From Catonella massiliensis (GTDB taxonomy: Bacteria > Bacillota > Clostridia > Lachnospirales > Lachnospiraceae): 64,000 nucleotides of DNA. Numbering within the stretch: position 1 is the stretch's first letter; every line of letters starts with the position of its first letter. Both the position numbers and the translations under genes were made by a program. Location: assembly GCF_016651435.1 (NCBI RefSeq), contig NZ_JAEPRJ010000001.1:2604001-2668000 (forward strand). The letters run 5' to 3'. Positions 1 through 64,000 of this stretch are shown here, piece by piece. Under the pieces are notes generated by a model. It saw only the letters and a list, made by a program, of their open reading frames with translations, was not told the DNA's origin and did no database searches.

Positions 1-3000
1 ACCGTAGTTAGGAACATTCTCTTCATCAACACTGTAGGTTATCTTTCTACCTACTGAATCGAACTTATCAAGTTCAACAGGTACTTCCCAAATTGTAACG
101 TTAGGGTTAGCAGGATCTGTAATTCTTACAAGATCAGCATCTGTCTTATTGATGGTTCTTACAAGGAGTTCAGCTCCTGTATCAGCGTCTTTGATGCGAA
201 CTGTAATCTTCTCGCCTTCAGCGCCGATCCACTTCTTAATAACCTTGAACTTCTCTGTACCGGTCTGAGTATTGGTAATTGTGAAACCGTTATTCTGGTT
301 ACCGCTTACCGCTGCCTTATATCCGGTTACTGCTGACTCTGTTACTGTATAAGCGATTTCTTCGCCAAGTGCATTGTACTTAGGTGCCTCAAATGTAACT
401 TCCCAAGTCTTAGCATCGCCGCTCTTTGCTGCTGATGCGTCAATTGTCTTTGTTGCATAAGGTATATTGCCGCTCATTAAGGAGATAGTTACCTGATCTG
501 CTACTCCACCAAGCCACTTCTTATCAACCTTTATCTTAACCTTTTCGGTATCCTTGTTGACAATAGTAAATCCTGTAGCCTGATTTCCGCTTACCTTAGC
601 TTCATAGCCTGCGATTGCTGACTCTGTTACTGTGTAAGCTATCTCATTACCTGCTGCATCATACTTAGGTGCTTCAAATGAAACTTCCCAGGTCTTTGGT
701 TCGCCTGACTTAGCTGCTGATGCATTTACTGTCTTAGCTTCAACAACGTTAGTGCCATTCATAAGTGATACGGTTATCTCGTTAGCTGCCTTACCAAGCC
801 ACTTCTTGTCAACTTTAATCTTAACCTTTTCGTTGTCTCTGTTGACAATTGTAAAGCCTGTAGCCTGATTTCCGCTTACCTCTGCTGTATAGCCTGCGAT
901 TGCTGCCTCTGTTACTGTGTAAGCTGCTTCCTTACCGTCATTGCCATACTTAGGTGCTTCAAATTCTACTTCCCAAGTCTTAGCATCGCCGTTCTTAGCA
1001 GACGCCGCATCTACTGTCTTAGTTGCAACAACTTCAGTACCATTCATTAAGGATACGGTTATCTGGTTTGCTGCCTTACCAAGCCACTTCTTGTCAACCT
1101 TAACCTTAACCTTTTCAGTGTCTTTATTGGTAATGGTGAAGCCTTCTGCCTGATTTCCGCTTACCTTAGCTTCATAGCCTGCAATTGCTGACTCTGTTAC
1201 TGTATAAGCTATTTCTTTTCCTGCTTCATCGTACTTAGCAGCATCAAATGATACTTCCCAAGTACTTGCATCGTTTGCCTTAGCTGCTGATGCGTTAACT
1301 GTCTTAGACTCAACAACTCTGTTACCGTTCATAAGAGATACGGTTATATGGTTAGCTACCTTACCAAGCCACTTCTTGTCAACCTTAATCTTAACCTTTT
1401 CAGTGTCTCTATTGGTGATGGTGAAGCCATCCTTCTGATTTCCGCTTACATTTGACTCGTAACCGGCTATTGCTGACTCTTTAACTGTATAAGCAATCTC
1501 TTCGCCATTAGCGTCGTACTTAGGTGCTTCAAATGTAACTTCCCAAGTCTTCTCATCGCCCTGTTTAGCGGATGTTGCATCTACTGTCTTCTCTTCAACA
1601 ACTTCTGTGCCATTCATTAAGGAAATGGTTATCTGGTTTGCTACCTTACCAAGCCACTTCTTGTCAACTTTAATCTTAACCTTTTCAGTGTCCTTATTGG
1701 TAATTGTAAAGCCTGCATCCTGATTTCCGCTTACCTCAGCCTTATAGCCTTCAATTGCTGACTCTGTTACTGTATAAACAACTTCATTACCATCCTTGCC
1801 ATACTTAGGTGCTTCAAATGAAACTTCCCAAGTCTTAGCATTTCCGATCTTAGCTGATGATGCATCTACTGTCTTGGTCTCAACAACCTCAGTACCGTTC
1901 ATAAGCTTAACGGTAATCTCTGAACCTACCTTACCAAGCCACTTCTTGTCAACTCTAATCTTAACCTTTTCAGTGTCTGTATTGGTAATGACAAATCCAT
2001 CATTCTGATTTCCGCTAACCTCAGCCTTATAGCCTGCGATTGCTGCTTCTGTTACTGTGTAAGCTATAGCATTGCCGTCTTTGCCATACTTAGGTGCTTC
2101 AAATGAAACTTCCCAGGTCTTAGCATCGCCAGACTTAGCTACTGTCTTCTCTTCAACAACTTCTGTACCATTCATTAACTTAATGGTTACGCTGCCTGCT
2201 ACCTTACCAATCCACTTCTTGTCTACTATAATCTTAGTCTTTTCATTGTTGATAATGGTGAAGCTTCCGTCGTTGTTATTGGTTATTTCTTTTACATAGC
2301 CATCTACATTCTGCTCATCAACTGTGTAGTTAATTATATGTCCTAAGCTATCATACTTTGGAACAGCCTTGAATGTAGCTTCCCATGTGTTGTTTGTTCC
2401 GGCCTTGAGATCAGCGCTTGTAAGCTTCTTAGTTTCAAGAACCTTATCTCCGCTCTTAAGTGAAACAGTTACCTCGTTGCCTACCTTACCAAGCCACTTC
2501 TTAGTTACCTTGAAGGAAACTTCCTCAGTGTTTGTAATAACGAAGTTATTTTCGCTATTTACAATAGTCTTACCGTAGTTAGGTACGTTTTCTTCATCAA
2601 CACTGTAAGTAATCTTTCTACCTACAGAATCGAACTTGTCGAGCTCAACAGGTACTTCCCAAATTGTTACATTAGGGTTTGATGGATCTGTAATTCTTAC
2701 AAGATCAGCATCAGTCTTATTGATGGTTCTAACAAGGAGTTCTGCTCCTGTATCAGCATCCTTGATGCGTACGGTAATCTTATCACCTTCTGCACCAACC
2801 CATCTCTTGATAACCTTGAACTTCTCTTTTCCGGTCTGAGTATTGGTAATTGTGAAGCCATTCTTCTGGTCTCCGCTTACCGCTGCCTTATATCCGGATA
2901 CAGCTGCCTCAGTTACTGTATAAGCAATCTCTTCGCCAAGTGCGTTGTACTTAGGTGCTTCAAATGTAACTTCCCAAGTCTTTGCATCGCCTGACTTAGC

Positions 3001-6000
3001 TGCTGATGCGTCTATTGTCTTTGTTGCATAAGGTATTGTACCATTTAATAATGAAATAGTTACCTGATCTGCAACCCCGCCAAGCCACTTCTTATCAACC
3101 TTAATCTTAACCTTTTCAGTATCCTTGTTGATAATTGTAAATCCTGTCTTCTGATTTCCGCTTACACTTGTGTCATAGCCTGCTACCGCTGACTCAACTA
3201 CTGTATAAGTTATCTCATTGCCTTCTGCATCGTACTTGTCTGCTTCAAAAGAAACTTCCCAAGTCTTTGCATCATTAGCCTTAGCTGATGTGGCGTCTAC
3301 TGTTTTCTCTTCAACAACCTGACTACCGTTCATTAACTTAAGTGTAATCCTGTCGCCTACCTTACCAAGCCACTTCTTGCTAACATTAATCTTAACCTTT
3401 TCAGTGTCCTTATTGGTAATTACGAATCCTGCAGACTGGCTTCCGCTTACTTCTGCCTTATATCCTGCGATTGCTGACTCTGTTACTGTATAAGCTATCT
3501 CATTGCCTGCTTCATCATACTTAGGTGCTTCAAATGATAACTCCCAAATCTTTGAATCGCCTGATTTAGCTACTGTCTTCTCTTCAACAACCTGTGTACC
3601 GTTCATTAACTTAACAGTTACACTGTCTGCTACCTTACCAAGCCACTTCTTGTCAACCTTAATCTTAACCTTTTCAGTGTCTCTGTTGGTAATTACGAAT
3701 CCTGCAGACTGGCTTCCGCTTACTTCTGCCTTATATCCTGCGATTGCTGACTCTGTTACTGTATAAGCTATCTCATTGCCTGCTTCATCATACTTAGGTG
3801 CTTCAAATGATAACTCCCAATTCTTTGAATCGCCTGATTTAGCTACTGTCTTCTCTTCAACAACCTGTGCACCGTTCATTAACTTAACAGTTACACTGTC
3901 TGCTACCTTACCAAGCCACTTCTTGTTAACATTAATCTTAACCTTTTCAGTGTCTCTATTGGTAATTACGAATCCTGCAGACTGGCTTCCGCTTACTTCT
4001 GCCTTATAACCTGCGATTGCTGACTCTGTTACTGTATAAGCTATTTCTCTACCGGCTGTATCATACTTAGGTGCCTCAAATGATAACTCCCAAGTCTTTT
4101 CTTCGCCAGTCTTAGCAACTGTTTTTTCTTCAACAACCTGTGTACCGTTCATTAACTTAACAGTTACACTGTCTGCTACCTTGCCAAGCCACTTCTTGTC
4201 AACTTTAATCTTAACCTTATCAGTGCTTGCATTAGTAACAGTAAATCCTGCTGCCTGGTTGCCACTTACCTCTGCCTTATAGCCTGCTATTGCTGACTCT
4301 GTAACAGTATATGTAACTTCTTTGCCATCCTTGCCGTACTTAGGTGCTTCAAATGAAACTTCCCAAGTGTTAGCTTCTCCAGCCTTAGCTGATGCTGCAT
4401 CTACTGTCTTTGTATCAACAACTTCACTACCATTCAATAAGGAAAGTGTAACTTTCTCGCCTACCTTACCAAGCCACTTCTTGTCAACCTTAATCTTAAC
4501 TTTTTCAGTGTCTTTATTGGTAATGGTGAAGCCTTCGTTCTTATTGCCGCTTACACTTGCCTCATAGCCTGCGATTGCTGACTCTGTTACAGTATAAGCT
4601 ATTTCTTTTCCATCCTTGCCATACTTAGGTGCTTCAAATGAAACTTCCCAAGTAGTTGCATCTCCGGACTTGGCTGCTGATGCGTTAATTGTCTTCTCAC
4701 CAACAACTTCTGTACCATTCATTAACTTAACGGTTACTTCATTAGCTACCTTACCAAGCCACTTCTTATCAACTCTAATTACAGTCTTTTCAGTGTTAGT
4801 AATGGTGAAGCTTCCGTTGTTATTGTTTACTACATTCTTTTCATAGTTAGCTACATCCTGCTCATCAACTGTGTAGTTGATCATGTGTCCTAAGCTATCA
4901 TACTTTGGAACAGCCTTAAATGTAACTTCCCATGTATCGTTTGTACCAGCCTTAAGATCAGCACTTGTAACCTTCTTGGTTTCAAGAATCTTATCTCCGC
5001 TCTTAAGAGTTAATGTAATCTCATTACCTACCTGACCAAGCCACTTCTTAGTTACCTTGAAGGAAACCTCTTCTGTGTTGGTAATGGTAAATCCATCACT
5101 GCTCTTAACAACTGTCTTACCGTAGTTAGGTAATTTCTCTTCGTCAACGCTGTATGTAATCTTTCTACCTACAGAATCAAACTTATCAAGCTCAACAGGT
5201 ACTTCCCAAATTGTTATGTTAGGGTTTGAAGGATCTGTTATTCTCTTAAGGTCAGCATCTGTCTTATTGATGGTTCTAACAAGGAGTTCAGCTCCTGTAT
5301 CTGCATCCTTGATGCGTACAGTAATCTTGTCACCTTCTGCACCAATCCATCTCTTGATAACCTTGAACTTCTCTGTTCCGGTCTGAGTATTGGTAATTGT
5401 GAAACCATTCTTCTGGTCTCCGCTTACCGCTGCCTTATATCCGGATACAGCTGCCTCGGTTACTGTATAAGCAATCTCTTCGCCAAGTGCATTGTACTTA
5501 GGAGCTTCAAATGTTACTTCCCAAGTCTTAGCATCACCTGACTTAGCTGCTGATGCGTCTATTGTCTTTGTTGCATAAGGTATTGTACCATTCATTAATG
5601 AAATAGTTACCTGATCTGCAACTCCGCCAAGCCACTTCTTATCAACCTTAATCTTAACCTTTTCAGTATCCTTGTTGATAATTGTAAATCCTGTCTTTGC
5701 GGTTCCGCTTACACTTGCTTCATAACCTGCAATTGCAGACTCTGTTACTGTATAAGCTATTTCTTTTCCTGCTTCATCATACTTGTCAGCTTCGAAAGAA
5801 ACTTCCCAAGTCTTAGCATCTCCTGACTTAGCTGCTGATGCGTTAACTGTCTTCTCACCAGCAACCTTAGTGCCATTCATAAGCTTAACGGTAATCTGTG
5901 AACCTACCTTACCAAGCCACTTCTTGTCAACCTTTATCTTAACCTTTTCAGTGTCTTTATTGGTAATGATAAATCCTGATATCTGATTTCCGCTTACCTT

Positions 6001-9000
6001 TGTCTCATAACCTGCTACTGCTTCCTCTGTTACTGTATAAGTAATCTCATTACCTGCTTCGTCATACTTATCAGCATCAAATGAAAGCTCCCAAGTCTTG
6101 CCATCGCCATCCTTAGCTGACGCAGCATCAACTGTCTTTGTATCAACAACCTTAGTGCCGTTCATAAGCTTAACGGTAATCTGTGAACCTACCTTACCAA
6201 GCCACTTCTTGTCAACCTTAATCTTAACCTTTTCGGTGTCTTTATTGGTAATAGTAAATCCTGCACTCTGATTTCCGCTTACACTTGCCTTATATCCTGC
6301 AATTGCAGACTCTGTTACTGTATAAGCTATTTCCTTACCTGTATTGTCATACTTGTCTGCTTCAAAAATAACTTCCCAGGTCTTTGCATCACCTGATTTA
6401 GCAAATGTTGAATTTACTGTCTTTGTACCTACAACCTTAGTACCGTTCATAAGGGATACGGTAATCTCATTAGCTACCTTACCAAGCCACTTCTTGTCTA
6501 CCTTAATCTTGACCTTTTCTGTGTCTTTATTGGTAATTGTAAAGCCATCCTTCTGATTGCCGCTTACCTTTGTTTCATAACCTGGTACTGCTTCCTCTGC
6601 TACTGTATAAGTAATCTCATTACCTGCTTCATCATACTTATCAGCATCAAATGAAAGCTCCCAAGTCTTGCCATCGCCGTCCTTAGCTGCCGATGCATCT
6701 ACTGTCTTTGTATCAACAACCTTAGTGCCGTTCATAAGTTTAACGGTGATCTGTGAACCTACCTTACCAAGCCACTTCTTGTTAACATTGATCTTAACCT
6801 TTTCAGTGTCTTTATTGAGAATGGTAAATCCTGTAGCCTGATCTCCTCTTACTTCAGCCTTATAGCCTGCAATTGCAGACTCTGTTACTGCATATACTAC
6901 TTCTCTTCCGTCTTCACTATACTTAGGTGCTTCAAATGAAACTTCCCAAGTCTTAGCGTCGCCGTCCTTAGCTGCTGATGTATCTACTGTCTTCCTATCA
7001 ACAACCTTGGTGCCATCTAAAAGTGCTACTGTAATCTGTGAACCTACCTTACCAAGCCACTTCTTATCAACTTTAATCTTAACTTTTTCAGTGTTTGTGT
7101 TGGTAATTGTAAATCCGTCTTTCTTGTTTCCGCTTACCTTAGCATCATAGCCTGCAATTGCTGACTCTGTTACTGTATAAGCAATTTCTTTACCGTTTTC
7201 ATCATACTTATCTGCTTCAAAGGTTACTGCCCAAGTATTAACAGCTCCTGCCTTAGCAAATGTGTCATTTACTCTCTTAGTGCTAACAACCTTAGAACCA
7301 TCCATTAAGGAAATGCTAATCTCAGATGCTGCCTTGCCAAGCCACTTCTTATCAACTTTAATCTTGATCTTTTCTGTGTCTCTGTTGGCAATAGTGAAGC
7401 CATCCTTCTGATTTCCGCTTACCTTAGTCTCATAACCAGGTACTGTTTCTTCCTTAACTGTATAAACTATTTCTCTACCTGTGTCGTCAAACTTACGTGC
7501 TTCAAATTCTACTTCCCAGGTATTTGGATCTCCGTCCTTAGCTGCTGATGCATCTACTGTCTTTGTATCAACAACATCTGTACCATCCATCAATTTAAGG
7601 GTAATCTGTGAGCCTACCTTACCAAGCCACTTCTTATCTACCTTTATCTTGATCTTTTCTGTACTTATATTGGTAATTGTAAATCCTTCTGACTTAGTTC
7701 CACTTATATCAGCCTTGTATCCTTCGATTGCAGCCTCTGTTACAGTATAAAGAGCTCTAGAGCCGTTTAAGCTGTACATAGGTGCTTCGAATGAAACTTC
7801 CCAAGTACTTTGGTCGCCTTCTTTTGCTGATGAAGCATCAATTGTCTTGGTTTCTACAACTCTTGTACCTTCCATCAAGGAAAGAGTTACCTTGTCACCA
7901 ATCTTGCCAAGCCACTTCTTATTTACCTTAACCTTAACCTTTTCATCATTGGTATTGGTAATTGTAAATCCGTTCTTTGCATCTCCGGTTATCTCAGCCT
8001 TATAGCCTCTGATAGCCACCTCGGTTACTGTATAATGAATTAAATTGCCATTATCATCATACTTAGGAACTATAAATCTAGTTTCCCAACCCTTTGCATT
8101 CTTCACAGGAGGTGCTGATAATGTCTGCTCTTCAACAACCTTTTCACCATTCATTAACTTAAGCTTAACTTCGTAACCTACCTTACGAATCCATCTCTTG
8201 TTAACGATAATTTCAGTGTTTTCGGTGTTTATAATAGTAATGTTGCCATCTTTATGGTCAATTACCTTATTGGTGTATCCAGAGCCAGGAGAAGTAATCT
8301 CTTCAACTGAATACCTAAATGCATTGCCCCATCTGTCATACTTTTCAACAGGGGCAAAAGTAACTTCCCACTCATTGTTTGTACCGGCTTTGAGGTCTGC
8401 CTTAGACATAGTCTTAGTCTCTATAACCTCTTCACCTTTTTTAAGAACTACTGTAATATCATTGCCTATCTTACCAAACCATTTCTTGGTAACCTTGTAA
8501 GCAACTGTCTCTCTGTTTTCAATGATATACCTATCACATATATAGCCATACTTATCGGTTTCTACACCCGGTTTGTAAATATATGTGTTGTAGCCAGGTA
8601 TTGGATCTTCATCCACTGTGTAGGTTATGCTGTCGCCATTAACACCGTATTTGTCAAGGTCAACAAATACTTCCCAGGTAACATAACCAGGTGTTGCATC
8701 ATATGTAGTTCTCTTAAGATCAGGGTCATTTCTGTGTATTGTTTTAACAAAAAGCTCTTTTCCTGTAGCTTTATCCTTAAAACGAACAGTAATCTGATCG
8801 CCCTCTTTACCTATCCAGTTCTTTACAATCTTGTACTTCTCTTTTTTTGTCTTTGTGTTGACAATTGTGAAGCTTCCATCATTGGCTTTGATAACCTTTG
8901 CAATGTAACCGGATATAGCTGTTTCTGTTACAGTGTAATCAATCTTTCTGCCCTGAGTGTCGTACTTAGGAGCTTCAAAAGTTACTTCCCATGTATTTGG

Positions 9001-10960
9001 TCTTTTAGCAAAAGACTCATCTATGGTTTTTGTAGCATAAGGAAGAGTGCCGTTTAACAACTGAATTGTTGCATTCGTAGCTGTCTCTCCAACCCAGGTC
9101 TTGTATACCTTAACCTTAACCTTTTCAGTGTTGGTTATAGTAAACTGAGTGTTGCTGTCTTTTGAAACAGTTGTGTTATAGCCTTCTAAAGCTGTCTCCT
9201 CAGCACTGTACTCTATAGGTGTGCGTGAAGCATCAAACTTATTAACTTCATATGGAACTTCCCATATTGTAACGTTTGGCTGTGAAGGATCTTTCCTCTC
9301 AACAAAGCCCTTAGTATTTCTGGTAACTGTTACCTTGTCGAGAACCTCTTTAGTATTCGCATTCTTAATTGTGATTGTAATAGAGTCACCGACTCTTCCA
9401 ATCCACTTCTTAATAATCTTGATTTTCTCTTTTGGTTCAGGTAATTTCTTGTTTGTAATAACGAAGCCACTATCCTGATTACCTGTGATTTCTGTTTCAT
9501 AACCGTCTAAAGCAGTTTCTGTTACAGAATACTTAATAGGCTGATTTTTATCATCATACTTATCAACGTCGTTAAAGGTAAATTCCCAAACTGACTTATC
9601 AGCACCAAGATTGATGGTCTGCTTCTGAACTACCTTTGAGCCGTTCTTAAGAGCGATTTCAATAGGACCGGCAGGGATTCCTGCTTCACCATTGTTATTC
9701 AACCATTTCTTTGTAACCTTGATGTTTATCTTTTCGTTCTTATGCTCTTCCTTGTTATTGATAACAAAGTTTCCAGCTGAATCTTTTGTAATTACAGCCT
9801 TCTCATAACCCTGTACAGCTTCCTCTTCTACGTAGTACTTGATTTCCCTACCGTTATCATCATATAAAGGAACAGGCTTAAATGTAAAATCCCATGTAGT
9901 TTTACCTACATATTCAGACTTATTTAATACCTTAGTCTCAACAGGCTGTGTAGAACCTTCCTTCATCAAGTGAACAATGATTCTATTACCTACCTGACCA
10001 GGCTTTCCTTCTCTGTTTACCCAGTTCTTCTTACCGCTGAAGCTAACAGATGGAACATTTACGATAGTAAACTGATCATCGGTATCTTTCTCTACTGTAC
10101 CGACATAGTTAGGCATCTTAACTTCTTCAACTTCATAAGATATCTCAGCACCAGTATCAGTGTACTTATCTACTTCTATAGGAATTATCCAAGTAGTAAT
10201 GTTATTCTTCTTGTCAATAAGCTTCTGAAGACCTTTATAGTTCTCGTCTACTTTTACTTTCTTAATAAGTGCATTGTTAGCTGAATTTCTTACATTTATA
10301 TAAATTTCAGAACCAACAGGTCCAATCCACTTCTTAATAACCTTTAGTTCTTTACGCTCAATATTGATGATTGTGTGACCATTGGTATCATCACAAAGAG
10401 CCTTTATTGTATAGCCATTCATTTTAGCTTCGTCAACAGTATACTTGATTTCATTCTTTGAAGAGTCATACTTAGGCGCTTCAAAAACGATTTCCCAGGT
10501 ATCGCTGTTGCCGTTAGGAAGGTCTGCTTTATTAATTGTTCTTTCTTCAATAACCTTGTTTGTCTTAGCATCCTTAAGCACAAGAGTTATAGAGTCAGCA
10601 ATCTTACCAAACCATTTCTTAACAACTTTAATCTTGGTTGTTTCTGTATTGGTAATAACAAAACCATTGTTATCATCACCAGTGATAGTTGAGTTATATC
10701 CGTCTACCTTTGTCTCATCAATATTGTACTTTACTTCTTTTCCGGAAGCGTCATACTTATCATAAGGACCAAATGTAGCCTTCCAGCCGTCTTCTCTTGT
10801 GATTCTCTTTGATTCAACAACATTACCGTCAGTTGTCTTAAGGGTAACGTTTACAGAATCAGCCTTTATATTTCCAATCCAATTCTTTGTTACTTCTACA
10901 CTCTTCTGAGATTTGCATTCAAAATTAGGTACATTAAGCCAAGTCTTCTTAACCCTTCTC
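1..10960 (-). repeat. Tandem Cna_B domain array, about 38 units
   Basis: A complement of the KKWLGK codons (AAGCCACTTCTT or a close variant) recurs about every 285 bp, with some units of 273 bp and some above 300 bp. I count about 38 from 226 to 10880. Units near the N-terminus (right side) are diverged, whereas those at 480-8000 are much more alike. This fits expansion from the membrane-proximal side. The frame stays open throughout, so the array is under coding selection. The antisense strand also stays open for 60-100 codons per unit; these are shadows. Confidence 0.93.
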
Positions 10961-12198
10961 TTTGTCTGGCCATCGTTGAAATAACCAAATGCAAGAGGCT
11001 GAGAAGTGTTGCCTGGAGTTGTAAAAATCATTATATGATAGTTATCAGGAATATTGAAATTCTGTCTAGCTATCTTCTGCATGTGAGACTTGAAGTTTGC
11101 AGGTATTACAGCATCCTGCTCATTAGGGAACATCTCTTCTATGGTGCCGTTTGCGCGCTCAAGATCAAAACGGTAGTGAGCACGTCTGGTTCCCCAGATA
11201 CCACCTGTTACAGCCCAAACCATAGCCTGCTTTAAGTGGTATGTATAGTCAAAATCATTATACTTACCTGTTTTTGCGTTATTGATATAATTATCAGCAG
11301 CGATTTTTCTGGCACCGCTAATACGATCAACCTGAATACCGTCTAAGCTAAAGTTGTTCTCTGTTGTATAGTACAGAGTCTTACGCAATAAATCAGAAAT
11401 GCTGTTTGTACCAAAAGTGTGTCTTATCTCACTAGCAATACTGTTTGTAGCAGTACCATACGCATAACGAGAAAAGTTATATCTTGCTCTCTGTAATGTA
11501 ACCTTTACAAAGCCAGGGAGAGATATTACGTTAAGTTTGTCTTTTTTGTGTGCCTCAGCATATATTGCCTGCCAGTCATAAATCCTAGGAACAATATATT
11601 TAGCAAGTGTAGCATCGTCCGGATCCTTTATAGGAATCATGTTAGTGCCGGCAGCTAATGCCACATCTGTATTAATACAGAATGCCTGAGTGCTACGGCT
11701 CTTTCCGTTAATGGTATAGTCTACGAATATCTTTTGATCGTATCCTCCCGTTTTAACTTCTCTAGCCCTAAAACTTACCGCATCATCATAAGGATCAACG
11801 ATTTCTTCGCCGTCTTTGAGGTATACATTAACATTCTTGGTAGTTTCGCCATAATTAATGTTCTTATCGCCATCTACCAATCTGATAGTATATTTTGCCT
11901 CTTTAACCTCTAACTCGTGGCCTTTAAAAATAATATTGCCACCTGCGTCATTAGTGGTTCTGTCGACAACACTGCCATTTGAGTCTACTAACTCAAACTG
12001 GAATTTGCCTGCCGGAGGATTCTTCCCGTCAAGCGTAATCTTAGCCATGACATTCTTGCTGGCTAATTGCTCTTCATGTCCTGATGCCTGTGATAAGAAC
12101 GGTACTCCGTTGATCATGCCGATCAGCATACAGAGTATCAGCACCACTGACAGTATGAAGTAGCGAGATTGTACTGACTTGCTTCTCACGTTTTTCAT
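1..12198 (-). CDS. Giant thioester/Cna_B-repeat surface adhesin (C-terminus beyond window)
   Basis: The reading frame is open for 4066 codons from an ATG at 12198, preceded by AAAGGAGAAGCT, to base 1. Residues 1-40 form a signal peptide (Lys/Arg-rich start, hydrophobic core, SQASG end). Residues of about 55-150 resemble a pilin-type isopeptide domain. A thioester domain follows: Cys174 in TQAFCINTD and Gln324 in LKQAMVWAVT. The 150-residue spacing and both motifs fit the Cys-Gln thioester adhesins of Gram-positive bacteria, which bind host surfaces covalently. From about residue 410 onward come Cna_B domains of 91-105 residues. Each starts near KVxKKWxGK, contains YTVTE and ends in ITNT, giving the Lys, Glu and Asn needed for intramolecular isopeptide bonds. 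The architecture is a reactive head on a rigid stalk. A sortase signal is expected beyond base 1 and cannot be seen. Fold assignments are family knowledge; binding partner unknown. Confidence 0.9.
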   Translation of the reverse strand, partial: MKNVRSKSVQSRYFILSVVLILCMLIGMINGVPFLSQASGHEEQLASKNVMAKITLDGKNPPAGKFQFELVDSNGSVVDRTTNDAGGNIIFKGHELEVKEAKYTIRLVDGDKNINYGETTKNVNVYLKDGEEIVDPYDDAVSFRAREVKTGGYDQKIFVDYTINGKSRSTQAFCINTDVALAAGTNMIPIKDPDDATLAKYIVPRIYDWQAIYAEAHKKDKLNVISLPGFVKVTLQRARYNFSRYAYGTATNSIASEIRHTFGTNSISDLLRKTLYYTTENNFSLDGIQVDRISGARKIAADNYINNAKTGKYNDFDYTYHLKQAMVWAVTGGIWGTRRAHYRFDLERANGTIEEMFPNEQDAVIPANFKSHMQKIARQNFNIPDNYHIMIFTTPGNTSQPLAFGYFNDGQTKRRVKKTWLNVPNFECKSQKSVEVTKNWIGNIKADSVNVTLKTTDGNVVESKRITREDGWKATFGPYDKYDASGKEVKYNIDETKVDGYNSTITGDDNNGFVITNTETTKIKVVKKWFGKIADSITLVLKDAKTNKVIEERTINKADLPNGNSDTWEIVFEAPKYDSSKNEIKYTVDEAKMNGYTIKALCDDTNGHTIINIERKELKVIKKWIGPVGSEIYINVRNSANNALIKKVKVDENYKGLQKLIDKKNNITTWIIPIEVDKYTDTGAEISYEVEEVKMPNYVGTVEKDTDDQFTIVNVPSVSFSGKKNWVNREGKPGQVGNRIIVHLMKEGSTQPVETKVLNKSEYVGKTTWDFTFKPVPLYDDNGREIKYYVEEEAVQGYEKAVITKDSAGNFVINNKEEHKNEKINIKVTKKWLNNNGEAGIPAGPIEIALKNGSKVVQKQTINLGADKSVWEFTFNDVDKYDDKNQPIKYSVTETALDGYETEITGNQDSGFVITNKKLPEPKEKIKIIKKWIGRVGDSITITIKNANTKEVLDKVTVTRNTKGFVERKDPSQPNVTIWEVPYEVNKFDASRTPIEYSAEETALEGYNTTVSKDSNTQFTITNTEKVKVKVYKTWVGETATNATIQLLNGTLPYATKTIDESFAKRPNTWEVTFEAPKYDTQGRKIDYTVTETAISGYIAKVIKANDGSFTIVNTKTKKEKYKIVKNWIGKEGDQITVRFKDKATGKELFVKTIHRNDPDLKRTTYDATPGYVTWEVFVDLDKYGVNGDSITYTVDEDPIPGYNTYIYKPGVETDKYGYICDRYIIENRETVAYKVTKKWFGKIGNDITVVLKKGEEVIETKTMSKADLKAGTNNEWEVTFAPVEKYDRWGNAFRYSVEEITSPGSGYTNKVIDHKDGNITIINTENTEIIVNKRWIRKVGYEVKLKLMNGEKVVEEQTLSAPPVKNAKGWETRFIVPKYDDNGNLIHYTVTEVAIRGYKAEITGDAKNGFTITNTNDEKVKVKVNKKWLGKIGDKVTLSLMEGTRVVETKTIDASSAKEGDQSTWEVSFEAPMYSLNGSRALYTVTEAAIEGYKADISGTKSEGFTITNISTEKIKIKVDKKWLGKVGSQITLKLMDGTDVVDTKTVDASAAKDGDPNTWEVEFEARKFDDTGREIVYTVKEETVPGYETKVSGNQKDGFTIANRDTEKIKIKVDKKWLGKAASEISISLMDGSKVVSTKRVNDTFAKAGAVNTWAVTFEADKYDENGKEIAYTVTESAIAGYDAKVSGNKKDGFTITNTNTEKVKIKVDKKWLGKVGSQITVALLDGTKVVDRKTVDTSAAKDGDAKTWEVSFEAPKYSEDGREVVYAVTESAIAGYKAEVRGDQATGFTILNKDTEKVKINVNKKWLGKVGSQITVKLMNGTKVVDTKTVDASAAKDGDGKTWELSFDADKYDEAGNEITYTVAEEAVPGYETKVSGNQKDGFTITNKDTEKVKIKVDKKWLGKVANEITVSLMNGTKVVGTKTVNSTFAKSGDAKTWEVIFEADKYDNTGKEIAYTVTESAIAGYKASVSGNQSAGFTITNKDTEKVKIKVDKKWLGKVGSQITVKLMNGTKVVDTKTVDAASAKDGDGKTWELSFDADKYDEAGNEITYTVTEEAVAGYETKVSGNQISGFIITNKDTEKVKIKVDKKWLGKVGSQITVKLMNGTKVAGEKTVNASAAKSGDAKTWEVSFEADKYDEAGKEIAYTVTESAIAGYEASVSGTAKTGFTIINKDTEKVKIKVDKKWLGGVADQVTISLMNGTIPYATKTIDASAAKSGDAKTWEVTFEAPKYNALGEEIAYTVTEAAVSGYKAAVSGDQKNGFTITNTQTGTEKFKVIKRWIGAEGDKITVRIKDADTGAELLVRTINKTDADLKRITDPSNPNITIWEVPVELDKFDSVGRKITYSVDEEKLPNYGKTVVKSSDGFTITNTEEVSFKVTKKWLGQVGNEITLTLKSGDKILETKKVTSADLKAGTNDTWEVTFKAVPKYDSLGHMINYTVDEQDVANYEKNVVNNNNGSFTITNTEKTVIRVDKKWLGKVANEVTVKLMNGTEVVGEKTINASAAKSGDATTWEVSFEAPKYGKDGKEIAYTVTESAIAGYEASVSGNKNEGFTITNKDTEKVKIKVDKKWLGKVGEKVTLSLLNGSEVVDTKTVDAASAKAGEANTWEVSFEAPKYGKDGKEVTYTVTESAIAGYKAEVSGNQAAGFTVTNASTDKVKIKVDKKWLGKVADSVTVKLMNGTQVVEEKTVAKTGEEKTWELSFEAPKYDTAGREIAYTVTESAIAGYKAEVSGSQSAGFVITNRDTEKVKINVNKKWLGKVADSVTVKLMNGAQVVEEKTVAKSGDSKNWELSFEAPKYDEAGNEIAYTVTESAIAGYKAEVSGSQSAGFVITNRDTEKVKIKVDKKWLGKVADSVTVKLMNGTQVVEEKTVAKSGDSKIWELSFEAPKYDEAGNEIAYTVTESAIAGYKAEVSGSQSAGFVITNKDTEKVKINVSKKWLGKVGDRITLKLMNGSQVVEEKTVDATSAKANDAKTWEVSFEADKYDAEGNEITYTVVESAVAGYDTSVSGNQKTGFTIINKDTEKVKIKVDKKWLGGVADQVTISLLNGTIPYATKTIDASAAKSGDAKTWEVTFEAPKYNALGEEIAYTVTEAAVSGYKAAVSGDQKNGFTITNTQTGKEKFKVIKRWVGAEGDKITVRIKDADTGAELLVRTINKTDADLVRITDPSNPNVTIWEVPVELDKFDSVGRKITYSVDEENVPNYGKTIVNSENNFVITNTEEVSFKVTKKWLGKVGNEVTVSLKSGDKVLETKKLTSADLKAGTNNTWEATFKAVPKYDSLGHIINYTVDEQNVDGYVKEITNNNDGSFTIINNEKTKIIVDKKWIGKVAGSVTIKLMNGTEVVEEKTVAKSGDAKTWEVSFEAPKYGKDGNAIAYTVTEAAIAGYKAEVSGNQNDGFVITNTDTEKVKIRVDKKWLGKVGSEITVKLMNGTEVVETKTVDASSAKIGNAKTWEVSFEAPKYGKDGNEVVYTVTESAIEGYKAEVSGNQDAGFTITNKDTEKVKIKVDKKWLGKVANQITISLMNGTEVVEEKTVDATSAKQGDEKTWEVTFEAPKYDANGEEIAYTVKESAIAGYESNVSGNQKDGFTITNRDTEKVKIKVDKKWLGKVANHITVSLMNGNRVVESKTVNASAAKANDASTWEVSFDAAKYDEAGKEIAYTVTESAIAGYEAKVSGNQAEGFTITNKDTEKVKVKVDKKWLGKAANQITVSLMNGTEVVATKTVDAASAKNGDAKTWEVEFEAPKYGNDGKEAAYTVTEAAIAGYTAEVSGNQATGFTIVNRDNEKVKIKVDKKWLGKAANEITVSLMNGTNVVEAKTVNASAAKSGEPKTWEVSFEAPKYDAAGNEIAYTVTESAIAGYEAKVSGNQATGFTIVNKDTEKVKIKVDKKWLGGVADQVTISLMSGNIPYATKTIDASAAKSGDAKTWEVTFEAPKYNALGEEIAYTVTESAVTGYKAAVSGNQNNGFTITNTQTGTEKFKVIKKWIGAEGEKITVRIKDADTGAELLVRTINKTDADLVRITDPANPNVTIWEVPVELDKFDSVGRKITYSVDEENVPNYG
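164..5290 (-). repeat. Higher-order nine-domain super-repeat, two copies of about 2.55 kb
   Basis: A distinctive domain variant with an insertion reading TDADLVRITDP then NVTIWEVPVEL recurs at 164, 2728 and 5273, that is 2564 and 2545 bp apart with nine domains per interval. A second marker variant (its coding complement contains ATGTCCTAAGCTATCATACT) recurs at about 2338 and 4882. A more diverged marker domain lies near 8740, 12 domains further on. The array therefore grew by copying blocks of nine domains as well as single domains. Confidence 0.8.
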
Positions 12199-12328
12199 AG
12201 CTTCTCCTTTTCTTGCTTTTTTGATTTCTAAAAATGAATGTTTTTGTCTCGAAAAGTATATTTTGTAACCGAATTTTTGGTTTTGAACAGAATACACTTT
12301 CAATATTAAACACATTCTATCATCAATT

Positions 12329-12602
12329 GGTTACATTTTAGTTACATTTCGCAAGTTCATTAAGGTTGGCTATAATTATTTTGGAATTAATTAGATTTCG
12401 CACGATATAATACATATCTATTTAGTATGTGTTATACGTTTTAAATAAAATATTAAGTATATCTTTAATCTATTTTATTATATTTTTTAGCTTATCAAAA
12501 AATCACCCTCAAATCTTTAGTAACAAAACCAGTCTTTTTACCATAAAAATGTGAATCTAAAAAAAGCAAAATGTAACCCTGAATAAAACAAATGGTTACA
12601 TT
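12329..12602 (-). promoter_or_regulatory. Four AATGTAACC-type boxes upstream of the adhesin gene
   Basis: GGTTACATT occurs at 12329-12337, with a near copy (AGTTACATTT) directly after it at 12340-12349. An inverted pair, AATGTAACC at 12570-12578 and GGTTACATT at 12594-12602, is separated by 15 bp. Recurrence in both orientations within 300 bp of one start codon suggests binding sites for a regulator of the adhesin. The regulator is unknown. Confidence 0.4.
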
Positions 12603-12650
12603 ATTAGTGTTATGCATTTTAATGTTTTAACAAAATTCCTATTTAGAGAC

Positions 12651-12684
12651 AAAAAAGACCCTCCGATTTACGGAAGATCTTTTC
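12651..12684 (-). terminator. Hairpin with U-tract, identical to the one at 18824
   Basis: Read on the minus strand, AAGATCTTCCG, loop TAAAT and CGGAGGGTCTT form an 11-pair stem (two G-U pairs) followed by a T run. The other side is also A/T-rich, so it may work in both directions. No gene ends immediately before it, since the opp operon already has its own terminator at 12900. It may back up that terminator or end an unannotated short transcript. Confidence 0.6.
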
Positions 12685-12899
12685 TATACTGACACATTCA
12701 GGCTCTTACACATAGTTCTGGTATTTATATACAATTTTATGTCAATAATTATTATTAATTTTAATGATTATGACTAGATTTAATCCTATTATTTACCCAT
12801 TTTAAAATTGTACTCGTATTCAATCTTTTCTGCTAGTTATATTTTTTGTATGATTACAATAATCATATATATTTTTACCGAGTTCAAATTTCAACGATA

Positions 12900-12942
12900 T
12901 AAAAACAAGAGGAACAGATATTATTACCCGTCCTCTTGTTTA
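12900..12942 (-). terminator. Terminator of the opp operon
   Basis: On the minus strand, AAACAAGAGGA and TCCTCTTGTTT form a perfect 11-pair stem with a 16-19 base loop and a T-rich 3' flank. It lies about 75 bp after the oppF stop codon. Confidence 0.8.
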
Positions 12943-13016
12943 TATTTTAGTTTTATTCACCTGTATTATTGTCTGAATTGCAATTGCATCTAAATTTAAC
13001 GCTTATTACATCATCT

Positions 13017-13982
13017 TTACCTCCTGTATAAATGACAGGCGACAAAATGATTTGGCTCCATCTCTATAAGTTCAACTGGAGTTTCTTTGCAATGTTCCAT
13101 ACATTCTTTGCAACGACCTGAGAACCTACAGCCCGCAGGTGGATTTACAGGACTTGGTACATCACCTTCAAGGAAGATTCTCTGGCGGTTCAAGCCATAC
13201 TTAGGTATAGGTATGGCTGATAACAACGCTTTTGTATATGGATGAAGTGGATTTCTAAACAATTGGTCGTAGTCCGCAAGTTCCACAATCTGTCCCAGAT
13301 ACATAACTGCAATCCTATCCGATATGTGTCGTACTACTGAAAGGTCATGTGAAATGAAGAGATAGGTAAGCCCAAACTCCTGCTGTAACTTATCCATCAG
13401 GTTAAGCACCTGAGCCTGAATAGATACATCAAGTGCTGACACAGGCTCGTCAAGCACTATAAACTTAGGTCTTACTATAAGTGCTCTTGCTATACCTATG
13501 CGCTGGCGCCTTCCTCCGTCCAGCTCGTGAGGGAAGGAATTGGCAAGCCTCTCCTCAAGGCCTACCGTTGACATCATTTCCATAACACGGCTCTCAAGCT
13601 CACTATGTCCGTTGTATGATTTATTCACCCTTAATGGCTCTGCAATTAAGTCAAAGGTATTCATACGAGGATTGAGTGATGAATAAGGATCCTGAAATAC
13701 TATCTGCATATCCCTTCTCAGTGTACGCATTTCCTGCTTAGTTTTATATTGTAATATATTTTTATCCTCTAAAAGTACCTCTCCTGATGTCGGCTCGTGT
13801 AAACGTATAATAGCTCGTCCTACAGTAGATTTGCCACAGCCTGATTCCCCTACAAGCCCTAAGGTCTCACCTTTTTTGATGTTAAAGCTAACATTGTCCA
13901 CTGCATGGAGCTGGCCTCTTTTAGTCTGAAAATACTTTTTCAGGTTTTTTACCTGCACTAAAGTCTCTCTCTCATTAGCCAT
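13017..13982 (-). CDS. oppF: Peptide ABC transporter ATP-binding protein OppF/DppF
   Basis: 321 residues. One of two ATPases that drive peptide import through the OppBC channel at the inner face of the membrane. Visible: Walker [10 protein letters not shown] near residue 45, Q-loop [12 protein letters not shown], Walker [12 protein letters not shown] and an H-loop in FISHDLSV. The C-terminal extension has four cysteines ([14 protein letters not shown] and a later Cys), the usual oligopeptide-transporter tail that can hold an iron-sulfur cluster. The ABC signature reads [10 protein letters not shown] rather than LSGGQ, a variant I believe occurs in clostridial OppF proteins. The start overlaps the oppD stop by 8 bp, so the two are probably translationally coupled. 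It is the last gene of the operon. Substrate could be di- or oligopeptides; sequence alone does not decide. Confidence 0.93.
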
Positions 13983-14961
13983 TTTCAGATTCCCCCTCTC
14001 CCTTTTTGAACAAATGACAGGCTATAAAATGTCCGGGACTAACCTCTTGGAACTCAGGATTTGTATGCTTACAAATCTCCATACACTTATCACAACGAGG
14101 ATGAAAACGGCAACCACTCGGAAGTGCTGAAGGATCTGGCGGATTGCCTTTGATTGTAGTGAGAGACTCGACATCTTCATCCAAACTTGGAATCGAATTA
14201 AACAATCCCTTTGTGTAAGGATGTCCGGGTGTTTCATACATGTCCTTTACCGAAGCGTATTCAACTATTGAGCCTGCATAAATAACCGATACATAGTCAC
14301 AGATTTCAGCTACAACCCCCAAATCATGTGTAATAAGAATCATAGAAGTATCGTATTTTTCTTTGAGATTCTTCATAAGCTCAAGCACCTGTGCCTGAAT
14401 GGTTACATCAAGTGCCGTAGTAGGCTCATCTGCTATGATGAGTTCAGGATTGCAGGCAAGGGCCATGGCTATAACTACTCTTTGCTTCATACCGCCTGAA
14501 AACTGATGAGGATAATCGTTGATTCTTTCCTTGCGGATACCAACTACCTCTAACATCTCTTCTGTTTTTTTGCGAAGTTCATCCTTTGATAATTTCTGAT
14601 GTAGCTCAATTACTTCGCTTATCTGCTCACCTACAGTCATTACAGGGTTCAAAGACGTCATCGGGTCCTGAAAAATCATAGATATTTTATTTCCACGAAT
14701 ATTAAACATATCCTTTTCAGGTACCCTCATAAGATCCTGACCTTCAAGTATAATTTCACCTGAAGTTATTTTCCCCGGAGGCGACTGTATCAGTTTCATA
14801 ACCGCAAGTGCAGTAGTTGTCTTACCTGCACCTGTCTCTCCAACAAGACCTAAGGTTTCTTTTCTTCCTATCTTGAGACTTAGATTGTTAACTGCATAGA
14901 CCTTGCCGGAATCTGTGTCAAATGCAACCGATAGATTGCGTATATCTAATAAATCTGCCAC
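13975..14961 (-). CDS. oppD: Peptide ABC transporter ATP-binding protein OppD/DppD
   Basis: 328 residues; partner ATPase of OppF. It has Walker A GETGAGKTTT near residue 42, Q-loop FQDPMTSLNPVMT, the ABC signature FSGGMKQRV, Walker B LIIADEPTTALDVT and an H-loop ITHDLGV. Its C-terminal cysteine motif is CRFHPRCDKCMEIC. Typical length for OppD/DppD. It begins 13 bp after the oppC stop and overlaps oppF by 8 bp. Confidence 0.93.
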   Translation of the reverse strand: MADLLDIRNLSVAFDTDSGKVYAVNNLSLKIGRKETLGLVGETGAGKTTTALAVMKLIQSPPGKITSGEIILEGQDLMRVPEKDMFNIRGNKISMIFQDPMTSLNPVMTVGEQISEVIELHQKLSKDELRKKTEEMLEVVGIRKERINDYPHQFSGGMKQRVVIAMALACNPELIIADEPTTALDVTIQAQVLELMKNLKEKYDTSMILITHDLGVVAEICDYVSVIYAGSIVEYASVKDMYETPGHPYTKGLFNSIPSLDEDVESLTTIKGNPPDPSALPSGCRFHPRCDKCMEICKHTNPEFQEVSPGHFIACHLFKKGEGESENG

Positions 14962-14974
14962 CTTTTCTCCTCCT

Positions 14975-15853
14975 CTATCGTTTTAGCTTTGGATCAAGGG
15001 CATCTCGAAGTCCGTCACCAAGTACATTTAATGCAAAGATAGTGGTAACAATTGCAAGTCCCGGAAACAGTGTCATATGCACATAGTCACGAATATATGC
15101 ACGTCCACCGGAGAGCATTGCACCCCACTCAGGTGTAGGTGGTTCGAGTCCCAAGCCGATGAAGCTAAGTCCCGCTGCATTGATGATTGCATAAGCAACA
15201 CCCAATGTAGCCTGCACAATTATTGGAGCCATACAGTTAGGAATAATGTGCTTAAATATTATTCTAAAGTCACTTGAACCATTAGCCTTAGCTGCTTCTA
15301 TAAATTCCATGTCTCTAATTGACAATACCGATGACCTTACAAGCCTCGCATAACTCGGGATTGAGGCTATACCGACTGCCATCATAAGATTGGTAAGTCC
15401 GGGACCTAGTGCCGCCATGATTGCGATTGCAAGCAGAGTATCAGGAACAGCCTGTAAGATATCAATAAATCTCATAAGAAGGATATCTACTTTTCCGCCG
15501 TAATATCCTGTTAACGCTCCAAGGGTTACTCCTATAATAAGAGAAATACTTACCGATATAAAGCCGACTTTAAGTGATACTCTTGAACCGTAAACAACTC
15601 TACTGAATATATCCCTTCCAAGGTCATCTGTGCCAAACCAGTGCTTAGAATTTGGAAGCTGGAACTGATTTTTCAGATCCTGCTGCGCATAACTGTAGGG
15701 AGCAATCTGGTCTGCAAATATGGCAACCAATACAAGAAAAATTATAATTACCAGTCCTACCATCGCCAATTTGTTTCGTTTCATACGAATCCAAATATCT
15801 CTAAGATTTCTCAAGCGACCGTGACTGCTTTGCTTTTTACTGTCTTTCCCCAT
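14975..15853 (-). CDS. oppC: Peptide ABC transporter permease OppC/DppC
   Basis: 292 residues. Second membrane subunit of the importer. After a positively charged N-terminus comes one membrane segment (about residues 31-50), then an OppC N-terminal module ending in HWFGTDDLGRDIFSRV, then five more hydrophobic segments. The cytoplasmic coupling loop EAAKANGSSDFRIIFKHI is the EAA motif that docks on the ATPases. The end, GLRDALDPKLKR, is characteristic. Only 9 bp separate it from oppB and 13 bp from oppD. Confidence 0.93.
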   Translation of the reverse strand: MGKDSKKQSSHGRLRNLRDIWIRMKRNKLAMVGLVIIIFLVLVAIFADQIAPYSYAQQDLKNQFQLPNSKHWFGTDDLGRDIFSRVVYGSRVSLKVGFISVSISLIIGVTLGALTGYYGGKVDILLMRFIDILQAVPDTLLAIAIMAALGPGLTNLMMAVGIASIPSYARLVRSSVLSIRDMEFIEAAKANGSSDFRIIFKHIIPNCMAPIIVQATLGVAYAIINAAGLSFIGLGLEPPTPEWGAMLSGGRAYIRDYVHMTLFPGLAIVTTIFALNVLGDGLRDALDPKLKR

Positions 15854-15862
15854 AATGCCCTC

Positions 15863-16792
15863 CTATATATACTGCGTTTTGATACGCGGATCCACATAGG
15901 TGTACAATATATCCACAATCAAATTCACAATACTGAATGTCACCGCAACAAACAATACCGAGCCTAAAACAAGAGGAGCATCTCGCATTTTTATTGAGTC
16001 AACCATTAGTCTTCCTATGCCCGGAATAGAGAATATAACCTCAGTCATAAGAGCTCCTCCGAGGAGTTGTCCAAACTGTGTTCCTATAATTGTGATTATA
16101 GGAATTAGGGCATTCTTAAGTGCATGCTTCCATATAACTACATTTTCTTTTTGTCCTTTTGCTTTAGCGGTCTGTATATAATCTTTTCGTATAACCTCAA
16201 GCATTGCAGATCTCGTCATTCTGGCAATTACAGATACTGACTGGGAGCCAAGTGCTATAGTCGGAAGTATCATTTGCGGGAATGTCTCAAAACCTGATGA
16301 TGGAAGTAACCTTAATTTAACAGAGAATAGCATAATAAGTAGGAGACCAAGCCAGAATACCGGCATTGATATACCTATAAGGGCAAATATCATAGCAATG
16401 TTGTCAAAGATAGAATATTGCCGCCTTGCACAGACAATTCCTATAGGTACCCCCAGTAAGACTGCAAATAATATTGCTGTAAACGCCAGGCGGACTGTTG
16501 CGCCTGCTCGTGATAATATTTCCCTCGTCACTGAGCTTTTGGTAATATATGAATTCCCCAAATCAAAGTGAAAAACTATATTCTTGATATATCTGCCATA
16601 CTGCACAAGGAAGGGATCATTTAGTCCCATTTCTTCACGCAGCTCCTTAACAGCGGACTCTGGCGCCGAAGGTCCGAGCGCATTGCGGGCAGGATCCCCG
16701 GGAGTCAGGTATAAAAGCCCAAATACTATGAAGCTTACGCCGATAATAACCGGTATAAGGTAAAGTATTCGCTTTATAATGTATTTAATCAT
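15863..16792 (-). CDS. oppB: Peptide ABC transporter permease OppB/DppB
   Basis: 309 residues, first membrane subunit. Begins IKYIIKRILYLIPVIIG (first membrane helix), followed by FGLLYLTPGDPARNALGP and LREEMGLNDPFLVQYGRY, both hallmarks of OppB/DppB. The EAA loop reads IQTAKAKGQKENVVIWKHAL. It ends near DILYTYVDPRI, as expected. A strong inverted repeat lies in the 83 bp between oppA and this gene. Confidence 0.93.
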   Translation of the reverse strand: MIKYIIKRILYLIPVIIGVSFIVFGLLYLTPGDPARNALGPSAPESAVKELREEMGLNDPFLVQYGRYIKNIVFHFDLGNSYITKSSVTREILSRAGATVRLAFTAILFAVLLGVPIGIVCARRQYSIFDNIAMIFALIGISMPVFWLGLLLIMLFSVKLRLLPSSGFETFPQMILPTIALGSQSVSVIARMTRSAMLEVIRKDYIQTAKAKGQKENVVIWKHALKNALIPIITIIGTQFGQLLGGALMTEVIFSIPGIGRLMVDSIKMRDAPLVLGSVLFVAVTFSIVNLIVDILYTYVDPRIKTQYI

Positions 16793-16802
16793 GTGTTACA
16801 CC

Positions 16803-16820
16803 TTCCCTTTGCAAAGGGGA
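16803..16820 (-). promoter_or_regulatory. Intercistronic palindrome between oppA and oppB
   Basis: CCCTTTGCAAAGGG (16805-16818) is a perfect palindrome and extends by two more pairs, one a wobble. Its position after the binding-protein gene and 10 bp before the oppB start suggests an RNA processing or stability hairpin. Such hairpins commonly make the binding protein more abundant than the permease. Confidence 0.5.
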
Positions 16821-16875
16821 CTGGGGAAATACATCCACAGCCCCCACATTATATTAACTATATTTTCAAACTCAT

Positions 16876-18393
16876 TTATTTGGCACGTTTGATTTGTGTG
16901 AAATGGTGCCATCCAAATGGAGACAGTTGTAAATTCTCAATATCCTTCTTTGCTCCTGCTGTAATCTCCTTGTTATGAAGAGGTACCCACGCATTTATTC
17001 CCATAATATATTCCTGAGCCTCTTTGTAAAGTTCTCCTCGTTTACTCTTATCGCCCTCGTATCTGGCGTCATCCAGCAATTTATCCAGCTTCGAATCCTC
17101 TAAGAATGCGTAATTACCTCCCTCACCCTTAGCGGACGAATGAAAACAAGGATACATAAATGTATCCGGATCAGGAGAATCTGCTGTCCAAGCTATCATG
17201 TACAAGTCATGATTTCCTTTTTTAATTAAGTCATTAAATGCTGACCACTCAAGCACGTTGATAGATGCCTCAATACCTACCTCTGCAAGCTGTTCTTTCA
17301 TTGCTGTGGCCATGTCTACACGGTCTTTATTTTCATTTGTAGAAATGGTGAGCTTAAGGTTTGACTGACCTGCTTCTTTTAATAAAGCTTTCGCCTTTTC
17401 AACATCCCTTCCTTTAAGCTTTAGCTGATCAGAGATTGAGAACTCAAGAGTTGGAGGCAATATACCTGTAGCCGTCTTACCAAGATTATGGAATACTGCT
17501 TTCACAATGGAATCAGTATCAAGTGCGTAAGAGATGGCCTCTCTAACTTTTGGATCTGTAAATGGAGCCTTTGAACAGTTAAATCCAAGATAAGTAAGAC
17601 CGTAGTCAAGTGACTTAACAAGCTGTAAATCAGGATTTCCTGATACCTTATCAAGATCGTTTGCTACTATATCAAGTGCAATATCAACTCCACCGGACTC
17701 AAGCTCGATAACACGGTTACTTGGCTCTGGGATTATTCTAAACTTCAATGTCTGAAAATCAGTTTTTTCTCCGTGATAATCCTCAAAACGCTCTAATACC
17801 ATATTGTCTGCCTTTGACCAGCTTACAAATTTAAGTGCATTTGTGCCTATAGGATTACGAGCGTAATTGTCACCTGCTTCAGTTACTGCCTTTTCATTGA
17901 CGATTGAGCCACCAGTATGGCAAAGTGCTGCAATTATACCTGCAAAAGGTTTAGTCTGCTTGAACTCTACTGTATAATCGTCTGTTGCCTTAATAGTAGA
18001 AGGATCAATGGAAGCAAAAAGATGCTTAACATTAGGAGCTTCAGCAGCTCTCTTTAAGCTGAAAACCACATCTGATGCCTTCATTTCTTCTCCATTGTGA
18101 AACTTAATGCCTTTTTTAAGCTTAAATATGTAGGTTAAATCATCAGGATGCTCGTAACTTTCAGCAAGACATGGTGAAATCTCACCTGTTTTGTCGTCAA
18201 TCTTTACAAGTCCTTCGTAAATCTGAGCCATAGCATTACTTGACTGGTTGTCATTAGTTAGTACCGGATCAAGAGAAATTGAATCACCCGAAAGTGCGAT
18301 TGTAAGAGTATCTCCGCCCCCGCTTGCACCTTTACAACCAACTAAAAGACATACGATTAACAACAGCGCCAAACTTCTTAAATTCTTTCTCAT
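16876..18393 (-). CDS. oppA: Peptide-binding lipoprotein OppA/DppA (SBP_bac_5 family)
   Basis: I place the start at 18393 (MRKNLRSLALLL), 505 residues, because AGAAGGAGAGGG sits just before it and because the lipoprotein signal then begins properly; the frame extends 21 codons upstream without a good site. The lipobox LLVGC anchors the protein to the outer membrane face. The extracellular solute-binding domain shows the family features DSISLDPVLTND, YEGLVKID, LKKGIKFHNGEEM, ASDVVFSLKRA and a C-terminal WVPLHNKEI. It captures peptides and delivers them to OppBC. First gene of the operon, with a candidate promoter 190 bp upstream. Nickel or other SBP_bac_5 ligands cannot be excluded. Confidence 0.9.
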   Translation of the reverse strand: MRKNLRSLALLLIVCLLVGCKGASGGGDTLTIALSGDSISLDPVLTNDNQSSNAMAQIYEGLVKIDDKTGEISPCLAESYEHPDDLTYIFKLKKGIKFHNGEEMKASDVVFSLKRAAEAPNVKHLFASIDPSTIKATDDYTVEFKQTKPFAGIIAALCHTGGSIVNEKAVTEAGDNYARNPIGTNALKFVSWSKADNMVLERFEDYHGEKTDFQTLKFRIIPEPSNRVIELESGGVDIALDIVANDLDKVSGNPDLQLVKSLDYGLTYLGFNCSKAPFTDPKVREAISYALDTDSIVKAVFHNLGKTATGILPPTLEFSISDQLKLKGRDVEKAKALLKEAGQSNLKLTISTNENKDRVDMATAMKEQLAEVGIEASINVLEWSAFNDLIKKGNHDLYMIAWTADSPDPDTFMYPCFHSSAKGEGGNYAFLEDSKLDKLLDDARYEGDKSKRGELYKEAQEYIMGINAWVPLHNKEITAGAKKDIENLQLSPFGWHHFTQIKRAK

Positions 18394-18585
18394 AAAGTTC
18401 CCTCTCCTTCTTAATCTTAATTTGTTTTTGATTTGGATGCCTGATATATGCGACACCCACTGATGCTAATTATTGTGTTAAGTCACTCCCTATCCTCTTT
18501 TTTCCTTATCCCCCCTATTACATTCATTAGAATTAAAATTTCATTTTCTTTTTTGTGTTTTTTATGCTCTCTTCTTTTCTTCTTC

Positions 18586-18614
18586 AATGTAACACCTTTT
18601 TATATCTAAGTCAA
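18586..18614 (-). promoter_or_regulatory. Candidate sigma-A promoter of the opp operon
   Basis: Minus strand: TTGACT (18614-18609), a 17-base spacer, then TACATT (18591-18586). Five of six and four of six consensus bases. The start would be about 185 bp upstream of oppA, leaving a long leader. Confidence 0.45.
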
Positions 18615-18823
18615 TCCTTATTTGTAATATTTGTACAATTAATTTCTATTATTTTTTATTATTTTGCTATTTATGATATCAAATATCTTATACGATTAAT
18701 TTTAATCATCATTTTGCCACTTTAAACTGTTAAATTTCTTATTTATATGTTATTATTTTATATCGCTACAGTTGCTGATTAAGAAAATTATCTTTATGCT
18801 TTCAATATGCTTTATTTAAAAAT

Positions 18824-18857
18824 AAAAAGACCCTCCGATTTACGGAAGATCTTTTCT
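18824..18857 (-). terminator. Terminator after the 18.9-19.7 kb gene
   Basis: Same 11-pair hairpin and U-tract as at 12651, identical over about 34 bases. It starts about 30 bp after the stop codon of the 276-residue secreted protein, so here its role as terminator is clear. Confidence 0.75.
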
Positions 18858-18888
18858 ACGGCTAATTCTCTACACAACCTCTAACTCA

Positions 18889-19719
18889 TCAATCATATAC
18901 TGTTATTAGCTTCTTAGCTTTCAAGTTATAGGTATATTTATCATACCCACTCTTATTCTTGGCGCTTGATACCCCTATGTAGAGTTCCTTATCTGTGCCC
19001 CCAAGCAGGACATAGCCCTTGCCTGAAATTATCTTATAGGATTTCTTGGTCTTGATATCAAGCTTATATATCACACCCTTGTTACTCACATTTTTAGAGT
19101 AATACAGCTGTTTACCGTTTGTAACAACCTTCTCTGAGGTAACCTTCTTTACAAGGCTCACTTTCTTTCCTGTCGACTTAGAAGTCTGTACTATGTCCCT
19201 AACCTTCACTTTTTCAGAATTACCTTGTTTTTTAGCAGTTAGCTCATAGGTTATATCGCCAATGGTAACTTTGGCTGCAGAATGCATCTTTTCAGTCTTT
19301 TTCCCTGATTTCTCTACCAGATTTATCTTATTTCCAAAGAAGTCCTCACCCTGGCCAGTCTTCTTTGAAATATAGTACCAGTTATATGTTACGGTATGCC
19401 CTTCACCTTTAATATCATCATAATATTCATATATATGGATTGTTACCTTGTCCCCATCTACACTATCCACATCGACAATTGCTCCGTTTTTATTGCTGTT
19501 CTTTAAAAAATACTTCTCTGACAGAGCGCGTATCTCATCAGCAGTATATCCTTTGGCAGCAATAACACGATTAAGCCCTGAATCTGCGGTCCACCTAGTG
19601 CTTACCACCTTATTAGTACTTAAAGCTTCCCCAGCCACTGCCTTTTCTTTATTTACTGCAGTAACACCTGATATAACAAGCGAACCAATCAACAATAATG
19701 ATAAATTTTTAATTCTCAT
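18889..19719 (-). CDS. Secreted protein of unknown function (276 aa)
   Basis: Signal peptide MRIKNLSLLLIGSLVISGV followed by a likely cleavage site near AVAGEA. The middle holds a lysine- and glycine-rich region with YYDDIKGEGHTVTYNWYY. The C-terminal 80 residues repeat short strands such as QLYYSKNVSNKGVIYKLD and KELYIGVSSA, which resemble blades of a beta-propeller or DUF5050-type surface protein. A good site GGGAGGTTCAAG precedes the ATG. It is a single-gene unit with its own terminator. It is the first of three consecutive secreted proteins. I do not recognise a specific family. Confidence 0.75.
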   Translation of the reverse strand: MRIKNLSLLLIGSLVISGVTAVNKEKAVAGEALSTNKVVSTRWTADSGLNRVIAAKGYTADEIRALSEKYFLKNSNKNGAIVDVDSVDGDKVTIHIYEYYDDIKGEGHTVTYNWYYISKKTGQGEDFFGNKINLVEKSGKKTEKMHSAAKVTIGDITYELTAKKQGNSEKVKVRDIVQTSKSTGKKVSLVKKVTSEKVVTNGKQLYYSKNVSNKGVIYKLDIKTKKSYKIISGKGYVLLGGTDKELYIGVSSAKNKSGYDKYTYNLKAKKLITVYD

Positions 19720-19878
19720 CTTGAACCTCCCTTTAGTGCTGCATTTCGCATATATTACATAGTCTCTCGAGCATTTGCTTTCTCAGTGTATCCCTCACTT
19801 AGGTGCCTGATGAAAGAAATATACCATGTGATTTAGTTGTAATGGTGTCACGATATTTACAATTTTTTTACAAAATTA

Positions 19879-19919
19879 TAAAAAACCGCAAATAAACTAT
19901 TACAGTCTACTTGCGGTCT
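19879..19919 (-). terminator. Terminator after the 19.9-21.0 kb gene
   Basis: Minus strand: ACCGCAAGTA pairs with TATTTGCGGT (one G-U), followed by TTTTTT. It is about 20 bp after the stop codon of the fibronectin-domain protein. Confidence 0.75.
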
Positions 19920-19939
19920 ATGTATTATATCAGAAAGAC

Positions 19940-20992
19940 TTATCTCTTAATAGTAACCTCTTTTTCATTACTCCAGTCTGAGTACGCCTTAATCTTGTTC
20001 TTCTCTTTATAGGCTCTTACACGGCAATAATAGGTATATGTTCTCCAAGAATTGCTTATGTTAAGCCCCTTAAATGTAAATGATGTCTTCTTCGCACCTT
20101 TGACGAGCTTTGTAGTCACATCACTGCTAAAGTCACCTGTTGTAGATATCTGAACTTCATAGCCCTTAACTGACTTTACCTTCTTCCAGGTTGCTTTTAA
20201 TTTACCTGACTTGATATTCCTTACTGAAGCAAGCTTTACCTTGGAAGGTCCACTTACAAAAGAAGTAGTAAACTGATAGTTCCCTGTTTTATTTCCTGAA
20301 CACATTAAGGAATAGCTTCCCTTTGGTATCTGGAAGGTTAATGTCTTGGTTCCCTTGATTATGTCTGAAACCTTGTAATTAAAGCTTCCCTCATCATTTA
20401 AGAGGCTTAGCTCCATGCCTTCCATCTTAGCAGTCAGCTTAAGATTAAGAGCTCCTGTTTTATTTACTGAAAAGCCATAGTAATCAACATTATCATTAAG
20501 TGCCAGCTGTCCCTTTACAGTCTGTCCTACAGCTACCTGAAACTTGCTTGAAAGGTCATTATTGCGGTCATCCTGAGTCTCATTAAATGATTCTTCTGAA
20601 GGAGTAAATACCCACTTGAAGTTAGCCGCTGTCTTGTCCCAGTTTGATGTAACCTTGATATAATAATCTCCACCAATCAGATTCATATCGTAGGTGTAGG
20701 TATTAGTAGCATTTCCGTATAAGCTTTGTACCTCTTTTTCAGAAGCATCATAGATATAGAAGTTAACATACTCCCCGGTCACTGAGGTAATCTGTGTAAG
20801 CTTACCTGAAGAAGGTAGTGTAAGCTTATAGGTTACCTCTTTAGAACCATTGTGCTCGTAAATCGTATCAAACTGCGCTATGGTTAGGTTAGTCCATGCC
20901 TTTGCTTCGTAAGGCTTCAGCACACCAAAAACCGTTACAAAGACTAACATCATAGCTAGCATCAACGCACTTTTTCTCTTAAAATTACTCAT
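19940..20992 (-). CDS. Secreted protein with pre-peptidase-like domains and a C-terminal fibronectin type III domain
   Basis: 350 residues. Signal peptide MSNFKRKSALMLAMMLVF with cleavage likely at YEAKA/W. Two beta-sandwich regions follow (about residues 35-130 and 140-245). Each ends in a GDYYIKV or KGSYSLMC strand typical of the bacterial pre-peptidase C-terminal fold. Residues of about 250-350 form a fibronectin III-like domain: LKATWKKVKSVKGYEVQIST and YYCRVRAYKEKN. Proteins of this plan are exported binding or enzyme-accessory proteins in Lachnospiraceae. No catalytic residues are visible. It has its own terminator and a candidate promoter. Confidence 0.75.
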   Translation of the reverse strand: MSNFKRKSALMLAMMLVFVTVFGVLKPYEAKAWTNLTIAQFDTIYEHNGSKEVTYKLTLPSSGKLTQITSVTGEYVNFYIYDASEKEVQSLYGNATNTYTYDMNLIGGDYYIKVTSNWDKTAANFKWVFTPSEESFNETQDDRNNDLSSKFQVAVGQTVKGQLALNDNVDYYGFSVNKTGALNLKLTAKMEGMELSLLNDEGSFNYKVSDIIKGTKTLTFQIPKGSYSLMCSGNKTGNYQFTTSFVSGPSKVKLASVRNIKSGKLKATWKKVKSVKGYEVQISTTGDFSSDVTTKLVKGAKKTSFTFKGLNISNSWRTYTYYCRVRAYKEKNKIKAYSDWSNEKEVTIKR

Positions 20993-21107
20993 GCTCTTCT
21001 TACCTCTCCTTATATTGTTTTATTCGTTCATTCAAAGCTTATGACAATATCATAAGGTTCATTGCACCGACACACATCGACAGCTTTGAATGCCAGTTAA
21101 CAATACT

Positions 21108-21136
21108 ATGATACCCCTATAATCATCCTTTTTCAA
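21108..21136 (-). promoter_or_regulatory. Candidate promoter of the fibronectin-domain protein
   Basis: Minus strand: TTGAAA (21136-21131), a 17-base spacer, then TATCAT (21113-21108). Five of six matches at each box. The start would lie about 110 bp before the ATG at 20992. Confidence 0.45.
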
Positions 21137-21218
21137 GCTATATTTAACAATTGTTTTTAGTCTTAATCCACATATTCTATGTTGTTATCCTATCTAAGTA
21201 CCACCATTATAACTTGTA

Positions 21219-22175
21219 CTATCCAACTAATATGAACTCCTTTAACAGCTTTTTATTCTTACCACCTAAATCTAGCATGTATATTTTAGAAACTGCTTCA
21301 CCATTTATTTGCACAAGGGCTTTACTTCCGCATAATCTTACCTGAACAATTCCGAGATAATTGTCATCTACTTTTTTGACCTTTAATATTGTTTTGTATT
21401 CCCATTTCCCATCTTTATAGGTGCCTGCTCTTAGCTCCTTATTACTAAATACAAGTTTTGTTTTAGTAGAAGCATCATATAACTGTGAAAGTACGACATT
21501 TTTCTCTTCTTTTCCTGTCTTAAAGTCAAACCATTTGGTATCTAGCTTCTCTTCTACATACTTTGCTCTGGAGTAGTACATATTTTCTCCTGATAGTCCA
21601 AGAGTGTAATACTCTCCCTTTTTAACCGGTTTTTTATGTCCTCCTTCCATATCCATTTTATAAATGCCTAGAGTTTTACTGTCACCATACTTCTGCACTT
21701 TTTCAGCTATATAGTATATTGAATTACCTGATACCACTGGAGAACGCCCAATTGCAAGTTCCTCAACTTTCCCATCTTTTGTGACTTTGTATATGGAGCG
21801 CCATACAGGGTTGGAGCCATTGGTTCTCACTCCCAGAAAATAATTTTTATAGAGTTTAAGACTATCAAATCCATAATAGCCGTATTTTTTGCCTTTTAGT
21901 ACTCCCGTTTCTTTCCCGGTTGTAATATTTCTCTTTATTGTGTTGTGCTTTGACTTCTTAAAGCTTCCAGAGTTGATACTATAATATATATTCTTCCCAT
22001 CAGAGGACGCACCAAATAAATGCTCTCCATACCCTTGGCTTTCAATAACTTTTGAGCCGTCTATAGCTTGCTCAGTCTTTACATCCGCCTTTACCTTATC
22101 GGGAGAAAGAAAAAGCCCTGAAAGTATCGTAATTCCAGCTAAACATAATGCGATTATCTGCTTACTAATCCTCAT
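21219..22175 (-). CDS. Secreted DUF5050-like beta-propeller protein
   Basis: I start at 22175 (MRISKQIIALCLAG, 318 residues) because CGGAGGAAATGTAT directly precedes it; the frame continues 15 codons upstream without a site. Signal peptide ending near DKVKA. The mature protein repeats strands of the type NIYYSINS, NSIYYIAEKV and NMYYSRAKYV joined to GIYKMDMEG-like segments. This is the propeller pattern of DUF5050 proteins, often found on clostridial surfaces. Function unknown. It is similar in style to the 276-residue protein at 18.9 kb, so the two may be distant paralogues. Confidence 0.7.
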   Translation of the reverse strand: MRISKQIIALCLAGITILSGLFLSPDKVKADVKTEQAIDGSKVIESQGYGEHLFGASSDGKNIYYSINSGSFKKSKHNTIKRNITTGKETGVLKGKKYGYYGFDSLKLYKNYFLGVRTNGSNPVWRSIYKVTKDGKVEELAIGRSPVVSGNSIYYIAEKVQKYGDSKTLGIYKMDMEGGHKKPVKKGEYYTLGLSGENMYYSRAKYVEEKLDTKWFDFKTGKEEKNVVLSQLYDASTKTKLVFSNKELRAGTYKDGKWEYKTILKVKKVDDNYLGIVQVRLCGSKALVQINGEAVSKIYMLDLGGKNKKLLKEFILVG

Positions 22176-22272
22176 ATACATTTCCTCCGTTTTTAGTTGA
22201 TAGTACTTTAGTTGATACATTATTACGATATTTGCATAGAATTATAGTTCTTGTGTGTCGTCATGTCAACCT

Positions 22273-22317
22273 AAAAAAAGCCCTCCAAGTAAATCCCTGG
22301 AGGACTAAAATTTACTT
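22273..22317 (-). repeat. Displaced tuf terminator copy (left half, interrupted by IS4 element)
   Basis: On the minus strand this is a hairpin (CCTCCA/TGGAGG type stem with a T7 tail), clearly related to the terminator after tuf at 43658-43692. Joined to 23906-23932 across the IS, it also reproduces the spacer between tuf and its terminator: AATTTACTTAATTGATAA, then CAATCAG. No tuf codons remain here. Confidence 0.7.
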
Positions 22318-23905
22318 ACTAAGACTTCCCACACCAATACGGTGTGTTGAACCTTGAAAATTCAATATTTCAGCCAATAAAGAATGGCATAAACCTACCC
22401 AGTTTGGTATAATGGAATTGACAAGAAACCATTGTACAAAGGAGATTTATGCCATGTCCAGTATAACACAAAATCATTTCGATGAGAATAACTTAATTGA
22501 CTGTGTTCGAAGATTTTTTTCCAGACATCATGTTGGCAGGCTTATTGCCAGATGTAATGGGATGAAAGAAAAAGGTGTTTCACCTGTTTCTTTGCTTCGT
22601 TACAAACTCAGCAACATTTTCGTTGGAAGAAGTATGTATATGCAACAACGTACCGGTTCTTTTAAGGAAGATTTTTCAAAGAACACTTTTTATCGTTTCC
22701 TTAATTCGGTAAAAACAAACTGGCTTCGTTTTACTTCTCTTCTTGCTGCTGACATCGTAAATAATGATCTCAAAAACCTAACAGATGATAAAAGGAAAAA
22801 TGTTTTCATCATTGATGACAGTCTTTTCAATCGCACCAGCTGCAAGAAAACTGAGCTGGGGTCAAAGGTTTTCGATCACACGGATATGCATTTCAAAAAA
22901 GGATTTCGTATGCTTACCTTAAGCTGGAGCGATGGAAATACACTTATCCCGGTGAACAGCTGCCTGTTAGCATCTGCAAAAGATACAAATATCATCGGTC
23001 CTGTAAAACACTTTGATAACAGAACCCTTGCAGGTAAAAGGCGTAAACTTGCTCAGACAAAAGCTCCTGAAGCAATGATGACACTGTTGGATACTGCTCT
23101 CAGTGCAGGGCTGAAAGCTGATTATGTCCTTTTTGATTCCTGGTTTTCAAACCCCGCTCAAATCACAGCTATCCATTCAAACGGTATGGACGTAATTGCT
23201 ATGATTAAGAAAAGCAGTCGAATCAAGTATTCACACTGTGGTGAGCAACTGAATATCAAAGAGATCTATTCCCGGAACAAAAAGCGCCGTGGCAAATCAA
23301 AGTATCTGCTTTCTGTCTGTGTTATGGTAGGAAAGGAGAATCCAATTCCGGCAAAGATTGTTTGTGTAAGGAACAAAGCTAATCGCAAGGACTGGCTTGC
23401 TTTTATCTGCACAGATACTACCCTTTCCGAAGAAGAGATTATCCGTATTTATGGAAAACGCTGGCAAATTGAGGTTTTTTTCAAAACCTGCAAATCTATG
23501 CTGAATCTTATTGGAGAATGCCATAGCTTATCCTATGATGCACTAACAGCCCACGTAGCAATTGTGCTTACCAGATATATGTTAATTGCAATGGAGCAAC
23601 GTCAAAATGAAGATCAGAGAACCCTTGGTGAGTTGTTCTTCTTCCTTGTCGATGAAATGGCAGACATTACTTTCAGCAGATCACTTGGCATCCTGATGGA
23701 TGCCTTGATGGCAAGCCTTCAGGTAATCTTAAAGCTCAGTGATGAGCAATTGACTGCTTTTACTGCTGATTTTGAAGCAAGACTACCTGAATATCTGCGT
23801 AATGCGCTCCATCCGGAGGCTGTAGTGGCATAAATCGTTATTTTAGTAGCTGAAGTATTGAATTTTCAAGGTACGGATCCCATTTTAGGTATGGGAAGTC
23901 TTAGT
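22318..23905 (+). mobile_element. IS4-family insertion sequence, complete
   Basis: Ends are inverted repeats in two blocks: ACTAAGACTTCCCA at the outer ends (22318 onward and the complement ending 23905), and ACCTTGAAAATTCAATA with TTCAGC slightly inside. A 5-bp target duplication TACTT flanks it (22313-22317 and 23906-23910). About 1588 bp with one transposase gene and no decay, so it is probably active or recently active. Confidence 0.9.
22454..23833 (+). CDS. IS4-family transposase
   Basis: 459 residues from the ATG at 22454; AAAGGAG lies about 9 bases upstream. DDE-type transposase. The first Asp is in FIIDDSLFNR, the second in LFDSWFS, and the Glu lies in YGKRWQIEVFFKTCK, which fits the IS4 signature Y-(2)-R-(3)-E-(6)-K exactly. 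The C-terminal part is helical. It is the only gene of the IS, and it is on the plus strand whereas the genes around it are on the minus strand. Confidence 0.92.
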   Translation: MSSITQNHFDENNLIDCVRRFFSRHHVGRLIARCNGMKEKGVSPVSLLRYKLSNIFVGRSMYMQQRTGSFKEDFSKNTFYRFLNSVKTNWLRFTSLLAADIVNNDLKNLTDDKRKNVFIIDDSLFNRTSCKKTELGSKVFDHTDMHFKKGFRMLTLSWSDGNTLIPVNSCLLASAKDTNIIGPVKHFDNRTLAGKRRKLAQTKAPEAMMTLLDTALSAGLKADYVLFDSWFSNPAQITAIHSNGMDVIAMIKKSSRIKYSHCGEQLNIKEIYSRNKKRRGKSKYLLSVCVMVGKENPIPAKIVCVRNKANRKDWLAFICTDTTLSEEEIIRIYGKRWQIEVFFKTCKSMLNLIGECHSLSYDALTAHVAIVLTRYMLIAMEQRQNEDQRTLGELFFFLVDEMADITFSRSLGILMDALMASLQVILKLSDEQLTAFTADFEARLPEYLRNALHPEAVVA

Positions 23906-23932
23906 TACTTAATTGATAAGCAATCAGCTAAA
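23906..23932 (-). repeat. Displaced tuf downstream spacer (right half)
   Basis: TACTTAATTGATAAGCAATCAG continues the tuf-terminator copy cut by the IS. It differs by one base from the sequence following tuf at 43699-43720. Similarity stops after this, where the tuf stop codon would be. Confidence 0.7.
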
Positions 23933-23957
23933 GAGAAAATATACAAACGTATATTCT

Positions 23958-24119
23958 ACTTCGAAGTAACTTTGAAATTACTTCGAAGCTAAATTTCAAA
24001 GTAGCAAGTCTACATTTATTTGTAGCTTCTTTTTACATCCCCATATATTGTGGCTATAGTAAAATTTACCACAATAAAAGCAAGTCTTACTTAGAAGAAC
24101 TTCGAAGTTACTTCGAAAT
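23958..24119. repeat. Cluster of TTCGAA palindromic repeats
   Basis: ACTTCGAAGTAACTTTGAA with ATTACTTCGAAG at 23958-23988, and ACTTCGAAGTTACTTCGAA at 24099-24117. Four palindromic TTCGAAG cores flank about 110 bp. The right cluster includes the stop codon of the AlbA/RecG-like gene. They could be regulator-binding sites or debris of a small inverted-repeat element. Confidence 0.5.
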
Positions 24120-25019
24120 CATTTCATATGTCTGCTTAGGGTCAGTCAAGGCTCCATTTCTTTTAATAATATTCAAGTCCATCAAGTGCTTCAGTCTAAT
24201 TCCAACAGTTCTGCCTGATCTTTCAACAAGAGCTGCAAGTTCTGATGTAGTCACCAGCTTATGGCTTGCCATATATACCAGTATCTTTCGTTCCATATCA
24301 TCTAAATCATCCCATGCAGCTTCTCCTATACTATCTGCAATTTTTTCTTTCTGCCTGATTGACCTCATTGCAATGTTATTTTTTAGTATAAGTTTTACTG
24401 TTTGTTCAGGTTCAGAATATTCAGGTGGACTCAGATAAAAATCCTTCATATCTGAAAAAATTCTTTTAACTCCCTCATTTAGCTCACGTACCCATCCGAA
24501 CTCGGTAAGAACTCGCGCGATTCTCGGATTTCTAGAATACCTCGTAGTTTGGATATTTTCAACACTTACAATATTAGGAAGCTTACCCGGACTCTGTATC
24601 TCCAATCTATCATCAAACATAGTAATTTTAATATAGCTTCCTGCCATACCATATTCGCGATGCGTAACTGCATTTACAATTCCCTCTAACCAAGAAAACT
24701 CCGGATACTCAGGTACATTCTGAAACCTCCCTGTATTCAAATCCAATGAAGTGAACTCGCGAAGCTGAGTTATAATAAATTCTTTTGTCTTATCAATAAT
24801 GCGTAAAATTGGGTATTCTATGTTCACATCTTTGATGATGTTAATATCTACCCCTACTTGTTCAGCATTCCCATCATATCTAACAAAACGAATTTTCCTA
24901 TCACTTATGCCTAAAACAATTGTTCCTCCTTCAGCATTAGCAAAGGCGGATATCAAATCAGCTATATCGCTAGGCTTTATTTTTGCTGATTTGCGATCAA
25001 AATATTTATTTTTCTCCAC
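24108..25019 (-). CDS. AlbA/RecG-like ATP-binding transcriptional regulator, internally shortened
   Basis: 303 residues from a GTG at 25019. Residues 1-40 (YFDRKSAKIKPSDIADL, then ANAEGGTIVLGI) are the start of an AlbA_2 (Schlafen-AAA-like) domain. The next recognisable stretch, IRFVRYDGNAEQVG and onward, normally lies about 150-200 residues further along, so the domain appears to have lost its middle without a frameshift. A GHKL-like part follows (GIVNAVTHREYG, FDDRLEIQSPGKLP), then a C-terminal winged helix (TTSELAALVERSGRTVGIRL). Its ribosome-binding site GGGAGG is the arm of a displaced tuf-type terminator hairpin just upstream. It may be a decayed gene kept open by chance or a shortened functional regulator. 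Confidence 0.6.
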   Translation of the reverse strand: MEKNKYFDRKSAKIKPSDIADLISAFANAEGGTIVLGISDRKIRFVRYDGNAEQVGVDINIIKDVNIEYPILRIIDKTKEFIITQLREFTSLDLNTGRFQNVPEYPEFSWLEGIVNAVTHREYGMAGSYIKITMFDDRLEIQSPGKLPNIVSVENIQTTRYSRNPRIARVLTEFGWVRELNEGVKRIFSDMKDFYLSPPEYSEPEQTVKLILKNNIAMRSIRQKEKIADSIGEAAWDDLDDMERKILVYMASHKLVTTSELAALVERSGRTVGIRLKHLMDLNIIKRNGALTDPKQTYEMISK

Positions 25020-25020
25020 A

Positions 25021-25136
25021 AAAAGCCTCCCAATGTTATCCCCTGGAGGGCTTCATTATACTTTATTAAAGTAAATCAGTTATGATTACTCAACGATAGT
25101 AGCAACCTTACCTGATCCAACTGTTCTACCACCCTC
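25021..25136 (-). pseudogene. Displaced 3' end of tuf plus terminator (copy at 25.1 kb)
   Basis: 25086-25136 encodes, in frame with a stop, [16 protein letters not shown], against [16 protein letters not shown] at the end of intact tuf. A spacer and a terminator hairpin (25021-25052) follow as after tuf. To the right of 25136 the tuf similarity ends abruptly and unrelated sequence shared with the 35.45 kb copy begins. Confidence 0.85.
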
Positions 25137-25275
25137 ACAGTTCTACGATGTGATAAATTGGGTAGTTGAGGGTTGTTTTAGGTATATTTTGTATCATTTA
25201 TCGCTACTTTCCTGGTAGTAATTTGTTTTAGGGAAATTTTTAGAGCCATGATAGAGCCAGAATGTAGCATATTCT
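25137..25275 (-). repeat. Non-tuf segment shared with 35444-35580
   Basis: Adjacent to the tuf fragment, about 130 bp can be aligned to 35444-35580. Shared blocks include TTCTAC, AGGGT, ATCGCTA, GTAATTTGTTTT and the AGGGCCAG/AGAGCCAG region, with small gaps. No gene is seen in it. It is best explained as the common end of two related integrated elements. Confidence 0.6.
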
Positions 25276-25283
25276 CTTAATGG

Positions 25284-27281
25284 CTATACACCTAGTTTAT
25301 CAAACAGAACTCTATTTCTTTTTTCTGCATCATTTATTATCTTATCAAACGATAAAATTTCTATATAAGCATGACAATTTTCATGATATTTATATAACCC
25401 CATCTTATCTGGTGTTTCTTTTAAATCACTTCTACTCATAATCTTTTTAAGGCTGGGTGTTATATCACATACTGCATACAAGTAAAATTGCGTGTTTTTA
25501 CCAACCTTAATTATCCGTCCGTTCTTATCTGCAACTTTATTTGTCGATAATTTTTCGACATACCCTAACATCTGAATCAGCGGATTATTAGAATCTGTAT
25601 AATCATCCCTCATAGGTTTCTTTAGTTCTATAATTACTATAGTTTCATATTCTCTTCCACAATTGTCTTCATCTGATACCGCAACTGGATTATCTAATAT
25701 CATCACATCCGTTCTCTCCTCTTTCGGATTATTATCAAATGGTATGTCTGATGATATATATTCACTATAAGCAAGCCGTTCATCTATAAGCCATAAATTA
25801 TGTGACAAATATTCAATTTCTTCCGATGTCCTTCGCATAGGATATATTAGGTTATGTATATATGCTTCCTTATTAAATTTTCCATCTTCCTTAAGATTAA
25901 TTCCCTTCTTAAGTAATTCTAACACAACTTTTCTGTGTGCAACATATTCTGCTAACGCTGCTTTGTTAGCCTCACTTATTTTTTGAAATTGTATTTCAAA
26001 TTTCTCTTTATACTCTGCTAAGTTCACCACTCCTACATCTATTTTTCTTAATATTTCCTCATTTGTCTTCTTTAGTTCAGAATCAAATTTTCTCTTAATC
26101 TTATATAGTTCTTCATCAAGTTTGTTATCTGATAAGCCTGGCTTAATTTCATCTATTGAGTCTGGCATATATGTCAATAGATGTCCAAATTGTGGTGCTT
26201 TATCACGTATATATTTCCTAATATATTCTTTTTTATTTTTGCGTACATCATCTAAATATTCTGATAAATAGCCTTCTACTTTTGTTTTTGCTGTTTGCAC
26301 TATGTCTTCCATTGAAATTTCTTCATCTTCCTTATTTTCTGAAATGTCAAATGAAGTTCTATTCATATCAACATTATCATCTAAAAATTTCCCAGATAGA
26401 ATTCCAACATAATAATAACCCTTATCATCAAATATATTTTTATCTAAATCAACTATTTCTTTATTTAAATCTATACCTTTAACCATTCTATTATTTGCAA
26501 ATAAAAACAGTTTGCTTCCTCCAAGTGTTGCATCTTGTAACTGTGTATGTAATAATTCAAAGCTTTCTCCCTTTATGTCAATAACTTCATTTTGGGGTTC
26601 TCTATACATTTTCTTTTCAAACATACTATTAAGATTATATTTCTTATCATCTATAACATATATCTGTGGACACTTAGGAAACATTAAATATATCATACAA
26701 TGCTGCATCAATTTCATAGCTATTGTTTCAGCATTTTTATTTACATGTTTTCTATAAGTCGGTAAATAATCAACAAGCGATACACAGGTTCTATTTTCTT
26801 TAATATACTTCTCTTCAATAAGATCATCATCAATCTCCGCCTTATCTAAAGAAAATTCAAAGTTTCTTTTGACCAATACATTATCGCTATAATCCTTAAA
26901 TATGCTTTCAATACACGTTTTTGAAAATGCCTTTAACCAAGAAAATCTACCAACACCTTTACCGCCTTTATCCGCACGATATGTTGAATCGGATTGTAAA
27001 AAAGATTTCATATTATTCTCATCTAATCCAATCCCATTATCAATAATTTTGAAACCAGTTATTTCATTTATACTTCTATCAATTCCCTCAAGTTTAGCTA
27101 TTTCCTGTTGATCTCTAATAATTTCTATTTCTACTTTGCCGTTAAATGCTTCCTTTTGTTGCCTTTCTTGTATGGCAAATATAGAATTTACAACAGCTTC
27201 ATATAATGGTATCAATGGCTGATTTTTGGGTAAATCAAAATTTTTTACTCTTCCAGCTAAGTCAATTGTAAAGCCTACCAT
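25284..27281 (-). CDS. GHKL (Hsp90/MutL-type) ATPase with a C-terminal PD-(D/E)XK-like nuclease
   Basis: 665 residues. The N-terminal ATPase shows the N-box YEAVVNSIFAI (Asn32), the motif IIDNGIGLDENN (81-90) and the glycine loop GGKGVGRFSWLKAF (106-119). A transducer-like region with RMVKGIDLNKEI and DMNRTSFDI follows, then a long lysine- and glutamate-rich helical region (about 340-460). The C-terminus has RTDVMILDNP followed by TIVIIELKKPMRDDY, a plausible D...ExK nuclease core. A ribosome-binding site GAGGGAAAA precedes the ATG. It lies 135 bp after the restriction endonuclease gene and on the same strand, so it is probably the third gene of the restriction-modification locus. Related GHKL-nuclease proteins are known from defence islands; I do not recognise this exact family. 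Confidence 0.75.
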   Translation of the reverse strand: MVGFTIDLAGRVKNFDLPKNQPLIPLYEAVVNSIFAIQERQQKEAFNGKVEIEIIRDQQEIAKLEGIDRSINEITGFKIIDNGIGLDENNMKSFLQSDSTYRADKGGKGVGRFSWLKAFSKTCIESIFKDYSDNVLVKRNFEFSLDKAEIDDDLIEEKYIKENRTCVSLVDYLPTYRKHVNKNAETIAMKLMQHCMIYLMFPKCPQIYVIDDKKYNLNSMFEKKMYREPQNEVIDIKGESFELLHTQLQDATLGGSKLFLFANNRMVKGIDLNKEIVDLDKNIFDDKGYYYVGILSGKFLDDNVDMNRTSFDISENKEDEEISMEDIVQTAKTKVEGYLSEYLDDVRKNKKEYIRKYIRDKAPQFGHLLTYMPDSIDEIKPGLSDNKLDEELYKIKRKFDSELKKTNEEILRKIDVGVVNLAEYKEKFEIQFQKISEANKAALAEYVAHRKVVLELLKKGINLKEDGKFNKEAYIHNLIYPMRRTSEEIEYLSHNLWLIDERLAYSEYISSDIPFDNNPKEERTDVMILDNPVAVSDEDNCGREYETIVIIELKKPMRDDYTDSNNPLIQMLGYVEKLSTNKVADKNGRIIKVGKNTQFYLYAVCDITPSLKKIMSRSDLKETPDKMGLYKYHENCHAYIEILSFDKIINDAEKRNRVLFDKLGV

Positions 27282-27416
27282 AGTTTTCCCTCTTTCATCT
27301 AAAACTCTATGACTGAGTTGTAATACAATTTATATTTAACAAACCACATCGTATACACTTACTTAAATTCATTATATTGTAATTCTACATATGCTTACCC
27401 TTTATATGAACTAAAA

Positions 27417-28847
27417 TCACACATTCTCCCCATTATATATTCCAGCCTCTTTCACAATATTTTTTTCATACCATTCTTTAGGGGCTCCATCACTATGATA
27501 AGCAACATCAAACATTTTATATATCTGTGGGTATTTCACATCAAATTTCAATAGAGTCTTTAGTTCTTTAGTTTCTATTGGAAGTATCTTCATTCCTTTA
27601 ATATACTCTCCCGCATTGTTATAATACTCCATATATTTTCTGGCTCTAAAATCGGATATCACATTATTATTTAGGTATGTTGTTATAAATACACAGTAAG
27701 CTTCATCTTTAGGGTGTGCTAAGCAATAATCTCCTAAATGTCTTGAAACAGGCTCCATTTCCATCCTACGCTGATTTGAACCGTCTGCAAGAGTTGCCTC
27801 TATCAGCAAAGTATGTTTAGGATAAGCATCTGTCTTATCATACTTCCATACTATATCTGCTTCACCTCCACCGGCATGGGTTTTAGGTAATAGATCGGCT
27901 TCTAAGGATAAATTCATGTATTCAAGAACATCTCCTTTTCGTTCACTGACTATATACCAAGAGATACCGAGCACATATTCAAATATCGTAGGTATATCAG
28001 CATTATCTGTAACCAGATTCCTTATTTCATCATCATTTCTACTCTCAAAAGCACTAAATAGTCTAATAAGAGTCTCTTTATCAAACTTATCATCTATAAG
28101 CTTATTAAATCTTGCGTATCTCTCATTCTTAATAACCTTTTTAGCCATTTTTTTGTTAGATACGCTTGTACCAAGAGCCTGTCCTAATTTTTCATATAAG
28201 TCATCTATATCAATTTCAAAGAATGTGCCAATATCTTTTAATGGGACATTCTTTGACAATAATTTTGTCTTGCAGAAAGCAATATCTAGTAAATGGTCAG
28301 ATATCATATCAATATAACATTTGGGCAATACATCAAGCTTTACCTTATTGTCCTCAAATAAAACTATATCTGTAATCTTAAAGTATCTCCTGTTTAGGTC
28401 AAAGTAGTCTGATAACGTTGCCTTTGCCTTAAAAATATGCATTATCTTAAAAAACTCTTCATTAAAAGTTTTTTCTGATGTTGCATGAAATATTGGAACT
28501 GTATTTAATACCGATAAACCTTCCCTAGCTATTACACTTCTCGCATTACTATTAAAGAAATGCTTTCTCCAAGCCCCACCAACCTTACTGTTAGTCAATT
28601 TCTTCGTGGCTTCATAAAGTTCCAATGCAAGATTATCTTTCGAAAACACTATCTTCTTTAGTATTGTATATAATTTATAATATGGTTTATCATACATTGC
28701 ACTCTTTCTATTGATTCCAACATTACATATCAATTCTTCCGATATCTGTTCTGTTTTTAGTAAATTCAATGCTTGCTTATAATTATCCTTTTCCATTAGA
28801 ACTGATAAAATAATGTCATCAAATTGTTTCTGTTCAACCTTCCTATA
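27417..28847 (-). pseudogene. AlwI-family Type IIS restriction endonuclease, C-terminal part (split by IS110 element)
   Basis: The 459-codon frame from 28796 is preceded in frame by further sense codons back to about 28845 (reading RKVEQKQFDDIILSVL before the first Met). Family features are GISWYIVSERKGDVLEYMN, then LEADLLPKTHAGGGEADI.W with LLIEATL, the PD-(D/E)XK-type core of AlwI, MlyI and PleI nucleases. RRMEMEPVSRHLGD follows. These enzymes cut at a fixed distance from an asymmetric site. The missing N-terminal third lies at 30887-31483 on the far side of an IS110-family element. With the element removed the frames join, so the original protein would have been about 650 residues. As it stands the nuclease is almost certainly inactive. 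Confidence 0.82.
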
Positions 28848-29363
28848 ATGTCAAGCCCTAAATCATTTAATTTCAGGCTTTTCTTTAAATATTTACCTCA
28901 TAAAACAGAGCAAAAAATGTATGACAGTCATTGTATTTTATACTGAACAGCTAAAAGAGGGTGTAGTTTATAAAGCATCCCATTGTTTTGCTTTATAAAG
29001 GCTATAAATCCTCTGCTAACTATGATGGTGAACCTTCCGTGTCTAAAGGGATCGTGTCCCAACTTCCTTCGTCCCACCTGTCCATACACCGAGTGCCTGC
29101 TAAGCTTTCTAACAGGGTCATGCCCTACGGAGAGAACTACTGCAAGCTACAGCTCTTGTTTGTTTTTTGATTTTACTGACCTGCATACTCCACAGGGTAC
29201 GGATATTCCGTGGATGCTTACCCTGACTCGTTTTGCTGGTCATTGTGATGATGCAGCACCTGTAGCGCTCCATCGTTATCGGGTTCCCTTCCAGAACCCT
29301 GCCCGATCTCGGAAGAATCCGACACCCGGCAAGGCTCTGGAATAAATTTTGCTGTCGACTGTT
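28848..29363 (-). ncRNA. Candidate bridge/seek RNA region of the IS110-family element
   Basis: About 515 bp with no credible gene, clearly richer in G and C than the A/T-rich flanks. It contains several local inverted pairs, for example GGTACGGATATTCCGTGG and GGGTTCCCTTCCAGAACCC. It lies downstream of the transposase. IS110-family elements encode a structured guide RNA in a noncoding end; in the IS1111 group it is on the transposase 3' side, as here. I infer the RNA from family knowledge and position and have not defined its loops. The plus-strand 120-codon frame here is not convincing. Confidence 0.45.
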
Positions 29364-30791
29364 TTACGCTACAATAGCTTCCTTATTTTCCGGACGTCTG
29401 ATGTCCATCAACATCTTCTTCGGAGCATATTTCGTACCAGTATTCAGAATCGTATAGATAATCCTCAGAAGCTTGCAGGCTATCACAATCAATGACTGCA
29501 TCTTTTTCAACGGATTATCGGCTCGTGTCGTATAATACATATGGAGTTCTTTGAATTCCTCTGCATGGGCCACTGCTGACTTTGCTGCCTGGAATAACCA
29601 ATATCTGAGTCGTTTGCGTCCTCTATGACTGATTTTGGTTTCTCCCTTATGCTTTCCTGAACTGCATGCCACAAGGCCTAATCCGCTTAATTTCTGTATT
29701 TCCTTAACATCATCAAATCTTGAAATATCTCCCATCTCTGCAAGAATACCGGAAAGTGTATTTTCTCCAATCCCAGATATCTCCAGAACGTTACCTGTAT
29801 GCGGTATCTCCTGACATTTCTGGTTGATCTGGTTCTCTATAACAGCAAGTTCAACATCCAGTTCCATGATTTTCTGCACGAACCACTTTACAGCTGCCTT
29901 GCTTGCAATAGATCCATCCTTAATCCCAACACTTGCTTTTGCGTACTGTAAGATTTCTCTGGCTCTGCTGTACCCGCGTCCTCTAAGTTTAGCAGCATGC
30001 CAAATCTGTCTTATCCCTTCTTCTCCAAGTGCGGTCAGTTCATCCGGAAATGGTGCCTCTTTCAGCAGTTCAAGGCTAAATGCTCCATCGACTTTTCCCA
30101 ATGCTTCCTTATACTCCGGGAAATATATCTTCATCTCCCTGTGCATCCGGTTGATTGTTCGAATTCTGTCTTCATTCAGTTGGTCTCTGAACATGGATAA
30201 CCTACGAAGCTCCGCATAGATTTTTTCTGGAAGATATGGCATACCAAAGTTGCCATCCTTGACAAGATTTGCTATCAGTTTTGGATCCTTCCTGTCATCC
30301 TTGAGCTGGCTGTTATCTTCAACCTCCTTTGTCTGCTTAACAGCATAAGGGTTTACCTGAACAACACTGATTCCATTTGTAATCATCCATGTAGCAAGGC
30401 AGAACCAGTAGTGACCGGTCGGCTCTAAGCCAAGCACTATCTGACTCTTATCATGTTCAGCGGCTATCCTCACTGCCCATTCCTTTGCACTCCGGAAGCC
30501 CTCTTGATTATTGTTGAAAGAATGTGCGGACTTACTGAGTTCCCGTCCTCTGGTATCAATTGCTCTCATATAGTGCGTTTCGCTGCCTACATCACATCCC
30601 AAGATAAGCATGTCATCGCTGATAAAAGAGAGTTTTTTATTTTTATCGAACTTACCATTGGTTTCCAACTCACGCCAGGTTGAAGCTGCGAGATTTTCCT
30701 TAATCACCTCCGATTTTTTCAAAAGCTCCTGCTGTTCAAAAATATTTGCTGTTACTACTTGATTTTTTTTCTTTGTGCCTTTAATATTCAT
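29364..30791 (-). CDS. IS110-family (DEDD) transposase
   Basis: 475 residues. The N-terminal RuvC-like domain begins LILGCDVGSETHYMRAID; the following acid residues are in VLGLEPTGHYW and in SQLKDDRKDPKLIAN. A coiled-coil linker follows. The C-terminal transposase_20 domain has GIGENTLSGILAEMGDI, then KLSGLGLVACSSGKHKG, containing the family's conserved Ser, then SHRGRKRLRYWLFQAA. Family length is usually 330-430 residues, so this is a long version. It is intact and splits the restriction endonuclease gene. Confidence 0.93.
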   Translation of the reverse strand: MNIKGTKKKNQVVTANIFEQQELLKKSEVIKENLAASTWRELETNGKFDKNKKLSFISDDMLILGCDVGSETHYMRAIDTRGRELSKSAHSFNNNQEGFRSAKEWAVRIAAEHDKSQIVLGLEPTGHYWFCLATWMITNGISVVQVNPYAVKQTKEVEDNSQLKDDRKDPKLIANLVKDGNFGMPYLPEKIYAELRRLSMFRDQLNEDRIRTINRMHREMKIYFPEYKEALGKVDGAFSLELLKEAPFPDELTALGEEGIRQIWHAAKLRGRGYSRAREILQYAKASVGIKDGSIASKAAVKWFVQKIMELDVELAVIENQINQKCQEIPHTGNVLEISGIGENTLSGILAEMGDISRFDDVKEIQKLSGLGLVACSSGKHKGETKISHRGRKRLRYWLFQAAKSAVAHAEEFKELHMYYTTRADNPLKKMQSLIVIACKLLRIIYTILNTGTKYAPKKMLMDIRRPENKEAIVA

Positions 30792-30886
30792 TTTAGATAC
30801 CTCTTGTGTTTTTTAGATTTTACCAACTGGCAGGTCAGTAATAATCTAAATTTACTTGAGGTATTTTTTTATGTCAATCTCTTGAC

Positions 30887-31483
30887 CTATTTATAGTATA
30901 CAGGAAGCTTTCTATGCCTTTTTATACTACTAATGATATCTTTTGTTGTATGTTCATCTATACATAGCGGCAATAGGTATGTAAATTCATCATTTGTAAG
31001 ATATTCTAATTCATTTATTAAATATAAAAAGACAACAAACGGTCTTACCTCCTTACCTTCAATAAAATTAGATGTTTTTAACATCTGCTTGAAATACAGG
31101 TAACTGTCTTTTGAAATCTCCAAAAAATTATCAGAAGAAAAGTCATTCAATGAAGCAATTTTCAGCAATTCTAACCCTGATTCCGTTATATTTCGTTCAT
31201 CATCAAGAAGGCCTATATCTCTTAATCCTGAAGTTTTTTCTCTTGCATCCTTATCTGGACGTGCTGCCTCACCTTTTAAAAATCCATTTTCTTTTAAGAA
31301 ATTGTAGTATTCTGCCTGAAACTCATTATTACCATTCCATTCCTTGTTTTTATTTTCTTTCAGTTCTCTAAACTGTTTTAATAACTGCAACTGTTTTTCT
31401 ATGCTCAAGTTGAAATTATCTGTACGATAGCTTGTCGTGCCAATAGACCAGCAGTAACTTTTAAACCCAATCCCTTTATCCAT
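30887..31483 (-). pseudogene. AlwI-family restriction endonuclease, N-terminal part
   Basis: 198 codons ending in a TAG created at the IS110 junction. The start YCWSIGTTSYRTDNFNLSIE, followed by QAEYYNFLKENGFLKG, KDAREKTSGLRDIGLLDDER and IT.SGLELLKIA, is the typical N-terminal DNA-binding region of AlwI-family nucleases. The frame continues in the C-terminal part at 28847 once the IS is removed. A site AGAGGGG precedes the ATG, which is 16 bp after the methyltransferase stop. Some truncated product could still be made and bind DNA. Confidence 0.82.
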
Positions 31484-31499
31484 AAAACATCCCCTCTAA

Positions 31500-33635
31500 T
31501 CAGTAATTTACAATCAGCACTTCTTTTGTTACTCCATCTTTCTTTGTATGATAATTTGAATTAGAATAATCATAATTTAATGGAATTACCCTATATTTTT
31601 CATTTTTATTTATCCATTCACATAATATAGTATTTCTCTTCCCCTTGCTTTCAAGCACATTAGATAACGCAAAACGAATTCCTTTCTTGTCAAGCTCTTC
31701 CAGATATCTTAGCAAGTCACTTTCATCTTGCTCTGTCCACCCAGATTGTTCATTATATGTTGCACAAGTAATTAAATATGGTGGATCAGCATAAAAAAAG
31801 CTTCTGTCCGTATATCCTTCTATGCTTACATTTCTGAAGTCATCTATAGTAAACCTGTAATCACTGCTTTTAATCCTATCAATAAATGCTTCTAACTTTC
31901 CTTGCATTTTAGAATTAAAGTCCCTCTTACCTACAGGTAAGTTAAATTCTTCTTTTCGATTAAAACGCAACTGATTATTAAAAGAGTATACAATTAATAA
32001 ATATAACATTAAGTAATATTCATCATCTTTCTCTGATTTTTTGTTAAAATCTTCTCTTAACTTATTATAGCCTAGCTTATTATAATCCCCCAGCCCCTTC
32101 GAACTTTCACTATTATAAAAATCATATCCATTTTCACTAACAAGAGATAGTCCATACTTATCTATAGCACTATATACCCATTTGATTATTTCAGTCTTAG
32201 GCAGCTTTCTAAATATATCTAATAAACCAACAAGGTATTTATTGTTGTCATTAAACAGTACTTTATTACATTCAACATTTATTCCAACATTACATCCACC
32301 ACAGAATAAATCAACCATTTTGTCAATATCCTTAGGAAATAACGGCAGTATCTGTGAAAGTAATTTGTATTTACCACCTGTATAATTTAATGCTGATGGA
32401 ATAACTTCTTTCTCCTCATTGCTACATATACACAAAAATAATCGTTCTTGATTTGTCTTTATATCCGACTTTCCTGTAGAGAATGCTTTGTAATCCTCTG
32501 CAAAAATTTTCACTTCACCTTTCTTCCTCAAAATTCTCATAATGTCGTCATCGCTCATCTTGGCATTAGAACGGTCATTACCTTTATTTGCCATATTATT
32601 GTAAGACAACAAAATATACTTTGCATGTATGGAATTAATTAGATCTTCAAAGCTTGCAGTTGCCTTCGTAGTACAATAATCACTTTTTAAGTCAGTTCTG
32701 TCCATCTTTTTTGCAACTCCAAATACTTTTGGCTTATTCCATCTAGCTACATTCTCCAGTAAATGATATGCATCACAGTACTGCCTTGAATTATACGGAG
32801 GATCAATATAAACTAAATCAGCTTCTATTTCCGGTACAAGCTTATTTGTGTCCATATTATAACAAACATTATTCTCGTTTAGATCAGATTCAGGCTCAGG
32901 TACATATAATTCTAGATGCTTTTCAAACCGTATTCCTTGTCTATATGCATCATAGTGTCCACATGTATTAGCTATCTTATCCATAGCATACAGTAATGAT
33001 GTTATAAGTAATGCCCTTTCTCTACCGTTGATTTCATCAGCATTATACTTATCCTCTATGTCTTGTCTAATATATCCTATTTTTCTGCAATCATCCAACG
33101 AAAAATATGTATTCGAAAAATTATTGCTCATGTAATTATCTTCTGCCACATGCAAATTATTATATCCAGTAATGAGGTTAATTATTCTATCTTCTGAATA
33201 TTTTTCATTACTAAACCAGGCAACATGACATATATAATTACTATACATAATATCATTGGTAATAAGTTTCTTGTCAGTAAATGCAGAGGCTACAGCCCCA
33301 GTACCTGCAAAGATATCTGCAACTGTGTTGATGTTTTTGCACTCATTTTCAACCACCCTTTTAATAAATGGAAGCAGTTTATATTTGTTTCCTAAATATC
33401 TCCTATTGTTTATTTTAGTAATTTTATATTCTCTCACTATCTCTTCTGCTTTAGTAGAATTATCAGTTCTATTCTTTTTTATATATTCCTTAAGCTTACA
33501 GTAAACTTCCTCATTCCAAACTGTTCTTCCATTATTATTTACTTCAACTTCTATCACACCATTATCTTTTAGGTAGTATAAATATGACCTAGAAATATCT
33601 AATTTTTTTGCTAACTGCGTTGCGGAATAATTCAT
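31500..33635 (-). CDS. Fused tandem Dam-type N6-adenine DNA methyltransferase (Type IIS, M.FokI/M.AlwI-like)
   Basis: 711 residues with two complete methyltransferase modules. The N-terminus is a MerR-like helix-turn-helix (SATQLAKKLDISRSYLYYLK). Module 1 has RYLGNKYKLLPFI (79-91), the AdoMet motif ADIFAGTGAVAS and DPPY at 278-281. Module 2 has NYTGGKYKLL (417-426), VDLFCGGCNVG and DPPY at 617-620. Two modules in one chain methylate the two non-identical strands of an asymmetric site, which suits the adjacent AlwI-like nuclease. First gene of the restriction-modification locus. It looks intact although its nuclease partner is broken. The N-terminal HTH could allow self-regulation. Confidence 0.88.
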   Translation of the reverse strand: MNYSATQLAKKLDISRSYLYYLKDNGVIEVEVNNNGRTVWNEEVYCKLKEYIKKNRTDNSTKAEEIVREYKITKINNRRYLGNKYKLLPFIKRVVENECKNINTVADIFAGTGAVASAFTDKKLITNDIMYSNYICHVAWFSNEKYSEDRIINLITGYNNLHVAEDNYMSNNFSNTYFSLDDCRKIGYIRQDIEDKYNADEINGRERALLITSLLYAMDKIANTCGHYDAYRQGIRFEKHLELYVPEPESDLNENNVCYNMDTNKLVPEIEADLVYIDPPYNSRQYCDAYHLLENVARWNKPKVFGVAKKMDRTDLKSDYCTTKATASFEDLINSIHAKYILLSYNNMANKGNDRSNAKMSDDDIMRILRKKGEVKIFAEDYKAFSTGKSDIKTNQERLFLCICSNEEKEVIPSALNYTGGKYKLLSQILPLFPKDIDKMVDLFCGGCNVGINVECNKVLFNDNNKYLVGLLDIFRKLPKTEIIKWVYSAIDKYGLSLVSENGYDFYNSESSKGLGDYNKLGYNKLREDFNKKSEKDDEYYLMLYLLIVYSFNNQLRFNRKEEFNLPVGKRDFNSKMQGKLEAFIDRIKSSDYRFTIDDFRNVSIEGYTDRSFFYADPPYLITCATYNEQSGWTEQDESDLLRYLEELDKKGIRFALSNVLESKGKRNTILCEWINKNEKYRVIPLNYDYSNSNYHTKKDGVTKEVLIVNY

Positions 33636-34122
33636 GTTTTCATCTCCATCTTATGCAACAAATTTTATCATTTATTGGACACTTTTCTTTCTATTATACC
33701 ATTATTCACCAGTTTTTCAATCCAAATATTGAATAATTTCTTATAAAATGGATGCTAAAAAATACAGAAGTAACTTCTAGTTTATCTTCTCATATCTAAA
33801 TTTTCGTTTTTCACTAGGACTTTACTTCCGGTCATACTATTCCTTTTTCTATTAGTAGGATAAAGGATGACTACTATGAAAGTAATACACTTATCAAATA
33901 GTGACTATATTATTCATAAATTGATGTTTCTGTAAAATCACTTTACCCTTAAGCCATTAAGAGAATAGAACCTAGTCTCCACATGTATTTTATCAATAAA
34001 ATTGTATGCAATAATTCCAATTTCTACAAATATAGCTATAATAAAGTTTTATATCGTGACAATACACATTTATAGTTTCTTCAACAGAATTTAATAGTTT
34101 ATATTTATACCCTGTATATCTT
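33636..34122. other. Intergenic region between methyltransferase and ExoX-C-like gene
   Basis: A/T-rich, no convincing gene. A 19-codon plus-strand frame (about 33878-33937, MKVIHLSNSDY...) has an AAGG before its ATG and may be a cut-off gene start. I see no terminator and no repeat. Confidence 0.5.
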
Positions 34123-34794
34123 CTATTTTATATATTTAATGCTACCGCAACTATTCTTGTTTAATTTTTCAATATAGCATTGGACTATTGAATAATGCTT
34201 TGCTTTATTTTCAATTATCCAATTAAGATATTTTTGGTCTTTCTGATAAATTGATGCTATAGTCTCTCCATTATATTTCCCAAAGTCAATTACATAATCA
34301 GCAATTTCAGAGGTAGACTTATGTGAGTATATATCGTAAATCATTGAATCCGTATTATCCAAGCATTCATTGTTTAGCTTAACAAACCATTTTGCAAATG
34401 AATCTCTTGTGTGTTTTATCTGTAATTCTTGCGTAATTCCATTTTCATCCATGTCAAAAACTTCAATTAGAAGCACCTCCCCATCAGCTCTGGTACCTTT
34501 TTTTGCATAATTTACAAGGTAAAGCTTTGCTTCAAAATCTAATTTTGCTCTCCACAATGATAAAAACTTATTCTTATTTTTGTTCCAATATCTTCTAGGA
34601 TGGCTAGTATATGGTGTAACATTCTGTGTCTCTTCACATAGTAGATATTCAAAAATAATATAACCATGCTGTGGATGCTTTTGTAACCTGTCAAAATTTA
34701 CAGCTGCTGTTACATTGTCTCCAAGTAATTCCTTTGAAAAATTAAAGCCACTTTCATCATCATTACCTAATTTCTTACTCAATATCTCTCGCAT
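34123..34794 (-). CDS. Protein with a C-terminal ExoX-C-like domain, putative defence cargo
   Basis: 223 residues; site GGAGG directly before the ATG. The N-terminal 150 residues (RLQKHPQHGYIIFEYLLCEE, WRAKLDFEAKLYLVNYA, EVLLIEVFDMD) are not a family I know. The pattern of HGY, E and LIEV strands would fit a PD-(D/E)XK-like fold. The last 45 residues, VIDFGKYNGETIASIYQKDQ and LNWIIENK, match the small domain found after exodeoxyribonuclease X-type nucleases. It lies alone on the minus strand between the Type IIS locus and a displaced tuf end. Possibly a nucleic-acid-binding or nuclease protein; function unknown. Confidence 0.6.
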   Translation of the reverse strand: MREILSKKLGNDDESGFNFSKELLGDNVTAAVNFDRLQKHPQHGYIIFEYLLCEETQNVTPYTSHPRRYWNKNKNKFLSLWRAKLDFEAKLYLVNYAKKGTRADGEVLLIEVFDMDENGITQELQIKHTRDSFAKWFVKLNNECLDNTDSMIYDIYSHKSTSEIADYVIDFGKYNGETIASIYQKDQKYLNWIIENKAKHYSIVQCYIEKLNKNSCGSIKYIK

Positions 34795-35053
34795 CGTTAT
34801 CCTCCAAAAAAATATATGATATCACCAAGCTTACAATTAAGTATTCTGCAAATAGCACCTATGCATTCAAGAAAAACATACTAATTTCTATGAATTTTTA
34901 TAATTATATCAGCACTCAATCCTGCTTCATTAGCAAGCTTAGATTCTTTTATTTTTCTCACTATCAATATTAAAATAACTTATCATAATTAGTTGCCATC
35001 TTTATATCTCCCATTGCACAATTTGACTAATAAATGATATCACGAAATCATAA

Positions 35054-35248
35054 AACTTTCAATTTATACCTATATTAACTTTAAATAAACTACTAACAGA
35101 TTGCCTGACTGAAAATATACCGGACGATACTTTTACAATTGGTGAATATAGCTTTACATGGATGTCTCTTGAAGATATGGAAAAAGATGAGAGAATAATG
35201 GAAGTAAATGAGGAAGTGATTGCTTTTGTTAGGTCTAAATGTCAGTAA
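35054..35248 (+). pseudogene. C-terminal fragment resembling a Nudix hydrolase
   Basis: An open stretch ending in TAA at 35246 encodes TIGEYSFTWMSLEDMEKDER then IMEVNEEVIAFVRSK. The W-SLEDMEKD pattern followed by a final helix resembles the tail of Nudix-family phosphohydrolases. There is no start codon with a site, no Nudix box and no room for one, so this is a remnant. It is on the opposite strand to its neighbours and lies beside the tuf fragment, consistent with a junction where the target or cargo was cut. Confidence 0.4.
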
Positions 35249-35325
35249 GGCAGGACTATGAGAAGTTTGGTTTTAATCTATTCTAAAGCCTTGGTTTGAT
35301 ACACAATTTATAATTCTATTTCTAT

Positions 35326-35443
35326 AAAAAGCCCCCCAAGGTTATCCCTTGTGAGGCTTCATTATACTGTATTTATAGCCAATCAGCTGATATTATAGTG
35401 CGATAGTAGCAACCTTACCTGAACGGGCTGTTCTACCACACTC
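35326..35443 (-). pseudogene. Displaced 3' end of tuf plus terminator (copy at 35.4 kb)
   Basis: 35393-35443 encodes, with a stop, ECGRTARSGKVATIAL, a diverged version of the end of EF-Tu ([16 protein letters not shown]). The terminator hairpin at 35326-35360 starts with the same AAGCCCCCCAAGGTTAT as that after tuf. Right of 35443 it continues into the segment shared with the 25.1 kb copy. Confidence 0.8.
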
Positions 35444-35580
35444 ATGCTTCTACTGTTGTAGAATCGAGGTGGTTTAGGGTGTTTTTGTAGCTTATATCGC
35501 TATTTTCGCGTTTGTAATTTGTTTTTGGAACATTTTTATAGTCAGAATAGGGCCAGTAGCAAACTGCATATTTTAATCTT
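35444..35580 (-). repeat. Non-tuf segment shared with 25137-25275
   Basis: See the 25137 copy: the same order of short identical blocks continues beyond the end of tuf similarity, including TTCTAC at the junction and GTAATTTGTTTT inside. This segment is on the tuf-proximal side of the fragment, where the end of an element integrated between here and 43.7 kb would lie. Confidence 0.6.
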
Positions 35581-35657
35581 CTAGTAGAGAATGTATTCAA
35601 GATTAGTTCGGTTTCTCTCTTACCAAGAGAGCCTGAACACACTCCTCATTTATACCA

Positions 35658-38423
35658 TTAACTTATGCTTATGAAATCTTCAACTATCTTTGTGTACTGT
35701 TCTGAATAATGTATTTTATACCATCCCAAGCGCCAATTTGACTTTACATACGATATTGCTTGTGCACGAGGAAATAAGTAACGTATTTTGCAACATGACC
35801 ATATAAACCATTCAGGAACTGCTGCATCTTGCAGTATTCCTATATATTCCGAATACCTGTTGCTGTGATCATACGCCCATTCCCCTTTTCTAACTTGCTC
35901 TGTAATTAAATATGCTGTCGCTTCATCTATACCTTTATTTATCATAAAATCATACATATCATCCCTACTAGAAATAATTTCAGACAAATCTGCCTTTCCT
36001 TGTTCCAATAATAATTCCGCATTATCACTCCACACATCTGTTCCATAACATAATGCAAAGACTTTAACCAGTTCATCAAAGTTCTTAGGCATTGCCTTCT
36101 TTAAAATTTCTATCAAGCCTTGAACCATAAAGTCTGGAAGTTCCTCGCAACCCATCACACCATTGAAGTCAAAAAACAGTTCCATGATTTCTGGTTCGCA
36201 ATAAGTCAGTTCATCTGGCATATCTCCCGTGATTTCTTCAAGCTTTTCTAACATGTCAAAGCAGAAATGAGATAATATGTCCTGCTTAAACAGGCAATTA
36301 TCCAACCTATAGTAATAATTAAAATATGTAATTGCCCGCTTATCTTTTGTAAAAGCAAGAGGAGTATAATCTTGCACCTCGTCACCTTGGGGTATAAGAA
36401 CAATTCCACTTGGATTAACCCTTTTATCCTCATATACATTTTGTAAATCAATTACAATTTTTTTTACTTTATCTTCTGAAAAAATAACATTATTATTTTT
36501 CTGATAGTCTTCTACTGCTACATAAGCCATCTCTTCAGATACACAAATTTCTGTTGATGCTAAAACAGTTGAACTGATTCCATCACAATTTCTATAAATT
36601 GCAATAGCTTTTTTCCTCATATTTGTCGAGAAATTTAGGTCAATATCAGCTTCTTTTATCTTGTTAAAACCAAACACAAAATATGGAGAAAGATTATATT
36701 GAATAGGGTTTATATCAGATATTCCAAGCAAAAAACACACCAAGGTATTTCCAGCACAACCTCGAGTGTTTATCTCAAATGGTCTTACATTAAGATTCTC
36801 TATTAAGCGATGCAAATAAATAAATGCAAATTCTGTGTTTGTATTATGTATCGCCTCGAGTTCCCAATTCAATCGTTCTTCTATTTCTTCAGGCACATTA
36901 TCCTTATATAATTTCCATAATTTGCTCTCACACAACCTTCTTATTTCTATGGAATCGTTCTCATTATATGGATAATGCTTTCCTTCCGGTAGAAAATCTA
37001 TCACTTCACACATATTGGCTATTTTATTTGTATTAGTGATTACAATTTTTCTTGCCTTTTCATCTGGTAAATAGAAAAATTCTTCCAACATCTCTTTTGT
37101 TGTTCTAAAATGCAAGTCCGTATCATCATCTTCATCAAACCCACGATATGCTCTTAGTATCTTTCTGCTCAATAAATCTTCTTTGTGCAAATAATGAGCG
37201 TCTGATGTTGCTACAACCGGAATACCCAACCGTTCTCCTAAAGAAATCAGTCGTTGATTTATATCAATAAGATCCTGCTCAGTCTGAATATAAGAATATA
37301 TTTCTTGTTCCAGCAGAAACTTATTATTCATATGTGGCTGGACTTCAATAAAATCAAAGCGTTTTGCTATTTCCTCTATCTCCTCTTCACTTTTATCATT
37401 GATAATAGCTTTATATAGCAACCCAGCTTTGCATCCACTTCCCAATAGTAAATTACCCCTGTTATTGCATAATTCACGCAATGAAAAAATAACTCTTCCT
37501 TTTGTCGCCTTACTTTTCTCCTCTTGCGAAATCATATTATAGATTATCTTTTTCCCTTTAGAGTTTTTCAACAAAACTGTACAATGATAGATTGCAGATT
37601 TTTCAAAAGTTTTTGAGCAATGCTCTATATTATCATTAACATATTCAATAGCAACATTTTTAATCTTCAATCTTTCAGTGATCTTGCTAAATATCATTCC
37701 ACAGGCAGTTGCATCATCTACAGCCCGATGACAATGTTGGATATTAATACCTAATTCCTCACATACACTGTCGAGTTTATATATTTGAAATTCAGGATAT
37801 ACATATCTGCACAACATTAATGTATCAATATATGTCGGACAGTAATCCACTCCTGCTTTATTCGCAGCTACTTTTAGAAATCTAATATCAAAGTTAGCAT
37901 TATACGCCACAAGTATGTTATCTCCCGCAAACTTACAGAATTCTCTTAATGCCACCTTAATATCGGGAGCATCAGAAACCATCTCATTTGAAATGCCTGT
38001 AATTTTTTCGATAAACTTTGATATATTTTTACCCGGATTCACTAAAATACTAAATCTATCAACCACTTCTCCATTACACACCTTTACTGCACCTATTTCA
38101 ATTATATCATTCTTTTTTGCGGAAAACCCTGTTGTTTCAACATCTACTGCAATAAACACAGAAATATCCTGCCCATTATAGTTATATACTGCTTTCTCAT
38201 AGTCATCTACTACATAAGCTTCCATTCCAAAAATAGGCTTAACATTACAATCATCAAATGAAGTTGCCCATTCAAGTTCCGGAAACATCAGTATGTTCCC
38301 AGTGTCAGTGATTGCAACTGCCGGCATTCCTTCTTTCTGTACCAATTTGACTATATCATATGGACTAGCCAGACCATCCATCTCACTATATTTACTATGA
38401 CAATGTAATTCTACTCGTTCCAT
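35658..38423 (-). CDS. Stand-alone PolC-like protein: PHP domain with inserted DEDDh exonuclease and a reduced polymerase palm
   Basis: 921 residues against about 1430 for housekeeping PolC. It starts directly at the PHP domain (VELHCHSKYSEMDGLA, His7, His9), lacking PolC's N-terminal and OB regions. A proofreading exonuclease is inserted at about 88-255 with all DEDDh residues visible: AVDVETTG (Asp94, Glu96), AYNANFDIRFL and HRAVDDA. PHP resumes with ATSDAHYLHKEDL, although the usual ITDHG is ITDTG (Thr41). Polymerase motifs follow: TRGCAGNT for SRGSVGSS, ADIDLNFS with both palm aspartates, then NPSGIVLIP and QDILSH. It ends after IRYLFPRAQAISYVKSNWRL, without PolC's C-terminal tail. It is the last gene of a five-gene operon. 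It could be an active small polymerase/exonuclease or a decoy paralogue. Confidence 0.85.
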   Translation of the reverse strand: MERVELHCHSKYSEMDGLASPYDIVKLVQKEGMPAVAITDTGNILMFPELEWATSFDDCNVKPIFGMEAYVVDDYEKAVYNYNGQDISVFIAVDVETTGFSAKKNDIIEIGAVKVCNGEVVDRFSILVNPGKNISKFIEKITGISNEMVSDAPDIKVALREFCKFAGDNILVAYNANFDIRFLKVAANKAGVDYCPTYIDTLMLCRYVYPEFQIYKLDSVCEELGINIQHCHRAVDDATACGMIFSKITERLKIKNVAIEYVNDNIEHCSKTFEKSAIYHCTVLLKNSKGKKIIYNMISQEEKSKATKGRVIFSLRELCNNRGNLLLGSGCKAGLLYKAIINDKSEEEIEEIAKRFDFIEVQPHMNNKFLLEQEIYSYIQTEQDLIDINQRLISLGERLGIPVVATSDAHYLHKEDLLSRKILRAYRGFDEDDDTDLHFRTTKEMLEEFFYLPDEKARKIVITNTNKIANMCEVIDFLPEGKHYPYNENDSIEIRRLCESKLWKLYKDNVPEEIEERLNWELEAIHNTNTEFAFIYLHRLIENLNVRPFEINTRGCAGNTLVCFLLGISDINPIQYNLSPYFVFGFNKIKEADIDLNFSTNMRKKAIAIYRNCDGISSTVLASTEICVSEEMAYVAVEDYQKNNNVIFSEDKVKKIVIDLQNVYEDKRVNPSGIVLIPQGDEVQDYTPLAFTKDKRAITYFNYYYRLDNCLFKQDILSHFCFDMLEKLEEITGDMPDELTYCEPEIMELFFDFNGVMGCEELPDFMVQGLIEILKKAMPKNFDELVKVFALCYGTDVWSDNAELLLEQGKADLSEIISSRDDMYDFMINKGIDEATAYLITEQVRKGEWAYDHSNRYSEYIGILQDAAVPEWFIWSCCKIRYLFPRAQAISYVKSNWRLGWYKIHYSEQYTKIVEDFISIS

Positions 38424-38538
38424 AAAAACACCTCACTAATATGTTCTCTGAAGCAACTCTATCCAAGTTTTTTCAGAACGGTCATCAATATATACATCTC
38501 TATTGCTATGATGTAAGCATACCATAAATGTATGTACA

Positions 38539-39390
38539 TTATTTTTTACATATCAAAACAATTTTTTTTGCCCAGCTCTCGGTTATTGAGTTATCATCAA
38601 GAACTATCTCTTGCCAAATTCCGGCATAATAAATGCCTCCACCATTTTTTGCCGAATTCTTCCTCTTTGTTTTTACTAAATTATCGTGATTATATGCATT
38701 TTCGTATTTCCAAGTAGCTTTAGTTTTTCCCTCCATTGTAAGAACACGTTTTGGGTCATAATCAAAGGTACCACACCCTGGCATTTCTGGTGCAAACGTC
38801 AACTTTTCTGTTGCGAGGTAAATTGTATTATTTGATTCCCTATTTCTCTCGACACATGAATGCGGATGCCAATAAAATTTCCTTATTTCTTCTGCTTTAT
38901 GAACCACTTTCCCCACTTGCATATAACCCCATATCGCCTGAATAGGCATACCAAAATAAACATCCTTATTATTCTTGCCTTTTCTAACATACTGATAGGC
39001 TCCAGCCTTATTTCTAACTACATGCCTGAAATTACCAAAAAAAAGAAATAAATCTCCCTCTTTCACGCAACAATTTCTTAAGTATCCTGCTGCTTGATTT
39101 ATTTGTCCAAATGCCGGACACCAATTCTTAACCGGATTTTTTCTCCTGCTTGCAACTAAATCAGGATCTAAATGACAACAATCCGGTTGCTTGTTTAAAT
39201 CATATCCCAAATCAAGTAATATCTTATCAAGTCCTACTTCAGCACAAGTCAATTCTTCATACTTTATATTATCTTTCTTCTTGTCTTTACTCGGTATAGG
39301 TAACGAAAGCATAATACGATTGTCTATAATCGGACTTAGTATTCCACCATTTGTACTATCAAAACCTTTTCTGCTAAGTATTACTTTCAT
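38539..39390 (-). CDS. Nmad3-like (nucleotide modification associated domain 3) protein
   Basis: 283 residues. The start KVILSRKGFDSTNGGILSP with LSLPIPS, then CCHLDPDL, CPAFGQINQAAGYLRN, GDLFLFFGNFRHV, GMPIQAIWGYMQVG and WHPHS, match the family annotated as nucleotide modification associated domain 3. That family was proposed, from phage and bacterial gene neighbourhoods, to act with DNA base modification; the reaction is unknown. The site GGAG precedes the ATG. It is 115 bp upstream of the PolC-like gene on the same strand and 136 bp after the WYL regulator, within the operon. Confidence 0.7.
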   Translation of the reverse strand: MKVILSRKGFDSTNGGILSPIIDNRIMLSLPIPSKDKKKDNIKYEELTCAEVGLDKILLDLGYDLNKQPDCCHLDPDLVASRRKNPVKNWCPAFGQINQAAGYLRNCCVKEGDLFLFFGNFRHVVRNKAGAYQYVRKGKNNKDVYFGMPIQAIWGYMQVGKVVHKAEEIRKFYWHPHSCVERNRESNNTIYLATEKLTFAPEMPGCGTFDYDPKRVLTMEGKTKATWKYENAYNHDNLVKTKRKNSAKNGGGIYYAGIWQEIVLDDNSITESWAKKIVLICKK

Positions 39391-39526
39391 TTATTCTTCT
39401 CCATATCAAAATAAAATCTCTTAATTTGTTCTTCCTTTATACATCTACTGTTTTTAAACCATTAACAGTGTAAAATATCACTTACTACTGTAATTTCATT
39501 ACTTTTCCAATCAAAATTAAACATTT

Positions 39527-40525
39527 TCATTCCCCATTTCTATTATATTTTTCATTCATTTCACTTACTGCTTCTGCAATTTTACGACGCAAAGAAACAG
39601 GTTCTAGAACTTCAACATATGGTCCGTATTGTAATGTCCAATAAAAGAAAGCCTGCTCATTGCACCTCAATCTAACCAAGACCTGGTTGTTTTGCCTTTT
39701 CTTAATAACATAAAAATCATTTCCAAACCAGTCTACAAGTTCACCTATAATCGTTTCATCAACAAGCATATTAATTGTAACACTGCCTCCACTAAACATA
39801 TAAATATGCTCTGCCATGTGTTTCGGAAGATTCAACCCCTGTTCCAGACCCATCACTTGATTCTGCTGTTTTACTTTTTCTGTCAGCATTTCTACGCAGG
39901 TCATTTTATCTAGCCGGTAATGGGAAATATCATCGTACTTATCATAATTTCCAATTAAGTAGTAAAATCCATTATTAGCTACCATTTGATATGGATTAAC
40001 TATATATTTTTCCTCTCGTTTAGGATGCAGTTTAAAATCAGAACCATATTGGTTGTAAACAAAACTGATTTTCTTATGCTGCGAAATAGCCTCATTTATT
40101 GTATCTAGAACATACATAAGCTGCTTATTATACCCATGGCGCAGTTCTGGCAAATTAATAATATGATTTACTTTTGCAGAAAAATATTTGTTACCGATGC
40201 TTTTAAGTTTTTCAATCAATGTCTTCGCCTGCTTTTGCGTCAAAAATTTTGCAAATAAGACACTATCTATAAGCATACGCAATTCTACATCGTCAAACTC
40301 TCTCTCTAAAAGATAATATCCGTCTTCCATGGAAATTTCATAGCCCAATTCTCTCAAACACACTACATTATTCTTTACAGATCTACGATCACAAACCATA
40401 TCATAATTAGATTTCAGCAATCTTATAATCTCCTGCTGGGTCAATCTATGCTCTTGATCCGAATACTCTTTCAAGATTTCCAAAATCAACATATTAAGCA
40501 TTTTTTTATTTCCTGTAGCGTACAT
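39527..40525 (-). CDS. WYL-domain transcriptional regulator
   Basis: 332 residues. N-terminal winged helix (MLNMLILEILKEYSDQ, TQQEIIRLLKSNYDMVCDRR, VCLRELGYEISMEDGYYLL), central WYL domain (ISFVYNQYG, YIVNPYQMVANNGFYYLIGN, ISHYRLDKM) and a C-terminal WCX extension (ALRCNEQAFFYWTLQYGPYVEVL-type end). WYL proteins with this layout often control phage-defence loci and are thought to sense nucleic acid or nucleotide ligands. The site GAGAGGAATAGGT precedes the ATG. Middle gene of the five-gene operon and its likely regulator. Confidence 0.88.
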   Translation of the reverse strand: MYATGNKKMLNMLILEILKEYSDQEHRLTQQEIIRLLKSNYDMVCDRRSVKNNVVCLRELGYEISMEDGYYLLEREFDDVELRMLIDSVLFAKFLTQKQAKTLIEKLKSIGNKYFSAKVNHIINLPELRHGYNKQLMYVLDTINEAISQHKKISFVYNQYGSDFKLHPKREEKYIVNPYQMVANNGFYYLIGNYDKYDDISHYRLDKMTCVEMLTEKVKQQNQVMGLEQGLNLPKHMAEHIYMFSGGSVTINMLVDETIIGELVDWFGNDFYVIKKRQNNQVLVRLRCNEQAFFYWTLQYGPYVEVLEPVSLRRKIAEAVSEMNEKYNRNGE

Positions 40526-40584
40526 ACCTATTCCTCTCCGAAGACTGTATATAAAGTGTGCTGTATATTCATCAAGCTTCTCTC

Positions 40585-41070
40585 CTATTTTTCTTCTCTT
40601 TGAATAACCTTAAATTTTTGCCTGTCATAACGTTTGTATTTCTTAGGAAATTCAGTAAAGTTCAAATTCGTATATGCCCAAAGATCCTCGCCTTCACGCA
40701 GTGTAATTAGAACTTTAGCCAACTCATTTCCCAATACATCTCTGCGATATAGAACTGCCCCATTAAGTAAATTAAATGCAAATGTTACTATATCGTTATT
40801 TGCCAAAAAATCCACATAATTCCGAACTACATCTGTACTTTCTTCCATTGCATCGTCAACCATTCCAATATCAAGTACAGAATAATCAGCTGATTCTGCT
40901 TCATAATGCATAACAATTATATTTGTATTCTTATCAGATAATTCATCATTTTCTTTATCCTTACATGCATAATTATAAATTGTAGGGATTATCACTGCCA
41001 TTGTCAAGTTTTCATCTTTTTCAAATAGCTCTGCTTCAAATGGTACTCCACCAGCAATAATTCCTTTCAC
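40585..41070 (-). CDS. Unknown protein following the PARG gene, with in-frame upstream extension
   Basis: 161 codons from GTG at 41070 (KGIIAGGVPFEAELFEKDEN). Mixed alpha/beta, acidic in the middle, ending in NFTEFPKKYKRYDRQKFKV. I do not assign a family. The GTG has only a weak site, and the same frame remains open upstream for 49 codons to 41217, directly after the TGA of the PARG gene and in its frame. That stretch encodes an exact repeat of ESEGYYT. So the real protein may start further upstream at a non-ATG codon, arise by readthrough, or be half of a former fusion. Second gene of the operon. Confidence 0.6.
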   Translation of the reverse strand: MKGIIAGGVPFEAELFEKDENLTMAVIIPTIYNYACKDKENDELSDKNTNIIVMHYEAESADYSVLDIGMVDDAMEESTDVVRNYVDFLANNDIVTFAFNLLNGAVLYRRDVLGNELAKVLITLREGEDLWAYTNLNFTEFPKKYKRYDRQKFKVIQREEK

Positions 41071-41217
41071 AAATACAAGATTTTTCTCAGTTACTCCGTC
41101 TGTATTATTGCAAACCGTATAATCATAATTGCTCGTATAATACCCCTCAGACTCTTTTGTATAATACCCCTCAGACTCTTCATCTTCATCTGTATCAATC
41201 AGAAAATCATTCGGATA

Positions 41218-42039
41218 TCAGACAAGGATTTTGTCCTTAAACACCTCCTTGAAATCCTCAATTTTATTTTCATCCTCTAAGATGGCAAACACAACATTTT
41301 CAAAGAATTGACTCAATCCATCATCTCCGAAAAACAACTGATAAAAATAAGTAGCTACTCTTCTCGTATCATTGCCAAACGCTCCACATCCCCATGCTCC
41401 CAAAACAAGATTTCTATATCCCTTTCTGGCAGCCAGAAACAACATCTTTCTTAATCTTTTGACCATTACATTATCCAAAACTTCTTGAGATATCCTTGAA
41501 GCCGATCCACATTTATTCGGTGCAGGTACAGTAATTACAGAAGTCCAAAACGGATAATCCAATAACTCCCCAGTAAAACTTCTGTATACATACACACTTG
41601 GACTTAACAACATATAATCTGAATCGCACGGTTTCCTGTGAATGTTGTTATAATCATACATTTCGCGCGCTTTATCACTTGAGATTGACTTATATAGCGT
41701 ACTGCATCTACATAATGATTCCTCTTGGGCTCTTGCACCATTCAAATATCCACCTCCAGGTCTATGGGCATTTGCAAAATTCATCACAAGCGTTCTTTCC
41801 AATCCACTTGCTGCTTCAAAAGAATCTGCATTTACAACAAAAAAAGATGCACCTTCTGTTACACAGAAAGAGTGTTCAAAGAACTCATCTACACTATTCT
41901 CAATATCCTGCAAATGTTCAGGTGAATACACTTCAACATCTTCACATTCATTACAACCAGTCTCTTTAATAAAATCTTCTGTAAACTGAATTGTTTCTTT
42001 TGCCATTGCAATTAAATCCAATCTTCTCATTTTTATCAC
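41218..42039 (-). CDS. Bacterial poly(ADP-ribose) glycohydrolase, macrodomain, TIGR02452 family
   Basis: 273 residues. The catalytic PARG signature GGG...QEE is present: FANAHRPGGGYLNGARAQEE, with the two glutamates that hydrolyse the ribose-ribose or ribose-protein bond. Other macrodomain features: FVVNADSFEAA before it, DYPFWTSVITVPAPN and LVLGAWGCGAFGND, the last being the diphosphate loop. It removes ADP-ribose from protein or nucleic acid, or degrades free polymers. The site GAGAGG lies before the ATG at 42039. First gene of the five-gene operon that runs to 35658. No ADP-ribosyltransferase is visible in the window. Confidence 0.85.
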   Translation of the reverse strand: MIKMRRLDLIAMAKETIQFTEDFIKETGCNECEDVEVYSPEHLQDIENSVDEFFEHSFCVTEGASFFVVNADSFEAASGLERTLVMNFANAHRPGGGYLNGARAQEESLCRCSTLYKSISSDKAREMYDYNNIHRKPCDSDYMLLSPSVYVYRSFTGELLDYPFWTSVITVPAPNKCGSASRISQEVLDNVMVKRLRKMLFLAARKGYRNLVLGAWGCGAFGNDTRRVATYFYQLFFGDDGLSQFFENVVFAILEDENKIEDFKEVFKDKILV

Positions 42040-42199
42040 ATCCTCTCGTGTATTACGAATAAATTATGGGATTCTCCACAATGTGAGTATATCATAGTTA
42101 TATGTTCATTATTTTGTACGCAAAAGATTTATCTTTTTCTTCTCAAATTCTTCTTCCATCAAAATATGCAAAATTTAAATGTGATTGACACAAGACGCA

Positions 42200-43653
42200 A
42201 TCGGGTAGGAGGTAGATAATTATTTTATCTACCGACCTCCCACACCACCGTGCGTACCGTTCGGTACACGGCGGTTCTTTAGTTTTCACATATTTTCATG
42301 TAGTACTCTGTGAATGTCGGATAGCCGAGTTCACGGAGTTTCTTATTGTTAAATGCAGTCTGTAATACGAAGTATCCACCACAATACCAGTTTCCATTTC
42401 GCATATTTGCGCATATCCACGCTTTCTCTTCATCTACACCTAACTTCTTTAGTTCTTTGAATTTAGTCTTTACTTTCTTCCATTGTTTCCAGTAGATTGT
42501 CCTTATTTTATGTCTCAGCCATTCGTCAGTTCTAAGAAGGATACTCTTTATATCTGCAAGCCCAAAGTAATTGACAAATCCACGTATATAAAGCGTAAGT
42601 TTCATTGCCCTGTATGAATTACTCCATCCGTTACTTCTTTTTGTCAGTTCCCTTATTCTGTCTTTCATCTTAGCTACTGACTTTGGGTGTATCCTCAGTC
42701 TGCATTCCCCCTTGTACCTATAAAAGCTGTACCCTAGGTATTTGACCTTGCTTATATGCTCCACGCAGGTTTTCTCCTTGTTTACTTTAAGAAACAGTTT
42801 ACCTTCTATATATGGCGTGATATTGCGTAAGGTTCTCTCTGCACTCTTTCTGCTTCTACAAAATATCATACAGTCATCTGCATATCTGACGTATCTGTGT
42901 CCTCTTCGCACCAATTCCTTATCTAGCTCATTTAGCATTATGTTGCTAAGCAACAGGCTAAGTGGACCACCTTGCGGTACTCCTACCTCGGTTCTTTCAA
43001 ATACTCCTCTGCTTATCACTCCTGCATTGAGATACTTGTGAATAAGAGATATAACCCTTCCGTCTCTGATGGTTCGTGATAGTACTTCAATAAGCTTACT
43101 TTGGCATACTGTGTCAAAGAACTTCTCTAAATCCATATCTACCACATATACATATCCATCATTTACGTTTGTCTGACACCTCTTTAGTGCATCGTGTGCC
43201 CTTCTGTTTGGACGAAATCCGTAGCTGTCTTCTGAAAACTGTTTCTCGTAAATAGGAGTTAGCACCTGTGCTATTGCCTGCTGAAAAACTCTGTCAACAA
43301 CCGTAATGGTACTATGACTTTTGCTGACTTCTTGCCATTCGTTGTTACTATGGCTTCTTACTCTGTTTCCACCACTGGCAAGACCTCCCTCGGTACCACA
43401 CGTTTCTTTCTCCCCACCTATCTGCCACATTTACCATAGCTAATTCCGAGTAGTTATTGGACTTCAGTTTGCTATGCAACCTTATCCTTAGCCATAGCCT
43501 GATGTGATTTCTATTCGTCAGACCGGAGATTTGCCATCCGACTTCCTTCAGATTCCACCTCACGATGGACACCCTTGTCTTCGGCGCATCCTTCCCACTA
43601 CTAGGGCGGATTAGGGACTTTCACCCTTTAGAAACGTGCGCCGCAAGGCACAC
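42200..43653 (-). mobile_element. Group IIC intron with an internal deletion, next to the tuf terminator
   Basis: The 5' end GTGTGCC (43653) lies directly after the T-run of the tuf terminator, the preferred target of class C introns. A structured 5' region follows (43430-43650), then a reverse-transcriptase frame. Domain V is visible at about 42250-42285 (AGAACCGCCGTGTACCGAAC, then GGTACGCACGGTGG). Domain VI is the TAGATAAAATAATTATCTA hairpin, and the 3' end is ...CTACCCGAT at 42200. At 1454 bp it is about 400 bp shorter than usual, from loss of the start of the protein gene. RNA domains look complete, so it might still splice if protein were supplied. Confidence 0.85.
42279..43430 (-). pseudogene. 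ltrA: Group II intron reverse transcriptase/maturase, N-terminally deleted
   Basis: 383 codons. From residue about 43 it matches bacterial class C maturases: TVVDRVFQQAIAQVLTPIYE, FSEDSYGFRPNRRAHDAL, VPQGGPLSLLLSNIMLNELD, the active site RYADDCMIF and a maturase domain X with NYFGLADIKSILLR. No HNH endonuclease domain, as expected for class C. The first 42 residues are not related to the family; the conserved RT-0 and early RT-1 region preceding TVVDRV is missing. This is consistent with a deletion joining the leader to the middle of the gene. Probably inactive. Confidence 0.85.
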
Positions 43654-43657
43654 CCTT

Positions 43658-43692
43658 AAAAAAGCCCCCCAAGGTTATACCCTGGAGGGCTC
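43658..43692 (-). terminator. tuf (str operon) terminator
   Basis: Minus strand: GCCCTCCAGGG, short loop, then CTTGGGGGGC followed by TTTTTT. The same hairpin in diverged form is found at 22273, 25021 and 35326. Confidence 0.9.
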
Positions 43693-43725
43693 AAATTTAC
43701 TTAATTGATAATCAATCAGTTACAA

Positions 43726-44913
43726 TTACTCGATGATAGTAGCAACCTTACCTGATCCAACTGTTCTACCACCCTCACGGATAGCGAAACCAAGACCAGC
43801 TTCCATTGCAACTGGATGAATAAGCTCAACAGTAATCTCTGCGTTATCACCAGGCATACACATCTCTGCATCGCCATTAAGTGTAACTACACCTGTAACG
43901 TCAGTTGTTCTGAAGTAGAACTGTGGACGATAGTTGTTGAAGAATGGAGTATGACGTCCACCCTCTTCCTTTGAAAGAACGTATACCTGAGCTGTAAACT
44001 TCTTGTGGCAAGTTACACTGCCTGGTTTACAAAGAACCTGTCCTCTTTCAATCTCATCACGGTTAACACCACGGAGAAGAGCACCGATATTATCACCAGC
44101 CTCAGCTGTATCAAGAAGCTTACGGAACATCTCGATACCTGTAACTGTTGTCTTTCTATTCTCCTCACGTCCACCAACGATCTCAAGCTCGTCGTTAAGT
44201 TTAAGTGTACCACGCTCTACTCTACCTGTAGCAACGGTACCACGACCTGTAATTGTAAATACATCCTCTACAGGCATAAGGAATGGCTTATCTACATCAC
44301 GCTCTGGATCTGGGATATAAGAATCTACAGTATCCATAAGCTCCATAATCTTATCTCCCCAAGGACCGTGTGGATCCTCAAGAGCCTTAAGAGCTGAACC
44401 TCTAACGATTGGGCATCCCTTGAAGCCATACTCTTCAAGCTGCTCTGTAACTTCCATCTCTACGAGATCGATAAGCTCCTCATCATCAACCATATCACAC
44501 TTGTTAAGGAATACTACGATGTAAGGAACACCTACCTGACGGCTAAGAAGGATGTGCTCTCTTGTCTGAGCCATAACACCGTCTGTAGCAGCAACAACGA
44601 GGATAGCACCGTCCATCTGAGCAGCACCTGTGATCATGTTCTTAACGTAGTCAGCATGTCCAGGGCAGTCAACGTGTGCATAGTGTCTCTTCTCTGTTGA
44701 GTACTCTACGTGAGCTGTAGAGATAGTAATACCTCTTTCTCTCTCTTCCGGAGCCTTATCAATGTTTGCGAAATCTACAGCATTGTTTCCCTGTACTCTC
44801 TCAGAAAGAACCTTTGTTATAGCAGCTGTAAGTGTTGTTTTACCATGATCTACGTGACCAATGGTACCAATATTACAATGTACTTTACTTCTCTCAAATT
44901 TAGCCTTTGCCAT
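43726..44913 (-). CDS. tuf: Translation elongation factor EF-Tu
   Basis: 395 residues, full length. GTPase motifs [25 protein letters not shown] and [10 protein letters not shown]; conserved effector region and C-terminal beta-barrels ending in [18 protein letters not shown]. It brings aminoacyl-tRNA to the ribosome. The site AAGGAGGAAG precedes the ATG. It is the last gene of the str operon, about 160 bp after fusA. The codons for the last 16 residues and the terminator are the segment duplicated downstream. Confidence 0.98.
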
Positions 44914-45073
44914 TTTGAATCTTCCTCCTTAATTATGGAAAATATTGTGATTACTTCATCACTTTTCTAATTATCAGGTTGACTTTACAACTTTGTTAAA
45001 ATGTACTAAAGCCAACCATATTAAGTCCTATTATATTCTAAAAACTGTCTATTTGCAAGCATAATTATTATAA

Positions 45074-47221
45074 TTACTTGCCAGCCCTTTCCTGGCTTCT
45101 TGCTGAAAGAACTTTTTCCTGAACATTCTTTGGTACCTGCTCGTAATGATCAAAGAACATTGAGTAGTTACCACGTCCCTGAGTTCTTGAACGAAGGTCT
45201 GTCGCATATCCGAACATCTCTGCAAGTGGTACAAAGCCTTTAACCATCTTACCACCACCGATGTCTTCCATACCCTCAATACGTCCACGGCGTGAATTGA
45301 TATCACCAATTACATCACCCATGTACTCTTCAGGCATTGTTACTTCAACCTTCATGATAGGCTCAACCAGAACTGAACCACCCTTATTCATAGCGTCCTT
45401 CATAGCCATAGATCCTGCTACATGGAATGCCATTTCTGAGGAGTCAACTTCGTGGTAAGAACCATCGTATACGTTTGCGTGTACACCGATAACAGGGAAT
45501 CCGCCAAGGATACCTGCTCTTGTAGCCTCTTCGATACCATCAAAAATAGGCTGGATGTATTCCTTAGGAATAGCACCGCCGACAACGGTAGACTCGCACT
45601 TAAATGTCTCTTCTGAGTTAACATCAAGTGGTGCAAACTTAACCTTACAGTGACCATACTGACCACGTCCACCGGACTGTCTGATGTACTTAGCTTCAAC
45701 TTCGCAAGGCTTTGTAAGAGCTTCTCTGTATGCAACCTGAGGTGCGCCAACGTTAGCTTCTACATTGAACTCACGAAGGAGACGGTCAACAATAATCTCA
45801 AGGTGAAGCTCACCCATACCTGCGATAATTGTCTGTCCTGTCTCTGTATCGGTATGTGCCTTGAATGTAGGGTCCTCTTCAGCAAGCTTAGCAAGAGCCT
45901 CACCAAGCTTACCCTGTCCTGCCTTTGTCTTAGGCTCGATAGCGAGCTCGATAACAGGCTCTGGGAATTCCATTGACTCAAGGATAACAGGATGCTGCTC
46001 ATCACAGATGGTATCACCTGTTGCTGTAATCTTAAGACCTACAGCAGCAGCTATATCTCCTGAGAATACCTCCTCAATCTCAGTACGCTTGTTAGCGTGC
46101 ATCTGGAGGATACGGCCCACTCTTTCCTTCTTGCCCTTTGTAGCATTAAGCACATAAGAGCCTGACTTAAGGATACCTGAGTAAACTCTGAAGAAAGCAA
46201 GCTTTCCTACGAATGGGTCAGTCATAATCTTGAATGCAAGTGCTGAGAATGGCTCCTCATCAGATGAGTGTCTAACCACCTCATTACCATCAGGATCAAC
46301 ACCTGTGATATCAGGGATATCTGTAGGTGCAGGCATGAACTCGATAACTGCATCAAGAAGCTTCTGAATACCTTTATTTCTATATGCTGTACCGCAGCAA
46401 ACAGGAATAGCCTTACACTCAATTGTTCCCTTACGAAGAGCAGCCTTAAGAGCTGGAACTTCAGGAATATTGCCGTCAAGGTACTCCATCATAAGCTCGT
46501 CATCAAGCTCACAGCACTTTTCAACGAGTTCGTCATGATAGATTGCCGCATCATCTTTTAAATCATCAGGGATATCAGTAACCTTGATATTCTCTCCCTT
46601 ATCTCCTTCGAAGATGTAAGCCTTCATCTCAAACAAGTCAACAATACCTACAAATGTATCTTCTTTTCCGATTGGAAGCTGAAGAAGCACTGGGTTCTTG
46701 CCGAGCTTTGTCTTAATCTGATCTACTGCTCCGTAGAAGTTAGCACCAAGTATGTCCATCTTATTTACATAAGCCATACGAGGTACGTTATACTGATCAG
46801 CCTGTCTCCATACGTTTTCAGACTGAGGCTCAACACCGCCCTTAGCACAGAATACACCTACAGCACCATCAAGTACACGGAGTGAACGCTCAACCTCAAC
46901 TGTGAAGTCAACGTGTCCAGGTGTATCAATGATGTTGATACGATGTGCTAATGCGCCCGGCATTGGCTTACCCTCTTTTTCAAGAGTCCAATGGCAGGTT
47001 GTCGCTGCGGATGTGATGGTTATACCTCTTTCCTGCTCCTGAGCCATCCAGTCCATGGTAGCAGTACCTTCGTGGGTATCACCAATCTTATAGTTTACAC
47101 CAGTGTAGAATAAGATACGCTCTGTAAGAGTAGTCTTACCTGCATCGATATGAGCCATAATACCGATATTTCTGGTTCTTTCAAGTGGATATTCTCTCTT
47201 AGCCAACGATTTTTCCTCCAA
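45074..47221 (-). CDS. fusA: Translation elongation factor EF-G
   Basis: 715 residues, full length. GTPase motifs [31 protein letters not shown] and NKMDILGAN; domains II-V end in [19 protein letters not shown]. It catalyses ribosomal translocation and, with ribosome recycling factor, subunit splitting. It starts at the base next to the rpsG stop codon, so translation is probably coupled. Confidence 0.98.
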
Positions 47222-47692
47222 TTACCAGCGATAATGAGCGAATGCCTTGTTAGCATCAGCCATCTTATGCATATCCTCTTTCCTCTTAACTGCCGCTCCG
47301 GTGTTATTGATAGCATCCAGTATTTCGTTAGCAAGTCTTTCTTCCTGTGTCTTCTCACTTCTTGCGCGAGAAAATGTGGTAAGCCATCTAAGTGCTAACG
47401 CCTGTCTTCTTTCAGGTCTAACCTCAACAGGCACCTGATAGGTAGCACCGCCGATACGGCGAGCCTTTACTTCAAGTACAGGCATGATGTTATTCATAGC
47501 CTCTTCAAAAGCATCTACTGCTTTTTTGCCGCTCTTCTCTTCAACACGAGCAAAAGCGCCATATACGATCTTCTGTGCTACGCCCTTTTTACCGTCAAGC
47601 ATGATGTTGTTAACTAATTTAGTAACAAGCTTGCTGTCGTAAATTGGATCTGCGAGCACGTCTCTTTTTACTATATGTCCTTTACGTGGCAC
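47222..47692 (-). CDS. rpsG: 30S ribosomal protein S7
   Basis: 156 residues. Begins [20 protein letters not shown] and contains [20 protein letters not shown], the conserved 16S-binding region, and ends [13 protein letters not shown]. It nucleates assembly of the 30S head. A 310-bp structured gap separates it from rpsL. In E. coli S7 represses its own operon by binding the rpsL-rpsG intercistronic RNA, so the gap may serve the same purpose. Confidence 0.98.
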
Positions 47693-47835
47693 GTTTCTTC
47701 CCTCCTACATAGAATTCTGATTACAGATTCTTAGGTACTCACTATCATTATTAGTGTCCGTGCTGGGGTAAATCTTACTTTGTTTCTTAATATTCCTGCA
47801 CTCCAACTCGCAGATGCTTCGCATCTTGCTCGTTT

Positions 47836-47923
47836 GGGTGGGAGCTAAGCTCCCACCCTTAATCAAACCTCCTAAACCACCGTGCATAAGTAAACTTATG
47901 CGGTGTTTTCGATCGGTTTGATT
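47836..47923 (-). promoter_or_regulatory. Structured intercistronic RNA between rpsL and rpsG
   Basis: Three hairpins can be read: a perfect palindromic stem GGGTGGGAGC/GCTCCCACCC (47836-47858); an outer stem AATCAAACC (47861-47869) with GGTTTGATT (47915-47923); and inside it CACCGTGCATAAG (47878-47890) with CTTATGCGGTG (47895-47905), the latter with a small bulge. No U-tract follows, so it is not an ordinary terminator. The inner part resembles a group II intron domain V, but an S7-type control site is equally possible. The rest of 47693-48002 shows nothing. Confidence 0.5.
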
Positions 47924-48002
47924 CGAGTGCCGGATTTTATCTCTTATGTAAAAATTAATCCCGCACTTTTAATCCTAAAATCCTTGTTCGATTGTTTGCT
48001 AA

Positions 48003-48422
48003 TTATTTAGCTTCCTTTGGTCTCTTAGCACCGTATTTACTACGAGCCTGACGTCTCTTAGCAACACCTGCTGTATCAAGGGTACCACGAACAATATGAT
48101 ATCTTGTACCTGGAAGGTCCTTTACTCTTCCTCCACGGATAAGAACAACACTATGCTCCTGAAGGTTGTGTCCTTCACCTGGGATATAGCTTGTAACCTC
48201 GATACCGTTAGAAAGACGTACTCTGGCAATCTTTCTAAGCGCTGAGTTAGGCTTCTTAGGTGTAGCTGTTCTAACTGCTGTACACACGCCTCTCTTCTGT
48301 GGAGAAGACTGTTCAACAGTAGTCTTTCTTAAGGAGTTAACTGACTTCTGCAAAGCAGGAGAGTTAGACTTCTTAGTAGCTGTCTGTCTACCCTTTCTTA
48401 CGAGCTGATTAAAAGTTGGCAT
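48003..48422 (-). CDS. rpsL: 30S ribosomal protein S12
   Basis: 139 residues. Contains [19 protein letters not shown] and [20 protein letters not shown]; the lysines linked to streptomycin resistance when mutated (in PKKPNS and VKDLPG) are wild type. It acts in the decoding centre. First gene of the str operon, 88 bp after a consensus promoter; the site AGGAGGTGAAAA precedes the ATG. Confidence 0.98.
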
Positions 48423-48482
48423 TAATTTTCACCTCCTATTTTCTTATTTTTTAGTACCGTGTACATATCTGCACACAAAATC

Positions 48483-48501
48483 TACGCATGTTAAGCATGC
48501 G
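48483..48501 (-). promoter_or_regulatory. Hairpin at the 5' end of the str operon transcript
   Basis: ACGCATG, loop TTAAG, CATGCGT is a 7-pair hairpin placed where transcription from the promoter at 48510 should begin (about 48503). A stem at the extreme 5' end often protects mRNA from decay. A terminator is less likely because it is promoter-proximal and has no clear U run. Confidence 0.5.
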
Positions 48502-48509
48502 TAATTGCA

Positions 48510-48538
48510 ATTATATTACATTTTTTAGACTCTGTCAA
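48510..48538 (-). promoter_or_regulatory. Promoter of the str operon
   Basis: Minus strand: TTGACA (48538-48533), 17-base spacer, TATAAT (48515-48510). A perfect sigma-A consensus, as expected for ribosomal protein genes. Confidence 0.9.
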
Positions 48539-48616
48539 ACAAAATTTTATGCCGTATTTCCGCCTTGTAGTTCTCAATATAAATTATCTATAGAAAATAG
48601 CCTTTACGACACTTCA

Positions 48617-48859
48617 TTACTCCACAAACTCATACATTTCCTTAGCATCGTCCTTCTTTACTGTCTCGGCTATCTCTGTAACCCTGACCTTAAGCTGTTT
48701 GTCGCCAAAACCTATGGTTATGATATCGCCTATCTTAATCTCGGTTCCGGCCTTTGCCTGCTTGTCATTGACATAGACTCTTCCGGCGTCACAGGCAGAC
48801 TTAGCCACTGTTCTTCTTTTAATAAGCCTTGATACTTTTATATACTTGTCTAATCTCAT
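48617..48859 (-). CDS. rqcP: S4-domain RNA-binding protein RqcP (Hsp15/YabO-like)
   Basis: 80 residues from the ATG at 48859; GAGGAGAAGT directly before it shows that the earlier ATG four codons upstream is part of the ribosome-binding site. S4 domain MRLDKYIKVSRLIKRRTVAK with ACDAGRVYVND. In Firmicutes RqcP binds 50S-peptidyl-tRNA complexes and helps RqcH add alanine tails to stalled chains. It lies between hup and rpsL, a common order in Clostridia. Confidence 0.88.
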   Translation of the reverse strand: MRLDKYIKVSRLIKRRTVAKSACDAGRVYVNDKQAKAGTEIKIGDIITIGFGDKQLKVRVTEIAETVKKDDAKEMYEFVE

Positions 48860-48963
48860 ACTTCTCCTCATTCAGTACCTGCGCTCACCTCAGCCGCTCT
48901 TTTGTACATTGCCCGGGGGCAGGCTTCTTTTACACAATCCTCACATCCTACGAAAGGTTAATA

Positions 48964-49008
48964 CTAAAAAAAGAGGAGCCATCCTTTGCAGACAGCCCCT
49001 CACCTCTT
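48964..49008 (-). terminator. Terminator after hup
   Basis: Minus strand: GAGGGGCTGTC, loop TGCAAAG, GATGGCTCCTC, followed by TTTTTTT. It lies about 15 bp after the hup stop codon. Confidence 0.8.
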
Positions 49009-49017
49009 ATGAGTTAA

Positions 49018-49305
49018 TTACTTCTTTGACTTTGTGTTAATAGCATCTTTAAGAGCCTTACCAGCCTTAAACTTTGCTGCGTTTGATGCAGGTATCTTAA
49101 TAGTCTTCTTTGTCTGTGGGTTTCTTCCTTCTCTTGCAGCTCTCTTTGATACTTCAAATGTACCAAATCCTACTAACTGAACTTTTCCACCCTTCTTGAG
49201 TTCCTCAGTAACAACCTCCACAAAAGCCTTAACAGCCTTCTCTGCCTCAACTTTCTTCAACTCAGTTTTTTCAGCGATAGCTGATACAAGTTCTGCCTTA
49301 TTCAT
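49018..49305 (-). CDS. hup: DNA-binding protein HU
   Basis: 95 residues from the ATG at 49305 (MNKAELVSAIAEKTEL), which has ATAGGAGGATTTATTCC before it; the frame extends 16 codons upstream without support. Typical HU: helical dimerisation half, then GFGTFEVSKRAAREGRNPQT forming the beta arm that wraps DNA, and a lysine-rich C-terminus. It compacts and bends chromosomal DNA. It is a single-gene unit with its own promoter and terminator. Confidence 0.96.
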   Translation of the reverse strand: MNKAELVSAIAEKTELKKVEAEKAVKAFVEVVTEELKKGGKVQLVGFGTFEVSKRAAREGRNPQTKKTIKIPASNAAKFKAGKALKDAINTKSKK

Positions 49306-49372
49306 GGAATAAATCCTCCTATAATTTTCTAGTGCGAGCATAACCCCGCTCACAAAATAAGTCTACAAGATA

Positions 49373-49401
49373 CTTATAAACTTATTATTCGGATTTGTCA
49401 A
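49373..49401 (-). promoter_or_regulatory. Promoter of hup
   Basis: Minus strand: TTGACA (49401-49396), 17-base spacer, TATAAG (49378-49373). The leader then contains a GTGAGC/GCTCGC stem about 40 bp before the ATG. Confidence 0.85.
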
Positions 49402-49465
49402 GTCATTTTCAAGGAAAATAGTTGATTTTTAGGCACATCGGGAATATTTCCCCGGATTTTCTTCC

Positions 49466-50158
49466 TTATTCTCCATCGATGTCAAGCCCGCTAATGTCGA
49501 TTCTATCAATGTTTTCCCAGTAAATCTCTGCTGTATAAGCGTTTTCCCAAGAGTTATAAGCATCCTTAAATAATTTTTTGGCTACATCCCCTTTTACGCC
49601 TGCTTCACTTGAAAATCCGTCAAAAAACTTTGTAGCCATATAATTTTCCAGATAAATCCCTGTTATCAGCTCCTCATCCAGATAATACTTGGCCTTAAGC
49701 ATGGGATCTATGCCCTTTAGCTGCTCTTTTGCAGCCCTTTTTATCTCTTCTTCTTCCTCAGTTGTCAGGCTATATCCTTCGCTTTTAGCCTGATTGACTA
49801 TTACCTTCAGTCTGGCAATCTCCTCTATAATGTCTGACTTTAGCTCATCCTCGACGCTTCTGCCATTTTGGACTATATCCCAGACCTTATCACCAAGCAG
49901 GGCCTCATAGTCCTTCTTTGTAGCAAGAAGATAGAATTCGAACTCAGGATAATACACCGTTTCATTGCCTATTTTGATTATGGGTATCTCTGCGCTTACA
50001 GTCCGTGCAGGAGCAAAAATCTGAGCCTGGGATATAACCTCATCAGTTTTTTCCCCTACACCAGGTATCTCTTGATTTCGGTAGTAAAATACAGCAGAAA
50101 GCATTCCTAAGAACATCAATGCAAATGTGCCTAGCTTAACCGGCAGATTCCTTCTCAT
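49466..50158 (-). CDS. Membrane-anchored SurA-N/PrsA-like protein lacking a PPIase domain
   Basis: 230 residues starting at 50158; its ATG overlaps the mfd stop by one base (TAATG) and is preceded by AAAGGAGGG. The N-terminus MRRNLPVKLGTFALMFLGM is a membrane anchor or signal. The rest (GNETVYYPEFEFYLLATKKD, then EEIARLKVIVNQAKSEGYSL and EEEEIKRAAKEQLKGI) resembles the helical SurA_N/trigger-factor-C chaperone fold. The parvulin isomerase domain is absent. A foldase-like protein after mfd is usual in this group. Probably an extracytoplasmic chaperone. Confidence 0.7.
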   Translation of the reverse strand: MRRNLPVKLGTFALMFLGMLSAVFYYRNQEIPGVGEKTDEVISQAQIFAPARTVSAEIPIIKIGNETVYYPEFEFYLLATKKDYEALLGDKVWDIVQNGRSVEDELKSDIIEEIARLKVIVNQAKSEGYSLTTEEEEEIKRAAKEQLKGIDPMLKAKYYLDEELITGIYLENYMATKFFDGFSSEAGVKGDVAKKLFKDAYNSWENAYTAEIYWENIDRIDISGLDIDGE

Positions 50159-53100
50159 TATCCCTCCTTTTCCTCTTTCAGCCTGCAAAGCGAAAGCTCC
50201 TTTACAAGCCCCATAAGAGCCTTAATCTTATCCTCCGCCTTTGTCTTATGTACTCCGTCTCCAAACCTGTATTCAAAGCTGGTGTCCTTACCGCTCTTTA
50301 GCTTTAGTCTGCCCTCACTCTCAGCCATTAGAGAGCCCAGCTTATTTACATCAAACTTAATGTCCGTATAAATGTCTATCTTGGCCTTTTCATCCCTACC
50401 CGCAACCTTCGTTGCCCCTGCCTCGTGGGCAAGCTGCCTTATATAGGAGATGTTTATAAGGTTGTCAAGAGCATCAGGCATCTCGCCGTAGCGGTCTATA
50501 AGCTCATCCTTAAGCTCAAGCAGCTCTTCATCAGAATATATAGCCGCAATCCTCTTGTACATTTCAAGCCTCGACACTTCATTTCTGATGTATTCTGCAG
50601 GAATATAGGCTGATACCTCAATATCTACCAAAGTCTCATATTCATCCGCAGATACCGCCTCTCCCTTAAGTCTCTTTACTTCCTCGTTAAGCATCTTGCA
50701 GTAAAGGTCATAGCCAACAGCTTCCATGTGTCCCGACTGGCTCTTTCCGAGTAGATTTCCCGCTCCCCTTATCTCAAGGTCCTTCATAGCTATCTTAAAC
50801 CCGGAGCCAAGATCTGTAAACTCCTTGATTGCGGCAAGCCTCTTTTCTGCAATCTCCTTAAGCATACGGTCGCGCTTGTACATAAGAAAGGCATAAGATG
50901 TCCTCGAGCTTCTGCCCACTCTTCCTCTTAGCTGGTAAAGCTGTGAAAGCCCCATCTTATCGGCATCGTCTATGATGATGGTATTAACATTGGATATATC
51001 AAGTCCCGTCTCTATGATAGTCGTAGACACAAGGACGTCTATTTCGCCGTTAATGAACTCAAACATTATCCTTTCAAGCTCTCTCTCATTCATCTGCCCA
51101 TGTGCGTATGAAACTCTTGCGTGAGGCACCATTTCAGCTATCTTGCCCGCCACATCTTCTATACCGTTTACCCTGTTGTACACATAGTAAATCTGGCCGT
51201 TACGCCCTATCTCCCTGTTTATCGCCTCTCTGATTATCTCATCATCGTGTTCAAGCACATAGGTCTGAATAGGGATTCTGTCCACAGGAGGCTCTTCAAG
51301 CACCGACATGTCCCTGATTCCCACAAGGCTCATATGGAGTGTTCTAGGTATAGGCGTTGCAGAAAGAGTGAGTACATCCACATTTTCCCTTAGCTTCTTT
51401 ATCTTCTCTTTATGGCTTACTCCAAACCTCTGCTCCTCATCTATTATGAGGAGACCTAAGTCCTTATACTTAATCTCAGCAGAGAGCACCTTATGAGTAC
51501 CGATAATGATGTCTATGAGGCCTGCCTTTAGCTTCTCCTTTATCTTCTTCGTCTCAGCCGCAGACTTAAATCTGGATAAAAATTCCACTGTTATGGGGAA
51601 GTTCTGCATTCTTTTTGAAAATGTTGCAAAATGCTGGCCTGCAAGTATGGTAGTCGGCACAAGCATGACCACCTGCTTTCCCTCAGATACAGCCTTGAAT
51701 GCAGCCCTTATCGCCACTTCTGTCTTGCCAAAGCCCACATCACCGCAAACCAGCCTGTCCATTATCCTTATGCTTTCCATGTCAGCCTTGACATCCTTAA
51801 TGGCATTTAGCTGGTCATTCGTCTCATCATAAGGGAACATTTCTTCAAATTCCTGCTGCCACACCGTATCCCCACTGTACTTAAAGCCCTGCTCCTGCTG
51901 CCTCTTTGCGTAAAGCTCCACCAAATCCCTTGCTATCTCACTAATGGACTCCCTTACCTTGGACTTGGTCTTCTTCCACGCCTGTCCTCCCACTCTGTCT
52001 ATCTTTGGCTTGGCTCCACTCGCACTTGAATACTTCTGAAGTATGTCAAGATTGGTGGTAGGCACGAAGATACTTACATCACCGCTATAATCAACCTTTA
52101 CATAATCCTTGGTTACTCCCTCCACAGTAAACTTCTCTATACCTCTATATACGCCGATTCCGTGGTTTTCATGAATGACATAGTCTCCCTCGTGAAGCTC
52201 TGAGAAATTCGCTATGGACGCACCGTCTATCTTCTTTTTCTTCCTGTTTGTCTTCTTCTTTTCTGCACCAAATATATCACTTTCAGAGATAATGGCAAAC
52301 TTAATCGAAGGATATTCAAAGCCCCTCCTAAGATTACCCTGTATGGTAACAACTTCCCCGATTATAGGTATTCTTTCTCCCTTTTCGAGGTAGTTTGCCA
52401 TAAGCTCCCTCTCCCTAAAGTCCTCAGCAAGCCTTTCTGCCCTCGACTTTGAAGAGCTTACAACCACTACCCTGTAGCCCTCTTTTTTGTACTTTGTTAA
52501 ATCTTTGATAAGGGTTTCAAAGCTGTTGTTATAAGGATTGACATTCCTAGAAAGCACATCAAATCTTTTTTTTGCCTCTATATCACCCGTTCTCGTCTCT
52601 AGCAGGCTCAAAAGCACTGTATTTTTTCCTGCAAGCTTTGCAAGTACAGTCTTATAATCCCAGATTGTATCCGCCTGCTTTGAGAGAATGTAGCCCTTTT
52701 CAAGCCTGCTTCCCATACTTTCACGCCATTCAAAGGAAACGGCCTTACCCTTTTCCTCTATCCTTATCGGCTCATCTATGAAGAAGATGTCTTCCTCATT
52801 AAAGTAATCAAAAAAAGTAACAGTTTCTTCAAAGAAATAGTTGATATAGCTGTCTATACCGAAGGAACCGCCGTATATTTCAAGGTTATCCTTAAACTCC
52901 TCTATAGTGCTGTGTATCCTGGCGGCTTCCTCCGTCTTCATCTCAGCCCTAAGCCTCTTATACACCTCTTCCTTTTCCTCATTCAGCCTTTTAAGTCCTT
53001 CATTCTTTCTCTCTTCATCTATAATTATCTCAGCCGCAGGGTAGATGAGTAACTCCTTCACATTTTCTATGGAGCGCTGACTTTCTACGTCGAATGCCCT

Positions 53101-53709
53101 GATAGAGTCGATTTCATCTCCCCAGAACTCGAGTCTCATAGGTGTTTCCTCGGTTAAAGGAAAAATATCAAATATATCTCCCCTCACCGCAAACTGCCCC
53201 TTTCCTGATACCTGAGAGGTCTTCTCATATCCTAGTACTGCAAGCTTTCTCCCTAGTTCAGTGATATCATAGGACTCACCCACCGACAGCTTAACTATCT
53301 TCTCTTTGACATAGGAAAGTGGCAGCACCCTGTCGAGCCCCGCCTCTAAACTTAATATCACCGTTGAGGGTTTCTCCTCAACCAGCCTCTTCATTACCTC
53401 TAGCCTGCCACTCACTATGGCATTGCCATGCACATCTGCCGCAAAAAACATAATATCCTTCGCAGGATATATCAAAGCTTTTTTATCATAAAGCTTCATA
53501 TCTGCCAGAATCTCCCTGGCTCGTATTTCGTCATAGGTTATTATGACCTTATGCTTTTTGCCTGAGGCCTCCGACAACGCCTCTATGATATTACACTTTT
53601 GAGCATCCATACAGCCTGTGATAAGTACAGGCAGTTCATTTTTATTGACGCAGTTTAGCGCCTTATCTATCTCAGAAAGTTCCAAAAGTGGTTTTGTAAG
53701 TAGATTCAT
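50158..53709 (-). CDS. mfd: Transcription-repair coupling factor Mfd
   Basis: 1183 residues, full length. N-terminal UvrB-like part with DIFDIFPLTEETPMRLEFWG, RNA-polymerase-interaction domain with LHEGDYVIHENHGIGVYRG, then RecG-like translocase motifs: Walker A GDVGFGKTEVAIRAAF, DEEQRFGV (box II), LSATPIPRTL, and C-terminal motif QLRGRVGRS. It removes RNA polymerase stalled at lesions and recruits UvrA. It begins 9 bp after the pth stop codon, so pth-mfd-surA-like form an operon. Confidence 0.97.
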   Translation of the reverse strand: MNLLTKPLLELSEIDKALNCVNKNELPVLITGCMDAQKCNIIEALSEASGKKHKVIITYDEIRAREILADMKLYDKKALIYPAKDIMFFAADVHGNAIVSGRLEVMKRLVEEKPSTVILSLEAGLDRVLPLSYVKEKIVKLSVGESYDITELGRKLAVLGYEKTSQVSGKGQFAVRGDIFDIFPLTEETPMRLEFWGDEIDSIRAFDVESQRSIENVKELLIYPAAEIIIDEERKNEGLKRLNEEKEEVYKRLRAEMKTEEAARIHSTIEEFKDNLEIYGGSFGIDSYINYFFEETVTFFDYFNEEDIFFIDEPIRIEEKGKAVSFEWRESMGSRLEKGYILSKQADTIWDYKTVLAKLAGKNTVLLSLLETRTGDIEAKKRFDVLSRNVNPYNNSFETLIKDLTKYKKEGYRVVVVSSSKSRAERLAEDFRERELMANYLEKGERIPIIGEVVTIQGNLRRGFEYPSIKFAIISESDIFGAEKKKTNRKKKKIDGASIANFSELHEGDYVIHENHGIGVYRGIEKFTVEGVTKDYVKVDYSGDVSIFVPTTNLDILQKYSSASGAKPKIDRVGGQAWKKTKSKVRESISEIARDLVELYAKRQQEQGFKYSGDTVWQQEFEEMFPYDETNDQLNAIKDVKADMESIRIMDRLVCGDVGFGKTEVAIRAAFKAVSEGKQVVMLVPTTILAGQHFATFSKRMQNFPITVEFLSRFKSAAETKKIKEKLKAGLIDIIIGTHKVLSAEIKYKDLGLLIIDEEQRFGVSHKEKIKKLRENVDVLTLSATPIPRTLHMSLVGIRDMSVLEEPPVDRIPIQTYVLEHDDEIIREAINREIGRNGQIYYVYNRVNGIEDVAGKIAEMVPHARVSYAHGQMNERELERIMFEFINGEIDVLVSTTIIETGLDISNVNTIIIDDADKMGLSQLYQLRGRVGRSSRTSYAFLMYKRDRMLKEIAEKRLAAIKEFTDLGSGFKIAMKDLEIRGAGNLLGKSQSGHMEAVGYDLYCKMLNEEVKRLKGEAVSADEYETLVDIEVSAYIPAEYIRNEVSRLEMYKRIAAIYSDEELLELKDELIDRYGEMPDALDNLINISYIRQLAHEAGATKVAGRDEKAKIDIYTDIKFDVNKLGSLMAESEGRLKLKSGKDTSFEYRFGDGVHKTKAEDKIKALMGLVKELSLCRLKEEKEG

Positions 53710-53718
53710 CTTATCTCC

Positions 53719-54297
53719 TTATACCGAGATCTTCATTCCGTTATACTTATTCATGGCTGCCTCTGCCCCTTCCTTCATTATGGTAAGCACGGCAGCCCCT
53801 GCATTTTCTATGACCTTCCTTATAAGAGGCTCGGTATCCCTGTCAAAGCCTGAAAGCACGTGGTCTGCAAGGTCGCCTCCTTGAGGCTTTCCGCCCACAC
53901 CGAGCTTTAGGCGGATGAATTCATTGTCGCCAAGATGAGATATGATACTCTTGATGCCATTATGTCCTCCTGCACTACCCTTAACCCTTATCCTGATATT
54001 GCCGGGCTCCAGGTCTATGTCATCCTGTATGATGATTAGCTCAGTAGTCTCATCTACCTTGTAGAAGTTAACAGCCTCTCCCACTGCCTCACCTGATAGG
54101 TTCATGTAGGTCTGGGGCTTCATAAGAAGAACCTTCTCCCCCTCTATAAAGCCCTGTCCAAGCTTTGACTTAAAGCCTGTCTTTGAGAGCGAAATACCAT
54201 ATTTATCAGATAAATAAGTAATTACGTCAAAGCCGATATTATGGCGTGTTCCTGCATATTTTCTGTCCGGATTCCCTAGTCCTGCTATTATATACAT
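53719..54297 (-). CDS. pth: Peptidyl-tRNA hydrolase
   Basis: 192 residues. GLGNPDRKYAGTRHNIGF with the catalytic His, LMKPQTYMNLSGE, QDDIDLEPGNIRIR with the catalytic Asp, and GSAGGHNGIKSI. It releases peptides from prematurely dropped peptidyl-tRNAs. First gene of the operon with mfd. The site AGGAGAAGG begins immediately after the U-tract of a terminator hairpin. Confidence 0.97.
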   Translation of the reverse strand: MYIIAGLGNPDRKYAGTRHNIGFDVITYLSDKYGISLSKTGFKSKLGQGFIEGEKVLLMKPQTYMNLSGEAVGEAVNFYKVDETTELIIIQDDIDLEPGNIRIRVKGSAGGHNGIKSIISHLGDNEFIRLKLGVGGKPQGGDLADHVLSGFDRDTEPLIRKVIENAGAAVLTIMKEGAEAAMNKYNGMKISV

Positions 54298-54312
54298 AAA
54301 TTTCCTTCTCCT

Positions 54313-54341
54313 AAAAAAGCAGAGAGGTTTGTCCTCTCTGC
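54313..54341 (-). terminator. Terminator hairpin directly upstream of pth
   Basis: Minus strand: GCAGAGAGGACAAACCTCTC with TGC completes a perfect 9-10-pair stem, followed by TTTTTT. It ends 15 bp before the pth start and leads straight into its ribosome-binding site, so pth transcripts must either pass it or start within it. It may stop readthrough from upstream, or act as an attenuator. Confidence 0.75.
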
Positions 54342-54342
54342 T

Positions 54343-55014
54343 TACTTTAATGCTCCACCTTTAATGGTAGTGGGACACCCTTCTATTCGCCAAAAGTATA
54401 GCAAATTTTTTTAGAAATGTCAAATCAATAAATTCCCACAAAACTACCTATTACTCGAAAAAGCAAGTCCCACTCTTAGTCTGAATATAAATATTTAAGC
54501 CGAGATGCGAACTTACTTTTTCAATTCACCAGCCATAATAGCTCTACAGGGATTACAACATCTGCCTAAAGTTTCAGTTTAGTAATTTATGTCACCATTG
54601 GTGTCACAAATTCTAATTTGTCGAGTTGTTATATAGACTAACCTAAGTGACGCTCCGAATGATAACATTTCAGACTCGCTCCGGCATCCGCTTCGCTCCG
54701 CCTAATGCGCTCGCTTAGAATTTATCATTCGTAGCTGATACCTTAAATTTATGCAAATAACACCCTGAATACCAAATTAAAGACAGCCAGCCCCACCTGC
54801 TCCCATGTGGCTGATGCATTTGTTTGTTATCATTCATCAATTAAACAGCCGGAACTAATAATGCCTAAGCGAGCGCATTAGGTTTTTCGTCAACGGAACT
54901 ATTCTTAAGCAGCATCTTACAGAAAAACCGGAGCGAGTCTGGACATTTATTAGTGGAGGCGTAACTTAGTCAACAAACAAACCCATCAGCCCTACAACTT
55001 AGAATTTACTATTA
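54343..55014. other. Noncoding region with nested inverted repeats
   Basis: No gene. It is dominated by the inverted-repeat structure at 54656-54941 and is flanked by the pth-upstream terminator and by the membrane protein gene. Confidence 0.6.
54656..54941. repeat. Nested long inverted repeats (possible small mobile or RNA element)
   Basis: Perfect inverted pairs: CCTAATGCGCTCGCTTAG (54701-54718) with CTAAGCGAGCGCATTAGG (54865-54882), and CAGACTCGCTCCGG (54671-54684) with CCGGAGCGAGTCTG (54928-54941). They are nested in the right order for one large stem with internal loops. A local pair CGAATGATAA (54656-54665) with TTATCATTCG (54722-54731) would compete with it. The arms are richer in G and C than the surroundings. 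This could be a non-autonomous element, a large hairpin RNA or a remnant. Confidence 0.6.
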
Positions 55015-55488
55015 TTATTCATTCAACAACTTCTTCTCTCTCCTCAATGTAATAATCCAGGCAGCAACTTGTGATATACAAGCCATTGCAATATGAGCAA
55101 AAAACATACTGCTTGTTAAAAAACATCCATTCAGTACATATAACACCAGCAGTCCAAACAACTGGGTTAAAAGTAATATGCAACTATATTTAATCCACAT
55201 ATTATAGGATTTATTATATATATCTTCATTGCTGAGCGAAAGGCTTGAATAATATCCTGTAATTTTCCACCCTCTTCGTTTCAACTGTGTTATTTCTTTA
55301 TGCGATGGTCTAAAAAAATACCTAATAATGTATATGCCTAAAAATACTAACGAAACGCTTATAGCCATAAAAATTGAATTTTCATTATATTTAAGTGTTT
55401 CAAGTATATATTTATCAAATACTTTCAAACCCACAAACACTATGATTAAAAAAACAGCATCAGCAACTCTGTAATTGATTTTCATCAT
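55015..55488 (-). CDS. Four-helix membrane protein of unknown function
   Basis: 157 residues. Four hydrophobic segments: VADAVFLIIVFVGLKVF, FMAISVSLVFLGIYIIRYFF, SCILLLTQLFGLLVLYV and MFFAHIAMACISQVAAWIIT, with a positively charged cytoplasmic loop (RPSHKEITQLKRRGW) between the second and third. Two ATG codons start the frame; the site AGGGGG is rather distant. No family recognised. It is more A/T-rich than its neighbours and lies between the inverted-repeat region and spoVG. Confidence 0.6.
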   Translation of the reverse strand: MMKINYRVADAVFLIIVFVGLKVFDKYILETLKYNENSIFMAISVSLVFLGIYIIRYFFRPSHKEITQLKRRGWKITGYYSSLSLSNEDIYNKSYNMWIKYSCILLLTQLFGLLVLYVLNGCFLTSSMFFAHIAMACISQVAAWIITLRREKKLLNE

Positions 55489-55525
55489 ATTTCAAGTATA
55501 ACACCCCCTAAGATTTACAAAATTT

Positions 55526-55551
55526 TAAAAAATGAGAGGTCTGCTGACCTC
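55526..55551 (-). terminator. Terminator after spoVG
   Basis: Minus strand: GAGGTC, loop AGCA, GACCTC, then TCATTTTTT. It lies about 30 bp after the spoVG stop codon. Confidence 0.75.
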
Positions 55552-55580
55552 CCATCACATATTATTCAATATGTTCACTC

Positions 55581-55865
55581 TTAGCTCTCTTCCTTTACAG
55601 GAAATTCTGTCCAGTTACCACTTTCATATTCTGTTACAATTGACTTCTGCAATCTCTCTCTAGTCTCCGAATTAATAGGGTGAGCAATATCATGGTATTC
55701 TCCATCATTGGTCTTTCTGCTAGGCATAGCTATGAACAGACCTTTGTCGCCGTCAATAATCTTAATGTCATGAACCACAAACTCACCGTCAATTGTTATG
55801 GAAGCTACTGCTTTTAATTTGCCTTCCTTAGCAACCTTTCTAATCCTGATGTCTGTAATATTCAT
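55581..55865 (-). CDS. spoVG: Regulatory RNA-binding protein SpoVG
   Basis: 94 residues from the ATG at 55865 ([11 protein letters not shown]), which follows AGGGGGTCAT; the longer frame start upstream has no site. Typical Spo[46 protein letters not shown] and [13 protein letters not shown]. In Firmicutes it modulates septation, sporulation and expression of surface and metabolic genes by binding nucleic acid. It is transcribed divergently from murC. Confidence 0.95.
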
Positions 55866-56254
55866 ATGACCCCCTATCTCTCCCGGGCAGTGTAGTCTAA
55901 CCGCCACTGATGATTAAGTTGTAAATCAGAGTCCGACCGAAAAACAATATTTAATTTTATAAGCCCCTCTAATTTTAAATATAATTATAACAGATTTTTA
56001 GTAAAATTTCTATTAGCGTTTCTATGCATTAATTGTAAATATTAATGTCGTTTTTTAGTTATTTTTTTCATTTTTCGCCTATTTCTTGTTATTTTAATGA
56101 CTATATGGTCATTTAAAAGCTATCTTTCAGCCTTTTATATTTCTTTGCCAACCAAATTCATTTATGCTATACTATGACAAAAATATCGGATATAATAAAG
56201 TCATGAATTAAAGGTTAGGATAAAAGGCCAAATACAGATAAAAGAGGTAGAACC
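55866..56254. promoter_or_regulatory. Divergent spoVG-murC intergenic region
   Basis: Contains a TATAAT-type -10 box for spoVG on the minus strand (55984-55989, -35 unclear) and the murC promoter on the plus strand (56145-56173). No gene and no further structure. Confidence 0.6.
56145..56173 (+). promoter_or_regulatory. Promoter of murC
   Basis: TTGCCA (56145-56150), 17-base spacer, TATACT (56168-56173). Five of six matches at each box. The start would be about 75 bp before the ATG. Confidence 0.65.
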
Positions 56255-57664
56255 ATGTATAAATTAGACTTACAAAACAACTCTATAGCGGTCCATTTCA
56301 TAGGCATCGGCGGTATAAGCATGAGCGGTATAGCCGAGCTTTTTCTTGACAAAGGCTTTAGGGTATCGGGCTCAGACTTACACGAATCAGCTGTTACAAA
56401 GAGGCTTGAAAGCCTTGGGATAAAGGTATATTACTCTCAGGTCTCAGAAAATATCACCCCTGACATTGGACTTGTTGTCTATACTGCTGCCATCCACGAA
56501 GACAACCCTGAGTTTATGAGGGTTAAGGAGCTTGGCATCCCTATGCTTGACAGGGCTGACTGTCTCGGACAGATTATGAGTCATTACAAGAACGCTGTGG
56601 CGGTAGCAGGTACCCACGGAAAGACCACCACCACCTCGATGCTCTCCTATGTGTATCTGGCGGCTGACCTTGACCCTACTATATCAGTAGGCGGCATATT
56701 AAGCGGTATACACGGCAATATGAGACTTGGTAAGTCTGAAAACTTCATTATGGAGGCCTGCGAGTACGCAAACAGCTTCCTTAGCTTCACTCCTACAACT
56801 GCCATAGTCCTTAATGTAGAGGCGGAGCATCTGGACTTCTTTGGCACACTTGAAAACGAGAGACTCTCCTTTAAGAAGTTCATAGACCTATTGCCTGAGA
56901 ATGGGCTTTTAGTTATCAATAACGAGATAGCTGACCTTAATGCCCTCATACAAAATAAGAACATCAGAGTAGTGCAGTACGGCTTACGCTCTGTAGATGG
57001 CAAGGCTCCTGATTACACCGCAGCAAATATTACCTACAACGAGCTGGGCTATGCACACTACGAGCTAATAGTAAGAGGAGAAAACAAGGGGCTTATCGAG
57101 CTTTCGGTAACCGGTGAACACAATGTACTTAACTCACTTGCAGTTATAGCCGCATCCCTAGAGCCTTCTACAGTTTACAAAGACGGAATAGCCCTTGACA
57201 AGATTAAAGAGGGAATTAAGAACTACACAGGAACCGAGAGACGCTTCCAGTACAAGGGAGAGCGTGACGGCTACACCATAGTAGATGACTATGCCCATCA
57301 TCCTACAGAGATAAGAGCTACGCTTGAGGCCGCAAAGAGAGTTAAGCATAACCGTCTCATAGTTGCCTTCCAGCCTCATCTATACTCCAGAACCAAGACC
57401 TTCCTCCACGAGTTTGCAGATGTACTCTCTATGGCGGACATAGTGGTATTTGCTGAGATTTATGCTGCCAGAGAGGAGAATCCCGGAGATATTTCCTCTG
57501 ACAACATAAGGGAGATAATGTCTGAGAACGGACACGAGGCTTATTTTTTCAAAACTTTTGACGAAGTTGAAAATTTTCTTATCCACACCTGTAAGCCCGG
57601 TGATTTGTTGATAACCATGGGTGCCGGAGATATAGTAAAAGTCGGGGAAAATATGCTTAGCTAA
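56255..57664 (+). CDS. murC: UDP-N-acetylmuramate--L-alanine ligase
   Basis: 469 residues. N-terminal Rossmann part HFIGIGGISMSGIAELFLD and GSDLHESAVTKRLESLG, ATP loop AVAGTHGKTTTTSMLSYVY, central NVEAEHLDFF, and C-terminal domain with VDDYAHHPTEIRATLEAAK. It adds L-alanine to UDP-MurNAc in peptidoglycan precursor synthesis. The site AGAGGTAGAACC precedes the ATG. It is followed by a DnaA-box cluster and the primosome genes, so it may be transcribed separately from them. Confidence 0.97.
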   Translation: MYKLDLQNNSIAVHFIGIGGISMSGIAELFLDKGFRVSGSDLHESAVTKRLESLGIKVYYSQVSENITPDIGLVVYTAAIHEDNPEFMRVKELGIPMLDRADCLGQIMSHYKNAVAVAGTHGKTTTTSMLSYVYLAADLDPTISVGGILSGIHGNMRLGKSENFIMEACEYANSFLSFTPTTAIVLNVEAEHLDFFGTLENERLSFKKFIDLLPENGLLVINNEIADLNALIQNKNIRVVQYGLRSVDGKAPDYTAANITYNELGYAHYELIVRGENKGLIELSVTGEHNVLNSLAVIAASLEPSTVYKDGIALDKIKEGIKNYTGTERRFQYKGERDGYTIVDDYAHHPTEIRATLEAAKRVKHNRLIVAFQPHLYSRTKTFLHEFADVLSMADIVVFAEIYAAREENPGDISSDNIREIMSENGHEAYFFKTFDEVENFLIHTCKPGDLLITMGAGDIVKVGENMLS

Positions 57665-57668
57665 GTTT

Positions 57669-57815
57669 TTATCCACATTATCCACAACAAAAAATTCGTT
57701 AAAAATTTTTTTGCTGTGGATTTTTCTTGTTCTTTTACACATACTTATCCACATCCATTTTGTCTAAAAACATCTTTTTAACAAGCAATCCACAAAAGCA
57801 TCCACATTATCCACA
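57669..57815. promoter_or_regulatory. DnaA-box cluster between murC and the dnaD-like gene
   Basis: Four perfect TTATCCACA boxes on the plus strand at 57669-57677, 57678-57686, 57745-57753 and 57807-57815; the first two touch each other. Near matches: CAATCCACA (57786), GCATCCACA (57798, directly before the fourth box) and, reversed, TGTGGATTT (57715). The flanks are A/T-rich. This density in 150 bp suggests DnaA binding, either controlling the dnaD-dnaI operon, titrating DnaA, or as part of an origin. Confidence 0.8.
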
Positions 57816-57910
57816 TTTTTTGCCTATATCCCCCTGATTTTCCCATCTATTTTATTTTAAATAATCTTGTGATATACTCCTTATACAGTAGCAAATGAGG
57901 GAGAAAAATC

Positions 57911-58996
57911 ATGTCGGAAATCAATCTAAATGTAACGGTAAATACGAATGCAACCATTATTTCAAACGCTTTTATAGAGCGTTTTATTAATGATGCCAAT
58001 GCTTCACATATAAGGTTTTATCTTTATCTTATGTATTACTCCAAGAATCACAGGAGCTTTTCCATAAGTAATGCCTGTGACTTCCTTGACGACAGCGAAA
58101 GAGATGTAATCCGCTCCATCAATTATTGGGAGAAGCAGGGGGTATTTAAGGTTACAAGAACGGATAAAAACACCATTACTTCAATAAGCATATCCGATCC
58201 GTCTATTTCCGACTATGAGGCTGAAACCACGCCTGCCGCAGGAGAGGCAAAGGCAGAAGAAATAAAGGCTAAGGAAATAAATCCGGAAGAAGGAAGTGCT
58301 AATGAACCTCTCTCTTTATTCACATACGAAGAAGAGGAAGAGACAGGCTGTGACTTTGACCTAAAGCAGGTTATAGCGGCCGCCGGAAAGTATGCAGGCA
58401 GGACACTTTCAGGCTCAGAGATAGACTTTATCTGCGATCTTAATGAAAAGCTTGGTTTTAGTGCAGAGCTTATAAGCTATCTCTACGAATACTGCTGCCT
58501 TACCCGGGAAAAAAGCAGATTCAGCTATATCCAAAAGGTTGCCCTCGCTTGGGCTGAGAAGAATATAAGAACCGTAGAAGCTGCACAGATAGAGGCAAAG
58601 ACCTTCAATAAGGAGAACTCACTTGTGATGAAGTCCTTTGGCCTTACAAGGCTTCCTGGCACCTCCGAGCAGCAGTACATAGACAGATGGTTCCACGAGT
58701 ACAAGATGTCAGAAGAAATGGTTGCCGAGGCTTGTAACCGTGCCATTTTAACCCTTAACAAGCCAAGCTTTAGCTATGCAGAAAGTGTACTTAAGAAATG
58801 GTTTGCAAAGGGAATAAAAGACCTTGACGGCGTCGCAGAGGATGACAAGCTTTACTATATGACTAAGCAGAATCTGCACGTGGTCATGGATAACTCGCCA
58901 AAGCCTCTTAACAACCGCTTCAACAACTTCGAGCAGAGAAGCTACAGCGGGGAAGAGATGGCAGACATAACCAAAAAGCTCTTAAAAAAGGCGTAG
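57911..58996 (+). CDS. dnaD: DnaD/DnaB-type primosome initiation protein
   Basis: 361 residues. N-terminal winged helix (about 10-95; IRFYLYLMYYSKNHRSFS, SINYWEKQGVFKVTR), an acidic low-complexity linker (about 100-150), then two DnaB_2/DnaD C-terminal domains. Each ends in the family motif: FSYIQKVALAWAEKNI and FSYAESVLKKWFAKGI. Such proteins remodel DNA at the origin or at stalled forks and recruit the helicase loader. The site GAGGGAGAAAAATC precedes the ATG. It is followed by the loader gene. The duplicated domain resembles Firmicute DnaB as much as DnaD, so the symbol is provisional. Confidence 0.85.
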   Translation: MSEINLNVTVNTNATIISNAFIERFINDANASHIRFYLYLMYYSKNHRSFSISNACDFLDDSERDVIRSINYWEKQGVFKVTRTDKNTITSISISDPSISDYEAETTPAAGEAKAEEIKAKEINPEEGSANEPLSLFTYEEEEETGCDFDLKQVIAAAGKYAGRTLSGSEIDFICDLNEKLGFSAELISYLYEYCCLTREKSRFSYIQKVALAWAEKNIRTVEAAQIEAKTFNKENSLVMKSFGLTRLPGTSEQQYIDRWFHEYKMSEEMVAEACNRAILTLNKPSFSYAESVLKKWFAKGIKDLDGVAEDDKLYYMTKQNLHVVMDNSPKPLNNRFNNFEQRSYSGEEMADITKKLLKKA

Positions 58997-59128
58997 CCGC
59001 AATCTATACACTGTCTATCCGGTGGATAAGCCTCAATAATTGCATAAATTTAATATAAATATCCCCAATAATTGTAGGGATTTTTACTTGAATAATTGGC
59101 AAATTTTTTATAATATTAAGGTGGTTTT

Positions 59129-60127
59129 ATGGGACTTACTAACTCAGATTATGAAGCAGTTATGCGTGAGTACGACAGCATACGCTATGAAAATGCCGAA
59201 CTTCTTCATAACCGCACAAAAGAGGTATATGATAAGATACCCGAGATTAAAGAGCTTGAGGATGAAGTTATAACCGACTTCTCTAACCTTGCCAAGGAAG
59301 CTCTCTTTCTTTCAAATGAAAGCTATGCCTCCTCTAAAGAAGAGCTTGATAAAAAGGTGGCAAGGCTTGCCAAGAAAAAAGAGGAACTGCTTATAGCGGG
59401 AGGCTTTGATAAGACATATCTGAATCAGATATATACCTGCCCTCTCTGTAAGGATACAGGCTTTGTTGACGGAGTAAAATGTGACTGCTTTAAGGCTATA
59501 TCGGCAAGGCTTGCACATACCAGACAAAGTATATACCTAATGGCCGATGAGAGTGCAGACTTCAAGAACTTTAGGGCGGACTACTACTCCCCCGATGATT
59601 ATGACTCTGATACCGAGGCTTCATCCAGGGAAAATGCCCTCACGGCCTATGCTTTACTTAAGGCTATGGCAGACGACTATGACAGCTGTTCACGAAACTT
59701 TGTTATCTACGGAGGTGTTGGCGTGGGAAAGACCTTCCTTACCTCTGCACTCGCCAATTCACTTATACAGAGCGGACACTCTGTAGTGTTTTTGACTGCG
59801 TATAGGTTTTTTAATATATTTGAGAAGAATACCTTTAGAAGAGGCGATGCCGATGACGTTGAGAAAATACCTGAGGTAGAGCCTATATTTGACTGTGATT
59901 TACTTGTACTTGATGATATGGGGACTGAGCTTGCAAACACCTTTACCAATTCAAAGCTGTTTGACTGCTTAAATGAGCGGATTCTAAGCAATAAGCCAAC
60001 CATCATATCTTCAAACCTTAGTCCTGCCCATATAAAGGCAAATTACAGTGACAGAGTATTCTCAAGGCTTATCAAGCATTACAAATTTCTAAAACTGACC
60101 GGAGCCGATATCCGTATGGCTTTATAA
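59129..60127 (+). CDS. dnaI: Helicase loader, DnaC/DnaI-type AAA+ ATPase
   Basis: 332 residues from an ATG with AAGGTGGTTTT before it. N-terminal helical region, a zinc-binding CPLCKDTGFVDG with CDCF, then the AAA+ core: Walker A YGGVGVGKTFLTSALAN, Walker B LLVLDDMGTE, sensor IISSNLSP and the arginine-finger region SDRVFSRL. It loads the replicative helicase. It starts 132 bp after the dnaD-like gene. It is called dnaC in many annotations; the zinc motif favours the DnaI type. Confidence 0.9.
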   Translation: MGLTNSDYEAVMREYDSIRYENAELLHNRTKEVYDKIPEIKELEDEVITDFSNLAKEALFLSNESYASSKEELDKKVARLAKKKEELLIAGGFDKTYLNQIYTCPLCKDTGFVDGVKCDCFKAISARLAHTRQSIYLMADESADFKNFRADYYSPDDYDSDTEASSRENALTAYALLKAMADDYDSCSRNFVIYGGVGVGKTFLTSALANSLIQSGHSVVFLTAYRFFNIFEKNTFRRGDADDVEKIPEVEPIFDCDLLVLDDMGTELANTFTNSKLFDCLNERILSNKPTIISSNLSPAHIKANYSDRVFSRLIKHYKFLKLTGADIRMAL

Positions 60128-60193
60128 GGATTAACCACCTGATGGTGATAATCATACACCCTATATTTTATCTTTTAGATAAGGAGAAGAACA

Positions 60194-61363
60194 ATGCCAA
60201 AAGAAGATTATATCGAGACTATCCCCGTGGGCCCTCTTGGTATCGTTTCACTGAAAGGCTGCGCAAAGCTTGGCAGCGCCGTTGAGGACTATATCGTAGA
60301 CTGGAGAAACGGAAGAGACAACGAACATACTTCCTCCCTTGCCTTTTCAGGCTATAGGAGAGAATCTTACCACGTTGATGCTGTTTGCCCCCGTTTTGGA
60401 AGCGGAGAGGCAAAATGTGCAATATCCAACACTGTAAGAGGACTGGATATTTATATCCTTGTTGATGTATGTAACTACAGTATTACCTACAATATGTTTG
60501 GTTACGAGAACCATATGTCTCCTGACGACCATTATCAGGACCTTAAGCGCGTGATACAGGCCTGTGCAGGCAAGGCACACAGAATAACAGTAATCATGCC
60601 TTTCCTCTATGAAGGCCGCCAGCATAAGCGTTCCAGCAGAGAATCTCTTGACTGTGCAGTAGCACTGCAAGAGCTTGTACACATGGGCGTTGACAGTATA
60701 ATCACTTTTGATGCACACGATCCTAGGGTGCAGAATGCTATTCCTCTCAACAACTTCGATACAATCATGCCTACCTACCAGTTCATCAAGGCAATACTTA
60801 AAAACGTGCCTGACATCAAGATGAATGCAGATAACATGATGATAATAAGTCCTGACGAGGGTGCTATGAACCGTGCAGTGTACTTCGCAGGCGTTCTCGG
60901 AGTGGACGTAGGTATGTTCTATAAACGCCGTGACTATGCTACAGTAGTAAATGGCAAGAACCCTATAGTTGCTCACGAATATCTTGGAAGAAAGCTTGAT
61001 GGAAAAGATGTAATCATAGTTGATGATATGATTTCTTCCGGCGAAAGTATGCTAGACGTGGCAAGTGAGCTTAAGAAAAGGAATGCAGGAAGAATCTTCG
61101 TAGCCTCTACCTTTGGCCTCTTTACTGACGGACTGGAGAAGTTTGATATGGCCTATGAAGACGGACTCATTCACAAGGTTATCACAACGAACCTTGTATA
61201 CCAGACTCCTGAGCTGCTTAAGCGGCCTTACTATATAAGTGCGGATATGAGCAAGTATGTTGCCCTCATTATAGATAAGTTAAACCATGACGCTTCTATC
61301 AGCGAGCTTCTCAGTCCAACTGACAGAATCAAGCAGATACTTGAGAAATACGGCCAGATTTAG
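60194..61363 (+). CDS. prs: Ribose-phosphate pyrophosphokinase (long Lachnospiraceae type)
   Basis: 389 residues, longer than the usual 315. It has the PRPP-binding loop VIIVDDMISSGESML, the pyrophosphate region ITVIMPFLYEGRQHKR and TFDAHDPRVQNA, and the segment ISPDEGAMNRAVYFAG. It makes PRPP from ribose 5-phosphate and ATP for nucleotide, His and Trp synthesis. The N-terminus (PKEDYIETIPVGPLGIV) differs from the short enzymes. The site AAGGAGAAGAAC precedes the ATG. It is 66 bp after the loader gene. Confidence 0.93.
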   Translation: MPKEDYIETIPVGPLGIVSLKGCAKLGSAVEDYIVDWRNGRDNEHTSSLAFSGYRRESYHVDAVCPRFGSGEAKCAISNTVRGLDIYILVDVCNYSITYNMFGYENHMSPDDHYQDLKRVIQACAGKAHRITVIMPFLYEGRQHKRSSRESLDCAVALQELVHMGVDSIITFDAHDPRVQNAIPLNNFDTIMPTYQFIKAILKNVPDIKMNADNMMIISPDEGAMNRAVYFAGVLGVDVGMFYKRRDYATVVNGKNPIVAHEYLGRKLDGKDVIIVDDMISSGESMLDVASELKKRNAGRIFVASTFGLFTDGLEKFDMAYEDGLIHKVITTNLVYQTPELLKRPYYISADMSKYVALIIDKLNHDASISELLSPTDRIKQILEKYGQI

Positions 61364-61456
61364 CCTTTGCTCCAATATTTCATTTTTGAAAATAATACTC
61401 ATTTTCTAAATTAACTGATTTTTTATCAAATTGTTGACTTTTTTGATAAAATTTAC

Positions 61457-61485
61457 TTGTAAAACCTTCTAAAAAAATGTATACT
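61457..61485 (+). promoter_or_regulatory. Promoter of the ferredoxin gene
   Basis: TTGTAA (61457-61462), 17-base spacer, TATACT (61480-61485), about 30 bp before the ribosome-binding site. Four and five of six matches. Confidence 0.6.
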
Positions 61486-61521
61486 GTAACTGCGTATATA
61501 ATTTTTAAAGGAGGTAATGTC

Positions 61522-61692
61522 ATGGCACATGTAATTAGTGATGAATGCATCAATTGCGGAGCTTGCGCTTCAGTTTGTCCTGTTGAATGTATTTCAGAAG
61601 GTTCAGAGCATTATGAAGTAGATGCTTCTGCTTGTATAGACTGTGGTGCTTGCGAGGAAGCTTGCCCAACAGGAGCTATTACTCAGGAATAA
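61522..61692 (+). CDS. 2[4Fe-4S] ferredoxin
   Basis: 56 residues from the ATG at 61522 with AAAGGAGGTAATGTC before it (the frame opens 15 codons earlier without a site). Two CxxCxxCxxxCP motifs: CINCGACASVCP and CIDCGACEEACP. Low-potential electron carrier for anaerobic metabolism, such as pyruvate oxidation or hydrogenase. It is a single-gene unit with its own promoter and terminator. Confidence 0.97.
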   Translation: MAHVISDECINCGACASVCPVECISEGSEHYEVDASACIDCGACEEACPTGAITQE

Positions 61693-61707
61693 ATTTTAAT
61701 TACCATA

Positions 61708-61743
61708 AAAGGCACTAAGTCGATTTGACTTGGTGCTTTTTTA
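61708..61743 (+). terminator. Terminator after ferredoxin
   Basis: AAGGCACTAAGTC, loop GATTT, GACTTGGTGCTT followed by TTTT. A stable stem with a U-tract about 15 bp after the stop codon. Confidence 0.85.
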
Positions 61744-61932
61744 TTCTTATCTAATTACATATTTTCTCCGATATACATGATACAGGAGCTTGTGCTGCGA
61801 GGCTATAACAATCCTGTATAATATGACATCAAATACTTTTATGTTTACTTTCCCTCTAAAATATGGCAAAATAGAGGGTGTATTGGTGTGCCCTGCAGAG
61901 TTTTCTGACGGCATGCGTAAAGAGGAGAATAT

Positions 61933-63468
61933 ATGAATAATAAATTGAACTCTTCCAGACAGATTATACTTATCTGTGTTGTTATCGTTGTAGCATTTGC
62001 GGCAAGCGCCATTATGTTTACAGTGTCAGGCTTTAAGAATACCAGGGCTTTTGTAGAGCAGATAACTGATATGTCAGCCATGAACCTTATAAGCAACATA
62101 GATGAAAGCATGATGAGCTCCGTATCAGCGGCAAAGATAATGGCGGGAAACTCCTTTGTCATTGACTGGGCTGAAAAGGAGACAAACCACGCCAACGACT
62201 CAGATTATATAAACAAGCTCTACAACTACTTAAAGACATATCAGGAAGGAAATAACTATAACTTTCTTTTTTATGCCTCAAAAAACACTGAAAAGATATA
62301 TTATCAAGACAGCGTGAACCTTAAGATGTCCTCTCAAAATGCTGAGGATAGGTGGATATTTGACTTTTTAGACTCTAACCTCCAGTACAAGTTCAGCCTC
62401 AATCCTTTTAAGCCAAGTGCTGACTCTGATAATGTATCCCTGCTCATTATGTACAAGCTCATAGGTGAGAATGGTAAGACTCTGGGTGCTATAGGCATGA
62501 ATATCAATCTTGGAGTGGTTGAGAGAAGCATAGTAGAAATTGGCAACGAGTACAATGTTGGAGTTGCCTTTTCAGACCTTGAAGGTAACATAATGATATC
62601 CAAAGACTCTGCACTTCCTAAGGGTACAAACATATTTAATGAGGGCGGTATATTCCAAAATATTGAAACCAAGCCTCTCCCTTTAGAAGGAGCCGTCACC
62701 AGAAAATGGATAAGCGACGGGGGCTTAGTAACAAGTAAGCATTTCTGTGAAATCAGATATCTTGGGGCTTTTAACTGGTATCTGATAATATACGGAAGCG
62801 GGGATTCGATAATAAGGGCAACCATCACCCAGCTCGCACTACAGCTTGCCATGTTAGCAGTTTTGCTTTTACTGATGATTGCTGTTATAATAAATACTAT
62901 ATCGCAATACCGCAACCAGATTATCTCACTTGCCACCCTTGACGAGCTAACCAAGATTATGAACCGCAAGTCCTTTATGGCGAGATTTGAGTACTTTTCA
63001 AAGCAGAGCCTGCTTGAGGGCGGTCATCTCTTCCTGATAGATATAGACTTTTTTAAGACTATCAACGACACCTTAGGGCACGCTGCCGGGGACGAGGCTC
63101 TCTCCTTCCTCTCCGACAAGCTGGGGGACTGTGTCGACCACGAGGGCTTCATAGGAAGATGGGGCGGAGACGAGTTCATAGGCGTGTTCTTCTCCACTGT
63201 AGCTGACCCTCTTGAGAAAATAAAAGTTCTCTCCTTAGAGTTAGCCGAGACTGAGACAGGTAAGAGGATGCATATCACCCTTAGTGCCGGCATAGCCGCC
63301 ATAGAAGCAGGGCTTCCGCTTAATAAGGTAGTTGAAAAGGCTGATATTGCGCTATATACCTCAAAGAAAAAGGGACGTAATCAGGCAACCCTTTATCATG
63401 AGAGCCAGACCGGAGCTGAACCGGAATATAGTAAGGAGCTTATTGAGAATTCTAAAAAGAGCGTATGA
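61933..63468 (+). CDS. Membrane sensor diguanylate cyclase (CACHE-like, GGDEF)
   Basis: 511 residues. Membrane segment at about 10-32 (IILICVVIVVAFAASAIMF), an extracellular region of about 260 residues with Cache-like strands (NFLFYASKNTEKIYYQDS, KTLGAIGMNINLG), a second membrane segment at about 303-325, and a GGDEF domain from about 338 (LATLDELTKIMNRKSF, FLIDIDFFKTINDTLGHAAG, GRWGGDEFIG, ADIALYTSKKKGRN). The active GGDEF motif is intact, so it should make cyclic di-GMP; no RxxD inhibitory site is seen five residues before it. Its stop overlaps the start of the next gene (ATGA), indicating a linked function. Confidence 0.9.
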   Translation: MNNKLNSSRQIILICVVIVVAFAASAIMFTVSGFKNTRAFVEQITDMSAMNLISNIDESMMSSVSAAKIMAGNSFVIDWAEKETNHANDSDYINKLYNYLKTYQEGNNYNFLFYASKNTEKIYYQDSVNLKMSSQNAEDRWIFDFLDSNLQYKFSLNPFKPSADSDNVSLLIMYKLIGENGKTLGAIGMNINLGVVERSIVEIGNEYNVGVAFSDLEGNIMISKDSALPKGTNIFNEGGIFQNIETKPLPLEGAVTRKWISDGGLVTSKHFCEIRYLGAFNWYLIIYGSGDSIIRATITQLALQLAMLAVLLLLMIAVIINTISQYRNQIISLATLDELTKIMNRKSFMARFEYFSKQSLLEGGHLFLIDIDFFKTINDTLGHAAGDEALSFLSDKLGDCVDHEGFIGRWGGDEFIGVFFSTVADPLEKIKVLSLELAETETGKRMHITLSAGIAAIEAGLPLNKVVEKADIALYTSKKKGRNQATLYHESQTGAEPEYSKELIENSKKSV

Positions 63469-64000
63469 AAAAGAAAATAAAAGTAATACTAATTGCACTT
63501 TTGATAACCGTTCTGTTAGAGCTTATTGCCCTGGTAGGATTTAAGGCTTATCAGATAATCAATGCATCACTTAATCAGGATGTGTCCGAAGACACAAAGG
63601 ATGAGACGAAAGATAAAAAAGAGGATGGTAAAAATGATAAGTCATCCGCTTTAATCTCGTCCACTCCAGCTACTTCCTCCTCGGTAACAGGAGAGCCTGA
63701 GCTTGGTCCTGTGGACATCTCCTACTTTGATGATGCCCTCTTCCTCGGAGACAGCCGTACAGTAGGCCTTAGAGCCTTTGGAAGCTTCACTAACTCTTCC
63801 TACTTTGCAAAGACAGGCATAAGTGTCAATTCATTTTTCATTTATCCTGCTCTTGATGAAGAGACCGGACTTACACTTACTCAGACACTGCTTCAGAGAC
63901 AGTACAAAAAGATTTATATAATGATAGGTGTAAATGATGCGGCTATAGTCCCTATCGAAGACTTTGAGGCGCAGTTCTTTGATGCAATCAGGCAGATACA
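63465..64000 (+). CDS. Membrane-anchored SGNH/GDSL-type protein (cut by right edge)
   Basis: 178 codons visible, no stop by base 64000. An N-terminal membrane anchor (IKVILIALLITVLLELIALV) is followed by a low-complexity linker rich in Lys, Asp, Ser and Thr (about 35-80). An SGNH-like domain then begins with FLGDSRTVGLRAF (block I, catalytic Ser) and IYIMIGVNDA (block III, GxND). Such proteins are exported hydrolases or O-acetyl-modifying enzymes of the cell envelope. The start overlaps the GGDEF gene stop by 4 bp, suggesting co-translation and possible envelope changes under cyclic di-GMP control. Confidence 0.8.
   Translation, partial: MKKKIKVILIALLITVLLELIALVGFKAYQIINASLNQDVSEDTKDETKDKKEDGKNDKSSALISSTPATSSSVTGEPELGPVDISYFDDALFLGDSRTVGLRAFGSFTNSSYFAKTGISVNSFFIYPALDEETGLTLTQTLLQRQYKKIYIMIGVNDAAIVPIEDFEAQFFDAIRQI

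Follow-up and report, generated by a model that had tools for sequence, protein, structure and literature searches.

Tandem elements with defence-like genes behind tuf in Catonella massiliensis point to the EF-Tu gene end as a probable integrase target

Integration into the ends of housekeeping genes, accretion of elements, and CIMEs (cis-mobilizable elements) are already known, as is stated in the parts of PMC5704250 and PMC7563491 that were available to us. According to the accessible text of PMC7563491, CIMEs and ICE/IME accretion arrays occupy the 3′ ends of rpmG, rpsI, fda and rplL in Streptococcus salivarius, and IMEs with tyrosine integrases at the 3′ ends of housekeeping genes are described in the accessible part of PMC5704250. 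In a literature search of partial coverage, with most subscription papers outside it, we found tuf named nowhere as an attachment site, and the word tuf has 0 occurrences in the available main text of PMC12904643, PMC5704250, PMC7563491 and PMC6907783.

We analyzed a stretch of 64,000 nucleotides from C. massiliensis (contig NZ_JAEPRJ010000001.1, positions 2,604,001 to 2,668,000; hereafter, the window), for which an original prediction had proposed that elements integrate into the 3′ end of tuf and restore the gene each time. Our results indicate that the tuf 3′ end is very probably the target of an integrase, and that the three tandem elements of the window are best taken as stranded, decayed CIME-like elements kept as an island of defence genes (Table 1). 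According to this model, an incoming element would bring its own EF-Tu tail, stop codon and terminator, by which tuf would be rebuilt, while the old tail would be pushed to the far end of the element. We infer that the integrase binds repeat pairs near the element ends and that strand exchange takes place at CGTGA. The two elements and remnant 3 would go back to three insertions in tandem; the integrase end would have been lost afterwards, leaving the window elements without integrase, replication and mobilisation genes, and such stranded elements could presumably move only together with a related incoming element (accretion) or by means of its integrase (in trans).

Table 1. Features of the tuf region, in window coordinates; genes of each element are listed from tuf outwards.
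Feature	Position	Strand	Description
tuf (EF-Tu), intact	43726..44913	-	Pfam GTP_EFTU, D2, D3; last 17 codons, probable attachment site
Core CGTGA of intact tuf, presumed crossover place	43775..43779	-	Junction comparison, all loci
Element 1	35447..43774	-	Group II intron, PARG-like, 161-aa protein, WYL regulator, Nmad3, PHP/DEDDh/Pol III alpha-like; no integrase
Element 1 far-end pair, degenerate	35537..35555	-	~11 nt nearer to core than element 2 pair
Displaced tuf tail and terminator, degenerate, HECGRTARSGKVATIAL and stop	35326..35446	-	
Element 2	25140..35325	-	ExoX-like/REase-like, double D12-class methyltransferase, IS110-split AlwI-like restriction gene, 665-aa protein; no integrase
Element 2 far-end pair TGGCTCTA-TCA-TGGCTCTA	25241..25259	-	Class as in same-genus locus L031
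Displaced tuf tail and terminator, near-intact	25020..25139	-	
Remnant element 3	23931..25019	-	AlbA_2/RecG-C-like gene at 24108-25019
Third displaced tuf 3′ UTR and terminator, coding part lost, IS-split	22267..23930	-	

Comparison of the tuf region with the window by blastn confirmed that the tuf 3′ end recurs at 25020-25138 (86.7%, E 2e-32) and at 35326-35444 (77.7%, E 4e-14), and showed shorter matches at 22267-22318 (83%, E 7e-7) and 23905-23927 (96%, E 4e-4). Four tuf-end matches within the window are far beyond chance. The last two, listed in the original prediction as further copies, are indeed tuf-derived, but they are the two pieces of one copy that retains 3′ UTR and terminator only: they are separated by an IS that encodes a DDE transposase (22319-23904) and is bordered by a 7-bp target duplication (TTACTTA), and we therefore rejected two separate copies. 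Both of the longer tails, said to encode the last 16 residues of EF-Tu, end in an in-frame stop, although a near-intact coding part remains only at 25.1 kb, where 15 of the 16 residues are identical, against 11 of the 16 at 35.4 kb. Each tail is adjoined, on the side of the element that it ends, by an 87-nt repeat (25174-25260 and 35470-35556; 76% identity). The greater decay of the 35.4-kb tail is a misfit with a simple outermost-is-oldest order, which counts against our preferred explanation and precludes dating the three insertions relative to one another by tail decay. A tRNA gene was not found anywhere in the window.

Displaced tails were present in 19 of 115 genomes of the family (each at least 95% complete, one per genus; the window's genome included), and one more, G066, is doubtful. 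A DNA search of 61 genomes gave 42 with a tuf match, several of them with a second match ending at the identical place in the query. The displaced tails of relatives are cut at the same codon (CGTGA) as those of the window: upstream of the break the sequence departs from tuf at once, downstream it is the tuf tail, and the junction between element and tuf falls on the codon pair CGT GAR. Intact and displaced tails were compared in 18 distinct pairs from outside the window: 69 codon differences were synonymous and 10 nonsynonymous, the excess that would be expected if tails stay functional until displaced; the two window pairs showed 0 synonymous and 8 nonsynonymous differences. The earliest difference in any pair outside the window falls on the sixth base, which would pin the exchange to CGTGA or just before it.

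The intact, integrase-bearing elements that should exist at tuf according to the original prediction were found in relatives, where they end in a displaced tail cut at this same codon. Beside tuf, the complete relatives carry an XRE regulator, a tyrosine integrase (Arm-DNA-bind_4, SAM_3, PF00589), a CHC2 zinc-finger protein and a VapE-like protein. One locus, L035, has both the PF00589 integrase and a Mob_Pre relaxase (PF01076) by Pfam and so qualifies as an IME; a Mob_Pre relaxase was also detected by tblastn in L033, L202, L103 and L223. Named genomes were scanned with five tuf integrases, and a tree was built from 85 rows, i.e., these five and the best 80 of 478 relatives. In this set, in which some rows are one genome under two names (e.g., L107 and L035), 38 of the 40 rows of a single clade lie at a tuf end or a tuf tail, and the remaining two (L104 and L110) start too close to a contig end to tell (0.6 and 1.0 kb). 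None of the 45 rows outside the clade has a tuf tail, with at least 3 kb of upstream sequence available for 36 of them. Of the 33 tuf rows from named loci, 32 have tuf or a tail on their upstream side, at a distance of 0.6-8.1 kb. Among the hosts are Blautia, Roseburia, Claveliimonas, Eubacterium plexicaudatum and Clostridium sp. MD294; examples of isolates in which elements bear an integrase are Blautia sp. An81 and Blautia caecimuris DSM 29492. As judged by comparison, this clade of tuf-end tyrosine integrases occurs in Lachnospiraceae and a few relatives; a class-level search, in which at most six candidates were scored per genome, found tuf-type integrases (E <= 1e-135) in at least 1 of 293 genomes (G031).

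These data bear on the possibility that the tail copies arose by homologous recombination or gene conversion among tuf copies, with no recombinase involved. Once present, the copies are similar enough to recombine with their neighbours; however, a one-codon junction fixed in many genera and a matching integrase clade are not expected from such a process, and conversion from a second tuf was rejected because the window's genome has one intact tuf match only. We regard gene conversion as an extremely improbable source of the tails. Integration into the gene end, by comparison, is supported by the integrase-bearing elements of relatives, the fixed junction and the single integrase clade.

We also considered whether the elements might be phage satellites, spread by helper phages and not by conjugation. 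PICI-type satellites carry an XRE regulator, an integrase, and primase-like and VapE-like proteins, and the XRE, Int, primase-like, VapE order of the relatives resembles theirs. Furthermore, no Mob_Pre match was obtained among the L031 proteins scanned, and integrases of the tuf clade occur on three gut scaffolds named "Bacteriophage sp." However, these scaffolds are marked UNVERIFIED and may be bacterial DNA, and the Mob_Pre relaxase of L035, L033, L202, L103 and L223 argues against a satellite. Altogether, satellites of the PICI kind appear unlikely.

Other loci at the same gene end were recorded apart from this comparison. The integrases of two IMG/VR contigs, L212 and L213, fall inside the tuf clade. 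In L212 (4380-7050), the integrase is beside a shorter EF-Tu tail (VATIIE and stop) that precedes the element, with the pair GGTACTA-AAAC-GGTACTA ~120 nt before this tail, and genes upstream resemble phage tail genes, as judged from translations; this may be a prophage that uses the tuf end too, with a shift of the core. In G018, a different tyrosine integrase of 441 aa (L036, 1045-2370) lies beside the far-end displaced tail and may represent a second type of integrase with tuf as its target. A human gut scaffold, L225 (MT839393.1; filed as phage and marked UNVERIFIED), has a displaced tail whose repeat pair belongs to one class and, after it, an element of another repeat class, i.e., a tandem array.

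Pairs of 7- to 10-mers with a period of 11 are located at the far ends of the elements, ~120 nt from the core, and are putative arm-binding sites of the integrase. An exact 7-mer pair was present 110-130 nt upstream in 37 of 49 distinct displaced-tail contexts (including two false tails, scored as misses), compared with 0 of 48 intact tuf contexts and 34 of 9800 shuffles. Its absence from 12 of the 49 contexts counts against the integrase explanation, as do L113 and L115 (2 of the 19 elements outside the window), in which the left and right repeat classes differ. At least nine repeat sequences were distinguished, among them TGATAACA, GGTGCCAA, TGGCTCTA, TGGTTCTA, TGCTTCTA, TGGCTACA, TGGCTATA, TGGCTCCA and TGATACC. 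In 13 of the 19 elements, both ends share a repeat class (no more than 3 mismatches across the pair); among the same 19, a clear left pair was not found in L032, L056 and L206, and neither pair was found in L093. The mixed ends of L113 and L115 look like the product of a fusion of two elements. In the window, a left repeat pair was found neither for element 1 nor for element 2.

The closest comparison is with G003, a genome of the same genus, in which tuf is followed by a single integrase-bearing element and then by a displaced tail. This element encodes a methylase with 92% and a restriction gene product with 90-91% protein identity to the AlwI-type system of element 2; its far end and tail match window positions 25022-25261 (82% over 241 nt), and no relaxase was found among its scanned proteins. 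Because G003 has only this one element, with the AlwI-type system of element 2, element 1 of the window is absent there, and it was therefore either gained in the window's line or lost in G003. Likewise, because the G003 counterpart bears an integrase, the integrase end of element 2 appears to have been lost in the line leading to the window. Part of a homologue of the AlbA_2-like gene of remnant 3 occurs in L031 and further on in G003, and homologues of the window's left flank are present in G003 in rearranged order, with that of ORF 21219-22220 (62% identity) ~14 kb beyond the displaced tail. An empty site, which the original prediction had asked for, is represented in part by G003, which lacks element 1, but tuf joined directly to the window's left flank was seen in no genome. 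In three further genomes of the genus (G001, G002 and G004), no displaced tail was found in the stretches around tuf, and the genomes showed no homologue of ORF 21219-22220 at E <= 1e-3. That neither a complete empty site in the genus nor a circular form was seen counts against our explanation. The tails, the fixed junction, the integrase clade, the repeat pairs and the partial empty site of G003 are all seen in the sequence itself.

The cargo of the window was annotated with Pfam, PADLOC and Rfam. Restriction, methylase and other defence-like genes are present between 25.0 and 43.7 kb, as predicted. Directly past the tuf terminator lies a group II intron (42190-43660; RF02001, RF00029; RVT_1 and GIIM in its ORF), presumably inserted there as is usual for class C introns. 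The 161-aa protein of element 1 had no match and the 665-aa protein of element 2 no Pfam match; the ExoX-like gene of element 2 is also REase_II-like, and its AlwI-like restriction gene is interrupted by an IS110-family transposase gene (29364-30791), with an unbroken 665-aa homologue in L031. PADLOC (E <= 1e-8) matched 6 of 10 cargo proteins (a set without the N-terminal part of the split restriction gene) and 3 of 10 flanking proteins, a sample too small to show enrichment. The restriction and methylase matches in the cargo are specific, and the three matched flanking proteins are, by our reading, probably a helicase and two ATPases of the transporter type.

Elements 1 and 2 lie between tuf tails (43.77, 35.44 and 25.14 kb), which flank them as att repeats would flank a CIME, and remnant 3 is bounded by one tail and one 3′ UTR remnant only. 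No counterpart of the XRE, Int, CHC2, VapE or Mob proteins of relatives was detected between 22 and 44 kb (Pfam; tblastn, E <= 0.01), and no match to the tuf integrase profile in the window's whole genome at E <= 1e-40. The window elements thus lack recombination and mobilisation genes, as CIMEs do, and have neither the integrase nor the relaxase that an IME would carry. The junction of element 1 is eroded (CATGAGTG), which counts against our explanation. With no integrase, no left pairs and an eroded element 1 junction, the membership of the window elements in this group rests on the tail, the far-end repeat and the G003 counterpart.

Elements without an integrase were also found elsewhere. 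The integrase profile was searched against 22 genomes, i.e., the 19 with displaced tails together with G066, G017 and G020. Tuf-type integrases (E <= 2e-147) were detected in 7 of the 19, in eight matches, four of which have stops in the matched stretch; other genomes gave weaker matches. The match in G009 has a stop and ends before the catalytic tyrosine region, that in G158 is split over two ORFs, that in G141 includes a stop, and in G152 a stop lies upstream of an intact-looking integrase ORF of 357 aa. Between tuf and tail, integrase-less elements of G153 and G029 gave PADLOC matches for 4 of 4 proteins (two methylase-type, a type II restriction gene and a PDC-S46 candidate) and 6 of 6 proteins (Vsr, restriction, cytosine and adenine methylases, and HEC-06/SspE-like), respectively. 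In G067, a tail is accompanied by a CBASS-like cluster (cyclase, E1-E2, JAB); tuf is absent from that contig. For six genes of the G125 element there was no PADLOC match at E <= 1e-8, and the cargo is therefore not always recognisable as defence. Several metallophosphatase-like cargo genes lie beside displaced tails in L195 (G141) and L198 (G107).

Such elements might not be decayed at all, and could instead be non-autonomous cassettes that integrases of the same class routinely move in trans. The G125 element (L203), in which no integrase was found, has matching repeat pairs at both ends, and the elements of G153 and G029 are compact, free of integrase traces and full of restriction genes. 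However, the left pairs are missing or unclear in the window elements, L206 and L056, and no match to the tuf integrase profile that could help them was found in G125 or G153 at E <= 1e-40. We consider routine movement in trans rather improbable and favour decay of once complete elements. A broader proposal, which we offer with considerable doubt, is that the EF-Tu tail may be a docking port common to Lachnospiraceae, with one core and differing arm codes, at which stacked integrase-less defence cassettes are exchanged between species in trans by an arm-matching integrase, and the end of an essential protein is repeatedly rewritten.

Because tuf is essential and highly conserved, an integrase that targets its end would find its site in almost all members of a large family of gut bacteria. 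If our reading is correct, the last 17 residues of EF-Tu in such strains are supplied by mobile DNA. A displaced tail with repeat pairs is a simple signature that finds integrase-less elements missed by integrase searches. Restriction systems, a CBASS-like cluster and further defence candidates are found in the elements examined.

SCC arrays at rlmH in staphylococci are likewise stacked at one gene end, with some members lacking a recombinase, and use serine recombinases. At the locus described here, in contrast, the recombinases of relatives are tyrosine integrases and not Ccr serine recombinases, and the gene is tuf and not rlmH. PICI-type satellites differ from the present elements in that several relatives carry a relaxase. 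Like the IMEs covered in the available part of PMC5704250, the relatives have a single tyrosine integrase and probably restore the gene end, and L035 has a Mob_Pre relaxase as well; unlike the IMEs reviewed there, they carry CHC2 and VapE genes, and L031 has no relaxase match among its scanned proteins. The window elements resemble the CIMEs described in the accessible text of PMC7563491, which are arranged in tandem, bounded by att repeats, located at the end of a housekeeping gene, and include members without recombination or mobilisation genes. Compared with those S. salivarius CIMEs, as far as that text describes them, the target here is tuf, the hosts are Lachnospiraceae, and the examined cargo consists mainly of restriction and other defence-like genes.
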